In this document: positions 1 to 64,000 of the stretch, piece by piece
Numbering within the stretch: the stretch's first letter is position 1
Layout of the letters: the number at the start of each line of letters is the position of its first letter
From: a virus
Virus record (IMG/VR): IMGVR_UViG_3300024261_000006
Span: 62,001-126,000 of that record
Direction: 5' to 3' (one strand)
Length of the DNA stretch: 64,000 nucleotides
The notes under the pieces: model-generated
What the model saw: only the letters and a program-made list of their open reading frames with translations
Told to the model about the DNA's origin: nothing
Database searches by the model: none
Made by a program: the position numbers and the translations under genes

Positions 1-237
1 GAGCCAGAAGTTGCAGGAGACTTAGTTCTTCCAGCAGGTGAAGTTGTTGCCGGCGATCAAATTGAAGATTGTTCACCTGAGTTTCAAGCTGGAGAAGGAT
101 GTGATGAACCACAACCAGAGACAGATCCTGCTTGCGAACCAGAATTACTTGAAGAAGGTGAAGATTGCGATGATATGCCTGTACCCGCCGGCGAAGAATC
201 TTCTGAAGACGCACCTTCACCTGATATGGGCTCATAA
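1..237 (+). CDS. 3' end of an acidic, low-complexity protein (partial)
   Basis: Frame 1 is open from the window edge to a TAA at 235-237, giving the last 78 residues of a protein whose start lies outside the window. The residues are rich in Glu, Asp, Pro and Gly, with regularly spaced Cys (DCSPE, EGCDEP, PACEPE, EDCDD), and look disordered. I do not recognise a family. This is the only plus-strand gene with good evidence here: its codons are the GAA/GAT/CCA/GGT type expected of a real acidic protein, whereas the opposite strand gives Ser/Gly filler. It converges on the minus-strand operon and overlaps the 3' part of the GIY-YIG frame by 154 bp. Function unknown; a virion-associated or regulatory tail are equally possible. 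Confidence 0.6.
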   Translation, partial: EPEVAGDLVLPAGEVVAGDQIEDCSPEFQAGEGCDEPQPETDPACEPELLEEGEDCDDMPVPAGEESSEDAPSPDMGS

Positions 238-485
238 TTATTTTTAAGTAGGAATATTAGTTTATTTTTCCTGCTTAACTTTTTGAATTTACATTCTTCT
301 TTAGAGGCAGCTGATCTATTGGCTGCCTTTTTAGTATATACAAATTGACAAGGCCTTCTACCTCTAGTATACTTAGCGCCTCCTTTGATCTCACCATTGT
401 GCTGTTTTAATCTTCTTTCTAGATTTGTAGTTATACCACAATACAATGAATTGTCAAAACATACAACAACGTAGATATACCACAT
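84..485 (-). CDS. YhbQ/UPF0213-type GIY-YIG domain protein with antisense-derived tail
   Basis: Residues 1-83 form a complete small GIY-YIG nuclease domain of the YhbQ/UPF0213 kind. Y3-I4-Y5 stands for GIY, Y15-C16-G17 for YIG, R25 is the conserved Arg, the family's GAKYTRGRRP stretch is at about 36-45, and a Glu at 63-64 fits the metal-binding position. Relatives are usually about 80-100 aa. The frame continues to 133 aa, but residues 84-133 lie wholly opposite the coding part of the convergent plus-strand gene and are Ser/Gly/Pro filler. One extra A in the A-run at 241-245 would stop translation right at the domain end. The gene starts 5 bp after the upstream unknown gene. It could be a repair-type structure nuclease or a small mobile nuclease; YhbQ-like sequence favours the former. 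Confidence 0.8.
   Translation of the reverse strand: MWYIYVVVCFDNSLYCGITTNLERRLKQHNGEIKGGAKYTRGRRPCQFVYTKKAANRSAASKEECKFKKLSRKNKLIFLLKNNYEPISGEGASSEDSSPAGTGISSQSSPSSSNSGSQAGSVSGCGSSHPSPA
246..276 (+). terminator. Possible hairpin terminator for the plus-strand gene
   Basis: The arms AAGTAGGAA (246-254) and TTCCTGCTT (268-276) pair over 9 bp with one G-T wobble around a 13-nt loop. AACTTTTTG follows. It begins 8 bp after the stop of the plus-strand gene, where a terminator is expected, but lies inside the minus-strand GIY-YIG coding region. The long loop and weak T-run make it only a candidate. Confidence 0.3.
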
Positions 486-490
486 TATGT

Positions 491-1606
491 TTAATGTAAA
501 TAGTCTGCGTGTTCTACAAATAAAGTTTCAAGTTCTTCAGCTGTACAATATTTGAATATATTTTTATATGTACCTAAGTTTTCAATTGAACTAAATTGGG
601 ATTTCTTGTCACCACCGCCGTAATTTATTGCAACAGCTTGAGTTGGCTGAAGATGGTGTAGCAATCCAAATCCTTTGTCAATTATTGCTTCTATATTGAC
701 ACTTCTAAGTAATAAAGAAAGTCTAGATGGATCATTATGTCTGCCCGATCCTTGCTTAGGGCTAGGTGTCATATAAGATAATATATCTGCTATTCTATAT
801 AGTTTTAAAAATAAATACCCAGTATTTTTATCTAATATTGCTTTAGATGATTTATAATCTTTATGATAGCTTCTTTTCTTTTCCACAGTACTTTTCGCTT
901 TTCTGTCTATAAGAAAATCCAAGAATATAGCAGCATTCTCTGTAAACTTGTTTAAATCAACTTTGCTTTCTTCAGGCGCTTTTAAGCAAACAGCATCATA
1001 TGCTTTATGTATTGCTCTTGCTACTCTAGAAGAAGAATATCCTGCGCTATACAAAGTTGATGTATAGTTTTTTTCATTAATCTTCCTATCAGGTGCTCTT
1101 CTGCTAGCAACTTGAGACATTAATGATGTCCTTACCATTTCTTGAACATCATGCATAAACTCACGTTTATCATTATTACTATAGATATTAGAAGTACCAT
1201 CTGGCATAATATATGCTTTGTTCTGTGTTGTTATCTTCATAATATGAAAATAAGGTCTATCCATAGCAAAATCTACACCTTCTAAATTACCCTTAAGAAA
1301 TAAATCAGTCAAGTTTTCTCTTGTTAGCAAATACGAATATATTCCATGAGGTGTAGCAAATCTTGCGTGAGGATTTATCTCAATAGAAGGAACTTTTCCT
1401 TTATAGCTTCTTACAAAACTTATTACAAAGTCTTCACCCCATTTATCGCCTATATCTTTTACAACTTCTTCAGGCAAAAGATTAGTTTTGTCATTTGCTA
1501 ATTTCGGTGACAGTTTATTTTGAAGCTTAGCATCTATTCTTTTAGGGGGATACATATAAGCTCTTGTCTCAAGACAAAGCTTAATATAGTCATTAAGCTT
1601 GTTCAT
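491..1606 (-). CDS. Unknown 371-aa protein
   Basis: No family recognised. The N-terminus (LNDYIKLCLETRAYM) is a short helix resembling those opening several other small proteins here. Residues near 80-120 include an FATPHGIYSYLLT segment followed by a predicted alpha/beta stretch. The C-terminal third has GFGLLHHLQPTQAVAI, a pattern I recall only vaguely from hypothetical proteins of marine phages. There are no membrane segments or signal peptide. It follows the VOC gene after a 1-bp gap and precedes the GIY-YIG gene by 5 bp, so all three are probably co-transcribed. Its length and ordinary amino-acid composition argue for a real protein, but no function can be assigned. Confidence 0.8.
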   Translation of the reverse strand: MNKLNDYIKLCLETRAYMYPPKRIDAKLQNKLSPKLANDKTNLLPEEVVKDIGDKWGEDFVISFVRSYKGKVPSIEINPHARFATPHGIYSYLLTRENLTDLFLKGNLEGVDFAMDRPYFHIMKITTQNKAYIMPDGTSNIYSNNDKREFMHDVQEMVRTSLMSQVASRRAPDRKINEKNYTSTLYSAGYSSSRVARAIHKAYDAVCLKAPEESKVDLNKFTENAAIFLDFLIDRKAKSTVEKKRSYHKDYKSSKAILDKNTGYLFLKLYRIADILSYMTPSPKQGSGRHNDPSRLSLLLRSVNIEAIIDKGFGLLHHLQPTQAVAINYGGGDKKSQFSSIENLGTYKNIFKYCTAEELETLFVEHADYLH

Positions 1607-1607
1607 T

Positions 1608-2138
1608 TTAACTTCTCTTTACTTTATAGTATTTGCTTTTTGATGTGCTAGGACTAAAAAATGCAATTCTATTTCCTTCGGGATCTAGTACTTCAAAAGA
1701 AGAATCACCCCAGCTATTATCAACAAGTTTGCCAATTGTAATATTTTTCTTAGAAAACTTTTCATATAATTTATGAACATCTCTAACTCTAACTGACATT
1801 GAAACATTTCCGTAAAAGTTTTTGTTTCCATAGTTTTTCTTGTTTTTTGAAAAAAGCTCTATAATATTTCCTCCAATATCCAACATTGTTCCATCACCAC
1901 CTGCTGATCTCCAATATCTAACGACAGGAAATTCAAGAATTTTATTATAAAATCTGACCATCTCTTTCATATCTGAAACGTATATATGCAATCTTGCTTC
2001 TTTTGAGTAAGCATTCCAATTATCAGCCAAATCAATGTCTAACTCTTTAGCAGCTAATCTTTCAGATCTGCTAGGTGCAGTATTTACTTTGTTGGACTTT
2101 TTTTTGTTTTGATTAGATTGACTTAAAAAACTTGGCAT
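1608..2138 (-). CDS. VOC-fold (glyoxalase/bleomycin-resistance-like) protein
   Basis: Residues 48-162 show the two beta-alpha-beta3 halves of the vicinal oxygen chelate fold: LHIYVSDMKEMVRFYNKIL opens the first half and VSMSVRVRDVHKLYEKF the second, ending with FEVLDPEGNRIAFF. Two usual metal ligands are visible (H51 in the first strand, E94 in IIELF). The equivalent positions of the second half look like Ser (about 113-115) and Ala/Phe (159-160), so a metal-dependent enzyme is doubtful; a binding or sequestering role, as in bleomycin-resistance proteins, is possible. The first 45 residues are Lys/Ser-rich and probably disordered. It sits in the accessory operon between two unknown genes. The substrate is unknown. 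Confidence 0.8.
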   Translation of the reverse strand: MPSFLSQSNQNKKKSNKVNTAPSRSERLAAKELDIDLADNWNAYSKEARLHIYVSDMKEMVRFYNKILEFPVVRYWRSAGGDGTMLDIGGNIIELFSKNKKNYGNKNFYGNVSMSVRVRDVHKLYEKFSKKNITIGKLVDNSWGDSSFEVLDPEGNRIAFFSPSTSKSKYYKVKRS

Positions 2139-2139
2139 T

Positions 2140-2436
2140 TCATCTCCTATTAAGGTCTACAATATGTCCATGATGAGCTACTAAGTACTTTTTATTTGAA
2201 TTACTACATGAAACTATAACACCTTCAGGATATTTCGAGCTTACTTTATGATACTTGTATGATAAAGAGTTAGTTTTTAAATTTGGAAACAATTGTTTGC
2301 ATGCAAGTATCTCTAATGCTTTTACTCTATCTTTTTCAATTACATCAACATGACCGCTAGTATCTGATGATATGCCTCCTTTAAAAGTTAACATATCTTC
2401 TATTGATTCTTTTATAAATTCTTTAAGGTTTTTCAT
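2140..2436 (-). CDS. Small unknown protein, 98 aa
   Basis: Begins MKNLKEFIKESIEDML, an amphipathic helix of the type recurring in this phage's small proteins, followed by a mixed alpha/beta region ending VIVSCSNSNKKYLVAHHGHIVDL. No recognised family or catalytic motif. Its start overlaps the end of the upstream metallopeptidase-like gene by 14 bp, and its stop is 1 bp before the VOC gene, so it belongs to the same transcript. No function proposed. Confidence 0.7.
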   Translation of the reverse strand: MKNLKEFIKESIEDMLTFKGGISSDTSGHVDVIEKDRVKALEILACKQLFPNLKTNSLSYKYHKVSSKYPEGVIVSCSNSNKKYLVAHHGHIVDLNRR

Positions 2437-2803
2437 TTTCTACACCCCCTAGCGGATATTTTTTCCAAGCAAACTTTTCCCTCTTTTCTAGATAAACTTC
2501 TTGCTTGCCACATTCCCAAGCTTCTTGCTCAAATCTAATTGATAAATAAGACTCACGCGTGAAACCTTTCTTTTTTGCTATTGCTGCCCATAAAAAATCA
2601 AAAACATATATAAGCATAAAACCAATAAAGAAAGTTTCTTTATATTGCATAAAATGTATCGTCTCATGTCTTTTTGTTTCTTCAGACATCTCGCCAGCAC
2701 AAAAAACAAGAGGCCCTAATGTAATTGCCCATATCTCAATAGGCGATAACTTACTTAATATCTTAGGAACTTTACTATTTTCGAAAAATAAAGGCTTTTT
2801 CAT
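2423..2803 (-). CDS. Membrane-anchored HExxH protein (putative mini-metallopeptidase)
   Basis: H46-E47-T-I-H50 is a zincin HExxH motif. One hydrophobic segment (about 58-76) follows directly, and SIRFEQEAWECG (about 88-99) could give a third Glu ligand (E92 or E94). This order of HExxH, a transmembrane helix and a FE.EA motif matches small membrane peptidase-like proteins seen in Bacteroidetes and marine phages, as I recall them; the biochemical role is not established. It would sit in the host inner membrane with the active site near the membrane face. It overlaps the next gene by 14 bp and abuts the upstream acidic protein by 1 bp. A lysis or envelope-processing role is conceivable but is inference. 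Confidence 0.7.
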   Translation of the reverse strand: MKKPLFFENSKVPKILSKLSPIEIWAITLGPLVFCAGEMSEETKRHETIHFMQYKETFFIGFMLIYVFDFLWAAIAKKKGFTRESYLSIRFEQEAWECGKQEVYLEKREKFAWKKYPLGGVENEKP

Positions 2804-3060
2804 TATCGATAATCTTCATCTTCAAAGCTATCATCAAGATCAATGCTGTCATCTCTATCATATTCAATCGAGACATCTTCATCACCTTGTGCACTAGTAA
2901 GATCTGGGTCTACTGGAGTTACACCCTCAGGTTCACCATACTCAGGATCATAATGCCTAGGATCGATGAAATCATCATGACCTTCGTCGCTGTAGATTTC
3001 AGAATCTTCTTTAAGAAATCTTCTCCAATTTTCCATTATTAGTTTTAAGTCACTTTTCAT
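2803..3060 (-). CDS. Small acidic protein, 85 aa
   Basis: A short helix (LKLIMENWRRFLKE) leads into about 65 residues dominated by Asp, Glu, Ser and Tyr, almost certainly disordered. The N-terminal ENWRRFL element resembles the start of other small proteins of this phage and of marine T4-like phages as I recall them. It shares one base with the next gene and lies 11 bp downstream of another acidic protein. No enzymatic motif. It might be a head-associated or DNA-mimicking protein, but nothing in the sequence decides this. Confidence 0.65.
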   Translation of the reverse strand: MKSDLKLIMENWRRFLKEDSEIYSDEGHDDFIDPRHYDPEYGEPEGVTPVDPDLTSAQGDEDVSIEYDRDDSIDLDDSFEDEDYR

Positions 3061-3071
3061 TATAAAACTCT

Positions 3072-3464
3072 TTATACGTCGTCAGACTCATACCCGCCAG
3101 GATTATAGTCATCATCTACAGGATCACTATAAGCTATCATGCATAATTCTTCATCTGATACTTTGTTTTCATCTTCAAGAATAGCAATCAATGCATCAAC
3201 TCTGTCTTGCTCCCATTTTGGATTACAAGAAGCTAAATCTGATATTATTGCTTCTAAACATTCTGATCGGTCTTTTGCTATTGATGTATTGTCTGGATCA
3301 AATTCATTAGGAGCATATTCATCGTCGAAAAAGTCTACATCTTCAGCTCCAGGACTATAATAGTCTTCAGGTGCCTCATTTATTCTTCTTTTGTTTTCGC
3401 TGCTGCCATTTAAATAATCTCTCCAGATAGAGATGACGTCACTTGTACTTTTCCTATTATACAT
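3072..3464 (-). CDS. Small acidic protein, 130 aa
   Basis: Begins with a helix containing VISIWRDYLNGS, comparable to the WRRFL helix of the next gene, then alternates acidic linkers (DVDFFDDEYAPNEFDPD; C-terminal DDDYNPGGYESDD) with a helical core (about 65-110) containing two Cys. I do not recognise the family. It is the first gene after the homing-endonuclease gene and has its own leader with a TATAAAA element and an AAAGGA ribosome-binding site, suggesting a transcript start for the left accessory operon. Function unknown. Confidence 0.65.
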   Translation of the reverse strand: MYNRKSTSDVISIWRDYLNGSSENKRRINEAPEDYYSPGAEDVDFFDDEYAPNEFDPDNTSIAKDRSECLEAIISDLASCNPKWEQDRVDALIAILEDENKVSDEELCMIAYSDPVDDDYNPGGYESDDV

Positions 3465-3479
3465 GTTAATTCCTTTGCG

Positions 3480-3487
3480 GTTTTATA
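3480..3487 (-). promoter_or_regulatory. Candidate late promoter element (TATAAAAC)
   Basis: Read on the minus strand, this T4-late-like -10 box is followed about 10 nt later by AAAGGA and then the ATG at 3464, leaving a short leader that includes the Shine-Dalgarno. T4-type gp55 sigma recognises TATAAATA, so the match is partial. It precedes the first gene downstream of the endonuclease gene. Confidence 0.35.
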
Positions 3488-3533
3488 ATATAAATATATA
3501 GCTAAACTACATATATCTCTACTTTATTATTAA

Positions 3534-4916
3534 TTAATTAATAGTCCATATATTGCTTCCGCATCCCCAAACTTTATATAAACCCATTTCTGCTGCTTTC
3601 TCTTTTTCTGACATTTTATCGTCAGACTTAACAGTAAATCGATCATATCTATTTATTCCATCTGAATACCAGTAATCTATTCCACTATCACCAAAACTCT
3701 TAAACCCAACCTTTTCATATCCTAAACCTTCTCCAAATCTTCTATCAGCATAAGTCATTATTTTCTTGTTACTCTCATTCTTTAAAAAGTTTTTAATTAA
3801 CTTACTTAAACCTCCTACTACAGAATAATCTAACTTGTTTGCAAATCTACTTATTTCCCAATAACCAGTCCACTTTTTTTGTCTTGGCTTTCTAAATCCT
3901 ATAACACTTACGATTTCTTCATTATAAATCAAACCAAGTCTAACACTACTATTAACACTTCCGCTGATATGATTATCATTCATAAAACTATCAAATTGCT
4001 TTTTATCTAGATTAACAACTTTACATTTTCTTGCCCATATTTTATTTGACAAGCCTAATCTATTCTTTATCATACTTTTACATATATCCCTTTTGAATTC
4101 CCATTCGTCTGAAAATATGTGCATCAACTTCATGTTTACTTCTTTACATAGCAATGTCTTGTTTAATAGATCATTCTTTGTTGTCCTATCAATAACTTCG
4201 CTATGCCAATATAGACCATTAAATTCAATACCAAAATTACTCTGTTTTAAACTTATATCTATTTCCTTAGGTTTTATTATGTTTCTATCACCGCTTACAG
4301 CGTCGTTAAATCCTAAGCTCTTAACATAAACATATACTTCTAGCTCTGCTTTGCTTTTAGATATAGGATAACATTTTGGACATAATGAACCTCTTTCAAA
4401 CGCTTGCAAAGTCTTTTTGCATACAAAGTCGCATTTTTTACATTTAAAGTCTAGATATTGACGCTGTCTACTGAAATATTTGTCTAAAGGTGTTAATATC
4501 TCAAAAGCATCATTTCTTTTCATGACTCTTTCTAGTATATCAATACCGCCCAGTCTTTTCGTCATACTTATTCTATTCTTAACTTCTTCAGAATGACTTT
4601 TTCCCCAAAAAGGATTGTCTTTACCTAATAAGCCTTTTATTCTATTGTCAGTTTCCTTTGTCTTTCCTTTGTTCCATGCTTCAGCTTTACCACCTTTACA
4701 TCCACCTTCTTTCATCCCTAGTTTAGCACAATCCTTGCAATACTTTTTAAAAGTAAATGCGACGTATCTTGTTTCTTTGCCGCAATTCAAGCAACCGTTA
4801 TAGTTTTTATATAGAAACTTTAATGTATAGTCTTTACTACTAATCTTATGCTCTTTTTGCAAATGATTACTAAGCTTTTTACCAGTTCCTTCAAATCCAC
4901 ATATAATACATTTCAT
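3534..4916 (-). CDS. Free-standing EDxHD (VSR-fold) homing endonuclease
   Basis: Multi-domain DNA-targeting nuclease. The N-terminus has zinc-finger-like groups (CIICG...HLQKEH; CLNCG...CKDC). A NUMOD3-type segment follows (WNKGK and FWGKSHSEEVKNRIS, about 80-118), then another Cys4 group (CKKC...CPKC). The VSR-like nuclease core carries EDxHD-type residues: Glu in KAELEVYVYV, Asp in KEIDIS, His in LYWHSE, Asp/Glu in HIFSDEW. The C-terminal 150 residues (SVNSSVRLGL, VVGGLSKLIKNF, YADRRFGEGLGYEKVGF) match the acetyltransferase-like tail I recall from this family. Such enzymes cut intron-less alleles and spread with their gene. It sits alone behind the capsid terminator, just downstream of gp23, a typical insertion site. 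Full length, with no sign of decay. Confidence 0.9.
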   Translation of the reverse strand: MKCIICGFEGTGKKLSNHLQKEHKISSKDYTLKFLYKNYNGCLNCGKETRYVAFTFKKYCKDCAKLGMKEGGCKGGKAEAWNKGKTKETDNRIKGLLGKDNPFWGKSHSEEVKNRISMTKRLGGIDILERVMKRNDAFEILTPLDKYFSRQRQYLDFKCKKCDFVCKKTLQAFERGSLCPKCYPISKSKAELEVYVYVKSLGFNDAVSGDRNIIKPKEIDISLKQSNFGIEFNGLYWHSEVIDRTTKNDLLNKTLLCKEVNMKLMHIFSDEWEFKRDICKSMIKNRLGLSNKIWARKCKVVNLDKKQFDSFMNDNHISGSVNSSVRLGLIYNEEIVSVIGFRKPRQKKWTGYWEISRFANKLDYSVVGGLSKLIKNFLKNESNKKIMTYADRRFGEGLGYEKVGFKSFGDSGIDYWYSDGINRYDRFTVKSDDKMSEKEKAAEMGLYKVWGCGSNIWTIN

Positions 4917-4981
4917 GTTATTATGCCTTTACGAGGTGTATACATAATAATTATATGCTTCAAATGTTTTTTTTATTATAC

Positions 4982-5005
4982 AAAAAAACCGCCTTGCGAC
5001 GGTTT
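4982..5005 (-). terminator. Rho-independent terminator downstream of the major capsid gene
   Basis: On the minus strand the sequence reads AAACCGTC-GCAA-GGCGGTTT, an 8-bp stem (one T-G wobble) with a GNRA tetraloop, immediately followed by seven T residues. It lies 53 bp past the gp23 stop and separates the highly expressed head genes from the homing endonuclease and accessory genes. This is the clearest terminator in the window. Confidence 0.9.
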
Positions 5006-5057
5006 AATTGAAAGCTTATCCAGAAAGGATATCGACTGTTAAGAACGTCTAATTAAA

Positions 5058-7037
5058 TTAGATGATGTTCATGTCGAGACAAGTCACAGTACCATAGAAG
5101 TCAGCACGTACCATCTTCTTACCATAACGAGTCATAACACCCTTACGTGGGGTGAAATCCTCTGGCTGGAAGATTGTAGGAGTAACGATGAGTGGTACAT
5201 ATGGAGCATATACGAAGCCAGTCTCGAGGTAAGAGCCGCCCTTATAACCAACAAGGATCTTGTTGCGTGGGAAGTATGGGTCTTTGTAAACGGTAAAGCG
5301 ATTAGAAAGAGTACCAACCTTCTCTGCACCCATTGTGAATGGTGCACCAACCTGTCCGTCACCGTCAAGGCTATAGCTTGGGCGGTAAAGTACAGATGCC
5401 TCAAGAATAGTTGCAACGTCAGGAGAAACTACGATGAAGTTCGCAGAACCACGAAGTGTCTTTCTGTGGATCTCGTTAGCAACATCGATAACTGTCTCAG
5501 TAAGAGTCTCATACCACTCACGAACTGTACCAGTGAAAGCTGGCCCAGGGTTAAGAGATGATGTACGAGCAATCTCTGCACCAGTACGCTTGTTAACGAA
5601 CTTGCCAGGTGAACGACTCCAGAAGAAGTTTGCGCCTTTTGCGCCGTTAAGAAGATCACCAAGAATCTCACGGTCAATCTCAAGAGCAATTTGCTCAGAA
5701 AGAATCTGAGTAAGCTCAACCTCAGCATCCATTGAGTGGTATGCATTAAGGTCTTGCGCAAGCTCAGGACTCCAACGTGCACGTAACTTACGTGTTTGTG
5801 CAGTTACAGGAATCGACTCAATCTTGATGTCAATCTCTGGGATTACTGGAGAAATTTCGTCTCCAGCTGGTTTCATGTTACTCTCAAATGAAGGACTTCC
5901 AGTAGCTTCACCACCTGCAAATCCAACTGTGTCAACTTCAACGTAAGACATTTTTATATTTGATAGATTAACAGGGGCTGTTGCTGCAGCTACTGCTTTT
6001 TCTACAATAAATAAAATTCTTGCACTTGCGCTGGTAACATCAACCAAAGGATCAGGTGTAAAGACGTTATTTGTGTAAGAACCAATTTGATTCAGACGTT
6101 TTACATTAAAAGCAACTTCTTTTGTACCTGAACCGCCACCCGCAACGTGGGCTGATGATTGTACTGCATCAGGTGGAACTACTAATTGATCGCCGACATC
6201 TTTATCATCAGTACCTGAAGTGCCTACCAGAGAAATCTCTCTAAAATACTCTGGGTCGAGCTTAGTCGCCAAAGTATCAAGTGCATCAGTATCAGTTAGG
6301 TTAGGGTGAACAAGTAAAGCAATATAATTAGAACCAGCATTAATTCTGTCAATAATTTGTGGATCATGCTGTATTAATGATAAGTCGTGGCTGCTTGTAA
6401 CTTTTAAAGATTTTGTGCTAGAAAGAGCTGAATCTGTTTCTGCGTTTGATGCACCAAGCTCAGTAGTAAGAAGATGCAACTCATTTGCGTCTAGCGCGGC
6501 AATGTTAGGACGTGCTGACGCATCAACTGGCAATGTTTGCTCAGCTGCACCACTTGTGTCTTTTGCCTTAATTCGTACTCGAGAAAAACTGGTACCTACT
6601 AGGTCATATTGACCACCAGTAGCATCAGCGCCGCCTTGAATTGCTTTTCCAGCTGGTCCACCATAAACAGACTCGCCAGAGTTATAGCCATTGCCATCAC
6701 TACCGTATGTATAATCGAGGTAGAAAAGGAGACCGCTTGGGAGGCTCATTGGCTGGATTGAGACGAGCTCGTTAGCAATAAGACCACCAAAAACACGACG
6801 AACGATTGGGAAAGCAATGTTTGTGAAACCACCAACATCACCGCTGCTCATTAGGTTGCTCTCGCGAAGAACCTGAGCTGCCTGGTTCTCAAGCATTGTT
6901 GCCATGTTCTCACGGTTTACATCTTCCATGCCTCTAAGGAGACCTGTGCGAGACCATTTCTCAACGAGGCGCTTGTTCTGCTGGCCCACGTGGCGGTCTC
7001 TAATACCTTCTGTTAATGTTTTAAGTGTAAAACTCAT
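5058..7037 (-). CDS. 23: Major capsid protein (T4 gp23-like, HK97 fold)
   Basis: Main head subunit. The conserved T4 pattern is clear: GGFTNIAFPIVRRVFGG and LVSIQPMSLPSGL near 68-103, RKLRARWSPELAQDLNAYHSMDAE (about 417-440), SEQIALEIDREI, and the C-terminal GYKGGSYLETGFVYAPYVPL. QVLRE/SN (E59-S60) aligns with the T4 site LTE/AE cut by gp21, so the mature protein probably starts at S60. It is 659 aa against 521 in T4, mainly because of an extra region at about 145-395. The conserved core uses GC-richer codons (AAC, CTC, CGT), typical of very high expression; the insert is more AT-rich. Last gene of the head operon, followed by a strong terminator. The start has AAAGGA upstream. Confidence 0.97.
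   Translation of the reverse strand: MSFTLKTLTEGIRDRHVGQQNKRLVEKWSRTGLLRGMEDVNRENMATMLENQAAQVLRESNLMSSGDVGGFTNIAFPIVRRVFGGLIANELVSIQPMSLPSGLLFYLDYTYGSDGNGYNSGESVYGGPAGKAIQGGADATGGQYDLVGTSFSRVRIKAKDTSGAAEQTLPVDASARPNIAALDANELHLLTTELGASNAETDSALSSTKSLKVTSSHDLSLIQHDPQIIDRINAGSNYIALLVHPNLTDTDALDTLATKLDPEYFREISLVGTSGTDDKDVGDQLVVPPDAVQSSAHVAGGGSGTKEVAFNVKRLNQIGSYTNNVFTPDPLVDVTSASARILFIVEKAVAAATAPVNLSNIKMSYVEVDTVGFAGGEATGSPSFESNMKPAGDEISPVIPEIDIKIESIPVTAQTRKLRARWSPELAQDLNAYHSMDAEVELTQILSEQIALEIDREILGDLLNGAKGANFFWSRSPGKFVNKRTGAEIARTSSLNPGPAFTGTVREWYETLTETVIDVANEIHRKTLRGSANFIVVSPDVATILEASVLYRPSYSLDGDGQVGAPFTMGAEKVGTLSNRFTVYKDPYFPRNKILVGYKGGSYLETGFVYAPYVPLIVTPTIFQPEDFTPRKGVMTRYGKKMVRADFYGTVTCLDMNII
5853..6605 (-). 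other. Insertion domain within the major capsid protein
   Basis: Codons for residues about 145-395 of gp23. Boundaries are approximate, set where conserved gp23 sequence stops (after GGPAGKAIQGG) and resumes (EIDIKIESIPV). The segment is rich in Ala, Ser, Thr and Asp, with no Cys, and is visibly more AT-rich than the flanking capsid codons. T4 gp23 also carries a chitin-binding-like insertion domain in this part of the chain, but this one is much larger and I see no similarity. It would probably project from the capsomer surface. Confidence 0.6.
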
Positions 7038-7084
7038 ATGTTTTTTTATTCCTTTATAATTTAATTAAAACGTGTTAAAAATTC

Positions 7085-8560
7085 TTACTTCTTGATCCCA
7101 GCGAGTGTTGCCCAACGATCAAGTGCTACAGATTCGGTAAGTGGCTGTGCACTGCGAACTGGTCTTGAAGAAGAACCAGCTGGTCTTCTCAAAGCACCTT
7201 CTGAAAGGTTTCCACCCTTACGGGTTCTACGACCGCTTACAAGTGACTTAGAAAGGCTCTCGAAAAGAATCTTTGCCTCACCTAAGGTCTTTGCTTCATC
7301 AAGTGACTCAACAATGTGTCGCTGCTGCTTCATTGAAAGGTCTCTGTTCTGCATGAGCTTGTTAGCATAAAGAAGCTTCGCATTGAAAAGATTCATCTCC
7401 GAAAGTTGACCCTTCATTCCACGAAGTGCCTTTTTGTACTGAGAAAGCTTGCTTGATAGCTGGCGATTCATGCGCACAACCTTTGCAGCTTTAGTTCTCA
7501 TCTCGTGCAACTTGTTGAGCTCAACGCCATCAACAAATGCTTCACCTTCTAATGAACCTCCGCCAAAGTGTGATGCCATATCTTTAGCTTCACCCTCGCG
7601 AATTGCCTTCATTCTACCAATCTCTCTTCTAAGCATGTTTTCATCAATTTCTAATACTCTGTCACGACGTCTAGACTCATACATATCTCCCTCAACTTCT
7701 TGATCCATTTCATCCATCTCGAAGATGCCTTCTTCTTCCATCTCAGGCTCGAGGTCTTCATCTACTTCAAGGTCGAGTTCAGCAACTTCATCTGAGCCGC
7801 CCATGAGTCCTGCCATCATTGCTAGCTCTTCTACAGTTGTCTCTGCTGAAACGTCTCCTGCAGGTGCTTCGTCTAAGTCTTCTGGCATTTCAAACTCTAC
7901 TTCTTCTTCATCAGCTTCAACTTCTTCTTCTGATTCATCAGCTTCATCGTCTTCATCAGCTTCGAAGAGGTTCATTTCTAGAAGATCTTCGAGAGACTCA
8001 TTTACATAGTTACTTCTTTTTGAGCGTCGTCTTGACATATTTTCTAACTCCTTAATTAATTTAAAATATTCTTTTAATAAGCTTTTATCATTTTTAATTA
8101 TACTGCTTCTTTTAATATTTACTGCTTCTTTTATAATATTTTTGTAAAGAAGATTAATTCTTCTCTTTGTAGATGAAGAATTTTTAACATTTTCTGACAA
8201 TAACATAGCTTTTCTTAGAGTTCGTAAGCCTTCACGAAGCTCTTCTATTTTTTCTTGTAAAGCTGATCTTTGAGCATTGCTATTAATAAACTTAGATAAG
8301 ATCCTTCTTGAATCTTCATCTAAAGTTACTTCATCAACAATCTCTTCTTGACCAGCCATCATTCCACACTCATCTGTGTCTTCGTCAGTTATCTCATCAG
8401 TTATCTCATCTTGATCAGACTCAGACATAAGCTTCTTCTCAACAAGTGCTTTGATATGAGGTGTCATAGATTCTATGATCTGTTGTTTAGCCTTATCTTC
8501 AGCAGCTAACTTAAGTTGTTCTGCAGCTTCAATGGCTTCCATGTATAAATTATTACTCAT
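7085..8560 (-). CDS. 22: Prohead core scaffold protein (gp22-like)
   Basis: Lies directly upstream of gp23 as in T4, and has the expected makeup: helical N-terminus (MEAIEAAEQLKLAAEDKAKQQ), very acidic middle (about 200-290), long basic helical region and the C-terminal RWATLAGIKK. The core assembles inside the prohead and is degraded by gp21. At 491 aa it is far longer than T4 gp22 (269). Residues about 85-175 (nt 8036-8308) are strikingly AT-rich against GC-richer flanks. M176 (ATG ending at 8035) has an AAGGAG ribosome-binding site 9-10 nt upstream, so a shorter 316-aa product or an inserted segment is likely. DEIT is tandemly repeated at about 52-60. Confidence 0.8.
   Translation of the reverse strand: MSNNLYMEAIEAAEQLKLAAEDKAKQQIIESMTPHIKALVEKKLMSESDQDEITDEITDEDTDECGMMAGQEEIVDEVTLDEDSRRILSKFINSNAQRSALQEKIEELREGLRTLRKAMLLSENVKNSSSTKRRINLLYKNIIKEAVNIKRSSIIKNDKSLLKEYFKLIKELENMSRRRSKRSNYVNESLEDLLEMNLFEADEDDEADESEEEVEADEEEVEFEMPEDLDEAPAGDVSAETTVEELAMMAGLMGGSDEVAELDLEVDEDLEPEMEEEGIFEMDEMDQEVEGDMYESRRRDRVLEIDENMLRREIGRMKAIREGEAKDMASHFGGGSLEGEAFVDGVELNKLHEMRTKAAKVVRMNRQLSSKLSQYKKALRGMKGQLSEMNLFNAKLLYANKLMQNRDLSMKQQRHIVESLDEAKTLGEAKILFESLSKSLVSGRRTRKGGNLSEGALRRPAGSSSRPVRSAQPLTESVALDRWATLAGIKK
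8035..8052 (-). promoter_or_regulatory. Strong internal Shine-Dalgarno and start codon inside gp22
   Basis: On the minus strand TTAAGGAG precedes an in-frame ATG (M176 of the long gp22 frame) by 9-10 nt, better than the signal of the annotated start. Downstream codons immediately become GC-richer. This may mark the ancestral gp22 start, or a second product from the same frame. Confidence 0.5.
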
Positions 8561-8615
8561 ATAACTCTCACAAATTAATTTCTTATATTAACTATATATT
8601 AATAACAAGCGCTTT

Positions 8616-9530
8616 TTAGAAATTAACATAATAATTTGTATTATGCAAATCAACATTTCTCTGATCGATATGCTCGTCTTCTAGAGAATCTTCTAAATCT
8701 TCTCCAGTTGATTTGACACCAATATTAAACATTGCAGCTGATATACTGTATTGTAAATCTCTATTTTCAACACCTGTTGTTTCACCACCATCTGTTGTTG
8801 CTTTGCCTTGTTTAACGTAAGGCTCTAGATTATCAGGTGTCAAAGCTTTATTTGTATAACCACTATGGTTAACAGCAGATCTTGAAGTTGGCAAGTGACC
8901 TAAAGGTGCTGCATCAGATGTATTTGTTGAAGCAGAAGTATTATCTATATTAAGCGGATCACTTCTTCTTTTTCCCCCAGTATTCTTTGCTTTGGGTGAA
9001 GACATACTAGCAATTCTTCCACTCATTTGAAATTCATTTAAAAGAACTTGTTTTATATACTGTTTAATTCTTTTTTCTGACATAACCTTACCATCAAGTC
9101 TTTTCCCTGCTGATAAACCGATAACAGCAGACATATCAGATCCTATACCACCCATATAACCTATAGATGTTCCTCTATGAGATAAGCTATCTACAGCACC
9201 TCTATGAAAAGATGAATGTGCTTTTCCTTCAATGTCTGCTTCAAGCTCATCGTAGTCTTCTTCATCTAATAAACCAGCAAATGCTGCTAATTCTCTAACT
9301 GTTGTCTTAGAAGTAATCCTAAATTGTTTTTCAGCATAGTCTTCTTCTGTATCGTCCCACTGGCCTTTAGGTGAGCTAAGAGCATCACCCATATTCCAAT
9401 TGCTACCTAAACCACTAGCAGGACCTTTTGTTAGAGAACCAATTCCTAACCCAGTTCTTCCATCATAACCAAATGCACCGCCCTTTGCATTAGGATTTGT
9501 ATTACCATTATAATAAGGTGCATTTGGCAT
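8616..9530 (-). CDS. Putative prohead/virion protein, 304 aa
   Basis: Gly/Asn-rich N-terminus (GGAFGYDGRTGLGIGSL), then TTVRELAAFAGLLDEEDYDELE (about 76-97), which closely matches the TTVEELAMMAGL of gp22 (242-252). A basic amphipathic helix RIKQYIKQVLLNEF follows at about 154-167, and the C-terminal half is Ser/Asp/Gly-rich. No enzyme motif. The shared LAGL element and its place between gp21 and gp22 suggest a prohead core or internal head component, possibly a gp21 substrate. I know no named T4 counterpart; gp67/gp68 occupy this region in T4, but there is no visible sequence similarity. Confidence 0.75.
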   Translation of the reverse strand: MPNAPYYNGNTNPNAKGGAFGYDGRTGLGIGSLTKGPASGLGSNWNMGDALSSPKGQWDDTEEDYAEKQFRITSKTTVRELAAFAGLLDEEDYDELEADIEGKAHSSFHRGAVDSLSHRGTSIGYMGGIGSDMSAVIGLSAGKRLDGKVMSEKRIKQYIKQVLLNEFQMSGRIASMSSPKAKNTGGKRRSDPLNIDNTSASTNTSDAAPLGHLPTSRSAVNHSGYTNKALTPDNLEPYVKQGKATTDGGETTGVENRDLQYSISAAMFNIGVKSTGEDLEDSLEDEHIDQRNVDLHNTNYYVNF

Positions 9531-9547
9531 GTTAGCTAAACTCTATA

Positions 9548-10141
9548 TTAAGGCTGATCGTAGTTTATTGCATCAGGATTTGCTGGTGTACCCGGATCTT
9601 TTGCTTCACCGAACTTAGGTCTAGTAATACTTTGGTCAATACCCGTAGCGTTATAGTGCTTGCTAAAATATTCACCAATTCTAGCAGTTTCTGTACCAGA
9701 CTCATTTCTACCATCTTTCCAGCCAAAACCTCTATTAGTAAAGCTAGATGTTTCTTGTTCAGCTGTAGGTGCAGTCAAGTTATTAATATCAGGTGCTATT
9801 AAGTTAGGACCCTTTTTATTAGGCTGATCGATTTGTAAATTAACATTTGTAAACATAGGTGTTCCATCATTATCTAGCTTGACACCAGTAGGCCCAAAGT
9901 CCGGGTTACCTCCTGCAGCTAAAAAGTCTAAACCTTGAAATTCTTCTACGCTTCTGTCATATATATCTTGAGCAACAAAACTTGGAAATAAAGCTGATGT
10001 ATCTCTAGAAACACCTAAATTTTCGTCTACGTTTCTTGCGCGGTTTTTAGCGCTGTATTTGTCTCTTTGTCTTCCAATTTGATCATTAAAAGTTGTTGCA
10101 TTTGTAAAAACGCCTTGTCCTAAGCCATTATAACCTGCCAT
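9548..10141 (-). CDS. Putative virion protein, 197 aa
   Basis: Gly/Asn/Asp/Pro-rich with few hydrophobic stretches, opening MAGYNGLGQGVFTNATTFNDQIGRQRDKYSAKNRAR. This looks like an extended or disordered structural protein rather than an enzyme. A good ribosome-binding site (AAAAGGAG) lies before the ATG, and a TATAAACA sequence just upstream might be a weak late promoter element. It lies in the head operon between two other unknown proteins, 17 bp upstream of the 304-aa gene. No family recognised. Confidence 0.75.
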   Translation of the reverse strand: MAGYNGLGQGVFTNATTFNDQIGRQRDKYSAKNRARNVDENLGVSRDTSALFPSFVAQDIYDRSVEEFQGLDFLAAGGNPDFGPTGVKLDNDGTPMFTNVNLQIDQPNKKGPNLIAPDINNLTAPTAEQETSSFTNRGFGWKDGRNESGTETARIGEYFSKHYNATGIDQSITRPKFGEAKDPGTPANPDAINYDQP

Positions 10142-10175
10142 GTGATGCTCCTTTTCTGTTTATAATTAAAAAAGA

Positions 10176-10466
10176 TTAGATACCTTTAAGTATTCTCTTC
10201 TTGAGCTCTCTTTTAACTTCCTGAAGTCTTTTTAATTCTTCTACCATTTTTGACTCTTTAAGCTTTGCCATCTGATAATAGTCCATACACTTTGCTAATG
10301 TATCTGCATAAGCAGTTGCATCAACTTCACGTGTCTTTTTGGCAACATCTGATGGATGACGAGCTTTGAGCTCTAAGGTCTCATTTAAGCGAGCGCGCTC
10401 TTCTCTAACTAGTCTTCTAATTGTAGAAGGTGTAACTTCAACCATTCTTTCTCTATTTCTAGACAT
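10176..10466 (-). CDS. Small basic coiled-coil protein, 96 aa
   Basis: Nearly all helical and rich in Arg/Lys/Glu. STIRRLVREERARLNETLELKA (about 13-34) resembles the basic helix opening the 142-aa gene upstream, and a second helix (YQMAKLKESKMVEELKRLQEVKRELKKRI) ends the protein. T4 has two small core proteins, gp67 and gp68, between gp20 and gp21/gp22, and this may play the same part, but no residue-level similarity is claimed. The leader carries a GGAG site before the ATG. Confidence 0.7.
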   Translation of the reverse strand: MSRNRERMVEVTPSTIRRLVREERARLNETLELKARHPSDVAKKTREVDATAYADTLAKCMDYYQMAKLKESKMVEELKRLQEVKRELKKRILKGI

Positions 10467-10545
10467 AAGTAAACTCCATAAATTGTTTCTTGTTTAATCA
10501 ATATATTTCTAACTATGTCTAAAAACATTATTTTTATTATTTTCT

Positions 10546-10974
10546 TTATTTATTACCTGAAAAAGCTAATGCTGCCCAATTATTTGAAGCTTCACCAAAT
10601 AACTCAACAGGATCACTACTATCAACAGCGCGACTATAAGAGTCAGTTGCCTTCGCCGCAAACCTATTAGATGAATCTGCACTATTTTGCTCTTGCAACG
10701 TTGTATTTGCTGTGTCTTCTAATAAAGATGCCATCACTGGATCACTTGTTACATTTGATATAACTTTTCTTGTGTTTTCTTCAAAGCTTTCATTAACAAC
10801 TTTTTTAGCTGCCTGCTTTTGTGTACGCTTAACAGAGTTTTTAAAAGTAGGAATACTATTTCCCATGCTTTCGTTTAACTCTCTTGTGTCGCCACCAGAT
10901 AAACCTTCTGCTAAAAGCTCAACAAGGCACTCTTTTACAATGCCCTTAAGCATACTTCTGCTTACTTTTGCCAT
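10546..10974 (-). CDS. Small head-region protein, 142 aa
   Basis: Opens with an amphipathic basic helix (SRSMLKGIVKECLVELLAEGL) and ends NNWAALAFSGNK, echoing the RWATLAGIKK end of gp22. The middle is Asn/Ser/Thr/Glu-rich. Both elements recur in neighbouring head proteins, suggesting a common sorting or core-binding signal. It starts 2 bp after the upstream virion protein, and 79 bp of AT-rich non-coding DNA follows it. No catalytic motif; probably a prohead core component. Confidence 0.7.
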   Translation of the reverse strand: MAKVSRSMLKGIVKECLVELLAEGLSGGDTRELNESMGNSIPTFKNSVKRTQKQAAKKVVNESFEENTRKVISNVTSDPVMASLLEDTANTTLQEQNSADSSNRFAAKATDSYSRAVDSSDPVELFGEASNNWAALAFSGNK

Positions 10975-10976
10975 TA

Positions 10977-11372
10977 TTACTCAATCCAATCTAACATAGC
11001 TTCAGGCACAGTTTTCGATTTGTCAATATGCGTTAATCCTGCAGCAACACTTACACTGCCATCTGCAGTGGTTTTTACATATAGTTTTGCGCATCTTAAT
11101 TCTAGCCTTAGAGTATGTGTATTAGCAGGTACTGTATAATATTGATCATTTAGAGGATCGCCATTTCCAGCTGCTGTAAAATATATGTCTACTGCAACCG
11201 TAGAAGAAACTGTTATCCACCTTGTAACTCTAGGAAACGTAAAACTAGATTTAGCGCTATTTACAGTCTTTGTTTCGCAATAAGGTAATCCGCTTAATTG
11301 ATACTCAGGTACACTTGTCACGCTTGGCGCGGGCCATCTTGTATTATGATCATTATCAGCCATTATTTCCAC
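10977..11372 (-). CDS. Putative virion protein, beta-rich, 131 aa
   Basis: A beta-strand-rich small protein: PEYQLSGLPYCETK, FTFPRVTRWITVSSTVAVDIYFTAAGNG, YYTVPANTHTLRLELRCAKLYV. The pattern matches, from memory, small structural proteins encoded beside gp21 in cyanophages and other marine T4-like phages; decoration or vertex-associated roles are possible but untested. Its first codons overlap the gp21 stop by 10 bp. The start could be M1 or M4 (MEIMAD); M4 lies just beyond the gp21 stop overlap and cannot be excluded. Confidence 0.7.
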   Translation of the reverse strand: MEIMADNDHNTRWPAPSVTSVPEYQLSGLPYCETKTVNSAKSSFTFPRVTRWITVSSTVAVDIYFTAAGNGDPLNDQYYTVPANTHTLRLELRCAKLYVKTTADGSVSVAAGLTHIDKSKTVPEAMLDWIE

Positions 11373-11965
11373 TCCAATATATCGTTAAATATTCTATCTA
11401 TTCTGTCTGTTTTGTTAAAAACTTTATTAATAAACTGAGATGATACCTCTTTTCCTTCTCTCATCATAAATGCTCCAGGAGTCGAAGGCTCACTTACAAA
11501 ATCCCAACAAATAAGTTGAAAATCGTCTTGCACAATTTGCATATTTCCCTCTGTCTTTGTACTACCTACACCTCGAGACGATATACCTAATGTTACTCCA
11601 CTCTCAACTAATGACTGCAAAATCTTTCCACTAGGCGTATTTAAGATCTCAACAGTCCCATAAACTATATTACCTTCCATGTACGCTTCTTTTATATTGT
11701 GAGAAGCATTTTTAAGCTCAACAACAGAAGAATCTGGGTGATCTAACTCACCTAATGCTCTATTCTCTTGAATAAACTTTTGATAATTTCTTATCTCTCT
11801 TTCCAAAATAGTCTTAGGGTAAACTCTGCCATTCTGATTAAGAGTTTCAGCTTTTTGCAAAATGCCCTTCATTATTAAAGGACTTCCTGCTGTCTTTTGC
11901 TCTTTTATTATTTGGGGGTCATACTGGAAGTTTACCCATTCTGTAATTAACCTAGGTGCACCCAT
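11363..11965 (-). CDS. 21: Prohead core protease (gp21-like)
   Basis: Serine protease that degrades the scaffold and trims gp23 and other head proteins at L/I-x-E sites during maturation. GILQKAETLNQNGRVYP (about 35-50) and GELDHPDSS with H76 are characteristic, and GVTLGISSRG supplies the serine (S129 or S130). A later Asp/Glu completes the charge relay in the family. At 200 aa it is close to T4 gp21 (212). It overlaps the downstream gene by 10 bp and is 1 bp from the upstream unknown gene. Expected to act inside the prohead and to cleave itself. Confidence 0.95.
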   Translation of the reverse strand: MGAPRLITEWVNFQYDPQIIKEQKTAGSPLIMKGILQKAETLNQNGRVYPKTILEREIRNYQKFIQENRALGELDHPDSSVVELKNASHNIKEAYMEGNIVYGTVEILNTPSGKILQSLVESGVTLGISSRGVGSTKTEGNMQIVQDDFQLICWDFVSEPSTPGAFMMREGKEVSSQFINKVFNKTDRIDRIFNDILEWK

Positions 11966-11966
11966 T

Positions 11967-12794
11967 TTATTCTCCTAATATCTCTTCTTTTAATTTTGAC
12001 ACAATTAAAAACTTTTGAAGATTTTCTTTTGATAAATCATTTTCATCTAAAGAAACTAACTTTGAGCGAATCTTATTGTTCTTTTCAACTAGAATAGAAT
12101 TATTGCAACGATTAATGTAATTATTTAAAACTTTCATGCAAGATTCTTTTAATTTAGTATATTTCTCTACAATTACTTGCTCTTCGTCGTTAATAAAAGA
12201 GCCAACAATATCTTTCTGAGATTCATTTAATTGAGTCATATACTTTTTATTAAACTTATCTTTCATTATATTATATGTTAAAGGATCAACACTAATTGGC
12301 ATCTTTCTTTCTTTTAAAACTTCTTTTTTTGTTAAACTACTATGAAGTTTAATTTCATATTCTGTTGTTTTATCAAAGTTGTTACTATTATTTCTCCACT
12401 CATTTAACAAAGTCTGAATTGTTGCATAAGTTCTATAGTTGCTAACTTTCTCCTCAAAAATAACACCTTTTCCGAAAGCATAGTTAAGATCTCTTATAAG
12501 TGAAGATTTCTCTTTTTCTAAGCTTTCGCTGTTAAACATTTTATTACATGCTTTTTTTGCTTCGTTTATAATAGAAGAAGCTAATTGGTCGTTTACATTA
12601 TGAGTAGTTGCTAAAGCTTTAAATAATTTATACTCTTTATATAGCTGTGAGCTAGGCCTAAAATGAGACTTAATAATACTAACAGCGCTTTCAGCAGACT
12701 TTTTATCTTCTTCTAATAATCTTCCACAAACAAAGTTGATAATTTGCTCATAAATTATACCAACATTTCTTTTTTTATTATGTGATCTCGGCAT
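11967..12794 (-). CDS. Conserved head-region protein between portal and protease, 275 aa
   Basis: Highly charged and mostly helical, starting MPRSHNKKRNVGIIYEQIINFV; Lys, Glu, Asn and Ser dominate. The opening HNKKRNVGIIYE is a pattern I recall from hypothetical proteins encoded between portal and protease in divergent T4-like phages, but no function is established there. It shares one base with the portal stop and is 1 bp from gp21, so it is translationally linked to both. A prohead core or portal-initiation role (where T4 has gp67/gp68) is inference from position. Confidence 0.8.
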   Translation of the reverse strand: MPRSHNKKRNVGIIYEQIINFVCGRLLEEDKKSAESAVSIIKSHFRPSSQLYKEYKLFKALATTHNVNDQLASSIINEAKKACNKMFNSESLEKEKSSLIRDLNYAFGKGVIFEEKVSNYRTYATIQTLLNEWRNNSNNFDKTTEYEIKLHSSLTKKEVLKERKMPISVDPLTYNIMKDKFNKKYMTQLNESQKDIVGSFINDEEQVIVEKYTKLKESCMKVLNNYINRCNNSILVEKNNKIRSKLVSLDENDLSKENLQKFLIVSKLKEEILGE

Positions 12795-15700
12795 TAGTCC
12801 ACACTTTCTCCATCAAAAATATCATCGTCTATAAGTATATCGTAATCTTCGTCATTTCCTTCAGATAAAACTTTATTTTTACTAAAGCCTATATTTAGCT
12901 TATTTGACATGTCTTCCAAGTCTTTACTCATTCTATAATTTAACTGTTTATCAATAAAGTTTTTAATTACTGGACTCTGAGGCATTATACTGTCCATCAA
13001 ATCTTTAGAAGTTACAATTGATTGATTTTTCCCTAAAGTAGAAGTACCTGCATGCGTTCTATGAATACCTGTTGCTTGCGCGCCTGATACTGTTACAACT
13101 GGATTTAAATCTCCTGCAGTAAAAAGAGAATTTGACTTGCTAGAATTTGAAGCTTTTATTGGGTTGCCGTTATAGTCTTTCTTTACTTCTTCTTCGTCTA
13201 TTAACTCATCATATTGAGATAACTCATCTTCAGACATTAACTTGCCAGATTTGATTTCTCCTGAGAATAGATCTCCTAATCCTCCTGCATCATCGCCTCC
13301 TCCACTTGATTCTTCACCACCACCCCCAAACATATCACCACCACCTCCATCACCACCACCTTCATCACCACCAATATTTTCATCTCCGAATGAAAGCTGA
13401 TCTGTTTCAGGAATTTGCACAGCTTCAAGCTGCATATCTCTTATCTTGTCTTTTTCTCTTCCCTTTTCAATTCTAGTTATTTCGTCATCATTAAGATCAA
13501 TAATATGCTTTCTTATCCACTCTTTATCAACAAAGCCTTCAGGAGCCTGGCCAGCTATTTCAAACTTTGTCCTAATTAACTCCAGTTTTTGTTGTTGCGC
13601 GATGCTCGATGGATTACTAAGCTTTAAATCAAATTCAAGCAGGTTCTCTTCTGTGTACCCATGTGTATACAAATGAATCATTGCTAGCTTGTTAAGTTCA
13701 GAAACAATTGTTTTTTGAATTCTTTGTATTGTCCTACTAAATCTTATATCTTCTTGAGCAAGAGTTGCTTTGGCACCGATATCTTCATCATAGCCAAGAT
13801 ATGCCTTAGGAATCTTTAGAGCAGCAAAAAGCTTCTTTTGGATATACTCAACGTCTTCAATAGCTGTTGTATTTGAACCGCCTGCTAGAGTATCAATTCT
13901 AGTACCAGTATCACCTCCACGAACAGGCAAGAAATAATCTTCGTCTACTGAAAGTGGGTTGTATCTTAAGTCTACTTCACCAGTATTTTTGTTTATTACA
14001 GCATTTCTCTTTAGAGAAGTCTGTGCTTGCTCTAAGTAGTCTGCAATGTTCTCTGGAGGAATATTACCTACATCTATGTAAAATACACGTCTTTCAGGAG
14101 ATCTAATTACTCGATAAACAAGCATTGCGTCTTCAATAAGAATTAATTGACGCCATACTCTTCTTGCACCTTCTAATACAGATGATCCGTAAGGCAAGAA
14201 AGCATCGTTACCTAAAAGTCTAAAGTGTGATATTTGCCAGTTTTCTAGTACTCTGTTGCCTTGAGTTACCCACCTGAACCTTACAGCACCTGGGTCATCT
14301 GGGTCAAATCCTTCTTCTCTTTCAATTTCTGCTATTGGTATAGGAAATGTATTAATAACACCAAATTCTGGATGGATATCATTAAAAAGAAAAAAGTCAC
14401 CATATTTACATAGATTACGAACCCACATTGCAAGATTGAAGTCTATGTTTAGAGTATCATAAAAAAGTTCGTTAAGAATCTTCTTTATCATTCTGTTTTC
14501 AGAATATATGTGTAAGACTTGTCCTTCGACATCAGGCGAAACACATTCTTCTGAGTATATGTCAAGTGCTGAACTTATTTCAGGAGTGTTGTGGACAAGA
14601 ATAGAGTCTGTTGCATAGTTTTTATATCCGTCAACAGTTAAGTCATAAAGATCTATAGTTTTATATGGCTCGACACTTACAACCTTATGATTTCCAAATG
14701 ACTTTTTAAACTCCGTAAAGTTTTTGTATCCTTCGTTTTTAATTCTACTGTTTATCTTGGAAGATGTTGTATTCAAAGCAGTAGCCAAGTCTTTGCATGT
14801 AATCCCTTCTTTGAAAGCATCACATATTTTTTGATATGTTAGCGTTTTATCATACCTAGGATTTTTATTACCTTTATTATTCCACCCGTTGTTTTTCCAA
14901 TTAGGATCGTATGCTTTGGCAAAATAAGTAAAATTACTAAATCCAGCATCTCTCAATCTATTTGTAATTACTGTTGATGAACAATCAAAAACTCTTTGTA
15001 AATGTGACCAGTTATATCCATCGCGATCACAAACTTGTAAAATCTTAGCAAATGTAACATCTTTACGTTCAGCAGGATTGTTTTCTTTCATAAACTTAGA
15101 ATGATTCTTTTTAAAATTTTCTATCCATGATGAGTTTTCTTTGTAATCCCACTTTTTACCATTAAGAATGTTTGCATGATATGCTAAATGTTCTTTAGCA
15201 TCCATAATTTGAAGATTTTCAGGTCTATTATCATTTCTAATAAAGTTTCTATGATGAACATGTTCGCTATTCTTTATCTTTCTATTAGCAACCCACTCTG
15301 CAATAACTCTATGCTCTGATATCCATCCGTTATTAAGCGTTGAATCTGCTTTGTTCATAGTATAGATCCACTGATAACCCTTGCCACTGTCTTTATCTTT
15401 ATCGAACAAAGCTTTTCTATAAAAAGGCATCATTGAATCGCCTACTTTTAGATGTTGGACTTCACAATAAGTGCCATCTCTTCTCATTACACGATGATCA
15501 GGTGTTGCAATAAGCGTCTTACCAGAATCAAATGTAATCTTATATGACATTTCTGTAACTGTATGTCTGGCTTGTTTGCCTAATGCAGGAACAATTTGCT
15601 TTTTTTCATGATCATAAGAATAAACAATAAAAGCCTCGTCTGGACCGTATTGTTTGGATAGCTCTTGTATTTCTGTATAACCGTTCGGTGTTGCAATTAA

Positions 15701-15940
15701 TGTATCACCAGCAATACAAGCTTCCATTTCTGAGAAATCTGAATATCTTGCCATTCTATCGTAAGAACCGTAAGCGCTGAGCGTGCTATTGTAAACATCG
15801 CTATGTGCCTTCTTAAAGACTTCAAGCGAAGACTTTGAGTGAGACATATTCTTTATGTTTTTTATTTTTCTTTTTACAACAGGACCAGATCTAAATAGAT
15901 CTGTTAGCTTTTTAAATAGATTATTATTTTCTTTAGCCAT
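12794..15940 (-). CDS. 20: Portal vertex protein (gp20-like) interrupted by an intein
   Basis: Dodecameric portal through which DNA is packed. The extein sequence is T4-type: SDFSEMEA joined to TPEISSALDIYSEECV, and IPKAYLGYDEDIGAKATLAQEDIRFSRTI. Residues 75-451 are an intein, so the spliced portal is about 671 aa, longer than T4 gp20 (524). The surplus is partly a Gly/Asp/Glu-rich linker at about 850-893 and an extended C-terminus. The intein splits the conserved ME.PEISSALDIY motif, so unspliced protein should be inactive. The gene starts 3 bp after gp17; T4 genes 18 and 19, which normally lie between them, are absent. It ends by sharing one base with the next gene. Confidence 0.96.
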   Translation of the reverse strand: MAKENNNLFKKLTDLFRSGPVVKRKIKNIKNMSHSKSSLEVFKKAHSDVYNSTLSAYGSYDRMARYSDFSEMEACIAGDTLIATPNGYTEIQELSKQYGPDEAFIVYSYDHEKKQIVPALGKQARHTVTEMSYKITFDSGKTLIATPDHRVMRRDGTYCEVQHLKVGDSMMPFYRKALFDKDKDSGKGYQWIYTMNKADSTLNNGWISEHRVIAEWVANRKIKNSEHVHHRNFIRNDNRPENLQIMDAKEHLAYHANILNGKKWDYKENSSWIENFKKNHSKFMKENNPAERKDVTFAKILQVCDRDGYNWSHLQRVFDCSSTVITNRLRDAGFSNFTYFAKAYDPNWKNNGWNNKGNKNPRYDKTLTYQKICDAFKEGITCKDLATALNTTSSKINSRIKNEGYKNFTEFKKSFGNHKVVSVEPYKTIDLYDLTVDGYKNYATDSILVHNTPEISSALDIYSEECVSPDVEGQVLHIYSENRMIKKILNELFYDTLNIDFNLAMWVRNLCKYGDFFLFNDIHPEFGVINTFPIPIAEIEREEGFDPDDPGAVRFRWVTQGNRVLENWQISHFRLLGNDAFLPYGSSVLEGARRVWRQLILIEDAMLVYRVIRSPERRVFYIDVGNIPPENIADYLEQAQTSLKRNAVINKNTGEVDLRYNPLSVDEDYFLPVRGGDTGTRIDTLAGGSNTTAIEDVEYIQKKLFAALKIPKAYLGYDEDIGAKATLAQEDIRFSRTIQRIQKTIVSELNKLAMIHLYTHGYTEENLLEFDLKLSNPSSIAQQQKLELIRTKFEIAGQAPEGFVDKEWIRKHIIDLNDDEITRIEKGREKDKIRDMQLEAVQIPETDQLSFGDENIGGDEGGGDGGGGDMFGGGGEESSGGGDDAGGLGDLFSGEIKSGKLMSEDELSQYDELIDEEEVKKDYNGNPIKASNSSKSNSLFTAGDLNPVVTVSGAQATGIHRTHAGTSTLGKNQSIVTSKDLMDSIMPQSPVIKNFIDKQLNYRMSKDLEDMSNKLNIGFSKNKVLSEGNDEDYDILIDDDIFDGESVD
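14588..15718 (-). mobile_element. HNH-containing intein in the portal gene, 377 aa
   Basis: All splicing blocks are visible. Block A is C75-IAGDTLIATPNG; block B is GKTLIATPDHRV with the TxxH motif; block F is YDLTVDGYKNYAT; block G is ILVHN (N451). T452 is the +1 nucleophile. Between B and F lies an HNH endonuclease (about 207-255) with HRVIAEWVANRKI and VHHRNFIRNDNRPENL. Two similar helical repeats follow (about 295-344 and 367-415), probably DNA-recognition modules. Splicing and homing both look intact. Nucleotide boundaries were checked: the Cys codon is 15716-15718 and the Asn codon 14588-14590. Confidence 0.95.
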
Positions 15941-15943
15941 TAT

Positions 15944-17566
15944 TTACTTTCCAATCAACCAAGATAAATCACCTAAAGGATTTTTGGGAGATATCTCTTT
16001 TTTACCACTAAAACTACTGTCTGGCATATACACGGGTATAAACGGATTGACACTATTATGTTTATTTTGATAAAAATTCTTATTTTGTATTGTATTATCT
16101 ATTTTTGTATTGTTAACTTCCATGCCTTTTAATAAAGCATCTGCTTGTTGAATCTGTAGAACGTTATAAGTTTCTGAATTGTTACATGCTAGCCAGCTAC
16201 CTATTGCTAAAGACATTATCAAGTCATCATTATAACCTTTCATTGCAGTTATTTTTTTACCATTCCATATAAATGTCTTTAACTCAGAGTAAAGTCTATT
16301 TGAATAACTTTTTACTTTTCCATTTCTTAGACATTCTTCAAAGTTAGCTAATATTTTCTCTCTAGACTCTTTGTTAGTATTAAATCCAGCCTTTCCTATA
16401 TTATTGCCTTCACCATAAATATATCTGTACTTTTCCCTTTCAGAAGCAAAATATATATTTTTATAGCCAAGGTCACCTAGCTTCACTAACATTGTATATC
16501 CATAAGCATTGTTCTCAGGACAAACTATTGCATTGTTAAATCTCTTAGCTATGTCATACACAACAGAAGCAAATTGGTCTGGAGGAATCTTGCCTTTAAA
16601 CTCTGAAGCAACTGATAAGTCTTTAGTGTTTATAACATGAAATGTTGAGTAGTCACCACTATCGCCTCTTGCAATATCAGCTGAAAGAACGTAGCTTATG
16701 CCCTCAATCGGATATTCCCAATACCAAACGTTATTTCCAGGACCGCTCTTTTCCATTGGTGATTTTGACATTATTCTTATTTTTTCAATAATATCACTTG
16801 ATAGAAATGTATCACCAGACGAAGCAAAGTCGCATAAAAGCTCTTGTGAGACTTGTTTTTGCGACATATTTTTGGTCTCTCTCTGAAACCATTCATCACC
16901 TCTTTCAGGGTGGACGTCCCACATTAGCTTTATAGGATTAAACGCGTTTTCTTTTCTTGCAGCTTTTGTATAAATTTCATGATATTGACCACCTACACCA
17001 TTGGGAGTTGATAACAATATTGCTCTACCACCAGTAGATAACGTAGGATAAAGACCCATCCATAATTCATCAAAGTTTCTTACAAAAGCTGCCTCATCTA
17101 CTATTAGCAATGACAGTGCTTCAGAGCGGCCAGCATCTTCTGATGTGGGTACAGCTTTAATTTGTGAACCATTTGAAAATTCTACTTGTTGCTTATTATT
17201 AGCAGTTATAATTGGAACAAGTAGCCATTTTGGCATACTTTTTATATAAGTCTTTACTTTTCTAATAAAGTTTTGCGCGACTGCTAGCTTTGTTGCAATT
17301 ATTAATATATTTTTTTCTTTGTAAAAAGCAGCTTGCCATACTGCATAAGCAGCAACTAATGTTGATAGGCCAAGTTGGCGAGATTTAAGTATTATATTAA
17401 ATCTATGATCATTAAAACTAGAAACACAGTCATCCTGAAAGGGGAATGTATTGAAAGATATTAGCCCACGCATTGGATGTTGTATCTTTAAATACTTGTT
17501 CATAAAATATACGGGATCTTTTCCGCATTTTATGATTTCGCTAATTTGACCGTTTCTAGACTTCAT
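15944..17566 (-). CDS. 17: Terminase large subunit (gp17-like)
   Basis: Packaging motor ATPase and headful nuclease. The Walker A-type loop is KSRQLGLST (61-69), Walker B LLIVDE (153-158) and the coupling motif LSTPNG (185-190). The RNase H-like nuclease has D297 in SADIARGDSGDYS, E351 in VCPENNAYGYT and a late Asp in GYNDDLIMSLA. At 540 aa it is somewhat shorter than T4 gp17 (610). It starts 1 bp after the upstream 124-aa gene and ends 3 bp before the portal, so motor and portal are made together. No intein here, although large terminases are common intein hosts. Confidence 0.97.
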   Translation of the reverse strand: MKSRNGQISEIIKCGKDPVYFMNKYLKIQHPMRGLISFNTFPFQDDCVSSFNDHRFNIILKSRQLGLSTLVAAYAVWQAAFYKEKNILIIATKLAVAQNFIRKVKTYIKSMPKWLLVPIITANNKQQVEFSNGSQIKAVPTSEDAGRSEALSLLIVDEAAFVRNFDELWMGLYPTLSTGGRAILLSTPNGVGGQYHEIYTKAARKENAFNPIKLMWDVHPERGDEWFQRETKNMSQKQVSQELLCDFASSGDTFLSSDIIEKIRIMSKSPMEKSGPGNNVWYWEYPIEGISYVLSADIARGDSGDYSTFHVINTKDLSVASEFKGKIPPDQFASVVYDIAKRFNNAIVCPENNAYGYTMLVKLGDLGYKNIYFASEREKYRYIYGEGNNIGKAGFNTNKESREKILANFEECLRNGKVKSYSNRLYSELKTFIWNGKKITAMKGYNDDLIMSLAIGSWLACNNSETYNVLQIQQADALLKGMEVNNTKIDNTIQNKNFYQNKHNSVNPFIPVYMPDSSFSGKKEISPKNPLGDLSWLIGK

Positions 17567-17567
17567 C

Positions 17568-17942
17568 TTATTTTACTTCGTATGTATACTTACAGCAATA
17601 TTTCATTTTTCTATGAGGGCTATATGGACTAACTGTTAAAGTCTCTACAGAATCAGTTTCATCTGTCTTTTTTGTTATTAAAGCTCTACCTGCAGATTTT
17701 TTAAATTCAGCTTTTATTGTCTTGAGCCTTGAAGAAATCATATCGTTTGTTTCTTTTTTCATATGCTGCATTTGAATATGCAAATCTTCTTCTCTAGCTA
17801 CGTTCAAAATAGTTCTGTACTCAATAGACATGCAATTATCGTTTAAAAGTCTAGCGACAGTTCTTCTAGATCCATCTTCACATGTATTGTTATAGACATT
17901 ATCTATACAATTTCCAATCATAGCTATTAAATCGTATTCCAT
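17568..17942 (-). CDS. Unknown protein immediately upstream of the large terminase, 124 aa
   Basis: Mostly helical, with SRRTVARLLNDNCMSIEYRTILNVAREEDLH and an IKAEFKKSAGRAL helix, ending in a beta-like CCKYTYEV. It occupies the T4 gp16 slot, but its sequence does not resemble gp16, and a better gp16 candidate lies at 52804-53181. It has its own leader (AAATTATAAAGGAAAG before the ATG). A packaging or DNA-metabolism accessory role is possible from position only. Confidence 0.7.
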   Translation of the reverse strand: MEYDLIAMIGNCIDNVYNNTCEDGSRRTVARLLNDNCMSIEYRTILNVAREEDLHIQMQHMKKETNDMISSRLKTIKAEFKKSAGRALITKKTDETDSVETLTVSPYSPHRKMKYCCKYTYEVK

Positions 17943-17964
17943 TTGACTTTCCTTTATAATTTAT

Positions 17965-18225
17965 TTATTTAATTATCTCTGGTCTCCAACCTTTTTCCCA
18001 TTTTTCTTTATTATTATAGTAATAAGTTGTATAGCAATCTTCACATACTCCTTCTTTTTTCATCATTTCTACATCTTCTATTGTGCATATCAAGTTTTTA
18101 CAAACTGGACAATCTAAGCTTAATGTAATGTCATTTTTAGGCCTTACGAATCTAATGCCATTGACAAAAGCTTCTTCTAAATCTTTGTCAATTTCATACC
18201 ACTTTGCTTCATTTATATTCGACAT
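17965..18225 (-). CDS. Small zinc-ribbon protein, 86 aa
   Basis: Contains CPVC (about 39-42) and CEDC (about 60-63), a Cys4 zinc ribbon, surrounded by acidic and aromatic residues (YYYNNKEKWEKGWRP). Its start overlaps the end of the gp47-gp46 fusion gene by 17 bp, so it is translated with the recombination genes. Zinc ribbons of this kind bind nucleic acids or proteins; no specific role can be read from the sequence. The downstream leader separates it from the terminase-region genes. Confidence 0.75.
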   Translation of the reverse strand: MSNINEAKWYEIDKDLEEAFVNGIRFVRPKNDITLSLDCPVCKNLICTIEDVEMMKKEGVCEDCYTTYYYNNKEKWEKGWRPEIIK

Positions 18226-21200
18226 ATGAATCTTGTCCTTTAATTATTATTTCAATATTCTTATCAACGATATCTTTAATTGAATCTACATGAGAAATTA
18301 TTAGTATAGTCTTAAAATATCTTTTTAAACTTTTTAGTAGTCTACCACATGCTTCTATGTTTGATTCATCTAGAGCCCCAAAACCCTCATCTATTATAAA
18401 AATATCTGACTTTGGCAAATAAGAAATGTTTATTAGCGCTACTCTAATTGCTATAGAAGCCATCATTTTTTCCATTCCACTGCCACATTCAATAATTCTT
18501 TTTGAATCACCATAGTCAATATAAACATTTAAATTATTATTATTTGTGTCATCAGCTATTTCTATTTTAAAAGAAGTTACTCCACTTAAAATATTATTAA
18601 TCTCATTGTTTATCTTGGGTAAATAAGAATTTATTAGTAATGTTGGTATACCTTTTTTAGAAACAGCAAAAGAAAACATGTCATATAACTTAAATTTATC
18701 TATTACTTTATGATACTCTTCTTTCTCATTGATAGTTTCTTTTATGTCAGCTTTAGCCTGAAATGTTTCATGTTGACTTTTTCTAGAAAGAGATTCATTT
18801 GTAGATATATCTTCTTGTACTCTGTTTAGATCCTGTTTTAGCTTTTCTGTTTTTTCAATAATACTATCATCGTTGTAAGAAGCCAATTCTAAAGATAAAA
18901 CAGATAGCTTTTCTATTTTTTCATTAATAGAATTTATTTTTTCTTTTTTTGCAGATATTTTTTCTTTATAGCCGTCTAAGTCAATCTTAAGCTTGTATTC
19001 TTTATTTAGAATATTATTATACTTTTTGATGTTTTCTTTGATGTTTTCTTTTTCTAATCTTTCAATCGCGCCTTTGATTTCATATATTGAACTTTCAACT
19101 TCTTTTATGCTTTTAGTTAAATCAGGAAGCTCTGATTGAGCTTTGTGTGCTTTGCTTATAAATTTACAAGTTTGATATTTGTCTCCGCAAGGCACTTGAT
19201 CTAAAATTTTTATTTCATTACAGCTATTATTTTTTTCTCTTGTAAGAGAATTCCTCTCTTGTTTGAAAAAAGTAATATTTTTAGATAAACTATCTAGCTT
19301 TTCTTTTTCTGATTCAAGAGATTCGATAGAGTAGTTTTCTTTAAATAACTCGATTTTTCTTATTTTTTCTTTTGAGTCTGATATGTCACGCTCTAGATCT
19401 TTTATAAAGTTTTCTTCTCTAACTTTAGCGTTATTTGAAAAATTAAGCTCTTTGTTAGCTGTATCTATAGTATATCCTGATGGGTGTTTCTTAATATCTT
19501 TTTCTAGGTCTCTTAATTGAACTCTTAGATTGACTTCTAGCTGTCTTGCAATAGAAATTTTTTCTTGATTTTTTATTTCTTTATAATCAATATCTTCAAT
19601 TTTTTTATTAAGATCTGAAATTGTGACATTCCAGTTTTCTTCCTTTAGACTTTTCAGCTTACTCTTTAAAACAATGTAATCTTCTCTTGAATTTTTATAT
19701 ATTTCTTCATATATCTCCAAGCTTAAAAATTTTGATAATATTGATTTTCTTGCACTGGATTTTTCTTTAATAAAAGTATTAATTTCTCCTTGCGAAGCAA
19801 AACTTGTATATAGAAAATCTTCAGAAGTACCTATTAGTTTTCTTAGAACTTTTTCTGTTTCACGTCGCTGTTCTTCTGTTTCATTAATCTCTTCAGAATT
19901 AATATTGTTTCTTTTTAGTGATAGAGAAGTTGTTGCCGAAACTACACCTTTCTTAGAAGATTTCTTAATTGTCTCTCTTATAATGTCATAGTTTTCAGAT
20001 CCTATGCTTAAATTAACTCTAGACTTACAGTTTCCTTTTCTAATATTTACTATATCTAAATTTTTAATAGCACCTCTGTCAGAGGTGTTGAATAAATTGT
20101 ACATTAGAGTCCCTGGTATTGAAGATTTACCAGACCTATTGTTCCCAAAGATTCCTATGACTCCATTAAGATTATTAAAATTAATAAAGTTACTTTTACC
20201 ATAAGAAAAAGTATTGCTAAACTCCATGTTATTAATAGACCAACGCTGACCTTCTGTTGAAGACAAGTTTTCCGGTATTTTGTCTAAATTTTCAATAAAT
20301 ATACTATCAAGTTTTTCAAAAGCTAGATCATCTATATCTTTATATAAAGATTTGAGCAAGCTTCCCCTATCAGATTTGTTTCTAATATTTAGTATATTAC
20401 TTCTATCTTCTGATATGCTAGTTTTTTCTAAACTCTTGCTTTGTATATTTTGGTATACTATTTCTTTAGCATTTTTTTCATGTTTCAAGTAGTAGTGTAA
20501 AAGTTTTATTTCAGCCTGAGAAATACTTGATTCTGATTTTATTCTAAATCTAGCTTCTTTTTTTACTTTAGCGCAGAAAGCTATTGTTTCTTCAACGTTT
20601 CCTTGCCATTCTACTGTTACAAATGGATGTGGATTGGTTATTGTAATTAGTTTCGACTTAAAATCATATCTATTGTTAATATCCCAGAACAAAAAGCCCT
20701 TTTTGATATCTTCACCATAGTTTTGCTGTATTAAAGATCCTGGGTAAGCTACGCGCTTATCTTTGTCTAAGTACTGAAATTTGTGTATGTCTCCAAATAG
20801 ACCAAAATCATATCCATCAAACATACCTAGTTTTACTTCTCCTTCTAGCTCCCAATCAATATCTGTCTTTGATCCTGTAACAGCACCATGAAAACATGCA
20901 ATATTAATATTTTCTTCAGAAGGCTTTACTTTATTCCAGTTCTCCTGATCAAAACAGGAAAAAACACACCAATCATATCCTTTAATACCAGTAGAATATA
21001 CACCACTTTTTTTATAAAGAAATATATTTTTATTATCTATAGCATTAATTATAGGTGTTATAGCATCTTGTCTATCAGTATTGAGTATTAAACCATCATG
21101 ATTACCCAATATTATATGAAGTGGTGCTATTTTTGATAGTTCGTTAAAGCTCCAAGTTAAATTTTCAATAATTTCAGGAGATATACCTTGTGTTTTTGAA

Positions 21201-21346
21201 TGTACAATATCTCCTCCTATATAAATAACGTCAGGCTTTAGGTTTGTTAGCTTATTTAAACATTTGACGAATATATTTTTATACTCATCATGTCTTTTTA
21301 AGCTTCTCCAATGAATGTCTGAAATGTGTGCTATTTTTATTGACAT
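18209..21346 (-). CDS. 47-46: Single-chain gp47-gp46 (Mre11-Rad50 / SbcD-SbcC) fusion
   Basis: Residues 1 to about 250 are a Mre11/SbcD-type metallophosphatase: D10-I-H12, GGD46, GNHD (81-84), CFHG and FGDIH. From about 366 the chain becomes a Rad50/SbcC ATPase: Walker A GNNRSGKSS (401-409), long coiled coils, a zinc-hook-like turn with C720 and C727, the ECGSGMEKM signature and Walker B IFIIDEGFGALD near 980-990. T4 makes these as separate proteins (gp47, 339 aa; gp46, 560 aa) that resect DNA ends for recombination-dependent replication. Here one 1045-aa frame has both, with no stop or frameshift between. Part of the operon RuvC-like - primase - fusion - zinc ribbon. Confidence 0.93.
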   Translation of the reverse strand: MSIKIAHISDIHWRSLKRHDEYKNIFVKCLNKLTNLKPDVIYIGGDIVHSKTQGISPEIIENLTWSFNELSKIAPLHIILGNHDGLILNTDRQDAITPIINAIDNKNIFLYKKSGVYSTGIKGYDWCVFSCFDQENWNKVKPSEENINIACFHGAVTGSKTDIDWELEGEVKLGMFDGYDFGLFGDIHKFQYLDKDKRVAYPGSLIQQNYGEDIKKGFLFWDINNRYDFKSKLITITNPHPFVTVEWQGNVEETIAFCAKVKKEARFRIKSESSISQAEIKLLHYYLKHEKNAKEIVYQNIQSKSLEKTSISEDRSNILNIRNKSDRGSLLKSLYKDIDDLAFEKLDSIFIENLDKIPENLSSTEGQRWSINNMEFSNTFSYGKSNFINFNNLNGVIGIFGNNRSGKSSIPGTLMYNLFNTSDRGAIKNLDIVNIRKGNCKSRVNLSIGSENYDIIRETIKKSSKKGVVSATTSLSLKRNNINSEEINETEEQRRETEKVLRKLIGTSEDFLYTSFASQGEINTFIKEKSSARKSILSKFLSLEIYEEIYKNSREDYIVLKSKLKSLKEENWNVTISDLNKKIEDIDYKEIKNQEKISIARQLEVNLRVQLRDLEKDIKKHPSGYTIDTANKELNFSNNAKVREENFIKDLERDISDSKEKIRKIELFKENYSIESLESEKEKLDSLSKNITFFKQERNSLTREKNNSCNEIKILDQVPCGDKYQTCKFISKAHKAQSELPDLTKSIKEVESSIYEIKGAIERLEKENIKENIKKYNNILNKEYKLKIDLDGYKEKISAKKEKINSINEKIEKLSVLSLELASYNDDSIIEKTEKLKQDLNRVQEDISTNESLSRKSQHETFQAKADIKETINEKEEYHKVIDKFKLYDMFSFAVSKKGIPTLLINSYLPKINNEINNILSGVTSFKIEIADDTNNNNLNVYIDYGDSKRIIECGSGMEKMMASIAIRVALINISYLPKSDIFIIDEGFGALDESNIEACGRLLKSLKRYFKTILIISHVDSIKDIVDKNIEIIIKGQDSYVEYK

Positions 21347-21354
21347 AGTTTCCT

Positions 21355-22350
21355 TTACAAGCTCGATATCTTAGATAGCAATGTATCTTCTTTTTCGTAC
21401 AGTTTAGCTTTTTCTAATAATTCTTCAAATTGATCTATTCTCATGTCACCTACATCATCTGCAGATCTTGTGTCTACTATAAATGTTTCTATATCATACT
21501 CATATAAAAGATCAGCAATTCTTAGCGTCTTATAATAAACATCACTGTCAAGTGCAAGATAAACTGGAGTTTTATTTTCAACTATTTTTTTAAACAATTT
21601 CATGTCTTTAGTCAAAGAAGACCCTAGTAAACAAGTAGAGTTGTCATTAGTCTTAAGTAGATCCAATGGACCTTCTACTATAGTTAAAGGTATAGTCCAG
21701 TCTATGTTAAGCTCATTAAATATTACGTTCTTCTTTTTAATATTAGCATTATTATATTTGAAAGGATTACTGCTGTCTGCATCTATTTTCCTAGCTGTAT
21801 AGAAATTTATACTTCCTTTTTCATCTAAAGATGGTAAAATCAATGATCTTCTAAAATCTTTATCATTAGAATAGCCTAGTCTTAACATCCAGAACTTATG
21901 TTTATTAGCGCCTCTTTTTATAGCATATCTAAAAACATCTCTAATATCTGGATCTATTTCGTTATAGGCATTTGCTAAAACTTTAAAGCCTTTTGGTATT
22001 TCAACTATATCAATGTCATCTTCTTCGATAACATAGTCTCCAAAAAGACTATTTATATCTAAGCCTAAATCGAAAGTTTTCTTAGTGTACTTTTTAAAAT
22101 ACTTTTCAGATTCACATGATTTTGTTTTAGATATCTTGGATATTAAAAAAGGTATATTAGAGCCTTTTTTGTCGCATAACCAACAGTGATAGAAGTTTTT
22201 TTCTAAGTGTACGGCTAGCTTTAACTTATTTTTATTACTATGTCTACAAAAAGGACACCATATAGATACATTAAGACCATCATTAGAAAGATTAGTTTTT
22301 AAGAAACTCTCTAGAAAGTATAATTTATCATTTATTGTTGGATTCTTCAT
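21355..22350 (-). CDS. 61: DNA primase (DnaG/gp61-like)
   Basis: The N-terminal zinc motif has C32-x2-C35 and C56-x2-C59 (CPFC...CWLC). The C-terminal half holds a TOPRIM core: IVEGPLDLL (about 210) with its Glu and LALDSDVYY (about 270) with DxD. This is the bacterial-type primase layout, and at 331 aa it matches T4 gp61 (342). It makes primers for lagging-strand synthesis at the phage fork with a helicase encoded elsewhere. Its start overlaps the RuvC-like gene by 23 bp, and it ends 8 bp before the gp47-gp46 fusion. Confidence 0.88.
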   Translation of the reverse strand: MKNPTINDKLYFLESFLKTNLSNDGLNVSIWCPFCRHSNKNKLKLAVHLEKNFYHCWLCDKKGSNIPFLISKISKTKSCESEKYFKKYTKKTFDLGLDINSLFGDYVIEEDDIDIVEIPKGFKVLANAYNEIDPDIRDVFRYAIKRGANKHKFWMLRLGYSNDKDFRRSLILPSLDEKGSINFYTARKIDADSSNPFKYNNANIKKKNVIFNELNIDWTIPLTIVEGPLDLLKTNDNSTCLLGSSLTKDMKLFKKIVENKTPVYLALDSDVYYKTLRIADLLYEYDIETFIVDTRSADDVGDMRIDQFEELLEKAKLYEKEDTLLSKISSL

Positions 22351-22906
22351 TGAAAATTAATGCCTTACATATTACAAATGCGTCAGACATATCATAACAA
22401 GATTCATCAAATTTTACACGACCTTTATTAGGACCACTTTTTAATATTTTTTCTGGCCAATTAAATTCACTATTTAAGTTATTTCTTGCCCATTCAAATA
22501 CTTGTTCTTTTGTAGAATTTTTTGACTTTCTGTCAATTTTTATTTGTAAATTTTTTCTTGCGCTGTTAACATTAATATATAAGGGTTCAATACTAAATAC
22601 ATCATATACTAAGTAAGATACAATACCATTAAATCTATTTAACTGAGAAAGAGTCTTTGCTGAAGAGAATCCAGCGCTGAAAGATTGGAATGCCGCTTCT
22701 ATAGATATTTTAATATTTTTTGTAAACTTAAGACTATTTTTATATTCTATTAATCTATTCTTAACAATTTCAGATTTACTAAACATAGATTTAGTCTTTT
22801 TTAAATTAATATTATCTAATAAAACTAAATCACTATTACTATCTAAAAAACAAATACCTATTATTGAAGTAGATATATCTAAACCTATGTAACTTATTTC
22901 TTGCAT
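22328..22906 (-). CDS. RuvC-fold nuclease (Holliday junction resolvase-like)
   Basis: RNase H-fold nuclease with the four expected acidic residues: D10 in YIGLDISTS, E70 in ISIEAAF, and D172/D175 in YDMSDAFVICKA. NVNSARKNL (about 112-120) and KEQVFEW are typical of phage RuvC-like enzymes. T4 resolves junctions with the unrelated gp49, so this enzyme may replace it before packaging. At 192 aa it is of usual RuvC size. It follows a giant structural gene after 3 bp and overlaps the primase, so it heads the replication/recombination group. Confidence 0.85.
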   Translation of the reverse strand: MQEISYIGLDISTSIIGICFLDSNSDLVLLDNINLKKTKSMFSKSEIVKNRLIEYKNSLKFTKNIKISIEAAFQSFSAGFSSAKTLSQLNRFNGIVSYLVYDVFSIEPLYINVNSARKNLQIKIDRKSKNSTKEQVFEWARNNLNSEFNWPEKILKSGPNKGRVKFDESCYDMSDAFVICKALIFNEESNNK

Positions 22907-22909
22907 TAA

Positions 22910-25900
22910 TTAAAAATCCATTTTAACTCTAAATAGCACATTATCACTGTTCTTCTTAGGAAATGGCTGAGCTAATTTAGCTTTTGCTACAACATTTAAG
23001 TTTTCATCGTGAATGTCTATATCTGTAATATAAACAAAATCTTCGTCAGAGTTAAATGCAGAGTTATCTATTCTTAAATCTTCAATATATGACTTGTTTT
23101 TAGATAAATTAGTTTCTCCAGCATGAGCAGGCAAGTTTAATTCAAAAACATTTAATGAAGCATGAGACTTTGCTTCAATTTTAAAGTTTGTCAAACCAAA
23201 ATTATAAAGACTAGGATGTAATAATGTACAAATACCTTCGTTATATAGAACATGTCCTGAGGTATTCCATTCAGCGCTCTTTGTTAAACTATCACATCTA
23301 TACATTGTGCCTAAGCTACTATCTTTAAAAAATAAACTTACTCCAGAAGATAGTGGCAGATCAACATCCTTAATAGTAAAAGTCTCTTTTTTAATTTTGT
23401 TATTGAAAATTTGTGTAGAAATACAGAAAATAGTACTAGAGTTTTCATTATAATCTTCCTCAAGTTGCCATAAAGGACTATATGCTTTCCAGTAAATAAT
23501 TGAACTTTCTTGACCAATTAATTTTTGATCATAATTTTCCAATTGTGATATTGTATTGTCATGGCTAGAATAATAACTTCTTTGTGCAGGATTAGAAAAT
23601 GTTTTATAGAAGTCGCCTGATTCATTTAAATCTAATTTGCTAGCAAGAGATAGCTCAGATTTTCTCCATGCGCTAATATTAGACGAAACAACATTATCAA
23701 CAAATGATAGATTAAATTCACTATGATAGTTATTCAAAGATATATTTTTCAGTTTATCTGGGAACTCATTGAATCTCTTTTCATTAATAAAAGAAACATT
23801 GCTATTAGTTATATAAAACTCTCTTCTTTCTTCTAAAGGCGTCAGTTCATCTCTATTGTAATATTCTGGTATTGTTAAAAGCCTAGCACTAATTGAGCTT
23901 TTTAAATTAAAATCTTTTTTTATGTTGTTTAGAGAAACAAAGTCATAATTTATCTCTCCAACATCATTTTTATGTATATCTAGATAATCACTTTCTAAAT
24001 TATACTTAAAAACATCGTTATTATAAAACTGCTCTTGAAGACCATTGTCGCTTGGTAAAATCATATAATTTTTGTAAATAATAGTATCTACTTGATGATC
24101 TATATCAGCATTTGTTTTAAGACTATTTATAGTTATTGTATTATCTATTGAAGCTTCGTTATATATATCGAGCAAAAAAGTATCAGCTGTTTTGCCTTCT
24201 TTTATTTTATTATTAAAATCTGCATTATCTAAAACAAAAGAAGCTTTACTTAAAAAGCAATTTTGATAAGAATCTTCTTTTATATTGCCACCAATAACTA
24301 TATTGGGTTGAGTATTAAAAACAAATTCTCTAGTAAAATGCTCAGCTGATACTTCTGTACCGCCTGTAAATGTAAAAAAGAAAGGATTAGTTGCAGAATT
24401 ATAAGATATATTTTCTGTTTTTATTTTGAAATTATTTTCATCAACGTTTTGATCAACGTTGTTATATATATATTTACCTTCGAGGTATTCATCAACAGGT
24501 ACTGATATATCATTGTCTATTGTTTTTCTATACGGTGCATTTAAGTTAACAAGACCCTGTCTTTTGACATTTTGTGACTTAAAATATACAGGCAAGTAAA
24601 AAATAAGATCGTATTCATCTTTTTCATAATCAATACTATTAATACCTTTTTTTGTAATATTTAAAACTTTTTCAGCGTCCAAAGATTGCTTGTACAATCT
24701 AATATCACAAATTTCTGCATTTAATGCCATACTAGTATTTTCATTAATATAACTAGAATTACTATCGTTTAAATTGTTTTTAAAATCATATGTTTTGCTT
24801 GGATCACTCACTCCGTTTAAAACAGAATCAATCTGATTACCAAAAAGTATATGTTTTTTAACATAAGGACCAAGGTTATCGTCTGCATTAGTCAAGTCTT
24901 TGGAAAATGCATTGAGAACAAAGTCACTAATGTCTGCTTTTTCTACTAGTATCTTATTACCAATTGTTATAAAGCTGTTATTTGATTGCTGCAGAAAAAC
25001 ATTATCTTGCTCACTAAGTGTAGAAATAAGAACACCATCTACAAATATTTCAAAATAACAAGTTGTAGAATTATTTACTGTATTTTTTCTAAAGGCAAGC
25101 GCAACATGATGCCAATTATTATGAGAAAGAATATTATCTTTACTTAAATAGTTTAATCCTGCGCTTTGTTCACTTTCGTCAGTAAAATCAAAACTACTTG
25201 ATTCAACTGTATTAAATAAAGCTTCATAAGTTTTTTCTCCTGTCTGAGTTAAAATTCTAAACTTATCAGTTAGACCTTTTTCATCTACACTTGTACCTTT
25301 AACAATATATACAGAAACTATACCCGGGATATTAATTATACAACCCGGATTATAATGAAAAGCATCTTTATTTTTTCTTTTTGGATTAATATAAAAACTA
25401 ATTGAAAAATCTTTTGCATCTGTAAAGTCGTAAGTTTGTTTTGATTGACTAAGCAGATTAGGATATATTAGACAATTTTTATGCGTTATACTATTAGAAA
25501 ATTTACTATTAATATTTTCATATATATTGAAAAAGTTTAAAGAGTTGTAGTTTTTAAATCCCCAGCTTAGATCATGAAAACTATTATGTTCTATGTTTTC
25601 TCTATAGAATTCATACAGATTAAGCACAGAAAGCTTTTTTCTATAGCTTTGACTATCTATCAAGTATTCTTTTTCAATTCTTTCTACTTCAAACTGGTGT
25701 TTTCCTGCTGTATTAAATTGAACACCCTTGTCAACACAAAAACTAGTAATAAAATTATTATTTCTACTAGTTTCAGGAACTAATTTAGTTTTAAGCTCTG
25801 ATTCTAGCGCTAATATATTACTTTTCAAATTTGTTATTTTTGTTAATAAACTAACTGAAGTATCTCTTACGAAAGCATCACTAACATTATACTGTCTTTG

Positions 25901-26116
25901 TCTAGTGATGTCATGTGCATCACTACCTACAGTATATTCTTTATACTCTTTTATATCTGTATTTGTAGAATTTATAAACCCATACGTTCCAGCTTGAGTT
26001 ATTTCAAGTCTGTCTAAAAAATTGCAATCTGAAGATGCTGAAACGTAGTTTATTGAAGGGTGAAGTTCAATTTTATTTTGAACTATCATTTTTTTATCAA
26101 TAATATTAATTGTCAT
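22910..26116 (-). CDS. Giant structural protein with a LamG-like lectin domain, 1068 aa
   Basis: Asn/Ser/Asp-rich. Residues about 228-385 have a concanavalin/LamG-type jellyroll signature: DFSISFYINPKR, then NNWHHVALAFRK, FEIFVDGVLISTL and SFITIGNKI. This suggests glycan or cell-surface binding. The C-terminus (YITDIDIHDENLNVVAKA...FRVKMDF) matches the C-terminus of the next upstream protein, so both belong to one structural family. It starts 1 bp after that gene and ends 3 bp before the RuvC-like gene. Probably baseplate or tail appendage; no T4 homologue recognised. Confidence 0.85.
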   Translation of the reverse strand: MTINIIDKKMIVQNKIELHPSINYVSASSDCNFLDRLEITQAGTYGFINSTNTDIKEYKEYTVGSDAHDITRQRQYNVSDAFVRDTSVSLLTKITNLKSNILALESELKTKLVPETSRNNNFITSFCVDKGVQFNTAGKHQFEVERIEKEYLIDSQSYRKKLSVLNLYEFYRENIEHNSFHDLSWGFKNYNSLNFFNIYENINSKFSNSITHKNCLIYPNLLSQSKQTYDFTDAKDFSISFYINPKRKNKDAFHYNPGCIINIPGIVSVYIVKGTSVDEKGLTDKFRILTQTGEKTYEALFNTVESSSFDFTDESEQSAGLNYLSKDNILSHNNWHHVALAFRKNTVNNSTTCYFEIFVDGVLISTLSEQDNVFLQQSNNSFITIGNKILVEKADISDFVLNAFSKDLTNADDNLGPYVKKHILFGNQIDSVLNGVSDPSKTYDFKNNLNDSNSSYINENTSMALNAEICDIRLYKQSLDAEKVLNITKKGINSIDYEKDEYDLIFYLPVYFKSQNVKRQGLVNLNAPYRKTIDNDISVPVDEYLEGKYIYNNVDQNVDENNFKIKTENISYNSATNPFFFTFTGGTEVSAEHFTREFVFNTQPNIVIGGNIKEDSYQNCFLSKASFVLDNADFNNKIKEGKTADTFLLDIYNEASIDNTITINSLKTNADIDHQVDTIIYKNYMILPSDNGLQEQFYNNDVFKYNLESDYLDIHKNDVGEINYDFVSLNNIKKDFNLKSSISARLLTIPEYYNRDELTPLEERREFYITNSNVSFINEKRFNEFPDKLKNISLNNYHSEFNLSFVDNVVSSNISAWRKSELSLASKLDLNESGDFYKTFSNPAQRSYYSSHDNTISQLENYDQKLIGQESSIIYWKAYSPLWQLEEDYNENSSTIFCISTQIFNNKIKKETFTIKDVDLPLSSGVSLFFKDSSLGTMYRCDSLTKSAEWNTSGHVLYNEGICTLLHPSLYNFGLTNFKIEAKSHASLNVFELNLPAHAGETNLSKNKSYIEDLRIDNSAFNSDEDFVYITDIDIHDENLNVVAKAKLAQPFPKKNSDNVLFRVKMDF

Positions 26117-26117
26117 G

Positions 26118-27335
26118 TTAGTAGTCTATTCTCACGCTAATCGAAAGGTCAACTTCTGGATTTTTTTCAATAGGCCTTGATGTTTTAGCAACTGCAAGCA
26201 AGTTGTTGCTAGTATCATACAACCCTATCGTAGTAATATAAGAGAAAGGATCAGCACCTCTATTATCTAAACCATCAATAACTCTAATAGTACCGTCAGA
26301 ATTTGTATAAGTTGGATTTCTAGAATAGTTTGCTTGACTCGGAGCAACTCTACAAACGTAAATAGAAGAGTTAATGTTTGTTTGATTTAAAAAACCCATA
26401 GCTGTGCTTGTCGTTCTGCCGAATCTTGTATTACATATATGATCAACAATAGTATCAATAGAACCAGTAGCCCATAAGTTTGGAAAAAGCTTGTCATCAA
26501 AAGCTGTATCATTGCCGCCACTAACTGTTGGTATGTTGCCTTTTACGTTGACAGTTCCGTTAAATACTTTTTTTGCATCTAATACTACAATGCCTTTTTC
26601 ATAAAATATTAATCCTACATTATTTGCACCTTCTACTAATGTCCCAATGCTACCAGCTTGACTTGTTACTCTTAAACTTGTGCTAGCACCTGAGTCTGTT
26701 ATAGTTATTGAGCTTGCTGAATCTGCTGGAGTTCCAATATTTGTACCCGCCCCTGGGTTTTTATATAACTTCATTGTAAATTGCTCTTTTACAATACTGT
26801 CTCTTGCAAAAAGTCGCTTAACGTTTAGAAATATTGCTTCGTCAATTCTTTCTGGAGGATTATCGCCTGAAGAAACTGTTGATTCATATGGTGATGTAAA
26901 GAAACTACTAGAATCTCCAAGTAAAGTCTGTGCATATTGCTTATAAATATTGATTTTCTCTCTCATCATAAGAACAGTGTTAGGAAAAAGCCTTTTACCA
27001 CTACTGTCAGTTCCAGTAGATGCATCAGAAACTAGTTTACTTCCATCATAACATCCTATTGCTATATCAAACAACTCGTTTGACGTTTGTGTCGTATAAT
27101 CTTGATCAAATATTGTTTGAAAAAGAGAGCTAGTTACTGCATTTGCGCCAGTTCCTGATACAAATACTTCATATTTCTTTCTTGTTTTAGTATTATTACT
27201 GCTACTTGGTGCATCATCGTCATCGACACTGGCAACATCTACTTGCAAGATATCTACTAGTTGTTTTACTTGTGATGTTTTTCTAATAATATCTGCATCA
27301 TTAATTTTAAAAAACGTATTAGTCAGTTCTGTCAT
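26118..27335 (-). CDS. Structural protein with shared C-terminal module, 405 aa
   Basis: Ser/Thr/Asp-rich, beta-type protein without enzyme motifs. Its last 45 residues (PFSYITTIGLYDTSNNLLAVAKTSRPIEKNPEVD, ending VRIDY) form a module repeated, with changes, at the end of the 1068-aa protein, and recalled from hypothetical structural proteins of marine T4-like phages. An acidic DDDDAP patch and a Ser/Asn linker lie near residue 40. It sits 14 bp after the 249-aa protein and 1 bp before the 1068-aa protein. Probably tail or baseplate. Confidence 0.82.
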   Translation of the reverse strand: MTELTNTFFKINDADIIRKTSQVKQLVDILQVDVASVDDDDAPSSSNNTKTRKKYEVFVSGTGANAVTSSLFQTIFDQDYTTQTSNELFDIAIGCYDGSKLVSDASTGTDSSGKRLFPNTVLMMREKINIYKQYAQTLLGDSSSFFTSPYESTVSSGDNPPERIDEAIFLNVKRLFARDSIVKEQFTMKLYKNPGAGTNIGTPADSASSITITDSGASTSLRVTSQAGSIGTLVEGANNVGLIFYEKGIVVLDAKKVFNGTVNVKGNIPTVSGGNDTAFDDKLFPNLWATGSIDTIVDHICNTRFGRTTSTAMGFLNQTNINSSIYVCRVAPSQANYSRNPTYTNSDGTIRVIDGLDNRGADPFSYITTIGLYDTSNNLLAVAKTSRPIEKNPEVDLSISVRIDY

Positions 27336-27349
27336 TCTTATCTCTCTTT

Positions 27350-28099
27350 TTAAAGTTGTTGACTAGTTATAGTAATAGGGACTATCAATGAAGAATTAGT
27401 TCTATTTCCTATGATTTGTATTTGTGTTTTAATAGTAGTTCTATCACTTGCCAGAGAATAATATCTATAACTACTGTCATTTGTAATACCAGCAGCAATA
27501 ACTTCAATTTTTGCTACAGATTGACCCCTGAATTCTCTTGTAGACTCTCTAGATTTTGCAAGAACATTGAATGTAGTAATATCACTACTATTAACTATAT
27601 TATCAACAGAATCTGCGTTTGTTACTTTAAGAAGCTTGTTAAAAACTTTAACTTTAAAAAACTCATCTACAAGTCTTGATTTATTAAGATTAAAGTCAAC
27701 ATCTTGATTAATTGATGTTTTAATGTTAACAATAGCAACCTTTTTATTAGGTTGAGATTCTGAATGTGTTGTAATGCTTATTGGCAAAGTTGTACCATCT
27801 AGCACAATCTCAGGATAAGCATAGACAACTTGCGTATTATTGTCTAAAGTAATTAATGGATATTTTAATGCTAAATTCTCAGATGTTAATGCTTCAAATA
27901 TAGGTGTATTTTTTTCAATCTTTTCTTTGCCTAAAGGTATACCATACTGCTCTATTACAGAGTAGTCAACCTCGTCATCTGAAAGTCTAAATCTAGATAT
28001 TTTAAATGAGCCATCATTTCTAGACAACAACTCTCTACCCTTGTCAGTTAAAACAGCATCAATTATAACATTGTTTGTCGCGTGATTTAAAAATCCCAT
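27350..28099 (-). CDS. Structural protein with LTxxGRxxLS N-terminal module, 249 aa
   Basis: The N-terminus (MGFLNHATNNVIIDAVLTDKGRELLSRNDGSFKI, then RFRLSDDEVDYS) belongs to a family I recall from hypothetical proteins of marine T4-like phages, and a degenerate version opens the 344-aa protein at 38615-39649. The rest is beta-rich (TTLPISITTHSESQPNKK; KVAIVNIKTS). Its own leader carries a perfect TATAAATA and an AGGAG ribosome-binding site, so it may start a late transcript. Likely a tail/baseplate or appendage component. Confidence 0.82.
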   Translation of the reverse strand: MGFLNHATNNVIIDAVLTDKGRELLSRNDGSFKISRFRLSDDEVDYSVIEQYGIPLGKEKIEKNTPIFEALTSENLALKYPLITLDNNTQVVYAYPEIVLDGTTLPISITTHSESQPNKKVAIVNIKTSINQDVDFNLNKSRLVDEFFKVKVFNKLLKVTNADSVDNIVNSSDITTFNVLAKSRESTREFRGQSVAKIEVIAAGITNDSSYRYYSLASDRTTIKTQIQIIGNRTNSSLIVPITITSQQL

Positions 28100-28117
28100 A
28101 TGTCAATCTCCTTCTTT

Positions 28118-28125
28118 TATTTATA
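28118..28125 (-). promoter_or_regulatory. Candidate T4-type late promoter (TATAAATA)
   Basis: A perfect T4 late -10 box on the minus strand, inside the palindrome TATTTATAAATA, upstream of the ATG at 28099 with AAGGAG between. The short intergenic region after the 541-aa gene is one of few gaps in the structural block. A gp55-type late sigma factor is encoded in this window. The resulting leader would be very short, about 12 nt. Confidence 0.45.
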
Positions 28126-28143
28126 AATATATATTAAATAATA

Positions 28144-29769
28144 TTAACCAAAATTGTTTATTGTAAATTTATCACTTCTATAAATGTTGTCATTTAAGTT
28201 CATAAAAGTAAATTGATACTCATCACCATCATTTATAATTTTTTCTTCTTCATTTTTCGTAGTGATACATGAGAAATCAGGAGTAACATAAAGCGTTATT
28301 TTTTTAGGCTGTTCAGCTAAAGGTAAATTATCAACAATATCTATTAGATTTTCAAAAAATAAAGATTTATTTAGTACTGTGCTATTAGGATATAGTACAT
28401 CAGCACCTGATCTTCCAACTAAACTAGTTATAAGTTTATCTCTTAGCATGTCATAATATACACCTATTTGTTCTCCATAGCTAGATATCATACCATGTGC
28501 ATCTATTGATCTTATAGCATATATTGACATCTTATTAACATCAAAAGTTTCTTCATGATAAGAAGTAACAACTTTTCCAGGAGTTTTTATCTTGTCAGAA
28601 TTTCTAACGCTTTCTACGAAATCATATAAATCTGTAGGTAAATGACCTTCTAGTTGCTTAACTAACTTGAATGGCTCGTCTAAACTAGACCTTTTAAGTA
28701 TCTGATATCCTTTAACATCTCCTTCGTAATTAGTAGGAGATTGCCATCTTAACATCATTTTTTTACTATTTTTATTATAAGAAGCTTTAAGTGCTACAGG
28801 CGCAGGTGGAATATTAAATTCCTTACATATGATATCGTTGCTTAAATAGGGATAGTCACATAGCAAATAATGGTTTAATACAAATCTATCACTAGGATCA
28901 ACTGCTGTATATAGATAAACATTGTAATGAACATATCTGTATGTTTTTCCATATTTTATTGCTTCATCTTCAATTGAGTTGTCAATATTATGTGGAGGTG
29001 CATTTATAAAAAACCTAGAACATAAAAATTTATATTTTCCATTTTCTTCTAAAGCAAATTTTTCCAAATATCTTCCACAATATACAGCATTCAATCTAGC
29101 ATATAAATTTGGATCACCTGTATTAATACTTGTAGATAAAGGAATTAAACCAGGAAAAATGCTTCCTGATTCGAACTTTGATATAAAGTTATCTTTACTG
29201 TTTCTAGCTTCTATTATTTTTTCACTAGTAACAATATCTTCATAAGCAGTGATATTATTGTAGTTGAAATTTTCAACAAGTTCTTTTCTTTCAAATTTTT
29301 CAATATATTGATTAACAGGTAGAATAGATAAGTTGTTCGATCTATTAATCCTTGAAATTGTATCTTTTTCAATATCAGCATCAGATTTTTTGTTAATTTT
29401 AAAATAATTTTTTATTTCATTAAACTTATAGTCTACTACTAGACTCCTTCTTGTAGGTATTAAATTATCAATTTTATTAAAAAGTTCACGCTCTGATTCA
29501 TATAAATCACGATCTGTCAACTCGTCTATAAATCTTAATTGTTCAACTTCAGAAAAATCTTCACTATCTAAAACCTCTACAGTATTTTCAAGCTCTATTC
29601 TAATAAATTTATTTTTAGATACGTTATTGGTATTCATTATAAACTCATCAGGAATTTGAGTTTCATTTTCATTATATAGATTATATATAAATGAAAAATT
29701 TGCTTCTTGATTTCTTTTTTTGCCGTAAGACAATGAAAAAACTAAATCTTTTATAGTATCAATATTCAA
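28144..29769 (-). CDS. Structural protein with FN3-like domain, 541 aa
   Basis: Residues about 323-375 (PPAPVALKASYNKNSKKMMLRW, then GYQILKRSS) have the Pro-rich entry, Trp and Tyr of a fibronectin type III repeat, common in phage tail and baseplate proteins. Upstream are charged helical regions and a conserved-looking stretch (FLCSRFFINAPPHN, YVHYNVYLYTAV). No enzyme motif. It begins directly where the 1814-aa gene ends, with no gap, and is followed by a 44-bp gap holding a TATAAATA box. Probably baseplate or tail fibre adaptor. Confidence 0.83.
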   Translation of the reverse strand: MNIDTIKDLVFSLSYGKKRNQEANFSFIYNLYNENETQIPDEFIMNTNNVSKNKFIRIELENTVEVLDSEDFSEVEQLRFIDELTDRDLYESERELFNKIDNLIPTRRSLVVDYKFNEIKNYFKINKKSDADIEKDTISRINRSNNLSILPVNQYIEKFERKELVENFNYNNITAYEDIVTSEKIIEARNSKDNFISKFESGSIFPGLIPLSTSINTGDPNLYARLNAVYCGRYLEKFALEENGKYKFLCSRFFINAPPHNIDNSIEDEAIKYGKTYRYVHYNVYLYTAVDPSDRFVLNHYLLCDYPYLSNDIICKEFNIPPAPVALKASYNKNSKKMMLRWQSPTNYEGDVKGYQILKRSSLDEPFKLVKQLEGHLPTDLYDFVESVRNSDKIKTPGKVVTSYHEETFDVNKMSIYAIRSIDAHGMISSYGEQIGVYYDMLRDKLITSLVGRSGADVLYPNSTVLNKSLFFENLIDIVDNLPLAEQPKKITLYVTPDFSCITTKNEEEKIINDGDEYQFTFMNLNDNIYRSDKFTINNFG

Positions 29770-32700
29770 TTATAAAATCCTTACACCTACATAATACGTA
29801 AAGCATTTGTCAACATTTTCATCTTCTAAAACGTTACTTCCATATCTATATTCAATTACTTCTTCACTGTCATTTATTTTAAAGTCATCTCTATTTATCT
29901 TGATATTGTGAATATCGTAAAATACACTAGGCAACAAGCACTTAATCATCTCAGTACTCGCAATATCTTTATCTACTTCAATTAAAAATTTCTTGTAAAA
30001 ATCATTGTTTTCTAATATATTTTTATTACTATCTAAATTGAAATAATTTCTATCGTCACTTATAAATTCAAATTCATTGATACTGTACGTATCAAAAATC
30101 TTTACTAAGTCGTCTTCTGTAAGAGAAGATGTCATACTTATAGTCTGTCCTGATATTAAATTTTCTGTATCTTCACTTGATAGTTTTACATTTTCATCTA
30201 AATGTTTTTGGCTTACATAGTTAATAGATTTAATAGCACTTGACATAATTGAATCATCAACTAGCTTTCTTGCCACTTTTTCAACTTTTTCTGCTCTAAG
30301 TGAACCAGAAATTTCAGCACTTCGACTTAAAGAATCATTAAGCACATTTTTAACTTCATTTAAAGCTGTTCTTTTATCAACTACGCTATAACGATTAGAT
30401 ATTTTTTGTGCATCATTGTAAAATCCTAAATAGTTCCCAGTAGATATTCCTGAATCAGAAAAGAAATTACTAGTAACATCTGTTAAAAAGGGAGTGTAAT
30501 AATACTTTAACTCATCATACTCAATTTCAGGATACTTTACGTTAATAGGCAAAATTGAAATTTCCAGTATTCCTCTTTCTCCTATTTTACTTAAAAGTTC
30601 GTAATCAATAGGCAACCTTATTATATCTATTTTTTTGTTTGATTCAATTTCCCTGCGTAAAGCGATCCCGCTAGTGCTAACACCAAATGTATCGTAACTA
30701 CTAATATCTCGAGAAATAACTCCACAACCGTCAGATGCTTTTTTAAACATGTTACTAGCTAATAACTTTCTATGATTAAAAACGTTACCCTCATCATACT
30801 TTTCTGCTATTGTGTTAAAAGTATTGTTTCTTATAAATGTTTCGTTATAAATGTTTTTATAGTAGATTATTTCTTGTAAATCTTTTGAAATTTTATTCTG
30901 GTAAAACTCGTTGCCAATCAGATTGTTAAAATTATCAAATATATCTAGACTAATGTTGTCTAATTCATTGCTTATAAAGTCCATAGACTGATCTAATTCT
31001 AAAGTGTTTTCTCCGGCATTGATTAAGTTATTTTCGAAATTTAAAAAATATCCGTGTATCAAATCATGACAAATACTTTCAGAAATATCACTATTGCTTA
31101 ATACTCTCATGACTTCTTTTAATTTTACATATCTTCCAGTATATACTTTTAAATTGCTATCATCTAAATCTGTTATTAAGCTGGTTTCTAATTCTTTATC
31201 TTGATATTTAAAATTTCCTTGACTTGCTATATTGTCATTGTATATTTTTTTAAGATCGTCAACTATCTTATTTCTAATCGAAGTATTATCGAAGCTGTAA
31301 AAGTTTTCTATGTTATTGAAAAAAGCTTTACTTTTTTCTTCGTCTTTGTCTTCAAGATTAATTTTAATTTCATCAACAAGCAAGTTATTAAAAATATTAT
31401 ATGACTCAACAAACATACTGGAAAATGCTTCTAAAGAATCTTGTAATAGTCTTACGTAAAAGCTGTTATTGTCTACAAAGCTATCTATATCACCTATGTT
31501 ATTCATTTTGCTAAAATCAACTTTGAAAACTTTCAACACATCTTCAGCAAACGAAGTTATCTTGTTTGAAAAAGTACCCGGTGTACTAGCTAAATAAAAA
31601 TAGCTATAAGGTATTTTAAAATTATTACTTGTATAAGCTGAAAGGATTTTTTCATTATTTTCTAGTACTAAATTATCCCAAGATCCTGTATTTAGATCGA
31701 TCTTAAAACCTAGCTCCTCTAGAGTCGACTCACCGATGTTTGGCAGGTATCTAAATAATGTAGACTCACCGGTGTCTGGCACGAATCTCAATAATGTAGA
31801 CTTAAAAAATTCAGCTAATTCTATAAAACTGCCAGAATTTTCTGTAAAATCAAAATCAAAATAGCTCAAATTTGCAATTATTCCTTTTTGAATTAAGTCA
31901 TCATTAAAACTATAGCCGCCAATTATCTTTTCATCACCTTCAGATTTGTAAAAAACAATACCGGTATTATTTTCGTCAAAAAATATATCATGATTATAAG
32001 CCGACTTTGTCAATATTTTCAAATATTCTCTGTAAAATGAAGTATATGAGTTATCGTCATCACCAAAAAGAATATCACTCATGTACATAGCTGACTTTAT
32101 TTTTCCTAAAACATTATCTTTAAAAAAATCATGTTTTTTAACTATGAACGGGAATTTTAGTGTACATAAATACCCGGGGATGTTTTTGAATTCACCAGCA
32201 CTGTCAGAATTCTCAGAATTTTTTATGTTTATACTCTGTTTTGTCATACTGAAATCTTCTACTGTTAAATCTTTCTTAGCAGTTGTTCTTATTATAAAAT
32301 TTTCTTGATTTTTTATTGTATCTTTATTGAAAATACTAGATATTACTTTATCAATACTCTCTTTTTTAAATTCTTTCTTTAAGAACTTACTTAATTCATA
32401 TTCTTTGCTATTACTAGCAAGATTATTTTTAATATTTTTATTAAAAAATGAAATATTGTCTACCGGTTGACTTTTCAAAAATGAAACTTGTTGATCAACT
32501 CCTGACATGTTCATTATTGCATTTTTCAATATTAATTTTACATTTTCAATATTGGAATTTTTATCTAAATTTGATTCATTAGAAAGAGAAGTTGCCAATA
32601 AAATATCAAAAGCAAAATACTCTTTATTAGTATAAAAACTGTTGTTTGTAGAAAAAATATCGATATTGTCTCTTATCATTCTTAACAATAAGCTTTTTTT

Positions 32701-35214
32701 ATTTCTAAAAAATGATTTTGTATAGTACTTTGACAAAAACTCTCTGTAGTCTTTTGAACTAAAAATGTGATCTTGATCCTCTAGTCTTTCATTAAAAGAA
32801 TCAGAGAAAACTTTGCTTGTATTTTTTACATTTCTATCAAATGATTTTGAAAAATTATTTTTGTAAACTAAACCTTTTGATATAAACTTGCTATTTTCAA
32901 AAGTATCCAAGCTGGTTTCTTCAATATCATCATATAAAAAAGCAAACTCTTCTCCTTGAGAAATTTTACTATTAGCTTTTTTAACAAAATCGTTAAATTT
33001 ATCTATACTTTCTGCGCTTGCAAGATTTCTTCTTGCAATATTGCAGCTAGATGCTATTTTTATTATATAGTCATTAGTGTCACTACTATTAATCGTGGTT
33101 ATATTTTTCAAGTTGTCGCTAGAATTTCTTCCATTGAGAAGCTTTTCGGAAAAAGTTTTAATATACTTTGAGCTTTGTCTATTTTCAGAAAATATTTCTC
33201 TCTCATAAGAAAACTTGTTTAGCTCTTTCTTGCTTAAAAACGAATTACTTGCTAAGAAAACAAAAGAGTCGCTTATGAAATTATCGCTGTTTAAGTCGTT
33301 AGTATAAATATCTGCAATAGATTCATTGTACTCACTTGCCCAAGAACCTGTTTGTAAAGCATCCATCAAGTTTTCTTCTGAAGACAAACCTTTTTCATTG
33401 CTATGTGGGCCTTCAAAGTTATCACTATAAGAACTGTCTATTTCTCTCGTGATGTTGTAATGTTTATGATAGCTTTCAAGAAAACCGCCGGCGAAAGTTA
33501 ACTCATTAGCGGGATAAATATTAGTAAATTTTTTTATATTGTCAAGATATCTATTAGCTAAAGTATTAGCGAACATTTTGTCGAATATAACATTTATCAT
33601 GCTATTTCGAGCTCTAGCAGTAGAATTGTCTTCGCTATCTTTTTTTATTTTTTCTTTAAAAACATTAGTTATTTCCTGCTTGTTTTTTTCATAATTATAA
33701 CTGCTAAAACTTCTAAAAAAACTTGCATCGTCTCCTGTAACTTCTGCAACATTGTTAGCACTGTCTTCCGATCTACTATGGTTTGTTATCCATCTCGTTG
33801 GTAGCTGAATGAATGTTGGTGTAAAGTGATCAAAACTAGATTTAACGTCAAAGAATATATTTTCATAAAGTCTAATACTATTACCAGATTTTATAGTAAA
33901 ACTGAAAATATTGTTATTAAAATTATTTTGTCTTTTAAATTTAGTGCCATAGAAACTACGTTTTTGCGAATAATCAACTTTTACTGGCATTTGATTTTTA
34001 ATAATTAATCTTTTATCTTCTAAGTCATCATCAAATAATGAAATTTTTTGCCCTGATAGTGAAGATTTTAAAATATTTGAGTTGAATGAACTACCATTAA
34101 TACCCAACACATCATAATTATTACCTCTAAACATATCAGAGTTTGGACTCAAATTATAAACTTGAATTATAGGATATCTTTGCATAGCATTTGAATTAAC
34201 TTTAATTCTTTTTGTTTCAAGATCATTATTGCTAATATTGTCAATATTAGGATATAAGCTATACATTGACACACCACAATTTAGCATTAGTTGACCAACT
34301 AGTCTATCTGAGTTTAATATTTCATAATTTAAAAAACTCTCGTCAAATTCTATATTTTTTCTAGATATTTTAAAGCCAGATATTTTTTCATAAAATATCT
34401 TTAAATCATCTACACTTAACAAAGATGTTTCATTAGTTGTTTGTTCATCTAGCAATCTTTCATCGTCGCTGCCAGTAAAAAACAAAGAAGATTCATGAAC
34501 TCCTAGCGTTAAGTTAGATATTTTCCCGTTAATCTTGCTATGCCCAGAAGTAATAAAATTTTCTGCTATATTACCATAGTTAATTTCTTTTTCTAATTTA
34601 TTAGAAAACGTTGTTAAATTGTCAAGATTGTCATATATACTCAGACAATTGTCATAGCTACTACTTGCTAAATCATTGTGAATAGATGGGTCAACAAATT
34701 TAAAAAATCTATCGCATATAGACTCTACTTTGTTAATCATTCCCAGTTTTAATTTTAAAAAAGTTTCATTTTCTATGTCGTCTTGATATAAAAAAGTAAT
34801 GTTTGAATCAAAAGTGCCGGCTTTTGACGATAAATGTATTATTTCGTGTGAAAGTATATTTATTTCTAAATCATTAGTTCTCTTAAGTGACTTAGACAAT
34901 AAAGTGCTTAAGCTAGAAGGAACAAATACTTTGTGATTATCTATGTAAGCATCATACACAGTAGGATGTAGATAAAAGTTTTCATCATTTTCTTCCAGGA
35001 TAGGCTCAGATAATTCTTCTAACGACAAACTTACTTCAAAGTTATTATTTATTATTTTATTATTTGCGTTATATGAATTTATTTCACTTTCAGAAAACAA
35101 ACTACTCAAGTTTTGTGATAACTCGAGACTTGGTGCTAATGAAATATCATTTGATTCTTTTTTAACAATTATTTTATTAGACGAGTTTTTGCTTTGAAAA
35201 AGTTTAATAGTCAT
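29770..35214 (-). CDS. Giant structural protein, 1814 aa
   Basis: The largest protein of the window. Asn, Ser, Asp, Lys, Ile and Phe dominate, with no clear domain, membrane segment or signal peptide. It starts by 4-bp overlap (ATGA type) with the 1134-aa gene and ends against the 541-aa gene. A 12-residue tandem repeat (RFVPDTGEST / RYLPNIGEST) lies near residues 1140-1163. HEIIH near residue 125 is probably coincidental. By size and position it may be a baseplate wedge or long fibre component, but its sequence does not identify it. Confidence 0.85.
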   Translation of the reverse strand: MTIKLFQSKNSSNKIIVKKESNDISLAPSLELSQNLSSLFSESEINSYNANNKIINNNFEVSLSLEELSEPILEENDENFYLHPTVYDAYIDNHKVFVPSSLSTLLSKSLKRTNDLEINILSHEIIHLSSKAGTFDSNITFLYQDDIENETFLKLKLGMINKVESICDRFFKFVDPSIHNDLASSSYDNCLSIYDNLDNLTTFSNKLEKEINYGNIAENFITSGHSKINGKISNLTLGVHESSLFFTGSDDERLLDEQTTNETSLLSVDDLKIFYEKISGFKISRKNIEFDESFLNYEILNSDRLVGQLMLNCGVSMYSLYPNIDNISNNDLETKRIKVNSNAMQRYPIIQVYNLSPNSDMFRGNNYDVLGINGSSFNSNILKSSLSGQKISLFDDDLEDKRLIIKNQMPVKVDYSQKRSFYGTKFKRQNNFNNNIFSFTIKSGNSIRLYENIFFDVKSSFDHFTPTFIQLPTRWITNHSRSEDSANNVAEVTGDDASFFRSFSSYNYEKNKQEITNVFKEKIKKDSEDNSTARARNSMINVIFDKMFANTLANRYLDNIKKFTNIYPANELTFAGGFLESYHKHYNITREIDSSYSDNFEGPHSNEKGLSSEENLMDALQTGSWASEYNESIADIYTNDLNSDNFISDSFVFLASNSFLSKKELNKFSYEREIFSENRQSSKYIKTFSEKLLNGRNSSDNLKNITTINSSDTNDYIIKIASSCNIARRNLASAESIDKFNDFVKKANSKISQGEEFAFLYDDIEETSLDTFENSKFISKGLVYKNNFSKSFDRNVKNTSKVFSDSFNERLEDQDHIFSSKDYREFLSKYYTKSFFRNKKSLLLRMIRDNIDIFSTNNSFYTNKEYFAFDILLATSLSNESNLDKNSNIENVKLILKNAIMNMSGVDQQVSFLKSQPVDNISFFNKNIKNNLASNSKEYELSKFLKKEFKKESIDKVISSIFNKDTIKNQENFIIRTTAKKDLTVEDFSMTKQSINIKNSENSDSAGEFKNIPGYLCTLKFPFIVKKHDFFKDNVLGKIKSAMYMSDILFGDDDNSYTSFYREYLKILTKSAYNHDIFFDENNTGIVFYKSEGDEKIIGGYSFNDDLIQKGIIANLSYFDFDFTENSGSFIELAEFFKSTLLRFVPDTGESTLFRYLPNIGESTLEELGFKIDLNTGSWDNLVLENNEKILSAYTSNNFKIPYSYFYLASTPGTFSNKITSFAEDVLKVFKVDFSKMNNIGDIDSFVDNNSFYVRLLQDSLEAFSSMFVESYNIFNNLLVDEIKINLEDKDEEKSKAFFNNIENFYSFDNTSIRNKIVDDLKKIYNDNIASQGNFKYQDKELETSLITDLDDSNLKVYTGRYVKLKEVMRVLSNSDISESICHDLIHGYFLNFENNLINAGENTLELDQSMDFISNELDNISLDIFDNFNNLIGNEFYQNKISKDLQEIIYYKNIYNETFIRNNTFNTIAEKYDEGNVFNHRKLLASNMFKKASDGCGVISRDISSYDTFGVSTSGIALRREIESNKKIDIIRLPIDYELLSKIGERGILEISILPINVKYPEIEYDELKYYYTPFLTDVTSNFFSDSGISTGNYLGFYNDAQKISNRYSVVDKRTALNEVKNVLNDSLSRSAEISGSLRAEKVEKVARKLVDDSIMSSAIKSINYVSQKHLDENVKLSSEDTENLISGQTISMTSSLTEDDLVKIFDTYSINEFEFISDDRNYFNLDSNKNILENNDFYKKFLIEVDKDIASTEMIKCLLPSVFYDIHNIKINRDDFKINDSEEVIEYRYGSNVLEDENVDKCFTYYVGVRIL
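31726..31797 (-). repeat. 36-nt tandem repeat inside the 1814-aa gene
   Basis: Two adjacent 36-nt units (31726-31761 and 31762-31797) share most positions, including GACTCACCG and AATAATGT. They encode 12-residue copies of the type L-R-F/Y-V/L-P-D/N-T/I-GEST. The divergence indicates an old in-frame duplication. Confidence 0.8.
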
Positions 35215-38200
35215 TGTCTAGTACTTCCTTTATATATTATGCTTGGCTTATAAATAACCTTGCTGCTATCAACTACATCTAAATTCAAGTAGTTTCTTTG
35301 AAAAGAAGGAGAATTTAATCTAATATACTCTTTCATTTGCAAATCAGGCTCAACCGGTACATTGCACAACATTATATTTCGCTTTCCATTAATAGTTAAA
35401 ATTATATAAATTCTAAGTATAATATTTTTAACTATTAATGATGGATATGACTCAGAAGTATTATCTCTTCTTCTCGAAAGTCGCTTTCCAATTAAACTGG
35501 CAACAGAATCATAATAGTCGTTACTTGAAAACTTTTCAAAATATTCATTTTCTCTAATTATGTCACAGTGTATTGAGTCATCATGCATATTTACTGTAAT
35601 CGGTAAAGAATTTTCTTCTTCTTCTTTGAATAAAAATATACAACTGCTATCATCATCACTTTCTAAGATTGTAAACCCTCGCCTTTCAATATCATTGATA
35701 TTGAAAGTGGGGTTAGGTAAAGAGTTTTTGAATTTATACTCTAGCTTACAGTAAGATTTTAATATAGTTGAGTTTTCATATCTTCTAAAACTCCTTATTA
35801 GCCTAGATATATTGTTCCCTCTTATCTCTAAAAGCTTTTCGTTTTTTACTTCTTTTATAATTGAAAAGTTTCTATTTACATTGCTTAATTTAATGTTTGA
35901 AGAAAAAACTTGAACATTTTCAAAATTGAAGTCATTCAAACGTGAAATGTCAGATGTAAATATATTGTCTTCAACAGGCAGTTGATTAACATTATTGCTT
36001 CTCAATGAAACAAAGTCTTGTATTTGAGAAATTGCTTCGCTTTTATAATCAGTTGTGTCTAAAATATCAGATTGTCTATATATTTCTTCAAACATAGATG
36101 ACTTGTTTTCAAAAAACGAATCACTAAACATAGCTTCTGTTAGTCGTATAGTTCTTGACATTTCAAAATTGTTATTATTAAAAGTTATAAAATCAATTAA
36201 GTTTTCTCTACTTTGATCAATGTTAGTATCTTCACCAAAGTTCACTACAGTATTATTTTCCAATACAGCAAAATCTAAAAGTACTTCATATTTAGCATTA
36301 AACTCATCGGTTATTTGTGAAAGTCTTTCAAGAGAATTTACATTTATTAATATGTCATATATATTTTTTATCGTACTGTTTCTTGATATACTTTGTCTAA
36401 TATTGAAATCAGATATTTTTAGACTTGATGTATTAAGTTTGCAGTTTAAAGAATCATCAATATCTTTACATAGATCGCTTAATAAGTAATAGCCACTTTT
36501 TCTATTTAGCTCTAGATTGTTTATTTTAATTGATTTTGTTACCTTGACTAAGGTATTGTTAATAATTTCGTTTAATCTTTCTTTTTCTGATTCATTAGTT
36601 GATGTCGAAAAGTAACCTATTTTTTTAAAACTAATATCACCCGATAGTTTTCCTATGCTTAATACAAAAGTATCATCTGGGTCAATATTGTTTATTATTA
36701 TATCATAAGGGTAGTTTTTAAAGTTAGATTTTGGATTTATTAAATCACCAATTTTTGAAGCGCAATCTTCAAAAACATTTGTCACTAAAGAGTCAATATT
36801 ATGAATTTTAGACTTAAATATTCCAATAGAAATAGGATTAGGCGAAATATCAGAATGAAATAATAACTCACATTCTTTTATAAGATCTCTTTCAACGCTA
36901 GGATTTCTAATGTAAACTATTGCAGTATTGTTTTCAAAAAATATATTATCTAAACTCAAAAGTCTTGATGACAACTTGTTGTTATCTGTTAAATTTTCAT
37001 CAAAGTAAAAGTTTTCTATTCCTACGATAGGCTCACCTGTTAAATTAAAAAAGTTAAAAGATATTGCGTTTTGCAAAATTTGCTCTCTTAAATAATTCTC
37101 TGTATTAAGATTAATTTTTATTTTGTAAATATTTTCTATTACGTTTATATCAATTTTTTCAATTTCTACGTTAATGACGTTGCCTGAACTTATGTCTTTT
37201 TCAAACTTATAGAATAAAATATCGTTATAAATTTGATTTATAGATTCTTTGTCAATAATGCTTTCATTAAAGATGTTAATATCTTTGTTTTCTAGAATTA
37301 CGTTAAAGCTATAAGCAACATTTAAGAAGCTTAAATTATTGTTGTCTATATAGTTTTTTGATTCTATGACAAAATCTACAAAATCTGTATTTCCCAATAG
37401 AGCAATAGAAAAGTCTCTTTGAGATGTACTGTCTACAAGACTATTTGAGCCAGAAGTAAATGTTTTTACTTTAAAATTTTTGTTTATCAAGTCAGAGCTT
37501 AAAGTTACATCAATACTTTCTATATTTGAAAAATTGAAAAAGATACTGTTAAGTCTAGAATTACTATAGCTTAGTATTGGTCCATTTACAGGTATATTGT
37601 TGCTTATATTTGTTTGTATAGGTAAAGAATAAGGTCGAAATTCCATTAAAAAATCTTCAGCAAAAAAACTCAATCTATTTTCAAGCATTAGAGATTTTTC
37701 TATTTCTGAATTTGTACTATTACTATATCTGTCTATCGCAATAGATTTAATTTCTAGCTTATCTACAACTTCGCCTTTCTTATTTAAAGCATATACTTTT
37801 ATTTTCATTCCAAAACAAACATGGAAATTATCAGATTCTTTTCCACTAAATAGTTCTCTTATGTCTTTGTTTTCATCTTTGTCTAAGTCTATGCTAGGTT
37901 CTGTTGTATTTCCCACCTCACCAGCATCAGCGCTGTTAGCGATTCTATTTCTTGTCCATGCATCAAGTTCTCTTGATCCCCTGTCTAGTCTCCTACTTAA
38001 ACCTTCTGTGTCTAAAGTTACTGTGAGATCTGGAAGTGTCAATGCATCTCCCGATCGATATTTTACTTGTCTTGGATTTGATTTAGGTGATGATTTAGGT
38101 GATGATATAGGTGTCATTATGGGTGTCATAGACTCAGAATTTAAAGTACATGTTTTTTGCTTTATCAAGTCAATACTAGATCTACAAGCTACTGTAATAT

Positions 38201-38615
38201 CTTCGCTATCATTGTTTGAAAAATTTATTGGTGTAGCATCTTCTAGAAAAATTTCTTGACCAAATGTTGATGCTATGTTTTTTGAATAAATTGTTCTATA
38301 AAGTCTGTTAGATGAAGAAAATTCTTCTATATCTTTTTCATCGAAATAATTTAAATTCTTAGATTTAGAATTGACGTACAGAGGTTTAGCACTTTTTTTA
38401 AAACCTTCGTTTTCTTTGCTTTCTAACATAGATACAGTAGTGTAATTTTGTATGAATGTATCCGGAATGTAAGAAACAATCAAGCTTTCAACATCAAAAA
38501 ATTCAGCTGAAGGTTTGTGTATTTCTATAGGTAAATAAAAAACATTGCCGCTTTTAAAAGCATCTTCTTTTTTAATATTTTTTATTACTTGACCTTTTAT
38601 TGCTTTTTTTAACAT
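35211..38615 (-). CDS. Giant structural protein, 1134 aa
   Basis: Asn/Ser/Ile-rich, predicted mostly beta with short helices. A Pro/Ser hinge with small repeats (MTPIMTPISSPKSSPKSNP) at about residues 162-181 separates an N-terminal domain of about 160 aa from the rest; a Gly/Arg/Asp linker (LSRRLDRGSRELDAWTRNR) follows. No family or catalytic motif recognised. It is translationally coupled at both ends (1-bp overlap with the 344-aa gene, 4-bp with the 1814-aa gene), implying a common complex. Probable baseplate or tail-tip protein. Confidence 0.83.
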   Translation of the reverse strand: MLKKAIKGQVIKNIKKEDAFKSGNVFYLPIEIHKPSAEFFDVESLIVSYIPDTFIQNYTTVSMLESKENEGFKKSAKPLYVNSKSKNLNYFDEKDIEEFSSSNRLYRTIYSKNIASTFGQEIFLEDATPINFSNNDSEDITVACRSSIDLIKQKTCTLNSESMTPIMTPISSPKSSPKSNPRQVKYRSGDALTLPDLTVTLDTEGLSRRLDRGSRELDAWTRNRIANSADAGEVGNTTEPSIDLDKDENKDIRELFSGKESDNFHVCFGMKIKVYALNKKGEVVDKLEIKSIAIDRYSNSTNSEIEKSLMLENRLSFFAEDFLMEFRPYSLPIQTNISNNIPVNGPILSYSNSRLNSIFFNFSNIESIDVTLSSDLINKNFKVKTFTSGSNSLVDSTSQRDFSIALLGNTDFVDFVIESKNYIDNNNLSFLNVAYSFNVILENKDINIFNESIIDKESINQIYNDILFYKFEKDISSGNVINVEIEKIDINVIENIYKIKINLNTENYLREQILQNAISFNFFNLTGEPIVGIENFYFDENLTDNNKLSSRLLSLDNIFFENNTAIVYIRNPSVERDLIKECELLFHSDISPNPISIGIFKSKIHNIDSLVTNVFEDCASKIGDLINPKSNFKNYPYDIIINNIDPDDTFVLSIGKLSGDISFKKIGYFSTSTNESEKERLNEIINNTLVKVTKSIKINNLELNRKSGYYLLSDLCKDIDDSLNCKLNTSSLKISDFNIRQSISRNSTIKNIYDILINVNSLERLSQITDEFNAKYEVLLDFAVLENNTVVNFGEDTNIDQSRENLIDFITFNNNNFEMSRTIRLTEAMFSDSFFENKSSMFEEIYRQSDILDTTDYKSEAISQIQDFVSLRSNNVNQLPVEDNIFTSDISRLNDFNFENVQVFSSNIKLSNVNRNFSIIKEVKNEKLLEIRGNNISRLIRSFRRYENSTILKSYCKLEYKFKNSLPNPTFNINDIERRGFTILESDDDSSCIFLFKEEEENSLPITVNMHDDSIHCDIIRENEYFEKFSSNDYYDSVASLIGKRLSRRRDNTSESYPSLIVKNIILRIYIILTINGKRNIMLCNVPVEPDLQMKEYIRLNSPSFQRNYLNLDVVDSSKVIYKPSIIYKGSTRQ
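38073..38132 (-). repeat. Short degenerate tandem repeats encoding a Pro/Ser hinge
   Basis: Units related to GATGATTTAGGT and GGTGTCAT recur several times over 60 bp. On the coding strand they give alternating TPIM/TPIS and SSPK/SNPK peptides, a likely flexible linker formed by slippage. Confidence 0.6.
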
Positions 38616-39649
38616 TATTCAATCACCAACGTAAATAAATTAACAAAATAGTAATCATTAGATAAATCAACTATAGTTGTATTGTTTTCTAAGTTAAAAG
38701 ATTCTTTAACAACTTCTTTTTTAATAAACTTTCCAATCAAGAAAACTTTTACAAATTTTTGATTGAATTTATCAAATATTCTACCTAGATTTATAAAAGG
38801 TAGTTTACTTAAATTATTATCTTTTATTTTGTGCATTTCAAACACATAATTGTCATTTGCTCTAGAGAAAGAATTATCAAGATTATAATCTAAATAGAAT
38901 AACTTGTCTCTATTTTTTGAAAGTAAGTTAACTACCTTAGCTATGGCATCTTCTCTTTCATCACCTATAAATATTTCATTTTTAAAATCTAGTGTTTTGT
39001 AGATGAAATGTATAGGATTTCTAGGTGAGCTGTCTGTAACAAATCCATCCTCGCTTTGTGATCCTAAAATATTTCCTTGTGAATCTATAGGGTCTAACCT
39101 CTTGAACTTTAAATAATTAGAAAATCTATAGTCTTTTTTTACTTCTGGTAAATTTTCTACGTTTTCTTTTAGATAATGCACAGTTGGATATTTCCTAGAA
39201 TAAGTTTCGTCTATAAAATCAAACGAATCAGGTAAATCAGAGCTTTCTAGTGTTAAACTGTTATTATCTAAGTTTTTGTTTGCAAGAACCCTGTCAGAAA
39301 TATATTCGCTAGATGAAAAATTTTCTGCAAATGTTTTTTGTGTCCTTGTAAAGTTGAAAATTGAATCATTTTCATAATTGTCGTATATAGCTTCGTTACT
39401 CAAGTAAAATTCTGGATTGTAGTACATCCCGGGATCTGTAGAAACCTCAGTAGGTAAATAAAAAAATTCTGACTCTGGAATGTTAGGTATTAATGAATCT
39501 AAAACAGATAGCTCTTTGTTATAGACTATTGAACTATCTGTAAATGCATAATACTTAAATCTAATATCACCTGTAGATAATTGACTTCTACCATGTTCAG
39601 TTAATTTGTAGTCTATTAACCTTTTTTTCTTATCTAAAAATCCTGCCAT
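38615..39649 (-). CDS. Structural protein with degenerate LTxxGRxxLS module, 344 aa
   Basis: The N-terminus (MAGFLDKKKRLIDYKLTEHGRSQLSTGDIRFKYYAF) matches the pattern opening the 249-aa protein at 27350-28099, so the two are paralogous at least there. The remainder is Asp/Asn/Ser/Phe-rich and unrecognised; near residues 215-265 are SPRNPIHFIYKTLDFKNE and a charged stretch. It has its own 68-bp AT-rich leader with an AGGACT site. It shares one base with the 1134-aa gene downstream. Probable tail/baseplate component. Confidence 0.82.
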   Translation of the reverse strand: MAGFLDKKKRLIDYKLTEHGRSQLSTGDIRFKYYAFTDSSIVYNKELSVLDSLIPNIPESEFFYLPTEVSTDPGMYYNPEFYLSNEAIYDNYENDSIFNFTRTQKTFAENFSSSEYISDRVLANKNLDNNSLTLESSDLPDSFDFIDETYSRKYPTVHYLKENVENLPEVKKDYRFSNYLKFKRLDPIDSQGNILGSQSEDGFVTDSSPRNPIHFIYKTLDFKNEIFIGDEREDAIAKVVNLLSKNRDKLFYLDYNLDNSFSRANDNYVFEMHKIKDNNLSKLPFINLGRIFDKFNQKFVKVFLIGKFIKKEVVKESFNLENNTTIVDLSNDYYFVNLFTLVIE

Positions 39650-39717
39650 TTAAAAGTCCTAGTTTTATCTTAGTATATCTAAATATTAAATCTAATTAAA
39701 TTCTTTGAACTAATTTA

Positions 39718-41988
39718 CTATTCTTTAAATGTAACATCTAATATAGAATACTTGTTGCTATTATAAGACTTTGTTGATGTTATTTCATTAAAAGAACTAT
39801 CTCTAAACTTTTTAATAACAGTATAATATAATTTGTTTAAAGCCAAATCTTTGAATGGTGAAAATCTATTATAATTTAGTCTATTACTAGGGTTTCCAGA
39901 CTTAAAATAACTCAAATATTGATTAGTATAGTCTTTACTACCTTCCGGAAGTGTGTCTAAGTTTTCTTCGTTTTCATCACTTGCTTTTTTAAAATTTGTA
40001 AAAGTTTTTGCTGCAATTGTTGCAAGTGTAGTACCACTAATATTTTGTTTTTCAAAAACTGCTCCTGAGTTAACATTATCGAGGGTAAACGTATACTCTG
40101 TAGGACCTCCCGGGAAGAGTGGAGCAATCAAATTGATTGTGCGGGTAATTTTTTTATCATAATAAGCACCTTTGTTCAGGTAAATATTGTTCATTCCAAC
40201 TTCATCTGTGTTACTTACGCTGTCAAAATAATTTATTTTTTTATAAGAATTATTTTTGAAAGTAACTCTGTTTGTTTTTGTTTTCTTTTCTTTTTGATAA
40301 TAATTCCCTATCAGAGAAACTTCGACTATATCGTTTAATAAATAAACATCTCTACCTACTTTATTGTTACTTAAAAGCTTCATAGAGGGATTAAAACTAA
40401 ACCCTAAAATAAGTTCATCTGATGGTAAAAGAACGTAATGATTAGTCTTACTAGAATTTTTGCTAATGCTAAGTTCTTTACTCGCATCATCAGTTGATGT
40501 TGTTATATCATGAGAAATTGTATAGTCTGATTTTTCTGATCTTTCTGTATTATACTCTGTTCCAGTTCTATTAACATACTTTGAAAATGGATAGATGTTA
40601 AAACTGCTAAAACTCTCAATTTTTTCATTATATGAAGGAGTTTTTATGTCACCTATAACTTCTATAGTTTTGTCGTAGTTGCACTTTGCAAAAAAAGCTG
40701 CATCTGAAGGTTTTGATGAATCTTCATGGATATAGTCCGAATTATTTCTTATGCTTTCTATGTCTATATTCATTGCAGATTCATCAGTACCGCCAGAAGC
40801 AAAATTTACTATACTTAAATAAGATATTAATTCTCTTTGTGAAGAAGAAAGTTCGCTATAAGTGTTATTTGAATCATGTGTATCTTTTAGACTTATACTT
40901 TCGCTAGAATTGCCAGTATTTTGTATGCTAGAAAAAGCTGGAAATTCATCTACACTGTAAGTGATTGATTCTGTATTATGATTATAAACACCACTTCCAG
41001 AAACTTGTGTAACTGTAAAATAGTCAAAGCTCCCAGAGTCTAAACTAAGATTAGTAAAAGAATTCTTATTTAAATTCTTTCTTTGATTGATTATGAAAAA
41101 ATTCAATGAGTTAAGAATAGAAAGACTGAGATTTGAATCAGTTTCAGCTCTACTAGAACCTTTAAACTTTATTTTTATTTTTTCCAACAAAAAAGGTTTA
41201 GTTATATACTTGCTTGCTTTTAGTAAATGTCTATCTAGACCTTGATATCTATCATCAAAAGGAAAGCCGAAAGTATTAATAGGATAGCCTAAAGATTGAT
41301 TGCTTATTTTGTTTGTTTTCGATGTATTGATTGAATTAAATGCTATAGGAGATTCTTTAAAATCTGTTATTGAATTATAATAGTTCTTTTCTATGTCACC
41401 TAAATAGTCCCATTTTTTGTCTGCAAAATTATAATATACAGTTGGAGCATTAATACAGTTATAATTTGTATTGTCAAGGTTTACAGCTTGATTACTATTA
41501 CTGTCTTTATTAAAAGAAAGTCTACAAGGCTCAGAAAAACTTAGATTTATTCTTATTTCTTTTTCGTTATTACTTAACTCATCTCTACTTAGTATTGTAG
41601 AATCATTAAACAAGCTTTCATTGTCATCTATGTAATTTTCTTTTAAAAACATATTATAGTGTGTTGAAGTAACTATTTTATTAATCTTATTAGAAGTATC
41701 AAACTCATTAGGTGAATGCAATATCTTGTTATTTAATTTATATACTTCTTCAACAGGAAATGTATTGTTTACTGTTTTTTCTATAAAGTCAACAGTATTA
41801 TTGTCATTATATGGCAAAGAGTTTATATGTTTGCCTAGGTTATTATGATAAAAGCTGTCTTTGAAAAAAGACTTATATTCATTTTCTTTTTTAATTGCAC
41901 TTTTTAAAGATCTAGTTAATATACCTGACTTTTTAATAAAGCTACCATCACTTGACTTGTAAATTTGTTTCGTTCTTATTTTCGGCAT
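39718..41988 (-). CDS. Structural protein, 756 aa
   Basis: Asn/Ser/Thr-rich. A central region (NTFGFPFDDRYQGLDRHLLKASKYITKPFLLEKIKIKFKG, about 240-280) looks like a structured core, and the C-terminal part is beta-rich (TRTINLIAPLFPGGPTEYTFTLDNV). No family or enzyme motif recognised. It begins with a 1-bp overlap with the 345-aa gene, and a 68-bp gap follows it, one of the few breaks in the block. Assigned as structural from composition, coupling and position only. Confidence 0.82.
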   Translation of the reverse strand: MPKIRTKQIYKSSDGSFIKKSGILTRSLKSAIKKENEYKSFFKDSFYHNNLGKHINSLPYNDNNTVDFIEKTVNNTFPVEEVYKLNNKILHSPNEFDTSNKINKIVTSTHYNMFLKENYIDDNESLFNDSTILSRDELSNNEKEIRINLSFSEPCRLSFNKDSNSNQAVNLDNTNYNCINAPTVYYNFADKKWDYLGDIEKNYYNSITDFKESPIAFNSINTSKTNKISNQSLGYPINTFGFPFDDRYQGLDRHLLKASKYITKPFLLEKIKIKFKGSSRAETDSNLSLSILNSLNFFIINQRKNLNKNSFTNLSLDSGSFDYFTVTQVSGSGVYNHNTESITYSVDEFPAFSSIQNTGNSSESISLKDTHDSNNTYSELSSSQRELISYLSIVNFASGGTDESAMNIDIESIRNNSDYIHEDSSKPSDAAFFAKCNYDKTIEVIGDIKTPSYNEKIESFSSFNIYPFSKYVNRTGTEYNTERSEKSDYTISHDITTSTDDASKELSISKNSSKTNHYVLLPSDELILGFSFNPSMKLLSNNKVGRDVYLLNDIVEVSLIGNYYQKEKKTKTNRVTFKNNSYKKINYFDSVSNTDEVGMNNIYLNKGAYYDKKITRTINLIAPLFPGGPTEYTFTLDNVNSGAVFEKQNISGTTLATIAAKTFTNFKKASDENEENLDTLPEGSKDYTNQYLSYFKSGNPSNRLNYNRFSPFKDLALNKLYYTVIKKFRDSSFNEITSTKSYNSNKYSILDVTFKE

Positions 41989-43025
41989 TAGTCTATACTT
42001 TCATGATAAAAAAAGGACTCTTCACCAGTGTTTTTTGAATAGTCTATAGCTTTTCCTAGTTTAGAATATATCTTTTCTTCTTCAAGATCATAAATATTAT
42101 TATTATTTCTGTTTAATATTAATATATCATTTAAAGATTCATCTCTTAATTTATTATAGAAGAAATTTGAATCATTATTTACAAGAATATCTCTTTTATT
42201 AGAAGCTACATCTTTAAAAGGTTCTGTTTTCTGAGAATTAAAGGTTACAAATCTAGGTTCATTAGAATGTCTATTTGTTTTTACTTCTACTAACACAGGA
42301 GGAATATGATCGTTATATTCAACTTTGTACTTATCATTACTGTTATAAAGTATTCCTTCTAATATGCCATCTTCAAAAAAACTGTTTGGCATTTGATCTT
42401 TTATAGTATAATTTTTAATATGAACGTTTTCTTTTATTCCATTAACGCCATTACTAAAAGAGCTCCCTTTAATACCTTTTAAGCTGTCTACACCAAAACT
42501 ATACTGTTGTATTCTCTTAACACTATCAAAAACTTCTATTCTTGCTCCCCTTCTATAAAAGTCTGAATCGTTAAATCTGATTGGGTGCGGATATTCTCCC
42601 ATTTCAGACTCACTTATACCTATGTAGTCTATTGTTTCAAACTTATGTCTATCTTTAAAGTAATCAAAGTCAATATTTAATTGTGATTCATTGTTGTCAT
42701 AATGACCAATATTTTTTCTATAAAAAGAAGTATTCAAAGGTAAGTCGATATATTCGTTACTTGTATCATTATAAGGTTTTATATATATTTCTTTGTCTTC
42801 TTTGAAAAAATTTGAATATTTTTGACTATTAATATTTCTTTTTACAAAATCAAGTGCATTGAAACTCATTCTAACTGTATAACTATTTGATTCTTTTTTT
42901 ATATAGTTATTTGATTTTCTATTTAAAGTATTAGAATTTCTTCTTTTGTATTCTACGAAATAACCTGAGCCTTCTTTGAATAAATGTGACGGATAGCCTT
43001 CGATATTAACGATAATCATGTCCAA
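41988..43025 (-). CDS. Structural protein, 345 aa
   Basis: Rich in Asn, Ser, Asp and Tyr. YIGISESEMGEYPHPIRFNDSDFYRRGARIEVFDSVKR is the most ordered-looking stretch (about 135-170). It overlaps the upstream 1184-aa gene by 10 bp and the next gene by one base. Its size and place after gp25, gp6 and a gp7-sized protein recall T4 gp8 (334 aa), but I see no sequence similarity to gp8, so the name is not used. Probable baseplate wedge component. Confidence 0.8.
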   Translation of the reverse strand: MDMIIVNIEGYPSHLFKEGSGYFVEYKRRNSNTLNRKSNNYIKKESNSYTVRMSFNALDFVKRNINSQKYSNFFKEDKEIYIKPYNDTSNEYIDLPLNTSFYRKNIGHYDNNESQLNIDFDYFKDRHKFETIDYIGISESEMGEYPHPIRFNDSDFYRRGARIEVFDSVKRIQQYSFGVDSLKGIKGSSFSNGVNGIKENVHIKNYTIKDQMPNSFFEDGILEGILYNSNDKYKVEYNDHIPPVLVEVKTNRHSNEPRFVTFNSQKTEPFKDVASNKRDILVNNDSNFFYNKLRDESLNDILILNRNNNNIYDLEEEKIYSKLGKAIDYSKNTGEESFFYHESID

Positions 43026-46000
43026 CTCTTTCTTATAATGCTATTGTCTGGATTCAAATCTGATATTGTGTTTCTTCTTGAAAAACCGTTGATATTAAAT
43101 TCTGCAGAATATCTTTTGTTATAAGTATCAAAACTTACATAGCTTTCCAAGTCAACATATCCAATTCTACTATCAGACATTCTATATTGATACTTATTTC
43201 TTTCAGCAATCGAAGATTCATAAACAAAATTAAAGCCATGGTAGTGAACCTTGCTAGGTACTGCCTGATAGAGAATGTCTTCAAGAATATTATCATAATA
43301 TTTGTAAATTTGGTATAGTATTTTTATATTTAGCTCTTTTTCAAGTTTTTCATAAAATACATTTCTTAGCTCATGTAAACTTTGGTAACTATCTTCAAAC
43401 AAAGATGAAGCATTACTAAGGTTTTGAGTAAAATAATCGTTTACAAGTATTATTTTTGATATTTCTTTGTCAATAAAATTGGAAACAGAAAAGTCTATAG
43501 ATAATCTTATATCTTCAAAGTTTGCAAATTTAGACTCTGTAGAGAAGTTAGGATTAACGTTAAAATTTTCATAATCTTCCATTAACTTTGTGTTGCTTAA
43601 AGAGTTTATGTTTACTCTACTAAAATTTTCTGGATAATCAATTTTACTTGTTTGTTCTAGAACTATATAGTCAATTAACTTAAATATGTTTTTTGTCAAC
43701 GTCAAGTAATTATTATCTATATATATTTTAGATTTTATATCATTTGCAGTATTGTTTATTCTTGTTACTTCATTAAATAGCTCAAAATAATTATTATCAA
43801 TTCCTACTAATCCATTTGAGTTAGTTTCTAATTTCTCTCTTAGATTTGTATGCAATATCAGCGTATCGTGAACATCTTTTATGTTTGATGAATCTACGCC
43901 TGAATTGGAAATATCAGTTTTATGTACTAATATTTCTTTTTTTGTCAACTCTTTTTGCCAAAGCCTAATTGTGCCAATTAATCCCTCAAACCTAGTATAA
44001 TTTATATTTTCGCTTGTAACTACATTATCATAAAAACCTGATTTGACAATGCCTGTTCTAACAAAAGGTTTATTTATAGAAAAGTCTTTATCTTTTATGT
44101 TAACTACAGACTCAACTTGATTAATTGCTTTGTTTTTAGATCCAAAATCTGAATTGCACTCAAACAAATTGTAACGAGAATAGCTATCAGTTAAATGTTT
44201 TCTGTTTATGCATATATAATGTAACTTACCGTCAAACAAGTTAACGTCGTTCAAGCTAGATGCTACGATTTGACTATTATTATTTGTTTCCCTAACATAC
44301 AATGTAAAAGTGCCTGAAATGTCTGTAGATTTATCTCTAGAAAATACTAAGTTTATATAGGGAACTTTGCTATTAACATTGTCCTCTTTGTCTATTCTAA
44401 ATATTGATTGTTTATTGTTGTAAGATTCTAGCTTAAGCTGATCAAATTTGACATACGCTTCTAACGACCAATTAGATGTAAAATCTAAAAATATATTATT
44501 GTTTGAGTCATACATTTGTGTCTCTAATAACAATCTATTAGCGGGATAACCGCTTACATTGTCAAAAGTTTCAGAAGTATTAATTATACCATTATCAAAA
44601 AAGTCTACAAGTTTCAGTGCTTTATTTTTTTCTATAAATGAAGTAGACATATTAAGCTTGTTTTGAGAGTTAAACTCTCTTATACTAACAAATGTATCAG
44701 GTTCTAATCCAAAGCTATTGAAAACAGATTTTATAGAGTTTATTGTTCCTTTGCTTCTTATGAAATCTTGTGAATTAATTAAAAATCTTTTCCATAATAC
44801 GTTTTGAATCTGTCTAATTGATTTTTGACTAAATACTTCTTCATGAGTTAAATTTTTACCTTCCAGTTTGTCTAGAATAATATCTGGAAATATTTCTTTA
44901 AATTCAAATCCCATTTGTGACAAAGCAGTTGGCAATATTATGCTAGATTGTTTATTATTGTTTAAGTCGTCATAGTTTAAGTCAATAATCTTAGATATGT
45001 TATCTATATAGCATTTTAATTGATCAAAAAACCTTGACCATATAGTAATTAGATTTATCAACGTAGAGTTTCCAGGTTCAGTAACTCCAAATAACACTTT
45101 AGTGTTTGTTTGATCTATAGCAACTTCTTCTTTTGTTACAAATATATTGTCAACACCGTCATTATCAGATGATTCTACAAATAAATACTTGGGAAAAAGT
45201 TTCCAGAATACGTTAGGATTTTGTTTATCATAAATTTCTGCATTTTCTAATAAAGATTTTTGGCTTAGCAAAGTATTGGAAAAATTAGGAAATATAACAG
45301 GTGATTTATTTAATACTTCATACTTTATTGGTGTATCAATATTTATGTCTTTTGTTCTATATTCACTTATTTCTGATTCTTGCCAAGCGCTACCACCAGA
45401 ATTTTTCCTTATTAGCCCGTGAACTTTTTTGCCAGAAGAATCTAAACATATATTGTTATTAGTATATACTCCGGAAGGCTCATTGAACTTATAATATATA
45501 TTTAGTGCTGGAACTGAATGTATGTTTTTATTTTTTTCTACTACAATGTCTTTTCTTTTTCTAGAATTTACAAAGAATCTAAATTCATCTATATAACCTA
45601 TTAGACCCGAAGTCCTTGTCACATTTAAAGTGTTATTTGCTAATATTGCGTGATTAGATCCATTTCCAATAAAAGCATTAGATTTAATAAAGTCATTTTG
45701 TAGCTTTTCGCTTACGTTTAAAGATCCATCTTGAGTTACACTTTTCTGTTTGCCGTTATAATAAAAATTTGTAAATCTTTTTCCTTGAACAATAATTGTT
45801 GTAAAGTTAACATGATTGAATTTTCCTAGCTCTACTTGCGAAACAGACTTATGGAAATTATTATTGTTTGATATTACTAGATTTAAATCGCAGTAATTAA
45901 TGTTATCTAAAGTAGTAAAGTTATCTGCATATATTGTTATTCCATTATCTGAATCATCTTTTTTCTGGAATATTATTTGTGTTCCAAAAGCTGTACTATT

Positions 46001-46570
46001 TGCTTGAGAGTCAATATATAACCAAAAGTCAAAGCTAAACTTGTTTCTATTTATATCAAAAAGACCTGATTTTACTTCGCCTTTGTAATCATTAAACAAG
46101 TTTCCATTTTTATCTTTTATGAAAACTTCATTGTTTCCATCAAATCTTAAATATCCTAAGTTTTTAGGTATGTGATTGTCATAAATATGTTTTGTAAATC
46201 CATCTAAGTTTAGAAAATACTGATTAACATCGTATTCTGTTTTGTCATATGGAAATTCATTGAGTATTTTTCTGTATGCATAATGAACTTTACTTACTGC
46301 AGAATCAAAAAATACGTGATTTTCAAATTTAGAAAAATCAACGTTTACAAGCTGTTGAGTTGTAAAAAGCCCTTCGTAATCGTCTATTCTACCAAAGTAC
46401 TCAGATTTATCCTCGTTAAATAGAGTTTCACTATCCTTAGTAATATGTTTGTTTTTCGCTGTTCTTTCAACAGAAGTTAATTTCGTGTTGCTATTATACC
46501 CTTTTTTTTTAAAAATAGAATTATTAACATGTAATCTTCTTAAAGAAGCTGATCCTGCTTGTCTAGACAT
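43016..46570 (-). CDS. Giant baseplate protein with two LamG-like domains, 1184 aa
   Basis: The first jellyroll lies at about 173-303 (KFSFDFWLYIDSQA; GKFNHVNFTTIIVQGKRFTNFYYNGK). The second lies at about 697-865 (NWSLEAYVKFDQL; DGKLHYICINRKHLTDSYSR; GTIRLWQKELTKKEI). Between them, near 590-620, is LWKRFLINSQDFIRSKGTINSIKSVFNSFGL, the SKGT..SI...F..FG pattern found in many baseplate and tail proteins. Size and order (after gp25, gp6 and a 637-aa protein) resemble T4 gp7 (1032 aa), though homology is not shown. The lectin domains suggest surface-glycan contact. It overlaps both neighbours by 1 and 10 bp. Confidence 0.85.
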   Translation of the reverse strand: MSRQAGSASLRRLHVNNSIFKKKGYNSNTKLTSVERTAKNKHITKDSETLFNEDKSEYFGRIDDYEGLFTTQQLVNVDFSKFENHVFFDSAVSKVHYAYRKILNEFPYDKTEYDVNQYFLNLDGFTKHIYDNHIPKNLGYLRFDGNNEVFIKDKNGNLFNDYKGEVKSGLFDINRNKFSFDFWLYIDSQANSTAFGTQIIFQKKDDSDNGITIYADNFTTLDNINYCDLNLVISNNNNFHKSVSQVELGKFNHVNFTTIIVQGKRFTNFYYNGKQKSVTQDGSLNVSEKLQNDFIKSNAFIGNGSNHAILANNTLNVTRTSGLIGYIDEFRFFVNSRKRKDIVVEKNKNIHSVPALNIYYKFNEPSGVYTNNNICLDSSGKKVHGLIRKNSGGSAWQESEISEYRTKDINIDTPIKYEVLNKSPVIFPNFSNTLLSQKSLLENAEIYDKQNPNVFWKLFPKYLFVESSDNDGVDNIFVTKEEVAIDQTNTKVLFGVTEPGNSTLINLITIWSRFFDQLKCYIDNISKIIDLNYDDLNNNKQSSIILPTALSQMGFEFKEIFPDIILDKLEGKNLTHEEVFSQKSIRQIQNVLWKRFLINSQDFIRSKGTINSIKSVFNSFGLEPDTFVSIREFNSQNKLNMSTSFIEKNKALKLVDFFDNGIINTSETFDNVSGYPANRLLLETQMYDSNNNIFLDFTSNWSLEAYVKFDQLKLESYNNKQSIFRIDKEDNVNSKVPYINLVFSRDKSTDISGTFTLYVRETNNNSQIVASSLNDVNLFDGKLHYICINRKHLTDSYSRYNLFECNSDFGSKNKAINQVESVVNIKDKDFSINKPFVRTGIVKSGFYDNVVTSENINYTRFEGLIGTIRLWQKELTKKEILVHKTDISNSGVDSSNIKDVHDTLILHTNLREKLETNSNGLVGIDNNYFELFNEVTRINNTANDIKSKIYIDNNYLTLTKNIFKLIDYIVLEQTSKIDYPENFSRVNINSLSNTKLMEDYENFNVNPNFSTESKFANFEDIRLSIDFSVSNFIDKEISKIILVNDYFTQNLSNASSLFEDSYQSLHELRNVFYEKLEKELNIKILYQIYKYYDNILEDILYQAVPSKVHYHGFNFVYESSIAERNKYQYRMSDSRIGYVDLESYVSFDTYNKRYSAEFNINGFSRRNTISDLNPDNSIIRKSWT

Positions 46571-48483
46571 TATTCAAACCTTATAATTAAACTTTTGTCA
46601 AATATTTGTTTTTCAAGACCAGAAAAATAGTCTGTATAATAGAAAACAAAGCTTGCTCTTTTATTCTTGTAATTTTTAGATGCATATAGATTCAAATGAT
46701 AATATTCTCCATTGTAAATAAGCTTTGTGTAATAACCATCTTTTGAAATTATCTCTTCACCTGTGTCAACATCAAACATTGAGTAATTAACATTCCCAAT
46801 ATTTTCTGATATTAAGTCTACAGGAACCTTAACAGCATCATATTGTTTCTTCGTATCAATAAAACTTAACTTAAGCTGCTTGAAGTCATTGTTAACTTTC
46901 ATAGACTTGTGATCTGAGTCAACAACAACTCTTACATTTCTAAATACCTCAAGATTACTATCAGGCAAGTAAAACTTAACTGTTTCTGTTTTCAGTATTA
47001 TTTCGTCACTATCAACGTCACCATCTGTGTTGCTGTCATAAAAATATTTTAAAGTTATATCTACATAACCATTTTTAATCAGCTCAGCTTTAAATTTTGA
47101 ATTTGATTCTGTGCTTTGAATAACATTATTTGTCAAAGCAAACTTTTTAATTCCCGGGATGTCTGAACCTTTGTAATTTTTAACTGCAGTGGCATCTATT
47201 ACATTATTACTCAGTATATTTGTTGAACCATCTGTATCTAAATATGAAAACTCTAACTTTAAGTTTGCACTAAAAGCTGTTGGAGACTTATCGATTATAT
47301 TTGTTAAATAAAAATTTTCTGTATTATCTAGATATCTTTTTTTATCTTTATATGTGATAATGTCAAAGACTGTGTCTTTTATTTTCATTTCAATTTTTGG
47401 ATGGTAGTTTTTATTAAAGTTATTTCTACTAGCAAACCTTTTTAAAAAATAAGTATTTGCATCAAACATGTTTTCATGATCAAAATCAATTACAAAACAC
47501 TGACTTAAACTACTACCTGTATTAAGATAATGTTGAATATATGAAGTTATATCAAAAACTATGTCTTCGCTCCCATCTTCTATGTCTAATGTTGAAAAGA
47601 CAGCTTGTGCTAGTAATGATGTATCTGTCGAAGTAACAATACCTTCTTTTGTCCAGACTTTGCTTGTTTTAGTGTTAATTGTTTTAAAGTTAGCATCACC
47701 TAAATCTGAAAAGTGGACTGTGTCCCTGCCTAAACCTTCATTAAAATCTTCATTTAAAACTCTTAGTCTTAACTTAAAGTCTTTTGGTCTTACAGATGAA
47801 CTCCCAACATCTTTTAGCTTTAACTGTGCTTTAAAATTACTATTAAATGCAGAGCTTCCATAAGTAGTAACATTGTTTGTTTTAAAAGAGGCAAGATCAA
47901 ATTTAAGTAATATTGACGAGTGCTCAAATCTTCTAAAAGGTGTAATGCTAAAATTGCCAGATGCATCATGTGTAACTACTCCATCACCTGATTTTCCTGC
48001 TATATTCTGTTCTAGCAGAATTTTTGAATCCTCTAATTTTGTTGCAGTAATATTAAGCTTTAAGTTTTGTTGACCATCTGGAGCAGGAGCGCCTTGATCA
48101 GATTGATTAAAGCTAGAAACACTATTTATAGCATTTATTACTTTCTGAAGTTGATTAACACCAGCAGAAACGTTGTTAATTCCTATGATAACTCTTCCAC
48201 TAGCATCAACTCTACCGTCTTCATGCGTTGAGCCACTATCTATAATAAAAACTACACTATTGTCACTACTATCTTTTAAAGTAAACGTTTTACTAGCTAC
48301 AAGATCACTAGTGACATCTAATATTGTAAAAAGTGACCTAGGCTTAACGTTTTTATTTTCACCTACGATTTTAAATAAGTCAAGTGTTGATGCTTGACCA
48401 AAGTTAGCATCTACTCCTTTATTATATTGCGTTGAAAGATCTGTAACGTATGTGTCTTTTACAGCATTTTCTGTTATTATCAT
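46570..48483 (-). CDS. Structural protein with DNRLRE-like domain, 637 aa
   Basis: The N-terminus KDTYVTDLSTQYNKGVDANFG and the following SILLKFDLASF (about 188), FKLRLRVLNEDFNEG and DIVFDITSYIQHYLNTG (about 310-330), with a late YFLKRFASRNN, fit the DNRLRE/CBM-type beta-sandwich found in secreted adhesins and some tail proteins. The C-terminal half is beta-rich (DVDTGEEIISKDGYYTKLIYNGEYYHLNLYASKNYKNK), possibly another Ig-like domain. It starts 3 bp after gp6 and shares a base with the 1184-aa gene. Likely a baseplate-associated binding protein. Confidence 0.82.
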   Translation of the reverse strand: MIITENAVKDTYVTDLSTQYNKGVDANFGQASTLDLFKIVGENKNVKPRSLFTILDVTSDLVASKTFTLKDSSDNSVVFIIDSGSTHEDGRVDASGRVIIGINNVSAGVNQLQKVINAINSVSSFNQSDQGAPAPDGQQNLKLNITATKLEDSKILLEQNIAGKSGDGVVTHDASGNFSITPFRRFEHSSILLKFDLASFKTNNVTTYGSSAFNSNFKAQLKLKDVGSSSVRPKDFKLRLRVLNEDFNEGLGRDTVHFSDLGDANFKTINTKTSKVWTKEGIVTSTDTSLLAQAVFSTLDIEDGSEDIVFDITSYIQHYLNTGSSLSQCFVIDFDHENMFDANTYFLKRFASRNNFNKNYHPKIEMKIKDTVFDIITYKDKKRYLDNTENFYLTNIIDKSPTAFSANLKLEFSYLDTDGSTNILSNNVIDATAVKNYKGSDIPGIKKFALTNNVIQSTESNSKFKAELIKNGYVDITLKYFYDSNTDGDVDSDEIILKTETVKFYLPDSNLEVFRNVRVVVDSDHKSMKVNNDFKQLKLSFIDTKKQYDAVKVPVDLISENIGNVNYSMFDVDTGEEIISKDGYYTKLIYNGEYYHLNLYASKNYKNKRASFVFYYTDYFSGLEKQIFDKSLIIRFE

Positions 48484-48486
48484 CTT

Positions 48487-50349
48487 TTATCCATTTCTAA
48501 CAACAATATCATAGTTGTCATGCTTGAACTCAAATATTCCGCCTCTTAAGGGATAAATAAAACCATCCTGAAATTGTTGCTTTGGAGAAAAATTACTATT
48601 TGAATACTCTATGTCTATTTCTTCTTCTTCGTCAAAGAAGTCATCCTGGAAGCTTTTTGAATTAACAATATTTTCAGGTAACGTTACTATACTAGAAACG
48701 CCATCAGTATTTAAGACTATATTAATAATATCGTTAACATTTATAGCTTCGTTAATCTGTAAAGTTTCGAATCTCATATTCTGTATAATTCTTGATATAA
48801 CGTTATCTAAAACATTTTCAACAACAAATGATGATTTTACTTTAATAGTTAATTCTATTCCAAAATTATAAATAGACGTATCTAATATATTAAAACTATC
48901 ACCTAGGACTCTGTAGTTATTTATGAAATTCTTGAGATTCATTTTTAATGCATCATTTGCATGAACGTAAAAGCCCACATTGTTTTTGCATATAACAAAA
49001 AGATCTTTTGACAGGTTAGTATATTGATTTTCTAATAATGCAATTTTATGAACTTTACCATAGTCTGATGGCATTGTATAGATTCTAGATATTAAATCTT
49101 TTTCATTTACAATTCTATTTTGTGATACCAAAGTATTTGGTATTTGTAGTCTTAGTTCTTCTAATGTCAAGCTATTCGTTCCACCAACAGCTTCTTCTTC
49201 GTTAAAAGCATCTAGAGTTTCTGTGACACTTGAAATTATTCCATCAATATCCGCATTGCCATCACCCACATTAGGGAAAACTAATATCGGGTTGACAATT
49301 GTTTCAATTGATCCTGCTGCAACATTATGGTCTTCTCCACCTCCATAAATATACTCAATCGTCAACGTTTTGCCTGCAGGAGAAACACCTAGAGAATTAG
49401 ATTTAATCAAGCTATTTGGATCTAATGATATACTCTCGCTATAACTTCTATTTTTTAAAGGAACAAGCAAATCTTCAGGGTTAGTCAAGATATTATCTTC
49501 AATTGTTTTTCCACTTCCATTTCCAAATCTAACTGTAGAAGTATTATTTTGAAAGTTTCTTTCTACAACGTATCTAAAAGGTGCTGAAGTTGGGTACAAA
49601 TAATTTTCTTTTGCATCTTCTACTTTTAAATAGACAGTATTTTGGCTTAAAAATTCAACTTCATAATATTCATTTAAATCGCTATCAACTATTTTAACAA
49701 TATTTTGTACGTTTTCGTTCTGTATATTATATGATAAGAAAAAGTTTTGATTGTCTGAGTCAAAAGAAACAGTTTCAGAAGTAAAAATTCCTGACGTACA
49801 TAAACCTTTCTTCTCAAGTATTAGCTTTATAGCAGCGCCATTCTCACCTTCTTCTGATATTTCTTTTACATAGTTTGATCTGAAATCAACATCTTCAGAT
49901 AGTATAAAATCAATACCGTCATCAGAAATTAAAGTCGTACCTGCTTTGATTATTGGAAGCTGATTAGCATCTGGAAGCATATCATTTATGCTTGCGTCTG
50001 TATCAATGTCAACTTCAATAAAAAATGTTACATATACACTAGACGGTGAAGCATTTCCACCTTTAACGCCTGCTTTTCTTAGATGCTTAACAATATTTGA
50101 TGTACTTGTAGCTGTTTCATAACTTAATTCGCTAAATTGTTGTTCAACATAAAAAGACAAAGAGTCACCTACAATAGCAGCAAAGTCTAACAGCATTCCT
50201 CCCAACGAACTTTCAGAAAAGTCTTGTATTTGATTTGAAAAGTTTGTATTTGCATAGTTAATCAGCTCATTTCTAAAATCTTCGAATGTTTTGTTTATAT
50301 ATTGATTTTTTCTTTGATTGATTAATTTTTTAGATACGTTTATAGACAT
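48487..50349 (-). CDS. 6: Baseplate wedge subunit (gp6-like)
   Basis: The N-terminal pattern INYANTNFSNQIQDFSESSLGGMLLDFAAIVGDSLSFYVEQQFSELSYETA is characteristic of T4 gp6 and related gpJ-family wedge proteins. The length (620 aa) is close to T4 gp6 (660). Later VVERNFQNNTSTVRFGNGSGK and a C-terminal acidic EEEEIDIEY segment follow. In T4, gp6 dimers form the inner ring joining wedges around the hub. It shares one base with gp25, its partner in the wedge core, and is followed after 3 bp by the DNRLRE-like protein. Confidence 0.92.
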   Translation of the reverse strand: MSINVSKKLINQRKNQYINKTFEDFRNELINYANTNFSNQIQDFSESSLGGMLLDFAAIVGDSLSFYVEQQFSELSYETATSTSNIVKHLRKAGVKGGNASPSSVYVTFFIEVDIDTDASINDMLPDANQLPIIKAGTTLISDDGIDFILSEDVDFRSNYVKEISEEGENGAAIKLILEKKGLCTSGIFTSETVSFDSDNQNFFLSYNIQNENVQNIVKIVDSDLNEYYEVEFLSQNTVYLKVEDAKENYLYPTSAPFRYVVERNFQNNTSTVRFGNGSGKTIEDNILTNPEDLLVPLKNRSYSESISLDPNSLIKSNSLGVSPAGKTLTIEYIYGGGEDHNVAAGSIETIVNPILVFPNVGDGNADIDGIISSVTETLDAFNEEEAVGGTNSLTLEELRLQIPNTLVSQNRIVNEKDLISRIYTMPSDYGKVHKIALLENQYTNLSKDLFVICKNNVGFYVHANDALKMNLKNFINNYRVLGDSFNILDTSIYNFGIELTIKVKSSFVVENVLDNVISRIIQNMRFETLQINEAINVNDIINIVLNTDGVSSIVTLPENIVNSKSFQDDFFDEEEEIDIEYSNSNFSPKQQFQDGFIYPLRGGIFEFKHDNYDIVVRNG

Positions 50350-50858
50350 TAAACAGATCTCCTAATTCTTAGCTCTAAACTATTTTTTCTATTTTCGAAG
50401 CCCTGAATAAAATATCTTATAGTAACAAGCATATAATTTGCATCATTGCTATTATTTGTAACTTCTTTTGACTCAAAATCTATTAAATTAATAAAAGGAA
50501 AAAACTCTGAAACACTGCTTTGTATTTCTTCCATAACAATATTTTCTATATCGTCTAGTTCTAAGTCAGTCTTATTATATATTTCATGTAATATAGTTCC
50601 GAAGTTAGGTTTGCAAAGTAATTCGCCTTTTTTTGTCATCAAAAAAGTTTTGAAGTTGTTTGAAACTTGATCAAAAATATTTGTATTCATCTTGAATAAC
50701 GATTCATATGATTTTGAACCTCTTTCAAGCGGCATTTTAATACCTAATGGTAAAATATCACTTTTGATACTCTTTGAGTCGAGTAGTTCTTTCTCGTTTT
50801 TTTCTTGTAATGTTTGCCCTGTATTTAAAAATTTAATTTCTGACATGTTACACCTCAA
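50349..50858 (-). CDS. 25: Baseplate wedge subunit (gp25 / GPW family)
   Basis: The core NFKTFLMTKKGELLCKPNFGTILHEIYNKTD and the C-terminal TIRYFIQGFENRKNSLELRIRR show the GPW/gp25 fold, with the conserved PNFG motif and basic C-terminus. At 169 aa it is slightly longer than T4 gp25 (132) because of an N-terminal extension (ISDILPLGIKMPLERGSKSYESLF). It is the inner wedge protein that contacts the sheath. A GAGGTG ribosome-binding site precedes the first ATG; a second Met (M5) is also possible. Immediately upstream of gp6, as in many T4-like phages. Confidence 0.92.
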   Translation of the reverse strand: MRCNMSEIKFLNTGQTLQEKNEKELLDSKSIKSDILPLGIKMPLERGSKSYESLFKMNTNIFDQVSNNFKTFLMTKKGELLCKPNFGTILHEIYNKTDLELDDIENIVMEEIQSSVSEFFPFINLIDFESKEVTNNSNDANYMLVTIRYFIQGFENRKNSLELRIRRSV

Positions 50859-50887
50859 ACATAAATATTTAGCTTAATAAATAATAC

Positions 50888-52795
50888 TTAAGATGTTTTA
50901 CTAATTTTACTTAAAATTTTATCAATATTATCTGAAATCTTTAACATTCTACTAGAAAGCTCTTCGTCTTTTTTAAGTTTTGATAAAACTATTTCGTCTG
51001 ATAGCTTTTGTAATCTATCTAAATTTGCACTATTTGCACTATTTATTGCAGACAGTAAATCTGTTACTAGACTATTTATAGTTGCTAATATTTGTGTAAC
51101 TGCACCAGAAGCTGGACCAGCTGCGCCAATAATACTTGCAGATTCGCCTAACAAACTTTGAACTGTTCCGTTTAATGCAAATTCAAGTTCAGCAAAAGTA
51201 TTGCTATCCATGTCAGCCTGTGTATTTTTAACTTCTTCAAAGAGCTTTTTTGTAAGATCCATGTCTTCTCTATTTACATATATCATTTCTTGAATGTACT
51301 CTTTTAGTTGTTCACCCAGCACAAGTGATTGGCTTTCTTCTCCTAAACCAATATTAACAATTGTTCCTTTACCGTTTTCAAATGTTCCTTTTTCTTTTTC
51401 TAGAGATTCGCTACCTATAAAAATTCTATTTCCATCTATATATATGTTACCATCTTTATCTAATCTTATATATGAGTTTAATTGTCTTTCAAGATCATAA
51501 GAGAAATACTCTTTTATAAAAGAAATACTACCGGCACCCATTCTTGAAAATGTGTTGATACTATTAGATATTAAACTAATAGAAGGCATATTAAAATCTG
51601 AAATGTTTGCATAGTTATTTTGAAAGTTATTTATATTAAACGTTAAATCTTCTTCAGATAATAAACTTGATGGTATTCCAAAAGTCATTTTTTCTAAAGA
51701 AAAACTACTCAAATTTAAATAAATATCAAAATTGTCATTTAGGACATTATTATAATTTGCATTCTCTGAAACTAGTATTTTTGAAGAGTCATCTAATATG
51801 TCAAATGCTCCTTCATCTTTTCTATTTTTTTCAATGTTTTCTAAAGAGTACAAGTTAACATTTTTTATATTTTCTTCAAAATTTTCTTTTTCGTGAATTA
51901 ACTTCGTTGGAGAAGGTGAATCACTAGAAACTAAAAGATTATAAGGTGAGTCTAAATACTTCTGGCCTTTTTGATTTATAAACAAACCAGATTTAGAATA
52001 TTCGTAACCTTTACTATATTTTCCTGGGCCGGAAACTATTTTTATTTCACCACTTCCTGCAGCGTTTCTAGCATAACTTCCATATACATCAACACCATCA
52101 GAAGTCATTTTTATAAATGTATTATTAGATCCTTGAACAAGCAAATCTTCAGACTGATTTGTGATTTTTGGTACACAGTTATTTGTATATGAAGACAAAT
52201 TATTTTCCAAGTACTCAATTTCTCTTTTATCAAGTTCAAATGTAGATTCGCCAAAGTTTATTGAAGGTTTAACAATATTGTTTTTTTGATCAGACTTGTA
52301 TGCTTTCAAGACTTTCTTTTTTCTAGCTCTTGATTCTTTTTCTTCTTCAAAGTCTTTACTCAGACGCTTGCTTGAAAAGTTTGATATAAAATCTCTATCG
52401 TTAAATGTAAAATTAGCATCTTCAGAATGATCTAGACCATGCACTCTACTTACCCAGTATGAGTTAATAGAAAAAGCAGAATATAATTGTGAGCTTGACT
52501 CATATGGATATACCCAAATATATTCACCACATTTTACTGGCATTTTCAAATGAGAACTGAAAAGTGGTAAGCTTATATAGTAGCCCGTTGAATCTTTTTC
52601 AACATTAGCAACTTTTTTTGAAAAAACTGTCTGATCTGGTAAAAGCTGCAAAAAGCCATGAATAGCATCAATACTATCTTCGCTTTTAGAAAATAGCTTG
52701 TTAATTAATCCTAGATTATCAAGACTAGAATAGATTTTTTGACTATTTTGTCTGTCACTCCCTACAACATATAAACATCTTGTTTGTATAAACAT
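50888..52795 (-). CDS. Baseplate hub/spike candidate (gp5-like OB-fold and beta-spike), 635 aa
   Basis: YYISLPLFSSHLKMPVKCGEYIWVYPYE (about 69-97) looks like the OB-fold opening of phage hub/spike proteins, and YWVSRVHG follows. Near 255-300 and 430-470 are short repetitive beta stretches (DGNIYIDGNRIFIGSES; INIGLGEESQSLVLGEQL) like the start of a gp5/gpV spike. The C-terminal 130 residues are helical coiled coil with an Ala/Ser-rich centre. I see no lysozyme domain, unlike T4 gp5. Position directly before gp25 and gp6 supports a hub role. Moderately sure of baseplate, less of gp5 equivalence. Confidence 0.6.
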   Translation of the reverse strand: MFIQTRCLYVVGSDRQNSQKIYSSLDNLGLINKLFSKSEDSIDAIHGFLQLLPDQTVFSKKVANVEKDSTGYYISLPLFSSHLKMPVKCGEYIWVYPYESSSQLYSAFSINSYWVSRVHGLDHSEDANFTFNDRDFISNFSSKRLSKDFEEEKESRARKKKVLKAYKSDQKNNIVKPSINFGESTFELDKREIEYLENNLSSYTNNCVPKITNQSEDLLVQGSNNTFIKMTSDGVDVYGSYARNAAGSGEIKIVSGPGKYSKGYEYSKSGLFINQKGQKYLDSPYNLLVSSDSPSPTKLIHEKENFEENIKNVNLYSLENIEKNRKDEGAFDILDDSSKILVSENANYNNVLNDNFDIYLNLSSFSLEKMTFGIPSSLLSEEDLTFNINNFQNNYANISDFNMPSISLISNSINTFSRMGAGSISFIKEYFSYDLERQLNSYIRLDKDGNIYIDGNRIFIGSESLEKEKGTFENGKGTIVNIGLGEESQSLVLGEQLKEYIQEMIYVNREDMDLTKKLFEEVKNTQADMDSNTFAELEFALNGTVQSLLGESASIIGAAGPASGAVTQILATINSLVTDLLSAINSANSANLDRLQKLSDEIVLSKLKKDEELSSRMLKISDNIDKILSKISKTS

Positions 52796-52803
52796 AGTCT
52801 TCT

Positions 52804-53181
52804 CTAAATGCTAATTTTACTAAAAATATCATCGTCTGATATTGTTTCTTCTTTTTCTTCTTCTTTTGCAATTAATTCAGCTAACTTAAGTATCTGATCG
52901 TTTGACTTACTCATTCTCTCAATGTACTTAGACATAATACCTCCTATATTCATATGCTCGTTTATTCCACCTTGCATTCCAATATATGCATCATTAAACA
53001 TTAGCTTTGACTTCTCTCTATCTTCAAGCGCATTTTCGTATATCTCTTTCCACAGCATCTTCTTTTTGTTTTCTAGCGTGTCAATGCTGTCAAGTATGTC
53101 TGCAAAGTTCTTTATAGCATTTTCTTTTTTTTCATTTTTGTCTAAGTTATTAGATACTTTTTCTACATCTTTATCGTTCAT
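52804..53181 (-). CDS. 16: Probable terminase small subunit (gp16-like)
   Basis: A 125-aa helical protein. The pattern EDREKSKLMFNDAYIGMQGGI...MSKYIERMSKSNDQILKLAELIAKE, then a short acidic DDDIF motif, parallels the T4 gp16 core, where a long helix pair ends in MTTTNREILKLHKDM followed by a hydrophobic VFMGS segment. The small subunit forms rings that recognise DNA and stimulate gp17. It is about 35 kb from gp17 here, next to gp55. Similarity was judged by eye; alternatives are another small helical baseplate or regulatory protein. Confidence 0.5.
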   Translation of the reverse strand: MNDKDVEKVSNNLDKNEKKENAIKNFADILDSIDTLENKKKMLWKEIYENALEDREKSKLMFNDAYIGMQGGINEHMNIGGIMSKYIERMSKSNDQILKLAELIAKEEEKEETISDDDIFSKISI

Positions 53182-53191
53182 TTAATACCTC

Positions 53192-53953
53192 TCAAAAGAA
53201 ATCAAAGTCAATCTCTGACCCGATTATTTTTCTGTAATGTTTTCTAATATTTGACAAGCTTGAAGATAATTCTGTGCTATTTAGACCTGATATTTCTCTC
53301 AAATATACGAAAACAGCCCTTTTATTTAGATAATCCAAATTTTCAACGTTGTCAAATACTTGTTGTATAGCATCAATACATCTAAAGTCTCTGTTATCTT
53401 TTAACTTAACTTTAACTTGACTTAGTATGTTTCGAAATGTAGTAGGAAATGCCTCTATTTTTATTGCATCTTCATACTCTTCAGCAACATCTTTGTCTAT
53501 TTTGTTGAGCTGAGATTTTTCATAAGATGTAAAATCTGTAGGATTATCTGTAGAGACACTTCGCCTAGAATGTTTTAATAATCTTCTTGAATGAATTGTC
53601 AACCAGTTTTTAGCAACTACATTAAAATATGAAAAAGCTTTAGTACCATTCTCAGGCTTCCACTTATATAGAGTTTCATATAAAAAAACAACACAATCAT
53701 GTTTTAAATGATTAATGTCCTCTATAGAAGATTTAAACTTATAAACTGATACGAGATTGTGTACTAATTCTGTAAAAGCTGGCTGAATATGTTCAGTATA
53801 AATTTTGTCTTGTCTTCTTTTATTTTTTAACTGCTGATATTCTACAATTTTATTTTGTGTATCAAGTGTAAAATAATAATTAGACTTCTTCTTTTTCTTC
53901 TTTTTTGGTTCCTCTTTTTTGTTAGATGGTAAATCTTTCTTTTTCAAAGTCAA
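53192..53953 (-). CDS. 55: Late-transcription sigma factor (gp55-like)
   Basis: Core HLKHDCVVFLYETLYKWKPENGTKAFSYFNVVAKNWLTIHSRR (about 82-125) is a sigma region-2-like helix set, as in T4 gp55: W-K-P..GTKAF.YF....KNWL. At 253 aa it exceeds T4 gp55 (185), with a Lys-rich N-terminal tail (EEPKKKKKKK). It would direct host RNA polymerase to TATAAATA-type late promoters with a sliding-clamp coactivator. It is 9 bp downstream of the membrane protein gene and 10 bp upstream of the probable gp16. Confidence 0.9.
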   Translation of the reverse strand: MTLKKKDLPSNKKEEPKKKKKKKSNYYFTLDTQNKIVEYQQLKNKRRQDKIYTEHIQPAFTELVHNLVSVYKFKSSIEDINHLKHDCVVFLYETLYKWKPENGTKAFSYFNVVAKNWLTIHSRRLLKHSRRSVSTDNPTDFTSYEKSQLNKIDKDVAEEYEDAIKIEAFPTTFRNILSQVKVKLKDNRDFRCIDAIQQVFDNVENLDYLNKRAVFVYLREISGLNSTELSSSLSNIRKHYRKIIGSEIDFDFF

Positions 53954-53962
53954 CTCTTTTCA

Positions 53963-54280
53963 TTAAGATTCTAAATCTTCTTCACTTTCGCTTGTAATTC
54001 CTGTTTTTGTTTTTTTGTTAACTGAATTTGAAAGTCTATCTGCAACATAAATGATTGATTCTCTTACATCATAAATTTCGCTAACTATTCTTTTAACTTC
54101 TGGGCTATCAAAAAATACAGGTATCTGCAAAATTCTACTTATGCTATTGTATTTTGCGTCTATTTCATCTAACGCATCTTCTATTGCTTCTTGTACTCTA
54201 ATTAATGCAATTGCAAATTTTATACAAAAAAACCCAAAAAAAACAATAAAAAATACAAGTACTGCTATTAAAAAACTCAT
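53963..54280 (-). CDS. Small membrane protein with one N-terminal TM helix, 105 aa
   Basis: Residues 3-28 are a continuous hydrophobic helix (FLIAVLVFFIVFFGFFCIKFAIAL) with no Lys/Arg before it. Charged helical segments (QEAIEDALDEIDAKYNSISRILQI; VKRIVSEIYDVRESIIYVADRL) follow, with an acidic tail. Likely a type I/III inner-membrane protein with a cytoplasmic coiled coil. It overlaps the glycosyltransferase gene by 4 bp. Function unknown; without other lysis-gene neighbours, holin or spanin function is not supported. Confidence 0.75.
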   Translation of the reverse strand: MSFLIAVLVFFIVFFGFFCIKFAIALIRVQEAIEDALDEIDAKYNSISRILQIPVFFDSPEVKRIVSEIYDVRESIIYVADRLSNSVNKKTKTGITSESEEDLES

Positions 54281-55455
54281 TGTTGTTCAATTTTCTCAAA
54301 AAATAATTTATAAGTATTCATTATAGACTCAATGCTATATTTTTGTTTAATAATTTTTGATCTTTTTACAGCAATTTCTTTGTAAAAATCATAATTATTT
54401 GCTAATTTATTCAATTCTTCAAGCATGCTTTCTCCTCTAAACTCTGCCCACTTAGGTGAAGAGTCACTATCAGTAAACATTTCATCATCTAATTTTATAT
54501 CTACTAAGTCATAGTCAACTCCAAGCAAATCTTCTTCTAAAAACTCTAAATATGATGAGTAATTTGTTGAAATTATAGGTAAACCACAAGAACTTGCTTC
54601 GACAAAAGGTAAGCCCCAACCTTCTCCTCTAGTTCCTGAAAGCATGCACTTTACTTTTTGAGAAGAATATAAGTGCATTAAACCTTCTATGCTCAAGCTT
54701 TCACTTATAATAGATACTTTGTCTTTACATAAGTCACCAAAATTATCAAATATATCTTTGTCAATCTTTTCAAAGCACTTTTGAGAATAATTGCCCGTAT
54801 TAATCTTAAGCAATAATCCAAAGTCTTTTTTGTCTCTTATAAACTCTAAAGCTGTTGATATAGTCTTATATGCATTTTTTCTATCAGATAACGTACTACT
54901 AGCTGTTATTTGACACATTACCAATATATTGTTTTCATGTCTTAAGCAGTCAAAAATATCTTCTTTTAACTCAATTTTATCAAAGTTATCGTAATACCAC
55001 TCGTTTATCACTTCAATATCTGCATTTATGTTTACACCTTTTTCTAAAGAAGTTCTAACAAAAGCATTTCTGGTAAACATAGATGGTACTATTACATGGT
55101 CCATTTCGTTTACTTTAGAGATCCAAGATAATTTAACAATATCTGACTCAAAACCAGCTGTAATGCCTATATTTTTATTTGCTAATAAGCTCCACTCGTT
55201 CGGAATTAAAACCTGATATGACTCATCAAAAGAAATATTGTTTTTGCTTTTAAGGCATATGTCAAATATTTCTCCAATCAAGCCATTATTAAATTCTCTG
55301 TCTAGAATCCATGAAGTATTGCCCCATCTTGTAGGTATTGCATACAAATCTATGTCTTTTCTACTGATTAAAGCACTAAATACTTGTCTAGAATGAACAC
55401 CATAACCGCTGTTAGTAAGTAGAGGCCCCTTTAATAAAACTTTTTTCTTTTTCAT
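54277..55455 (-). CDS. GT4-type glycosyltransferase
   Basis: GT-B fold retaining enzyme: an N-terminal nucleotide-like stretch KVLLKGPLLTNSGYGVHSRQVF, and in the C-terminal half the donor-binding SGTRGEGWGLPFVEASSCGLPIIST with the E-x7-E motif intact. At 392 aa it is typical of the family. It could glycosylate modified DNA bases (as in T-even phages), a virion protein or a host polysaccharide; the sequence alone cannot tell, and no hydroxymethylase is in the window. It overlaps the next GT gene by 4 bp and the membrane protein gene by 4 bp. Confidence 0.85.
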   Translation of the reverse strand: MKKKKVLLKGPLLTNSGYGVHSRQVFSALISRKDIDLYAIPTRWGNTSWILDREFNNGLIGEIFDICLKSKNNISFDESYQVLIPNEWSLLANKNIGITAGFESDIVKLSWISKVNEMDHVIVPSMFTRNAFVRTSLEKGVNINADIEVINEWYYDNFDKIELKEDIFDCLRHENNILVMCQITASSTLSDRKNAYKTISTALEFIRDKKDFGLLLKINTGNYSQKCFEKIDKDIFDNFGDLCKDKVSIISESLSIEGLMHLYSSQKVKCMLSGTRGEGWGLPFVEASSCGLPIISTNYSSYLEFLEEDLLGVDYDLVDIKLDDEMFTDSDSSPKWAEFRGESMLEELNKLANNYDFYKEIAVKRSKIIKQKYSIESIMNTYKLFFEKIEQQ

Positions 55456-56699
55456 AAATTAGTAATTCTCGCAGATTTTTGCGTTTTTTTGATTTTATGA
55501 ATATCAATAACATCTTGAATTGATTTATGCCACAATTCTATTGTCTTTTTATAAGAAAACTCTTCTTTTACATATAGCTCTACCTTTTTACTAATCTTAT
55601 CTTTTTCACGATCATTTAGTCTATAGATGTTTTTTAATGCTATAGCAGTATCTTCACAGCTGACGTATTCTTCAAAGATATAAGGTATATTTTGACTGCC
55701 TACAAGAGTTTTAAGTTTAGGTTCTAAACCTATACCATTCATAGTACCATCTCTATAATTTATTACTTGCCTATATAGCCCACCAGTTTTAGATGCTATA
55801 ATTGGATTTCCTACTTGCATTGATCCTAATGTTGCAAGCCCAAAGCCTTCATTGAAGCTTATATTTAAACATACATCTGATATGTTGTGAATTATATTAA
55901 TTAGCTTCTCTTCTAAGACTTCAGTTGAAAAAGCTAAAGAATCAAGTATATCAAGCATTTTGCCTACTTCGTATAAATCGTTACCAGCTTTATCTTCTGG
56001 GTTAGTATGCATTAGCAACGTTACATTGTTTCTTTCTTTTTCTGGAATCATATTTAAAAACAGTTTCCAAGAACGCAGAACATCTGCAGGTCTTTTTCTT
56101 TTGCAGTTTCTGTTCATCCATAGGCATACAAAATTATCTTTTCTTTCTTCACCTAGTATTCTACTCTTCTCATCTAAAATTTCGCGCTTATTGAGTCTAT
56201 AAAATATATTGCTAGGAAGAGCATGCGGTATAAAAGTAGTTTTTTCTGGAAAGTTATCTTTGCACATGCTATACGTCAAATAAGAGTGACAATTAATTGC
56301 ATCAACTGATTTATACATCCATTCGTTAAACTTTGGGTAAGGGAGATTATCCCACACATGCCACCACAATATAGGACAAAGCTTTCTAACTTCGTCTTCT
56401 ATTTCAAATAACCAAGTAAAAAATCTTGGGTCTGAAAATATTATTATTGCTGAAGGTTGTTCTTTTAGCAGCACAGTTCTTAACAAATTTGCATTCCCAA
56501 AGCCGTCTATAGGTTTAATTATGAAATCTTCTGATACTTTTTTTGTTCTATAATCATAGTGTTTCAAAGCGCAACCAAGCTGAATGAACTTGTATTTGTT
56601 TTTGTCTAAAAGACCTTCTATTAAGTATTTTGTTTGAACACCTACTCCACTTGGAGAATATGCATGATCAGAAATAACTAATATTTTTTTCTTTTCCAA
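55452..56699 (-). CDS. GT4-type glycosyltransferase with altered acidic motif
   Basis: GT-B glycosyltransferase: KKILVISDHAYSPSGVGVQTKYLIEGL at the N-terminus, then FVCLWMNRNCKRKRPADVLRSWK, and the donor-site stretch NEGFGLATLGSMQVGNPIIASKTGG in the C-terminal half. The second Glu of the usual E-x7-E motif is Gly here, which may change activity or substrate. Start and length (415 aa) fit the family. Translationally coupled to the second transferase, so they probably act in sequence or as a pair. Acceptor unknown. Confidence 0.82.
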   Translation of the reverse strand: MEKKKILVISDHAYSPSGVGVQTKYLIEGLLDKNKYKFIQLGCALKHYDYRTKKVSEDFIIKPIDGFGNANLLRTVLLKEQPSAIIIFSDPRFFTWLFEIEDEVRKLCPILWWHVWDNLPYPKFNEWMYKSVDAINCHSYLTYSMCKDNFPEKTTFIPHALPSNIFYRLNKREILDEKSRILGEERKDNFVCLWMNRNCKRKRPADVLRSWKLFLNMIPEKERNNVTLLMHTNPEDKAGNDLYEVGKMLDILDSLAFSTEVLEEKLINIIHNISDVCLNISFNEGFGLATLGSMQVGNPIIASKTGGLYRQVINYRDGTMNGIGLEPKLKTLVGSQNIPYIFEEYVSCEDTAIALKNIYRLNDREKDKISKKVELYVKEEFSYKKTIELWHKSIQDVIDIHKIKKTQKSARITNL

Positions 56700-56706
56700 T
56701 TAAAAC

Positions 56707-57540
56707 CTACTTACAATGATCTGTATCTTTAAATATACAAAATTTACAAGACATTCTATTTTTCAAATATATGCTTTTGCTTACATTTTTTATCATACTT
56801 CTTATAATTTTGCTTGCTTTTTCAATACTCTTAGGCCCACTAGAAACCTTTATTAATTGACATGCTTTTCCTTGCTTTTTAACTTTTTTTAGTAGTACAA
56901 AGCCACATTGTATTTTTTTCATATCAATATTGTTTTTGTTTCCCCAGAAGTGCTTATATAAAATTATTTGTGATTGAGTTAAAAAGTCTCTTTGCTTTTC
57001 AATAGACCAGCCTCTACCGTTAGAAGTTTTCCAGTCGATAATCCAGTACTTGTAGTCATTCTTATATGGTATCTTTATAATGCAGTCTATGTATCCTTTA
57101 AATTTAGTGGATATATTATCTATGCTCTCATAAAGTGGGTCTTCTGCTGATACTAGCTCCCAATCAGGAAATGTATCATCAAGAAACTCTTCTAAAGAAT
57201 TCAAAGAAGCCTCAGTCCATTTGAGCCAGTCTTCTAATTTACTGTGATTATAATTCCAACCTTGCAACTTTGATTTTTGACTCTGCAACTGTATAAAGTC
57301 GTCAGAGTCAAAACCATTTTCATCCCAAGCTTTTTTTATCTTAGCTTTTGCTTCGTCTATTTTTAGCTCTCTAGTTTTTAAAAAATGCTCACATGCATCG
57401 TGGATTATTGTTCCATAATGCAAGTGAGGTGATTCTTCAAAAGTAGATAGTTTATCAATATATAATAATTTGTGCCGCCAAGAACATTCTTTCCATTGCT
57501 TCATTTCAGAAAATGAAACATGTTCTTTCAATACAGTCAT
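56707..57540 (-). CDS. RecB/Cas4-like PD-(D/E)XK nuclease with Fe-S cysteines
   Basis: Nuclease core: GTIIH (H47), YIDCII (D152), IIDWKTS (D169, K171) and a later QSQIILY Gln (about 189-191). Four Cys placed like an Fe-S cluster flank the fold: C19 near the N-terminus, and C265, C268, C276 at the C-terminus. This is the AddB/Cas4/RecB-family exonuclease layout. No helicase or cas genes are nearby, so this is not a CRISPR component. It probably processes ends in replication or recombination. An imperfect hairpin covers part of its leader (57550-57576), and it is the first gene of the GT/gp55 operon. Confidence 0.88.
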   Translation of the reverse strand: MTVLKEHVSFSEMKQWKECSWRHKLLYIDKLSTFEESPHLHYGTIIHDACEHFLKTRELKIDEAKAKIKKAWDENGFDSDDFIQLQSQKSKLQGWNYNHSKLEDWLKWTEASLNSLEEFLDDTFPDWELVSAEDPLYESIDNISTKFKGYIDCIIKIPYKNDYKYWIIDWKTSNGRGWSIEKQRDFLTQSQIILYKHFWGNKNNIDMKKIQCGFVLLKKVKKQGKACQLIKVSSGPKSIEKASKIIRSMIKNVSKSIYLKNRMSCKFCIFKDTDHCK

Positions 57541-57549
57541 AACAGACCT

Positions 57550-57576
57550 CTCTTTCTATTATATTATATGAAAGAG
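57550..57576 (-). promoter_or_regulatory. Inverted repeat in the nuclease leader
   Basis: CTCTTTC (57550-57556) and GAAAGAG (57570-57576) are a perfect 7-bp inverted repeat with a 13-nt AT loop. The inner edge touches the AGAGG ribosome-binding site of the PD-(D/E)XK gene. It may hide the site, or act as a weak terminator for the fibre gene upstream, but there is no T-run. Confidence 0.3.
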
Positions 57577-57606
57577 ATATCCAATTTATAACTTAATTAA
57601 TTAATA

Positions 57607-60600
57607 TTAGATAATCAACCAATTTGTACCGTCTGAAATCATTGTTACAGAGCTATATTGTGTTGTCAATACAAACGTTGCTGATCCATCAATTGTTTCT
57701 GAACTGTGTCCGTCAACTGTGACATTAGCAGTTGCAAGCCTCTTAACATGGATCTTCTTACCTTCAATACTTGCAGCTGTAGGTAGTGTAACTGTATAAG
57801 CACTTGATCCTGTTGTAGTGTAAATTACTTCAATTGCATTGTATGTAGAAGCATTTGAAGGTGTTAGCGAAATAGTTGCAGTTGTTGAGACTGTCTTTAC
57901 TTCTGGCGGTAATTGAGATCCACCACCACTAGCTGCAGACCAAACTACTTTTGAGTTTGAGTTGTCCCAAGTTAATACCTGTCCGTCTGAAGGTGAATCT
58001 TGTCCAATCTTAGTCACTTCACCAGAAGCATCAATTGTAATAGCAGCAGTTCCGCCTGCTTCCTTAATAGATCCGCCGTCATCAAGAATAATGTCGCCAG
58101 TTACAGTAACGTTTCTATTAAATGTTGCGTCACCAGCTTCTGAACCATCTAAGGTTAACATTGTAATGTCAGAATTGTTATCTGTTCCCTTGAATATGAT
58201 ATCTGTGTCATTACCTTGAGCATCAATTGTAATATTACCTGAAGATGTTGCTAAAGTAACTGCTGCGTCACCTGTAGTCAGATCATCTGCAGCGCCAGCT
58301 CCTATATACGTCTTAACATCTGAAAGTGCTACCTGCTTCATTGTTCCTGCATCATTAACAATAACCCTGTCAGCATCAACTAAAGTTGTCGAAGTAGCTG
58401 AAGTAGCGCCATCAAGTAAGTTTAATTCAGCTGCTGTCGAAGTTACTAGTGTATTATTTAAGTATAATCCATACCCAGCTCCGTGGTCAATATTTACTTT
58501 TGACAATAGTGCGGTTCCATCGTTGATCGCTGATACGTGTAATCCACGAGTATTACCTGATGCTGGCCACGCAAGTATTGAAATCGTACCTGCTTCTGAA
58601 CTGTCTGCAGGGTCTGATATTTTACCATGAATATAACCGTAATCTTGTAAATTACCAGCACTGTCATGACCTTGAAAAAGAATTTGACCTAATTTATCAT
58701 GAGCTGCTGGAGAAGCACTTTCCTGTGTAAATGTTAAACGAGGGCCAGCACTTGATGCGTTATTGCTTTTAAGTTGAAGCTGTGGATCGTGTGAACCTTC
58801 AGACCCTCCTAAATCAAAACGAAGACCATCATCTGGGTCATGAGTTAATCTTACGTCTTGATCATTACCAAAGTATATGACGCTTGAATCACCAAGATAT
58901 AAATCCGACCACTCAGCCGAAGATGAACCTAAAGTGCGATTATTTGCAGTTGAAGGTAGCAATGAGCCGCCTACAGTAACACTTGAGTTAAATGTTGCAG
59001 CACCTGCATTAGAACCATCCAAGGTTAACATTGTAATATCTGAATTGTTATCTGTTCCCTTGAATATAATATCTGTATCATTACCTTGGGCATCAATTGT
59101 AATATTACCTGAAGATGTTGCTAAAGTAACAGCAGCGTCACCTGTTGTAATATCATCTGCAGCTGCACCGCCACTCAAGCCACTAACGAAATTAGCTTTT
59201 GTCATCTTTCTTAACGCTGTTGCTGAAGTATCATAGATAAGTACAAGATCATCATCAGCAATAGACGTTTCTGCAGTTTGGCCTGTCAAAACGTTAGCAT
59301 TAACCATTGCAGTCTCAACAGCACCAGAAGCAATTGTAAGCGCGCCTCCTGCTGCTACTGTAGCATCACCACTCACGTCGTTAAAGACTGCGTCTCTTAC
59401 AACGCTAAAGTCAGCTCGCTTTAATGTACCAGCATCAGAGATCATAAGCTCGTCTGTATCTGCAACATCGCCCGTCATCTCAGTTTGACCTGAAATAGCA
59501 TTATTATTAAGCATTGAACCTTCTACAGCATTAGCTGCAATTGTTAACGCGCCTGCATCAGAAGCTGTAGCATCACCACTAATTGAAGAGTAAACATATT
59601 TCTTCATTCTAGAAAGTGCTGCCTTACGATTAGTACCACCTGCACCATCATCAACAACGATAAGATCAGCATCAGCAAGATCTGCACCAATGTCTGTACC
59701 ACCGTCTAGATCAAGCGAAGAAAGAGCAACCTTATTAGCAGTTGTAATTGCGTTAAGCTTAGAGTTTGCAATTGAACCAGCAAGCATTGCGCTTGTAATT
59801 CCTGATGCCTTTACTCTAATTGCATCTGAGCTAACTTCGATTGAGCTGTCATCTACAGCTACATTGAGTGTATTGCCGCTCTTTGTCAAAGCTGAGCCTG
59901 CAGTAATGTCACCTGCACCACTAAACTGTGTAAACGCTAAAGATGTAGAACCTAAAGTAATTGCTCCGTCTGTAGTCAATACAAAGCCAGCATCAGCGTT
60001 TGTTGTTCCTTCTTCTACGAAGATAAATGCTCCTTTAGCTACTTCTGCATTTGCGTCAAAGTCTACAGCTCGTGTCGGAGCGCCTGAAGCATTAACTGTA
60101 TAAATACCGTTTTCTGAAGCAGTTGATTGATCCTTAATGAGAATTCTATCACCAGTTGCTAAAGTTACACCATCGATAGCCTGACTGTTAGCAAACGCAG
60201 AACCTAGAGTTCCGTTGGCAGTTGTTGCTGCTCTAACTGAGTCTTTAGCTGATAGGCCTTGTGCTACAGAGTCTACATAGCTCTTTGTTGCAGCATCACC
60301 GTCAGCTGTAGGTGTTGCCAATCCAGTAATTTTCTGGCTGTTCATTGCAAGAGCTGCTGCTTGACCTGAAAGTGCCAAGCTAGTAAATGTAGGACTGTCA
60401 CCTGTTCCTAAACCTAACGAAGTTCTTGCTGTATTTGCGCTTTCGTAAGCAAAAGCACCCGAACCTGTTGCTACAATAAATTGTCCATCAGATGCTGGAG
60501 CACCGAGAGTTTCAAGATCAGCAAATATTGCATTGTTCATCTTTGCAGCTGTAATTGAACCAGCAAGCATGCTGTTCTCAACAGAAGTAGCAGCAATTGT

Positions 60601-62706
60601 TAAAGCACCACCTGATGCTACTGTAGCGTCTCCGCTAACATCGTTAAATACTGCATCTCGTACAACACTGAAATCCGCTCTCTTTAATGTACCAGCATCA
60701 GAAATTAGAAGTTCATCAGCATCGGCGACGTCACCTGTCATTTCAGTTTGTCCTGAAATAGTGTTGTTGTTAAGCATTGAACCTTCTACAGCATTTGCAC
60801 CAACTGTTAGAGCTCCACCAGCAGCAATTGTAGCATCACCAGAAATGTTTGCAAAGATTGCATCCTCAAGATTTGAAAAAGTAATCTTCTTCTCTGTACC
60901 ATTATCAGATAAAACAAAGTGATCTTGAGTTTGATGAACTCCAGATCCGCCTAAAGCACTATATCCATCAATATTAAGACCACCACCAGCAACCTGTGCA
61001 TCAACGTAAGCCTTGATTGATTGCTGTGTTGCAAGCTTTGTAGCGCTGTTAGAATTCATATCATCTTCATCAAGAACTGCAGTACCTGAAACACCTGTAT
61101 TAAGCGCTGGGCTTGTAAGCGTCTTATTGGTCAATGTTTGAGAACCTGCTAAAGTAGTTACTGTTCCATCAATTGATAACTGACCGCTTGAAGCGCTTAA
61201 TCCTGTACCTGCTACACCTGCAACAAGATCAACAACTGATTCTTTCTTTGAAGCATTACTATCATTAGCATCAATAATAACAATACTGTCATTAGCAACA
61301 TCAACAACTGCAGCAGTTAATTCATTAAGATCTAATGCTAATGAAGTTGAAGCACCTAATGCAACTGAACCGCCGCCTGAAAGTCCATCACCTGCAGTTA
61401 CCGTTAATGCAGAGTTAGCTAACTTAGCATTTGCAATAGATCCAGCAAGCATTGTATTTGAAACTGATCCTGTATCTCCAGTTCCTACTAAAGTACCCGT
61501 TGTTGCTGGTAAAGTTAAGGTAACATTGCCACTATAGCTTGCATGTGCTGCAGATTGCAATTGTGTGTAGTGTGAATTACTAGACTCACAATAAAGTTTA
61601 ATGTTTGAAACTGATCCGCTATTCTTTACTGAGATTGATCCGCTCTCCATGTCAATGCCAGAAGTACCATCAATTCTAACTACTCCGGATCCATTTGGTA
61701 TAAGCGTAATATTTCCGTTTGACAAAGAAACAATATCTTTACCATTAACATCTAAAGCTCCACCAAGCTGTGGTGTTGTATCTTCTACAACATTAGCTAA
61801 TGTGCCACCACCTAGCCCACTAACAAAGTTTGCCTTTGTCATTTTTCTTAATGCACCTGATGCAGAAGTATCTGAAATTAGAATTAAGTCATCATCGGCA
61901 ATAGAAGCCTCTGCAGTTTGTCCTGTAATTGATGCTGAAGCAATTGTAAGAGCTCCACCAGCTGCTACTGTAGCATTTCCAGATATGTCGTTGAATATAG
62001 CATCACGTATAACACTAAAGCCAGCTCGCTTCAACGTACCACCATCAGATACTAAAAGCTCATCTGTGTCTGCGACGTCACCGGTCATCTCAGCGGATCC
62101 AGGAATATCAACTGAAAGTGTGTTTGCTGCTTTTGATAAACCACTGCCAGCAGTAATTTGACCTGCACCAGAAAACTGTACAAATGCTAAACTGTGTGTA
62201 CCAACAGTATCAGCACTATCATTAGTAGTACATACAAATCCATGATCAGCGCTTGTAGAGCCTTCTTCGACAAAGACAAAAACACCGGCAGCTTCTGAAG
62301 AAGCTGCCATGTCTGCTGATCTTGCTGGTGATGCACCTGCTACATAAATGCCATTTTGTGATGCTGTCGATTGATCTTTAACTAAGACACGATCACCATC
62401 AGCAAGAGTTACTCCATCAATAGCATCACCAACATTAAGTGCTGTTGCTATTGTAATGTTTGCTGTTGTAGCAACCCTTACAGATGCTTTAACGTCTAGT
62501 CCTTGTGAAGTTTGATCAACATATTGTTTTGTTGCAGCATCATTTGCTGATGTTGGTGCTGCCAAGTCTGTTATTTTTTGAGAATTCAAGCTCAGCGACG
62601 AAGCTTGAGCGCTTGGTGTTAAAGTTGTAGCATGAACGTTTGCCCACTTTTTAGCGCTTGTGCCTAGCGTGCCACTGTTGTCCACCTTTGGTACTAAATT
62701 TGCCAT
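57607..62706 (-). CDS. Large modular tail-fibre protein, 1699 aa
   Basis: Ala/Ser/Thr/Gly/Asp-rich beta-repeat protein of the cyanophage/marine tail-fibre type, likely a trimeric receptor-binding fibre. The N-terminus (MANLVPKVDNSGTLGTSAKKWANVHA) suits virion attachment. The body consists of repeated modules: LNSQKITDLAAPTSANDAATKQYV (about 36-200), again near 776-950; three copies of an EMTGDVADTDELL...NDVSGDATVA module; and two of TLATSSGNITIDAQGNDTD. The C-terminus (SGGGSQLPPEVKTVSTTATISLTPSN to the end) looks like a separate tip. A clear in-frame duplication offset by 870 bp is visible. GGATAT ribosome-binding site before the ATG. Confidence 0.92.
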   Translation of the reverse strand: MANLVPKVDNSGTLGTSAKKWANVHATTLTPSAQASSLSLNSQKITDLAAPTSANDAATKQYVDQTSQGLDVKASVRVATTANITIATALNVGDAIDGVTLADGDRVLVKDQSTASQNGIYVAGASPARSADMAASSEAAGVFVFVEEGSTSADHGFVCTTNDSADTVGTHSLAFVQFSGAGQITAGSGLSKAANTLSVDIPGSAEMTGDVADTDELLVSDGGTLKRAGFSVIRDAIFNDISGNATVAAGGALTIASASITGQTAEASIADDDLILISDTSASGALRKMTKANFVSGLGGGTLANVVEDTTPQLGGALDVNGKDIVSLSNGNITLIPNGSGVVRIDGTSGIDMESGSISVKNSGSVSNIKLYCESSNSHYTQLQSAAHASYSGNVTLTLPATTGTLVGTGDTGSVSNTMLAGSIANAKLANSALTVTAGDGLSGGGSVALGASTSLALDLNELTAAVVDVANDSIVIIDANDSNASKKESVVDLVAGVAGTGLSASSGQLSIDGTVTTLAGSQTLTNKTLTSPALNTGVSGTAVLDEDDMNSNSATKLATQQSIKAYVDAQVAGGGLNIDGYSALGGSGVHQTQDHFVLSDNGTEKKITFSNLEDAIFANISGDATIAAGGALTVGANAVEGSMLNNNTISGQTEMTGDVADADELLISDAGTLKRADFSVVRDAVFNDVSGDATVASGGALTIAATSVENSMLAGSITAAKMNNAIFADLETLGAPASDGQFIVATGSGAFAYESANTARTSLGLGTGDSPTFTSLALSGQAAALAMNSQKITGLATPTADGDAATKSYVDSVAQGLSAKDSVRAATTANGTLGSAFANSQAIDGVTLATGDRILIKDQSTASENGIYTVNASGAPTRAVDFDANAEVAKGAFIFVEEGTTNADAGFVLTTDGAITLGSTSLAFTQFSGAGDITAGSALTKSGNTLNVAVDDSSIEVSSDAIRVKASGITSAMLAGSIANSKLNAITTANKVALSSLDLDGGTDIGADLADADLIVVDDGAGGTNRKAALSRMKKYVYSSISGDATASDAGALTIAANAVEGSMLNNNAISGQTEMTGDVADTDELMISDAGTLKRADFSVVRDAVFNDVSGDATVAAGGALTIASGAVETAMVNANVLTGQTAETSIADDDLVLIYDTSATALRKMTKANFVSGLSGGAAADDITTGDAAVTLATSSGNITIDAQGNDTDIIFKGTDNNSDITMLTLDGSNAGAATFNSSVTVGGSLLPSTANNRTLGSSSAEWSDLYLGDSSVIYFGNDQDVRLTHDPDDGLRFDLGGSEGSHDPQLQLKSNNASSAGPRLTFTQESASPAAHDKLGQILFQGHDSAGNLQDYGYIHGKISDPADSSEAGTISILAWPASGNTRGLHVSAINDGTALLSKVNIDHGAGYGLYLNNTLVTSTAAELNLLDGATSATSTTLVDADRVIVNDAGTMKQVALSDVKTYIGAGAADDLTTGDAAVTLATSSGNITIDAQGNDTDIIFKGTDNNSDITMLTLDGSEAGDATFNRNVTVTGDIILDDGGSIKEAGGTAAITIDASGEVTKIGQDSPSDGQVLTWDNSNSKVVWSAASGGGSQLPPEVKTVSTTATISLTPSNASTYNAIEVIYTTTGSSAYTVTLPTAASIEGKKIHVKRLATANVTVDGHSSETIDGSATFVLTTQYSSVTMISDGTNWLII
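58120..58292 (-). repeat. Direct repeat B, distal copy (tail fibre)
   Basis: About 173 bp almost matching 58990-59162, offset 870 bp, same strand and frame. It encodes the SGNITIDAQGNDTDIIFKG module. Confidence 0.9.
58990..59162 (-). repeat. Direct repeat B, proximal copy (tail fibre)
   Basis: Counterpart of 58120-58292. Both start near AATGTTGC and run through AGGTTAACATTGTAAT to TCATCTGCAGC with few mismatches. Confidence 0.9.
59340..59540 (-). repeat. Repeat C, copy 3 (tail fibre)
   Basis: Encodes EMTGDVADTDELMISDAGTL and the following NDVSGDATVA stretch. Related to 60600-60800 and 61950-62100 by about 1.26-1.35 kb spacing. Boundaries approximate. Confidence 0.75.
59857..60378 (-). repeat. 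Repeat A, second copy (tail fibre)
   Basis: Encodes LALSGQAAALAMNSQKITG through NTLNVA, a second copy of residues about 36-200 (62107-62601). Conserved as protein (DGVTLATGDRILIKDQSTAS; FVEEGTTNADAGF); nucleotide identity is lower. Confidence 0.85.
60600..60800 (-). repeat. Repeat C, copy 2 (tail fibre)
   Basis: Middle copy of the EMTGDVAD/KRADFSVVRD module, diverged in sequence but in frame with the others. Confidence 0.75.
61950..62100 (-). repeat. Repeat C, copy 1 (tail fibre)
   Basis: Most N-terminal and most diverged copy (AEMTGDVADTDELLVSDGGTL). Boundaries approximate. Confidence 0.7.
62107..62601 (-). repeat. Repeat A, first copy (tail fibre)
   Basis: Encodes SSLSLNSQKITDLAA through NTLSVD; counterpart of 59857-60378. 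Confidence 0.85.
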
Positions 62707-62755
62707 TAATTAATATCCTTTTGATCTGTAAATACGTTATTATATATTATATAAG

Positions 62756-63031
62756 CTATGTTTTTGGTGTAATATCATTATTTGAATCTAGTTCAAAATT
62801 AGAATCTAAATTTGTTAATACACTCACTGGAGGACTTACAGTAAGTACGCCAGAAGAATTTGTTGTTGTAATATCAACCAAGAATATTCCCGTTCCGTTT
62901 CTAAGATCATCTTGAAGGATATAATCATCACCACTTTTTATGAAAACACTACCATCACCTGCAACTTTTGTTGTTGTAGCAAATGCGTTATTGTTTTCGT
63001 CAACGTTTATTTTTTTTATACCTGTAGACAT
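62756..63031 (-). CDS. Small protein between two fibre genes, 91 aa
   Basis: Asn/Ser/Thr-rich beta-type sequence (MSTGIKKINVDENNNAFATTTKVAGDGSVFIKSGDD). It resembles the attachment or chaperone-like small genes often found beside tail fibres, but I cannot match it to a family. An AAAGGA site precedes its ATG, 15 bp after the upstream partial fibre ends; 49 bp separate it from the large fibre. It could be a fibre accessory or a short distal fibre piece. Confidence 0.6.
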   Translation of the reverse strand: MSTGIKKINVDENNNAFATTTKVAGDGSVFIKSGDDYILQDDLRNGTGIFLVDITTTNSSGVLTVSPPVSVLTNLDSNFELDSNNDITPKT

Positions 63032-63046
63032 GTGTTTTTCCTTTGA

Positions 63047-64000
63047 TTAAATTATTTCCCAAGCTGTAGATCCGTTTGAAACAAGAGTTATACTCTGTCC
63101 AGGCGCTGCTGAATCAGTTAAGATTAGATTGTTTAAACCTTCTATTGTATTACCTGAGTAAGGTGTCATTGTTAAAAAGTTTGTTCCTGCTCTAAATTTA
63201 ATAGTAATACTTTCACCTGAAGTTGTTGCTGAAAGTTGTGGTAAACTAACAGTAATCGCACCACTTGTTGTATTAACACTATAATGATAGTTTACAGCAG
63301 CTGTGAAGTTTGATGTTTTAGAAGAATAAGTTTTGTTTGCCGTTAAACCATCAACAAAATTTGCTCTTGTCATCTTCTTTAGATTATTTGAGTCTTGTGA
63401 GTCTGCTAAAATTACTAAGTCATCATTATGTACTGTTGTTTTTGCTGTTTGACCAGTAATATCTGTAGAAGTTAAACCACCTGATACTGTTGACCAACTT
63501 AAAACACCACTTCCGTTAGTTGTAAGAGCTTGGCCATTTGAACCCGTGCCATCAGGAAGTACTAGAGTTATGTCTGCTGTAACAGAATCTGGTGCCTTGA
63601 TAGAAACAGTATGCGAGCCATTAGAATCTAACTCACTTAATTTAAGTGACTTTGCGTTATCTATGACTACGTCTGAAGTTGTTGTTACTGTTCCACTAAA
63701 ATCTGCAGCACCAAATGTAACATCACCTGCTGAACCACTAAATACTTCTGATGAATTTGTAGCGTCTGGAATAAATGTAAACTTTGATGCTGAATCATCA
63801 TATCCAAAGAAGCCAACTTTAGCTGATGAACCGTTGTGCCACTTAAACTCTACACCTCTGTCTTTGTTATCGTCTGAAGAAGGAGCTGTATCACCGCCGA
63901 GCGTAATGATCGGGTCGTCTAATGTTGTTACAGTAGAGTTAACTGTAGTTGTTGTACCATTAACTGTTAAGTTACCAGTTACAGTTAAGTTATCACCAAT
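63047..64000 (-). CDS. C-terminal part of a second tail-fibre protein (partial)
   Basis: The frame is open from the right edge at 64000 to the stop at 63047, giving 317 residues; the real start lies outside the window. The sequence opens DNLTVTGNLTVNGTTTTVNS and continues with ITLGGDTAPSSDDNKDRGVE, standard repeat language of cyanophage-type fibres. Near the end, DITGQTAKTTVHNDDLVILA and MTRANFVDGL match modules in the neighbouring large fibre (ITGQTAEASIADDDLILIS; MTKANFVSGL). An internal Met in MTRANF is not the start. The C-terminal 100 residues form a distinct tip with FRAGTNFLTMTPYSGNTIEG. Confidence 0.85.
   Translation of the reverse strand: MGDNLTVTGNLTVNGTTTTVNSTVTTLDDPIITLGGDTAPSSDDNKDRGVEFKWHNGSSAKVGFFGYDDSASKFTFIPDATNSSEVFSGSAGDVTFGAADFSGTVTTTSDVVIDNAKSLKLSELDSNGSHTVSIKAPDSVTADITLVLPDGTGSNGQALTTNGSGVLSWSTVSGGLTSTDITGQTAKTTVHNDDLVILADSQDSNNLKKMTRANFVDGLTANKTYSSKTSNFTAAVNYHYSVNTTSGAITVSLPQLSATTSGESITIKFRAGTNFLTMTPYSGNTIEGLNNLILTDSAAPGQSITLVSNGSTAWEII

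Follow-up and report, generated by a model that had tools for sequence, protein, structure and literature searches.

Baseplate-type genes and a six-gene, lineage-specific insert in a T4-related marine phage: a probable second host-contact layer

What is encoded by the run of large open reading frames that follows gp25 and gp6 in an uncultured marine phage, and how much of it belongs to an ordinary baseplate? The window analyzed here is the whole 64-kb stretch that corresponds to bases 62001-126000 of the 153,118-base virus record IMGVR_UViG_3300024261_000006, and at positions 22910-48483 it carries eleven open reading frames of 249-1814 aa, all on the minus strand, which we name A (adjoining gp6) through K. 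In the reading that we consider probable, A-K form the baseplate-periphery and host-contact operon of a T4-related contractile-tailed phage, in which an ordinary core is joined by a lineage-specific second host-contact layer. What the sequences themselves supply toward this reading is the identity of gp6, the conservation of the operon, the presence of lectin and FN3 domains, the homology of E with I and of J with K, and the distribution of the insert, while the presence of A-K in the virion, their arrangement and order of docking, and their roles in glycan binding and triggering are what we infer from the T4/P2 paradigm. From gp25 toward K the genes are:

gp25 (wedge, sheath initiator; context), 50349..50858, minus strand: PF04965 at E 3.6e-4, below cut-off; adjoins gp6 in relatives too
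gp6 (wedge; context), 48487..50349, minus strand: phrog_6 at E 1.6e-14; hhalign to T4 gp6 at 62%, E 7.5e-5; hhalign to P2 J
A, 637 aa, core, 46570..48483, minus strand: family in 37 ORFs, including immuto, Mel-JY01 and LR756508
B, 1184 aa, core, 43016..46570, minus strand: probable gp7/gpI-type wedge protein with lectin domains (profiles, model)
C, 345 aa, start of insert, 41988..43025, minus strand: 12 orthologues, plus positional ones by hhalign at 96%
D, 756 aa, insert, 39718..41988, minus strand: size-variable, probable glycan-binding protein; 31 orthologues of 707-2416 aa
E, 344 aa, insert, 38615..39649, minus strand: I-type N-terminal module (hhalign E-I)
F, 1134 aa, insert, 35211..38615, minus strand: positional orthologues in distant contigs by hhalign at 96.6%
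G, 1814 aa, insert, 29770..35214, minus strand: fast-evolving; 13 orthologues
H, 541 aa, end of insert, 28144..29769, minus strand: FN3 domain (fn3 in orthologues, profile)
I, 249 aa, core, 27350..28099, minus strand: attachment-type protein, also in immuto, Mel-JY01 and LR756508; gpH alignment
J, 405 aa, core, 26118..27335, minus strand: attachment-type protein; gpH collar alignment
K, 1068 aa, 22910..26116, minus strand: J-type C-terminus and lectin domain (Laminin_G_3, J-K hhalign), probable receptor-binding protein

The eleven frames cover 25,464 of the 25,574 bases of the block, or 40% of the window, and sum to 8,477 aa; the largest gap between neighbors is 68 bp, and several adjacent genes overlap by 1-10 bp. 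This matches what an earlier sequence-only reading had described as frames packed with overlaps or short gaps after gp25-gp6, and its statement that their total lies far above that of T4 gp7-gp12 also stands when gene lengths are added up (3,002 aa for T4). In a codon-position comparison with relatives, differences are in excess at the third position in all eleven genes, and this excess, together with the same family order in other contigs, establishes A-K as genuine genes, far beyond chance. The Asn richness that the same reading had stressed is a real excess (about 7-12% in A-K versus 7.6-8.5% in terL, primase, and sbcCD), but a modest one that is due in part to the GC content of about 27%.

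Upstream of A-K lie gp25, gp6 and what is probably a hub gene; downstream lie genes resembling ruvC, primase and a fused sbcCD (gp46/47), as well as that for the large terminase. The hub and the downstream genes were named by eye and from the order in relatives. The genome encodes a T4-type portal and capsid protein (Portal_T4 E 3.6e-76, Gp23 E 1.6e-78) and a contractile sheath with a match above cut-off, and a gp19-type tube match is sub-threshold at E 1.4e-4. Apart from lectins, the window proteins themselves matched almost nothing in Pfam or PHROGs when scanned directly. The T4 late-promoter core TATAAATA occurs in the window at chance level and is therefore left out of the argument.

Relatives were found by searching IMG/VR with gp6 and J, and their block regions were labeled by profile HMMs. 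Some 30 diverged contigs in IMG/VR keep the order gp25-gp6-A-B-C-D-E-F-G-H-I-J-K-(ruvC)-primase-sbcCD, with gp6 identity falling to about 30%. A second sample of loci was retrieved by H and E instead of gp6: among H loci with both flanks, I and then J come next in 71/72 and an ORF of at least 850 aa lies upstream in 68/72, and D lies no more than three genes upstream of E in 59/75 E loci, though these counts are not fully independent since the samples include near-duplicate contigs. The block in Flavobacterium phage immuto, Microcystis phage Mel-JY01 and phage LR756508 is shorter and reads gp25-gp6-A-B-I-J, with an occasional one other gene. When the proteins of these short-form blocks are compared by hhalign, A, B, I and J are found at E <1e-19, C, D, F, G and H have no counterpart, and E is matched through its I module only. 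On these comparisons A, B, I and J are a core common to cultured phages, and C-H are a six-gene insert of about 15 kb between B and I. In the gp6 tree a branch with 100/100 support splits 28 rows labeled as carrying the insert, a few of which are contigs that end within it, from four short forms; the tree has no outgroup and so does not tell gain from loss of C-H, and we infer that the genes were gained by the lineage rather than lost by the short forms.

Two contigs from metagenome-assembled genomes hint at hosts at the level of binning, with binning errors possible: PBIO01000013.1 (Halobacteriovorax) has the long form and JABDKL010000076.1 (Winogradskyella) has the short form (L155 and L156 in our set, respectively). 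Another contig (L023, record G014), which falls near the short-form group in the gp6 tree, carries a 2797-aa B orthologue at 10829-19216 and ends before the insert position. In the window itself, the T4-type portal gene (12794-15940) is split at residue 75 by an intein of 377 aa that contains an HNH endonuclease (14588-15718; Intein_splicing E 1.6e-14, HNH_3 E 3e-4) that is absent from the portals of all relatives examined, and a 460-aa protein near the capsid gene (3534-4916), with a NUMOD3 motif at E 4e-4, is a possible homing-endonuclease-like element. A 253-aa protein at 53192-53953, with no Pfam match, resembles by eye a T4 gp55-type late sigma factor, and its gene is kept upstream of gp5 in relatives, short-form phages included. 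Two neighboring glycosyltransferase-like genes at 54277-56699 (PF00534 E 1.7e-7 for 55452-56699) lie between the baseplate operon and a fiber-like gene at 57607-62706, whose 1699-aa product has fiber-like repetitive sequence, a GC content of about 41% compared with 27-30% in its surroundings, and no Pfam match, and is probably a separate long tail fiber.

The core begins with A, which matched nothing in the libraries and for which a PDB profile search gave nothing convincing. Protein B corresponds with high probability to the gp7/gpI wedge protein, judging from its profiles and those of its orthologues. Laminin_G_3 is found in 25/32 B orthologues, and signals below the curated cut-offs appear in the middle of the protein, with Gp7_helical in 3 orthologues in the Pfam-wide scan (4, at the equivalent place, in the per-genome scan) and Tail_P2_I in 4; the window copy shows neither of these middle signals, B does not align by hhalign with T4 gp7 or P2 I taken singly, and tblastn of phage records gave no match. 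In the AlphaFold model of B (pLDDT 65.5), two lectin-like sandwiches flank a poorly modeled helical core, with the gpI region of low confidence, and the PDB folds matched by Foldseek are lectin-type domains. The botulinum and spike-protein entries in that list are generic lectin/jelly-roll matches and functionally meaningless.

The gp7-like look of B, and the position of the block directly after gp6 as in T4, raise the question of whether A-K could be the T4 gp7-gp12 set, enlarged and diverged past recognition, with C-H standing for gp8, gp9, gp10, gp11, and gp12 and nothing new in the block; gp6 itself is only weakly recognized, so other T4 homologues could escape detection. We regard this as improbable, since no family aligns by hhalign with the single T4 proteins gp8, gp9, gp10, gp11, or gp12, though the same method recovers gp6 (moderately), and since C, D, F, G, and H are wholly absent from relatives that share the core.

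The other two core proteins, I and J, resemble attachment-type proteins with tail-collar-type signatures. The N-terminus of I aligns at the expected position with residues 7-41 of P2 gpH, the first part of the collar (score 28 versus at most 20 in 100 shuffles), and the C-terminus of J aligns farther along the gpH collar domain, toward its end (E 2e-6; a score of 50, compared with no more than 21 across 100 column shuffles). The I match taken alone is weak, and the two matches are to opposite ends of one gpH domain, on consecutive genes. No match to PF12571, the P2-type tail-collar fiber domain, was found in the genome, and no single protein has a complete collar domain. The J model (pLDDT 75.8) has no fold match in the PDB and matches uncharacterized proteins of uncultured phages, some of which are called lectins. 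Protein K aligns with J by hhalign (98.8%, E 1e-16) and has a Laminin_G_3 domain at E 6.7e-9, and so is a J-type protein that has gained a lectin domain, with a probable role in receptor binding. The J family in Mel-JY01 has apparently been expanded via tandem duplication, with five J-domain proteins in a row (24490-33433 of L025), three of which have long N-terminal additions of 954, 718, and 591 aa. Within the insert, the N-terminus of E matches that of I (hhalign 96.6%, E 6e-10, score 50 versus at most 17 in 100 shuffles). As a candidate relative of the gpH collar, E was rejected, its alignment score being no higher than those of shuffles. PDB profile searches of E, I, and J gave nothing convincing.

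Among the other insert proteins, D is a probable modular glycan-binding protein, a prediction that draws on LamG (E 2.9e-22), pentraxin and F5/F8-type modules in some of its orthologues; the window copy has none of these modules, and a PDB profile search of D gave nothing convincing. An enlarged D orthologue of 1854 aa (L097, 9663-15224) also reaches 410 bits against the profile of the B family, which suggests that lectin domains have been exchanged between B and D. The fn3 domain is found in 6/29 H orthologues (best 7.5e-5), and the H profile matches titin FN3 chains. The two giants, F and G, gave no reliable match of any kind in PDB profile searches or in tblastn of phage records; the one weak match, between F and a protein from a phage tail region (E 0.05), vanished when a profile was used and was rejected. 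Orthologues of G are established in nearer contigs, and the distant ones are mainly positional, some with weak C-terminal similarity only, and a scan of viral contigs with the single G sequence gave no match, probably because of its fast evolution.

As F and G show no identifiable domain, and as whisker and neck genes follow gp12 in the T4 operon, C-H, in part or as a whole, could be head, neck or whisker proteins, or non-virion proteins, that merely share a late operon. This we consider most unlikely, given the lectin (D) and FN3 (H) modules in orthologues, the I module in E, and the position of the insert between baseplate-type genes in all complete loci of both samples. A further reading takes C-H as a branched tail-fiber network of the phiKp24 kind (PMC9700779), in which F or G would be the primary docking fiber and D and K the terminal binders; such networks exist in phiKp24, and the block has numerous large host-contact-like proteins, including the modular, size-variable D. 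It is nevertheless unlikely in our judgment, as hhalign gave no sign of docking like that of T4 gp10, scans of the families turned up no depolymerase domain, and a separate fiber-like protein is encoded at 57607-62706.

Under the preferred reading of an ordinary core with a second host-contact layer, the wedge would consist of gp25, gp6 and the lectin-bearing, gp7/gpI-type B, and A would be a further core part. Proteins I and J would attach the host-contact proteins, with K as a J-type protein whose lectin arm would bind the cell. The lineage-specific second layer would be made up of C-H, in which D would bind surface glycans and F and G would be long structural or arm proteins; that E docks by its copy of the I N-terminal module and that H is an FN3 spacer are guesses. 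Upon contact, the binding signal would be relayed via B and gp6 to gp25 and so to sheath contraction. Going further, it is a tentative possibility, to which we give somewhat less than even weight, that C-H are a new second adhesion layer, with the giants F and G of new fold and a duplicated I-type docking module, acquired once by the ancestor of widespread uncultured marine myoviruses.

The lineage is common, with H relatives encoded on 271 IMG/VR stretches, yet tblastn of D, E, F, G, H, and K gave 0 matches among 50,697 phage records, and a literature search found no work on this lineage and no proteomics of it or of immuto. The insert could serve as a marker for this large uncultured phage group, and a constant 15-kb extension of the most thoroughly studied injection machine would reveal how ocean phages expand host contact. 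The collar signatures on separate I and J proteins hint at a kinship of P2-type and T4-type attachment. Returning to the sequence-only reading, its lectin-like pieces have Pfam support in B and K and its FN3-like piece is borne out for H through orthologues, and a DNRLRE-like piece in A, seen by eye only, found no support in the libraries. The synteny check that it proposed found the A-K order kept across the contigs and the second sample, and the comparison with gp7-gp12 gave gp7-type sub-threshold signals in B and negative hhalign of the families to the T4 proteins. The phrase "mostly unknown" suits F and G, but not A, B, I, and J, which are common to cultured phages, with B a probable wedge protein and I and J collar-like. 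An elaborate baseplate or host-contact device fits the evidence; "undescribed system" was too strong a term for A-K, as no virion proteomics or structure was found and what the block elaborates is a known machine.

The T4 wedge operon (6-7-8-9-10-11-12) is similar in placing gp6, a gp7-type protein and host-contact genes in sequence on one strand, but it is far smaller (3,002 aa versus 8,477 aa in A-K) and lacks gene A and the C-H insert. In the case of the P2 W-J-I-H genes, gp6 corresponds to J and B to I, and our I and J show a likeness to the gpH collar domain at their ends, though here the collar signatures are on two proteins and the gene set is far larger. The immuto and Mel-JY01 blocks share the gp25-gp6-A-B-I-J order, but they are without C, D, E, F, G, and H, with at most one gene, an unrelated one, separating B from I, and they carry other spike or J-domain proteins. 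The best published analogy is phiKp24, a large contractile-tailed phage with hyperbranched tail fibers, gp10-like docking domains and fourteen putative depolymerase fibers (PMC9700779), which is similar in its unusually high number of host-contact proteins but differs in that gp10-like docking and depolymerase domains were not found among the families scanned here. Set beside these systems, A-K is an elaboration of the known contractile-tail machine, and what sets the block apart is C-H, with F and G most of all.
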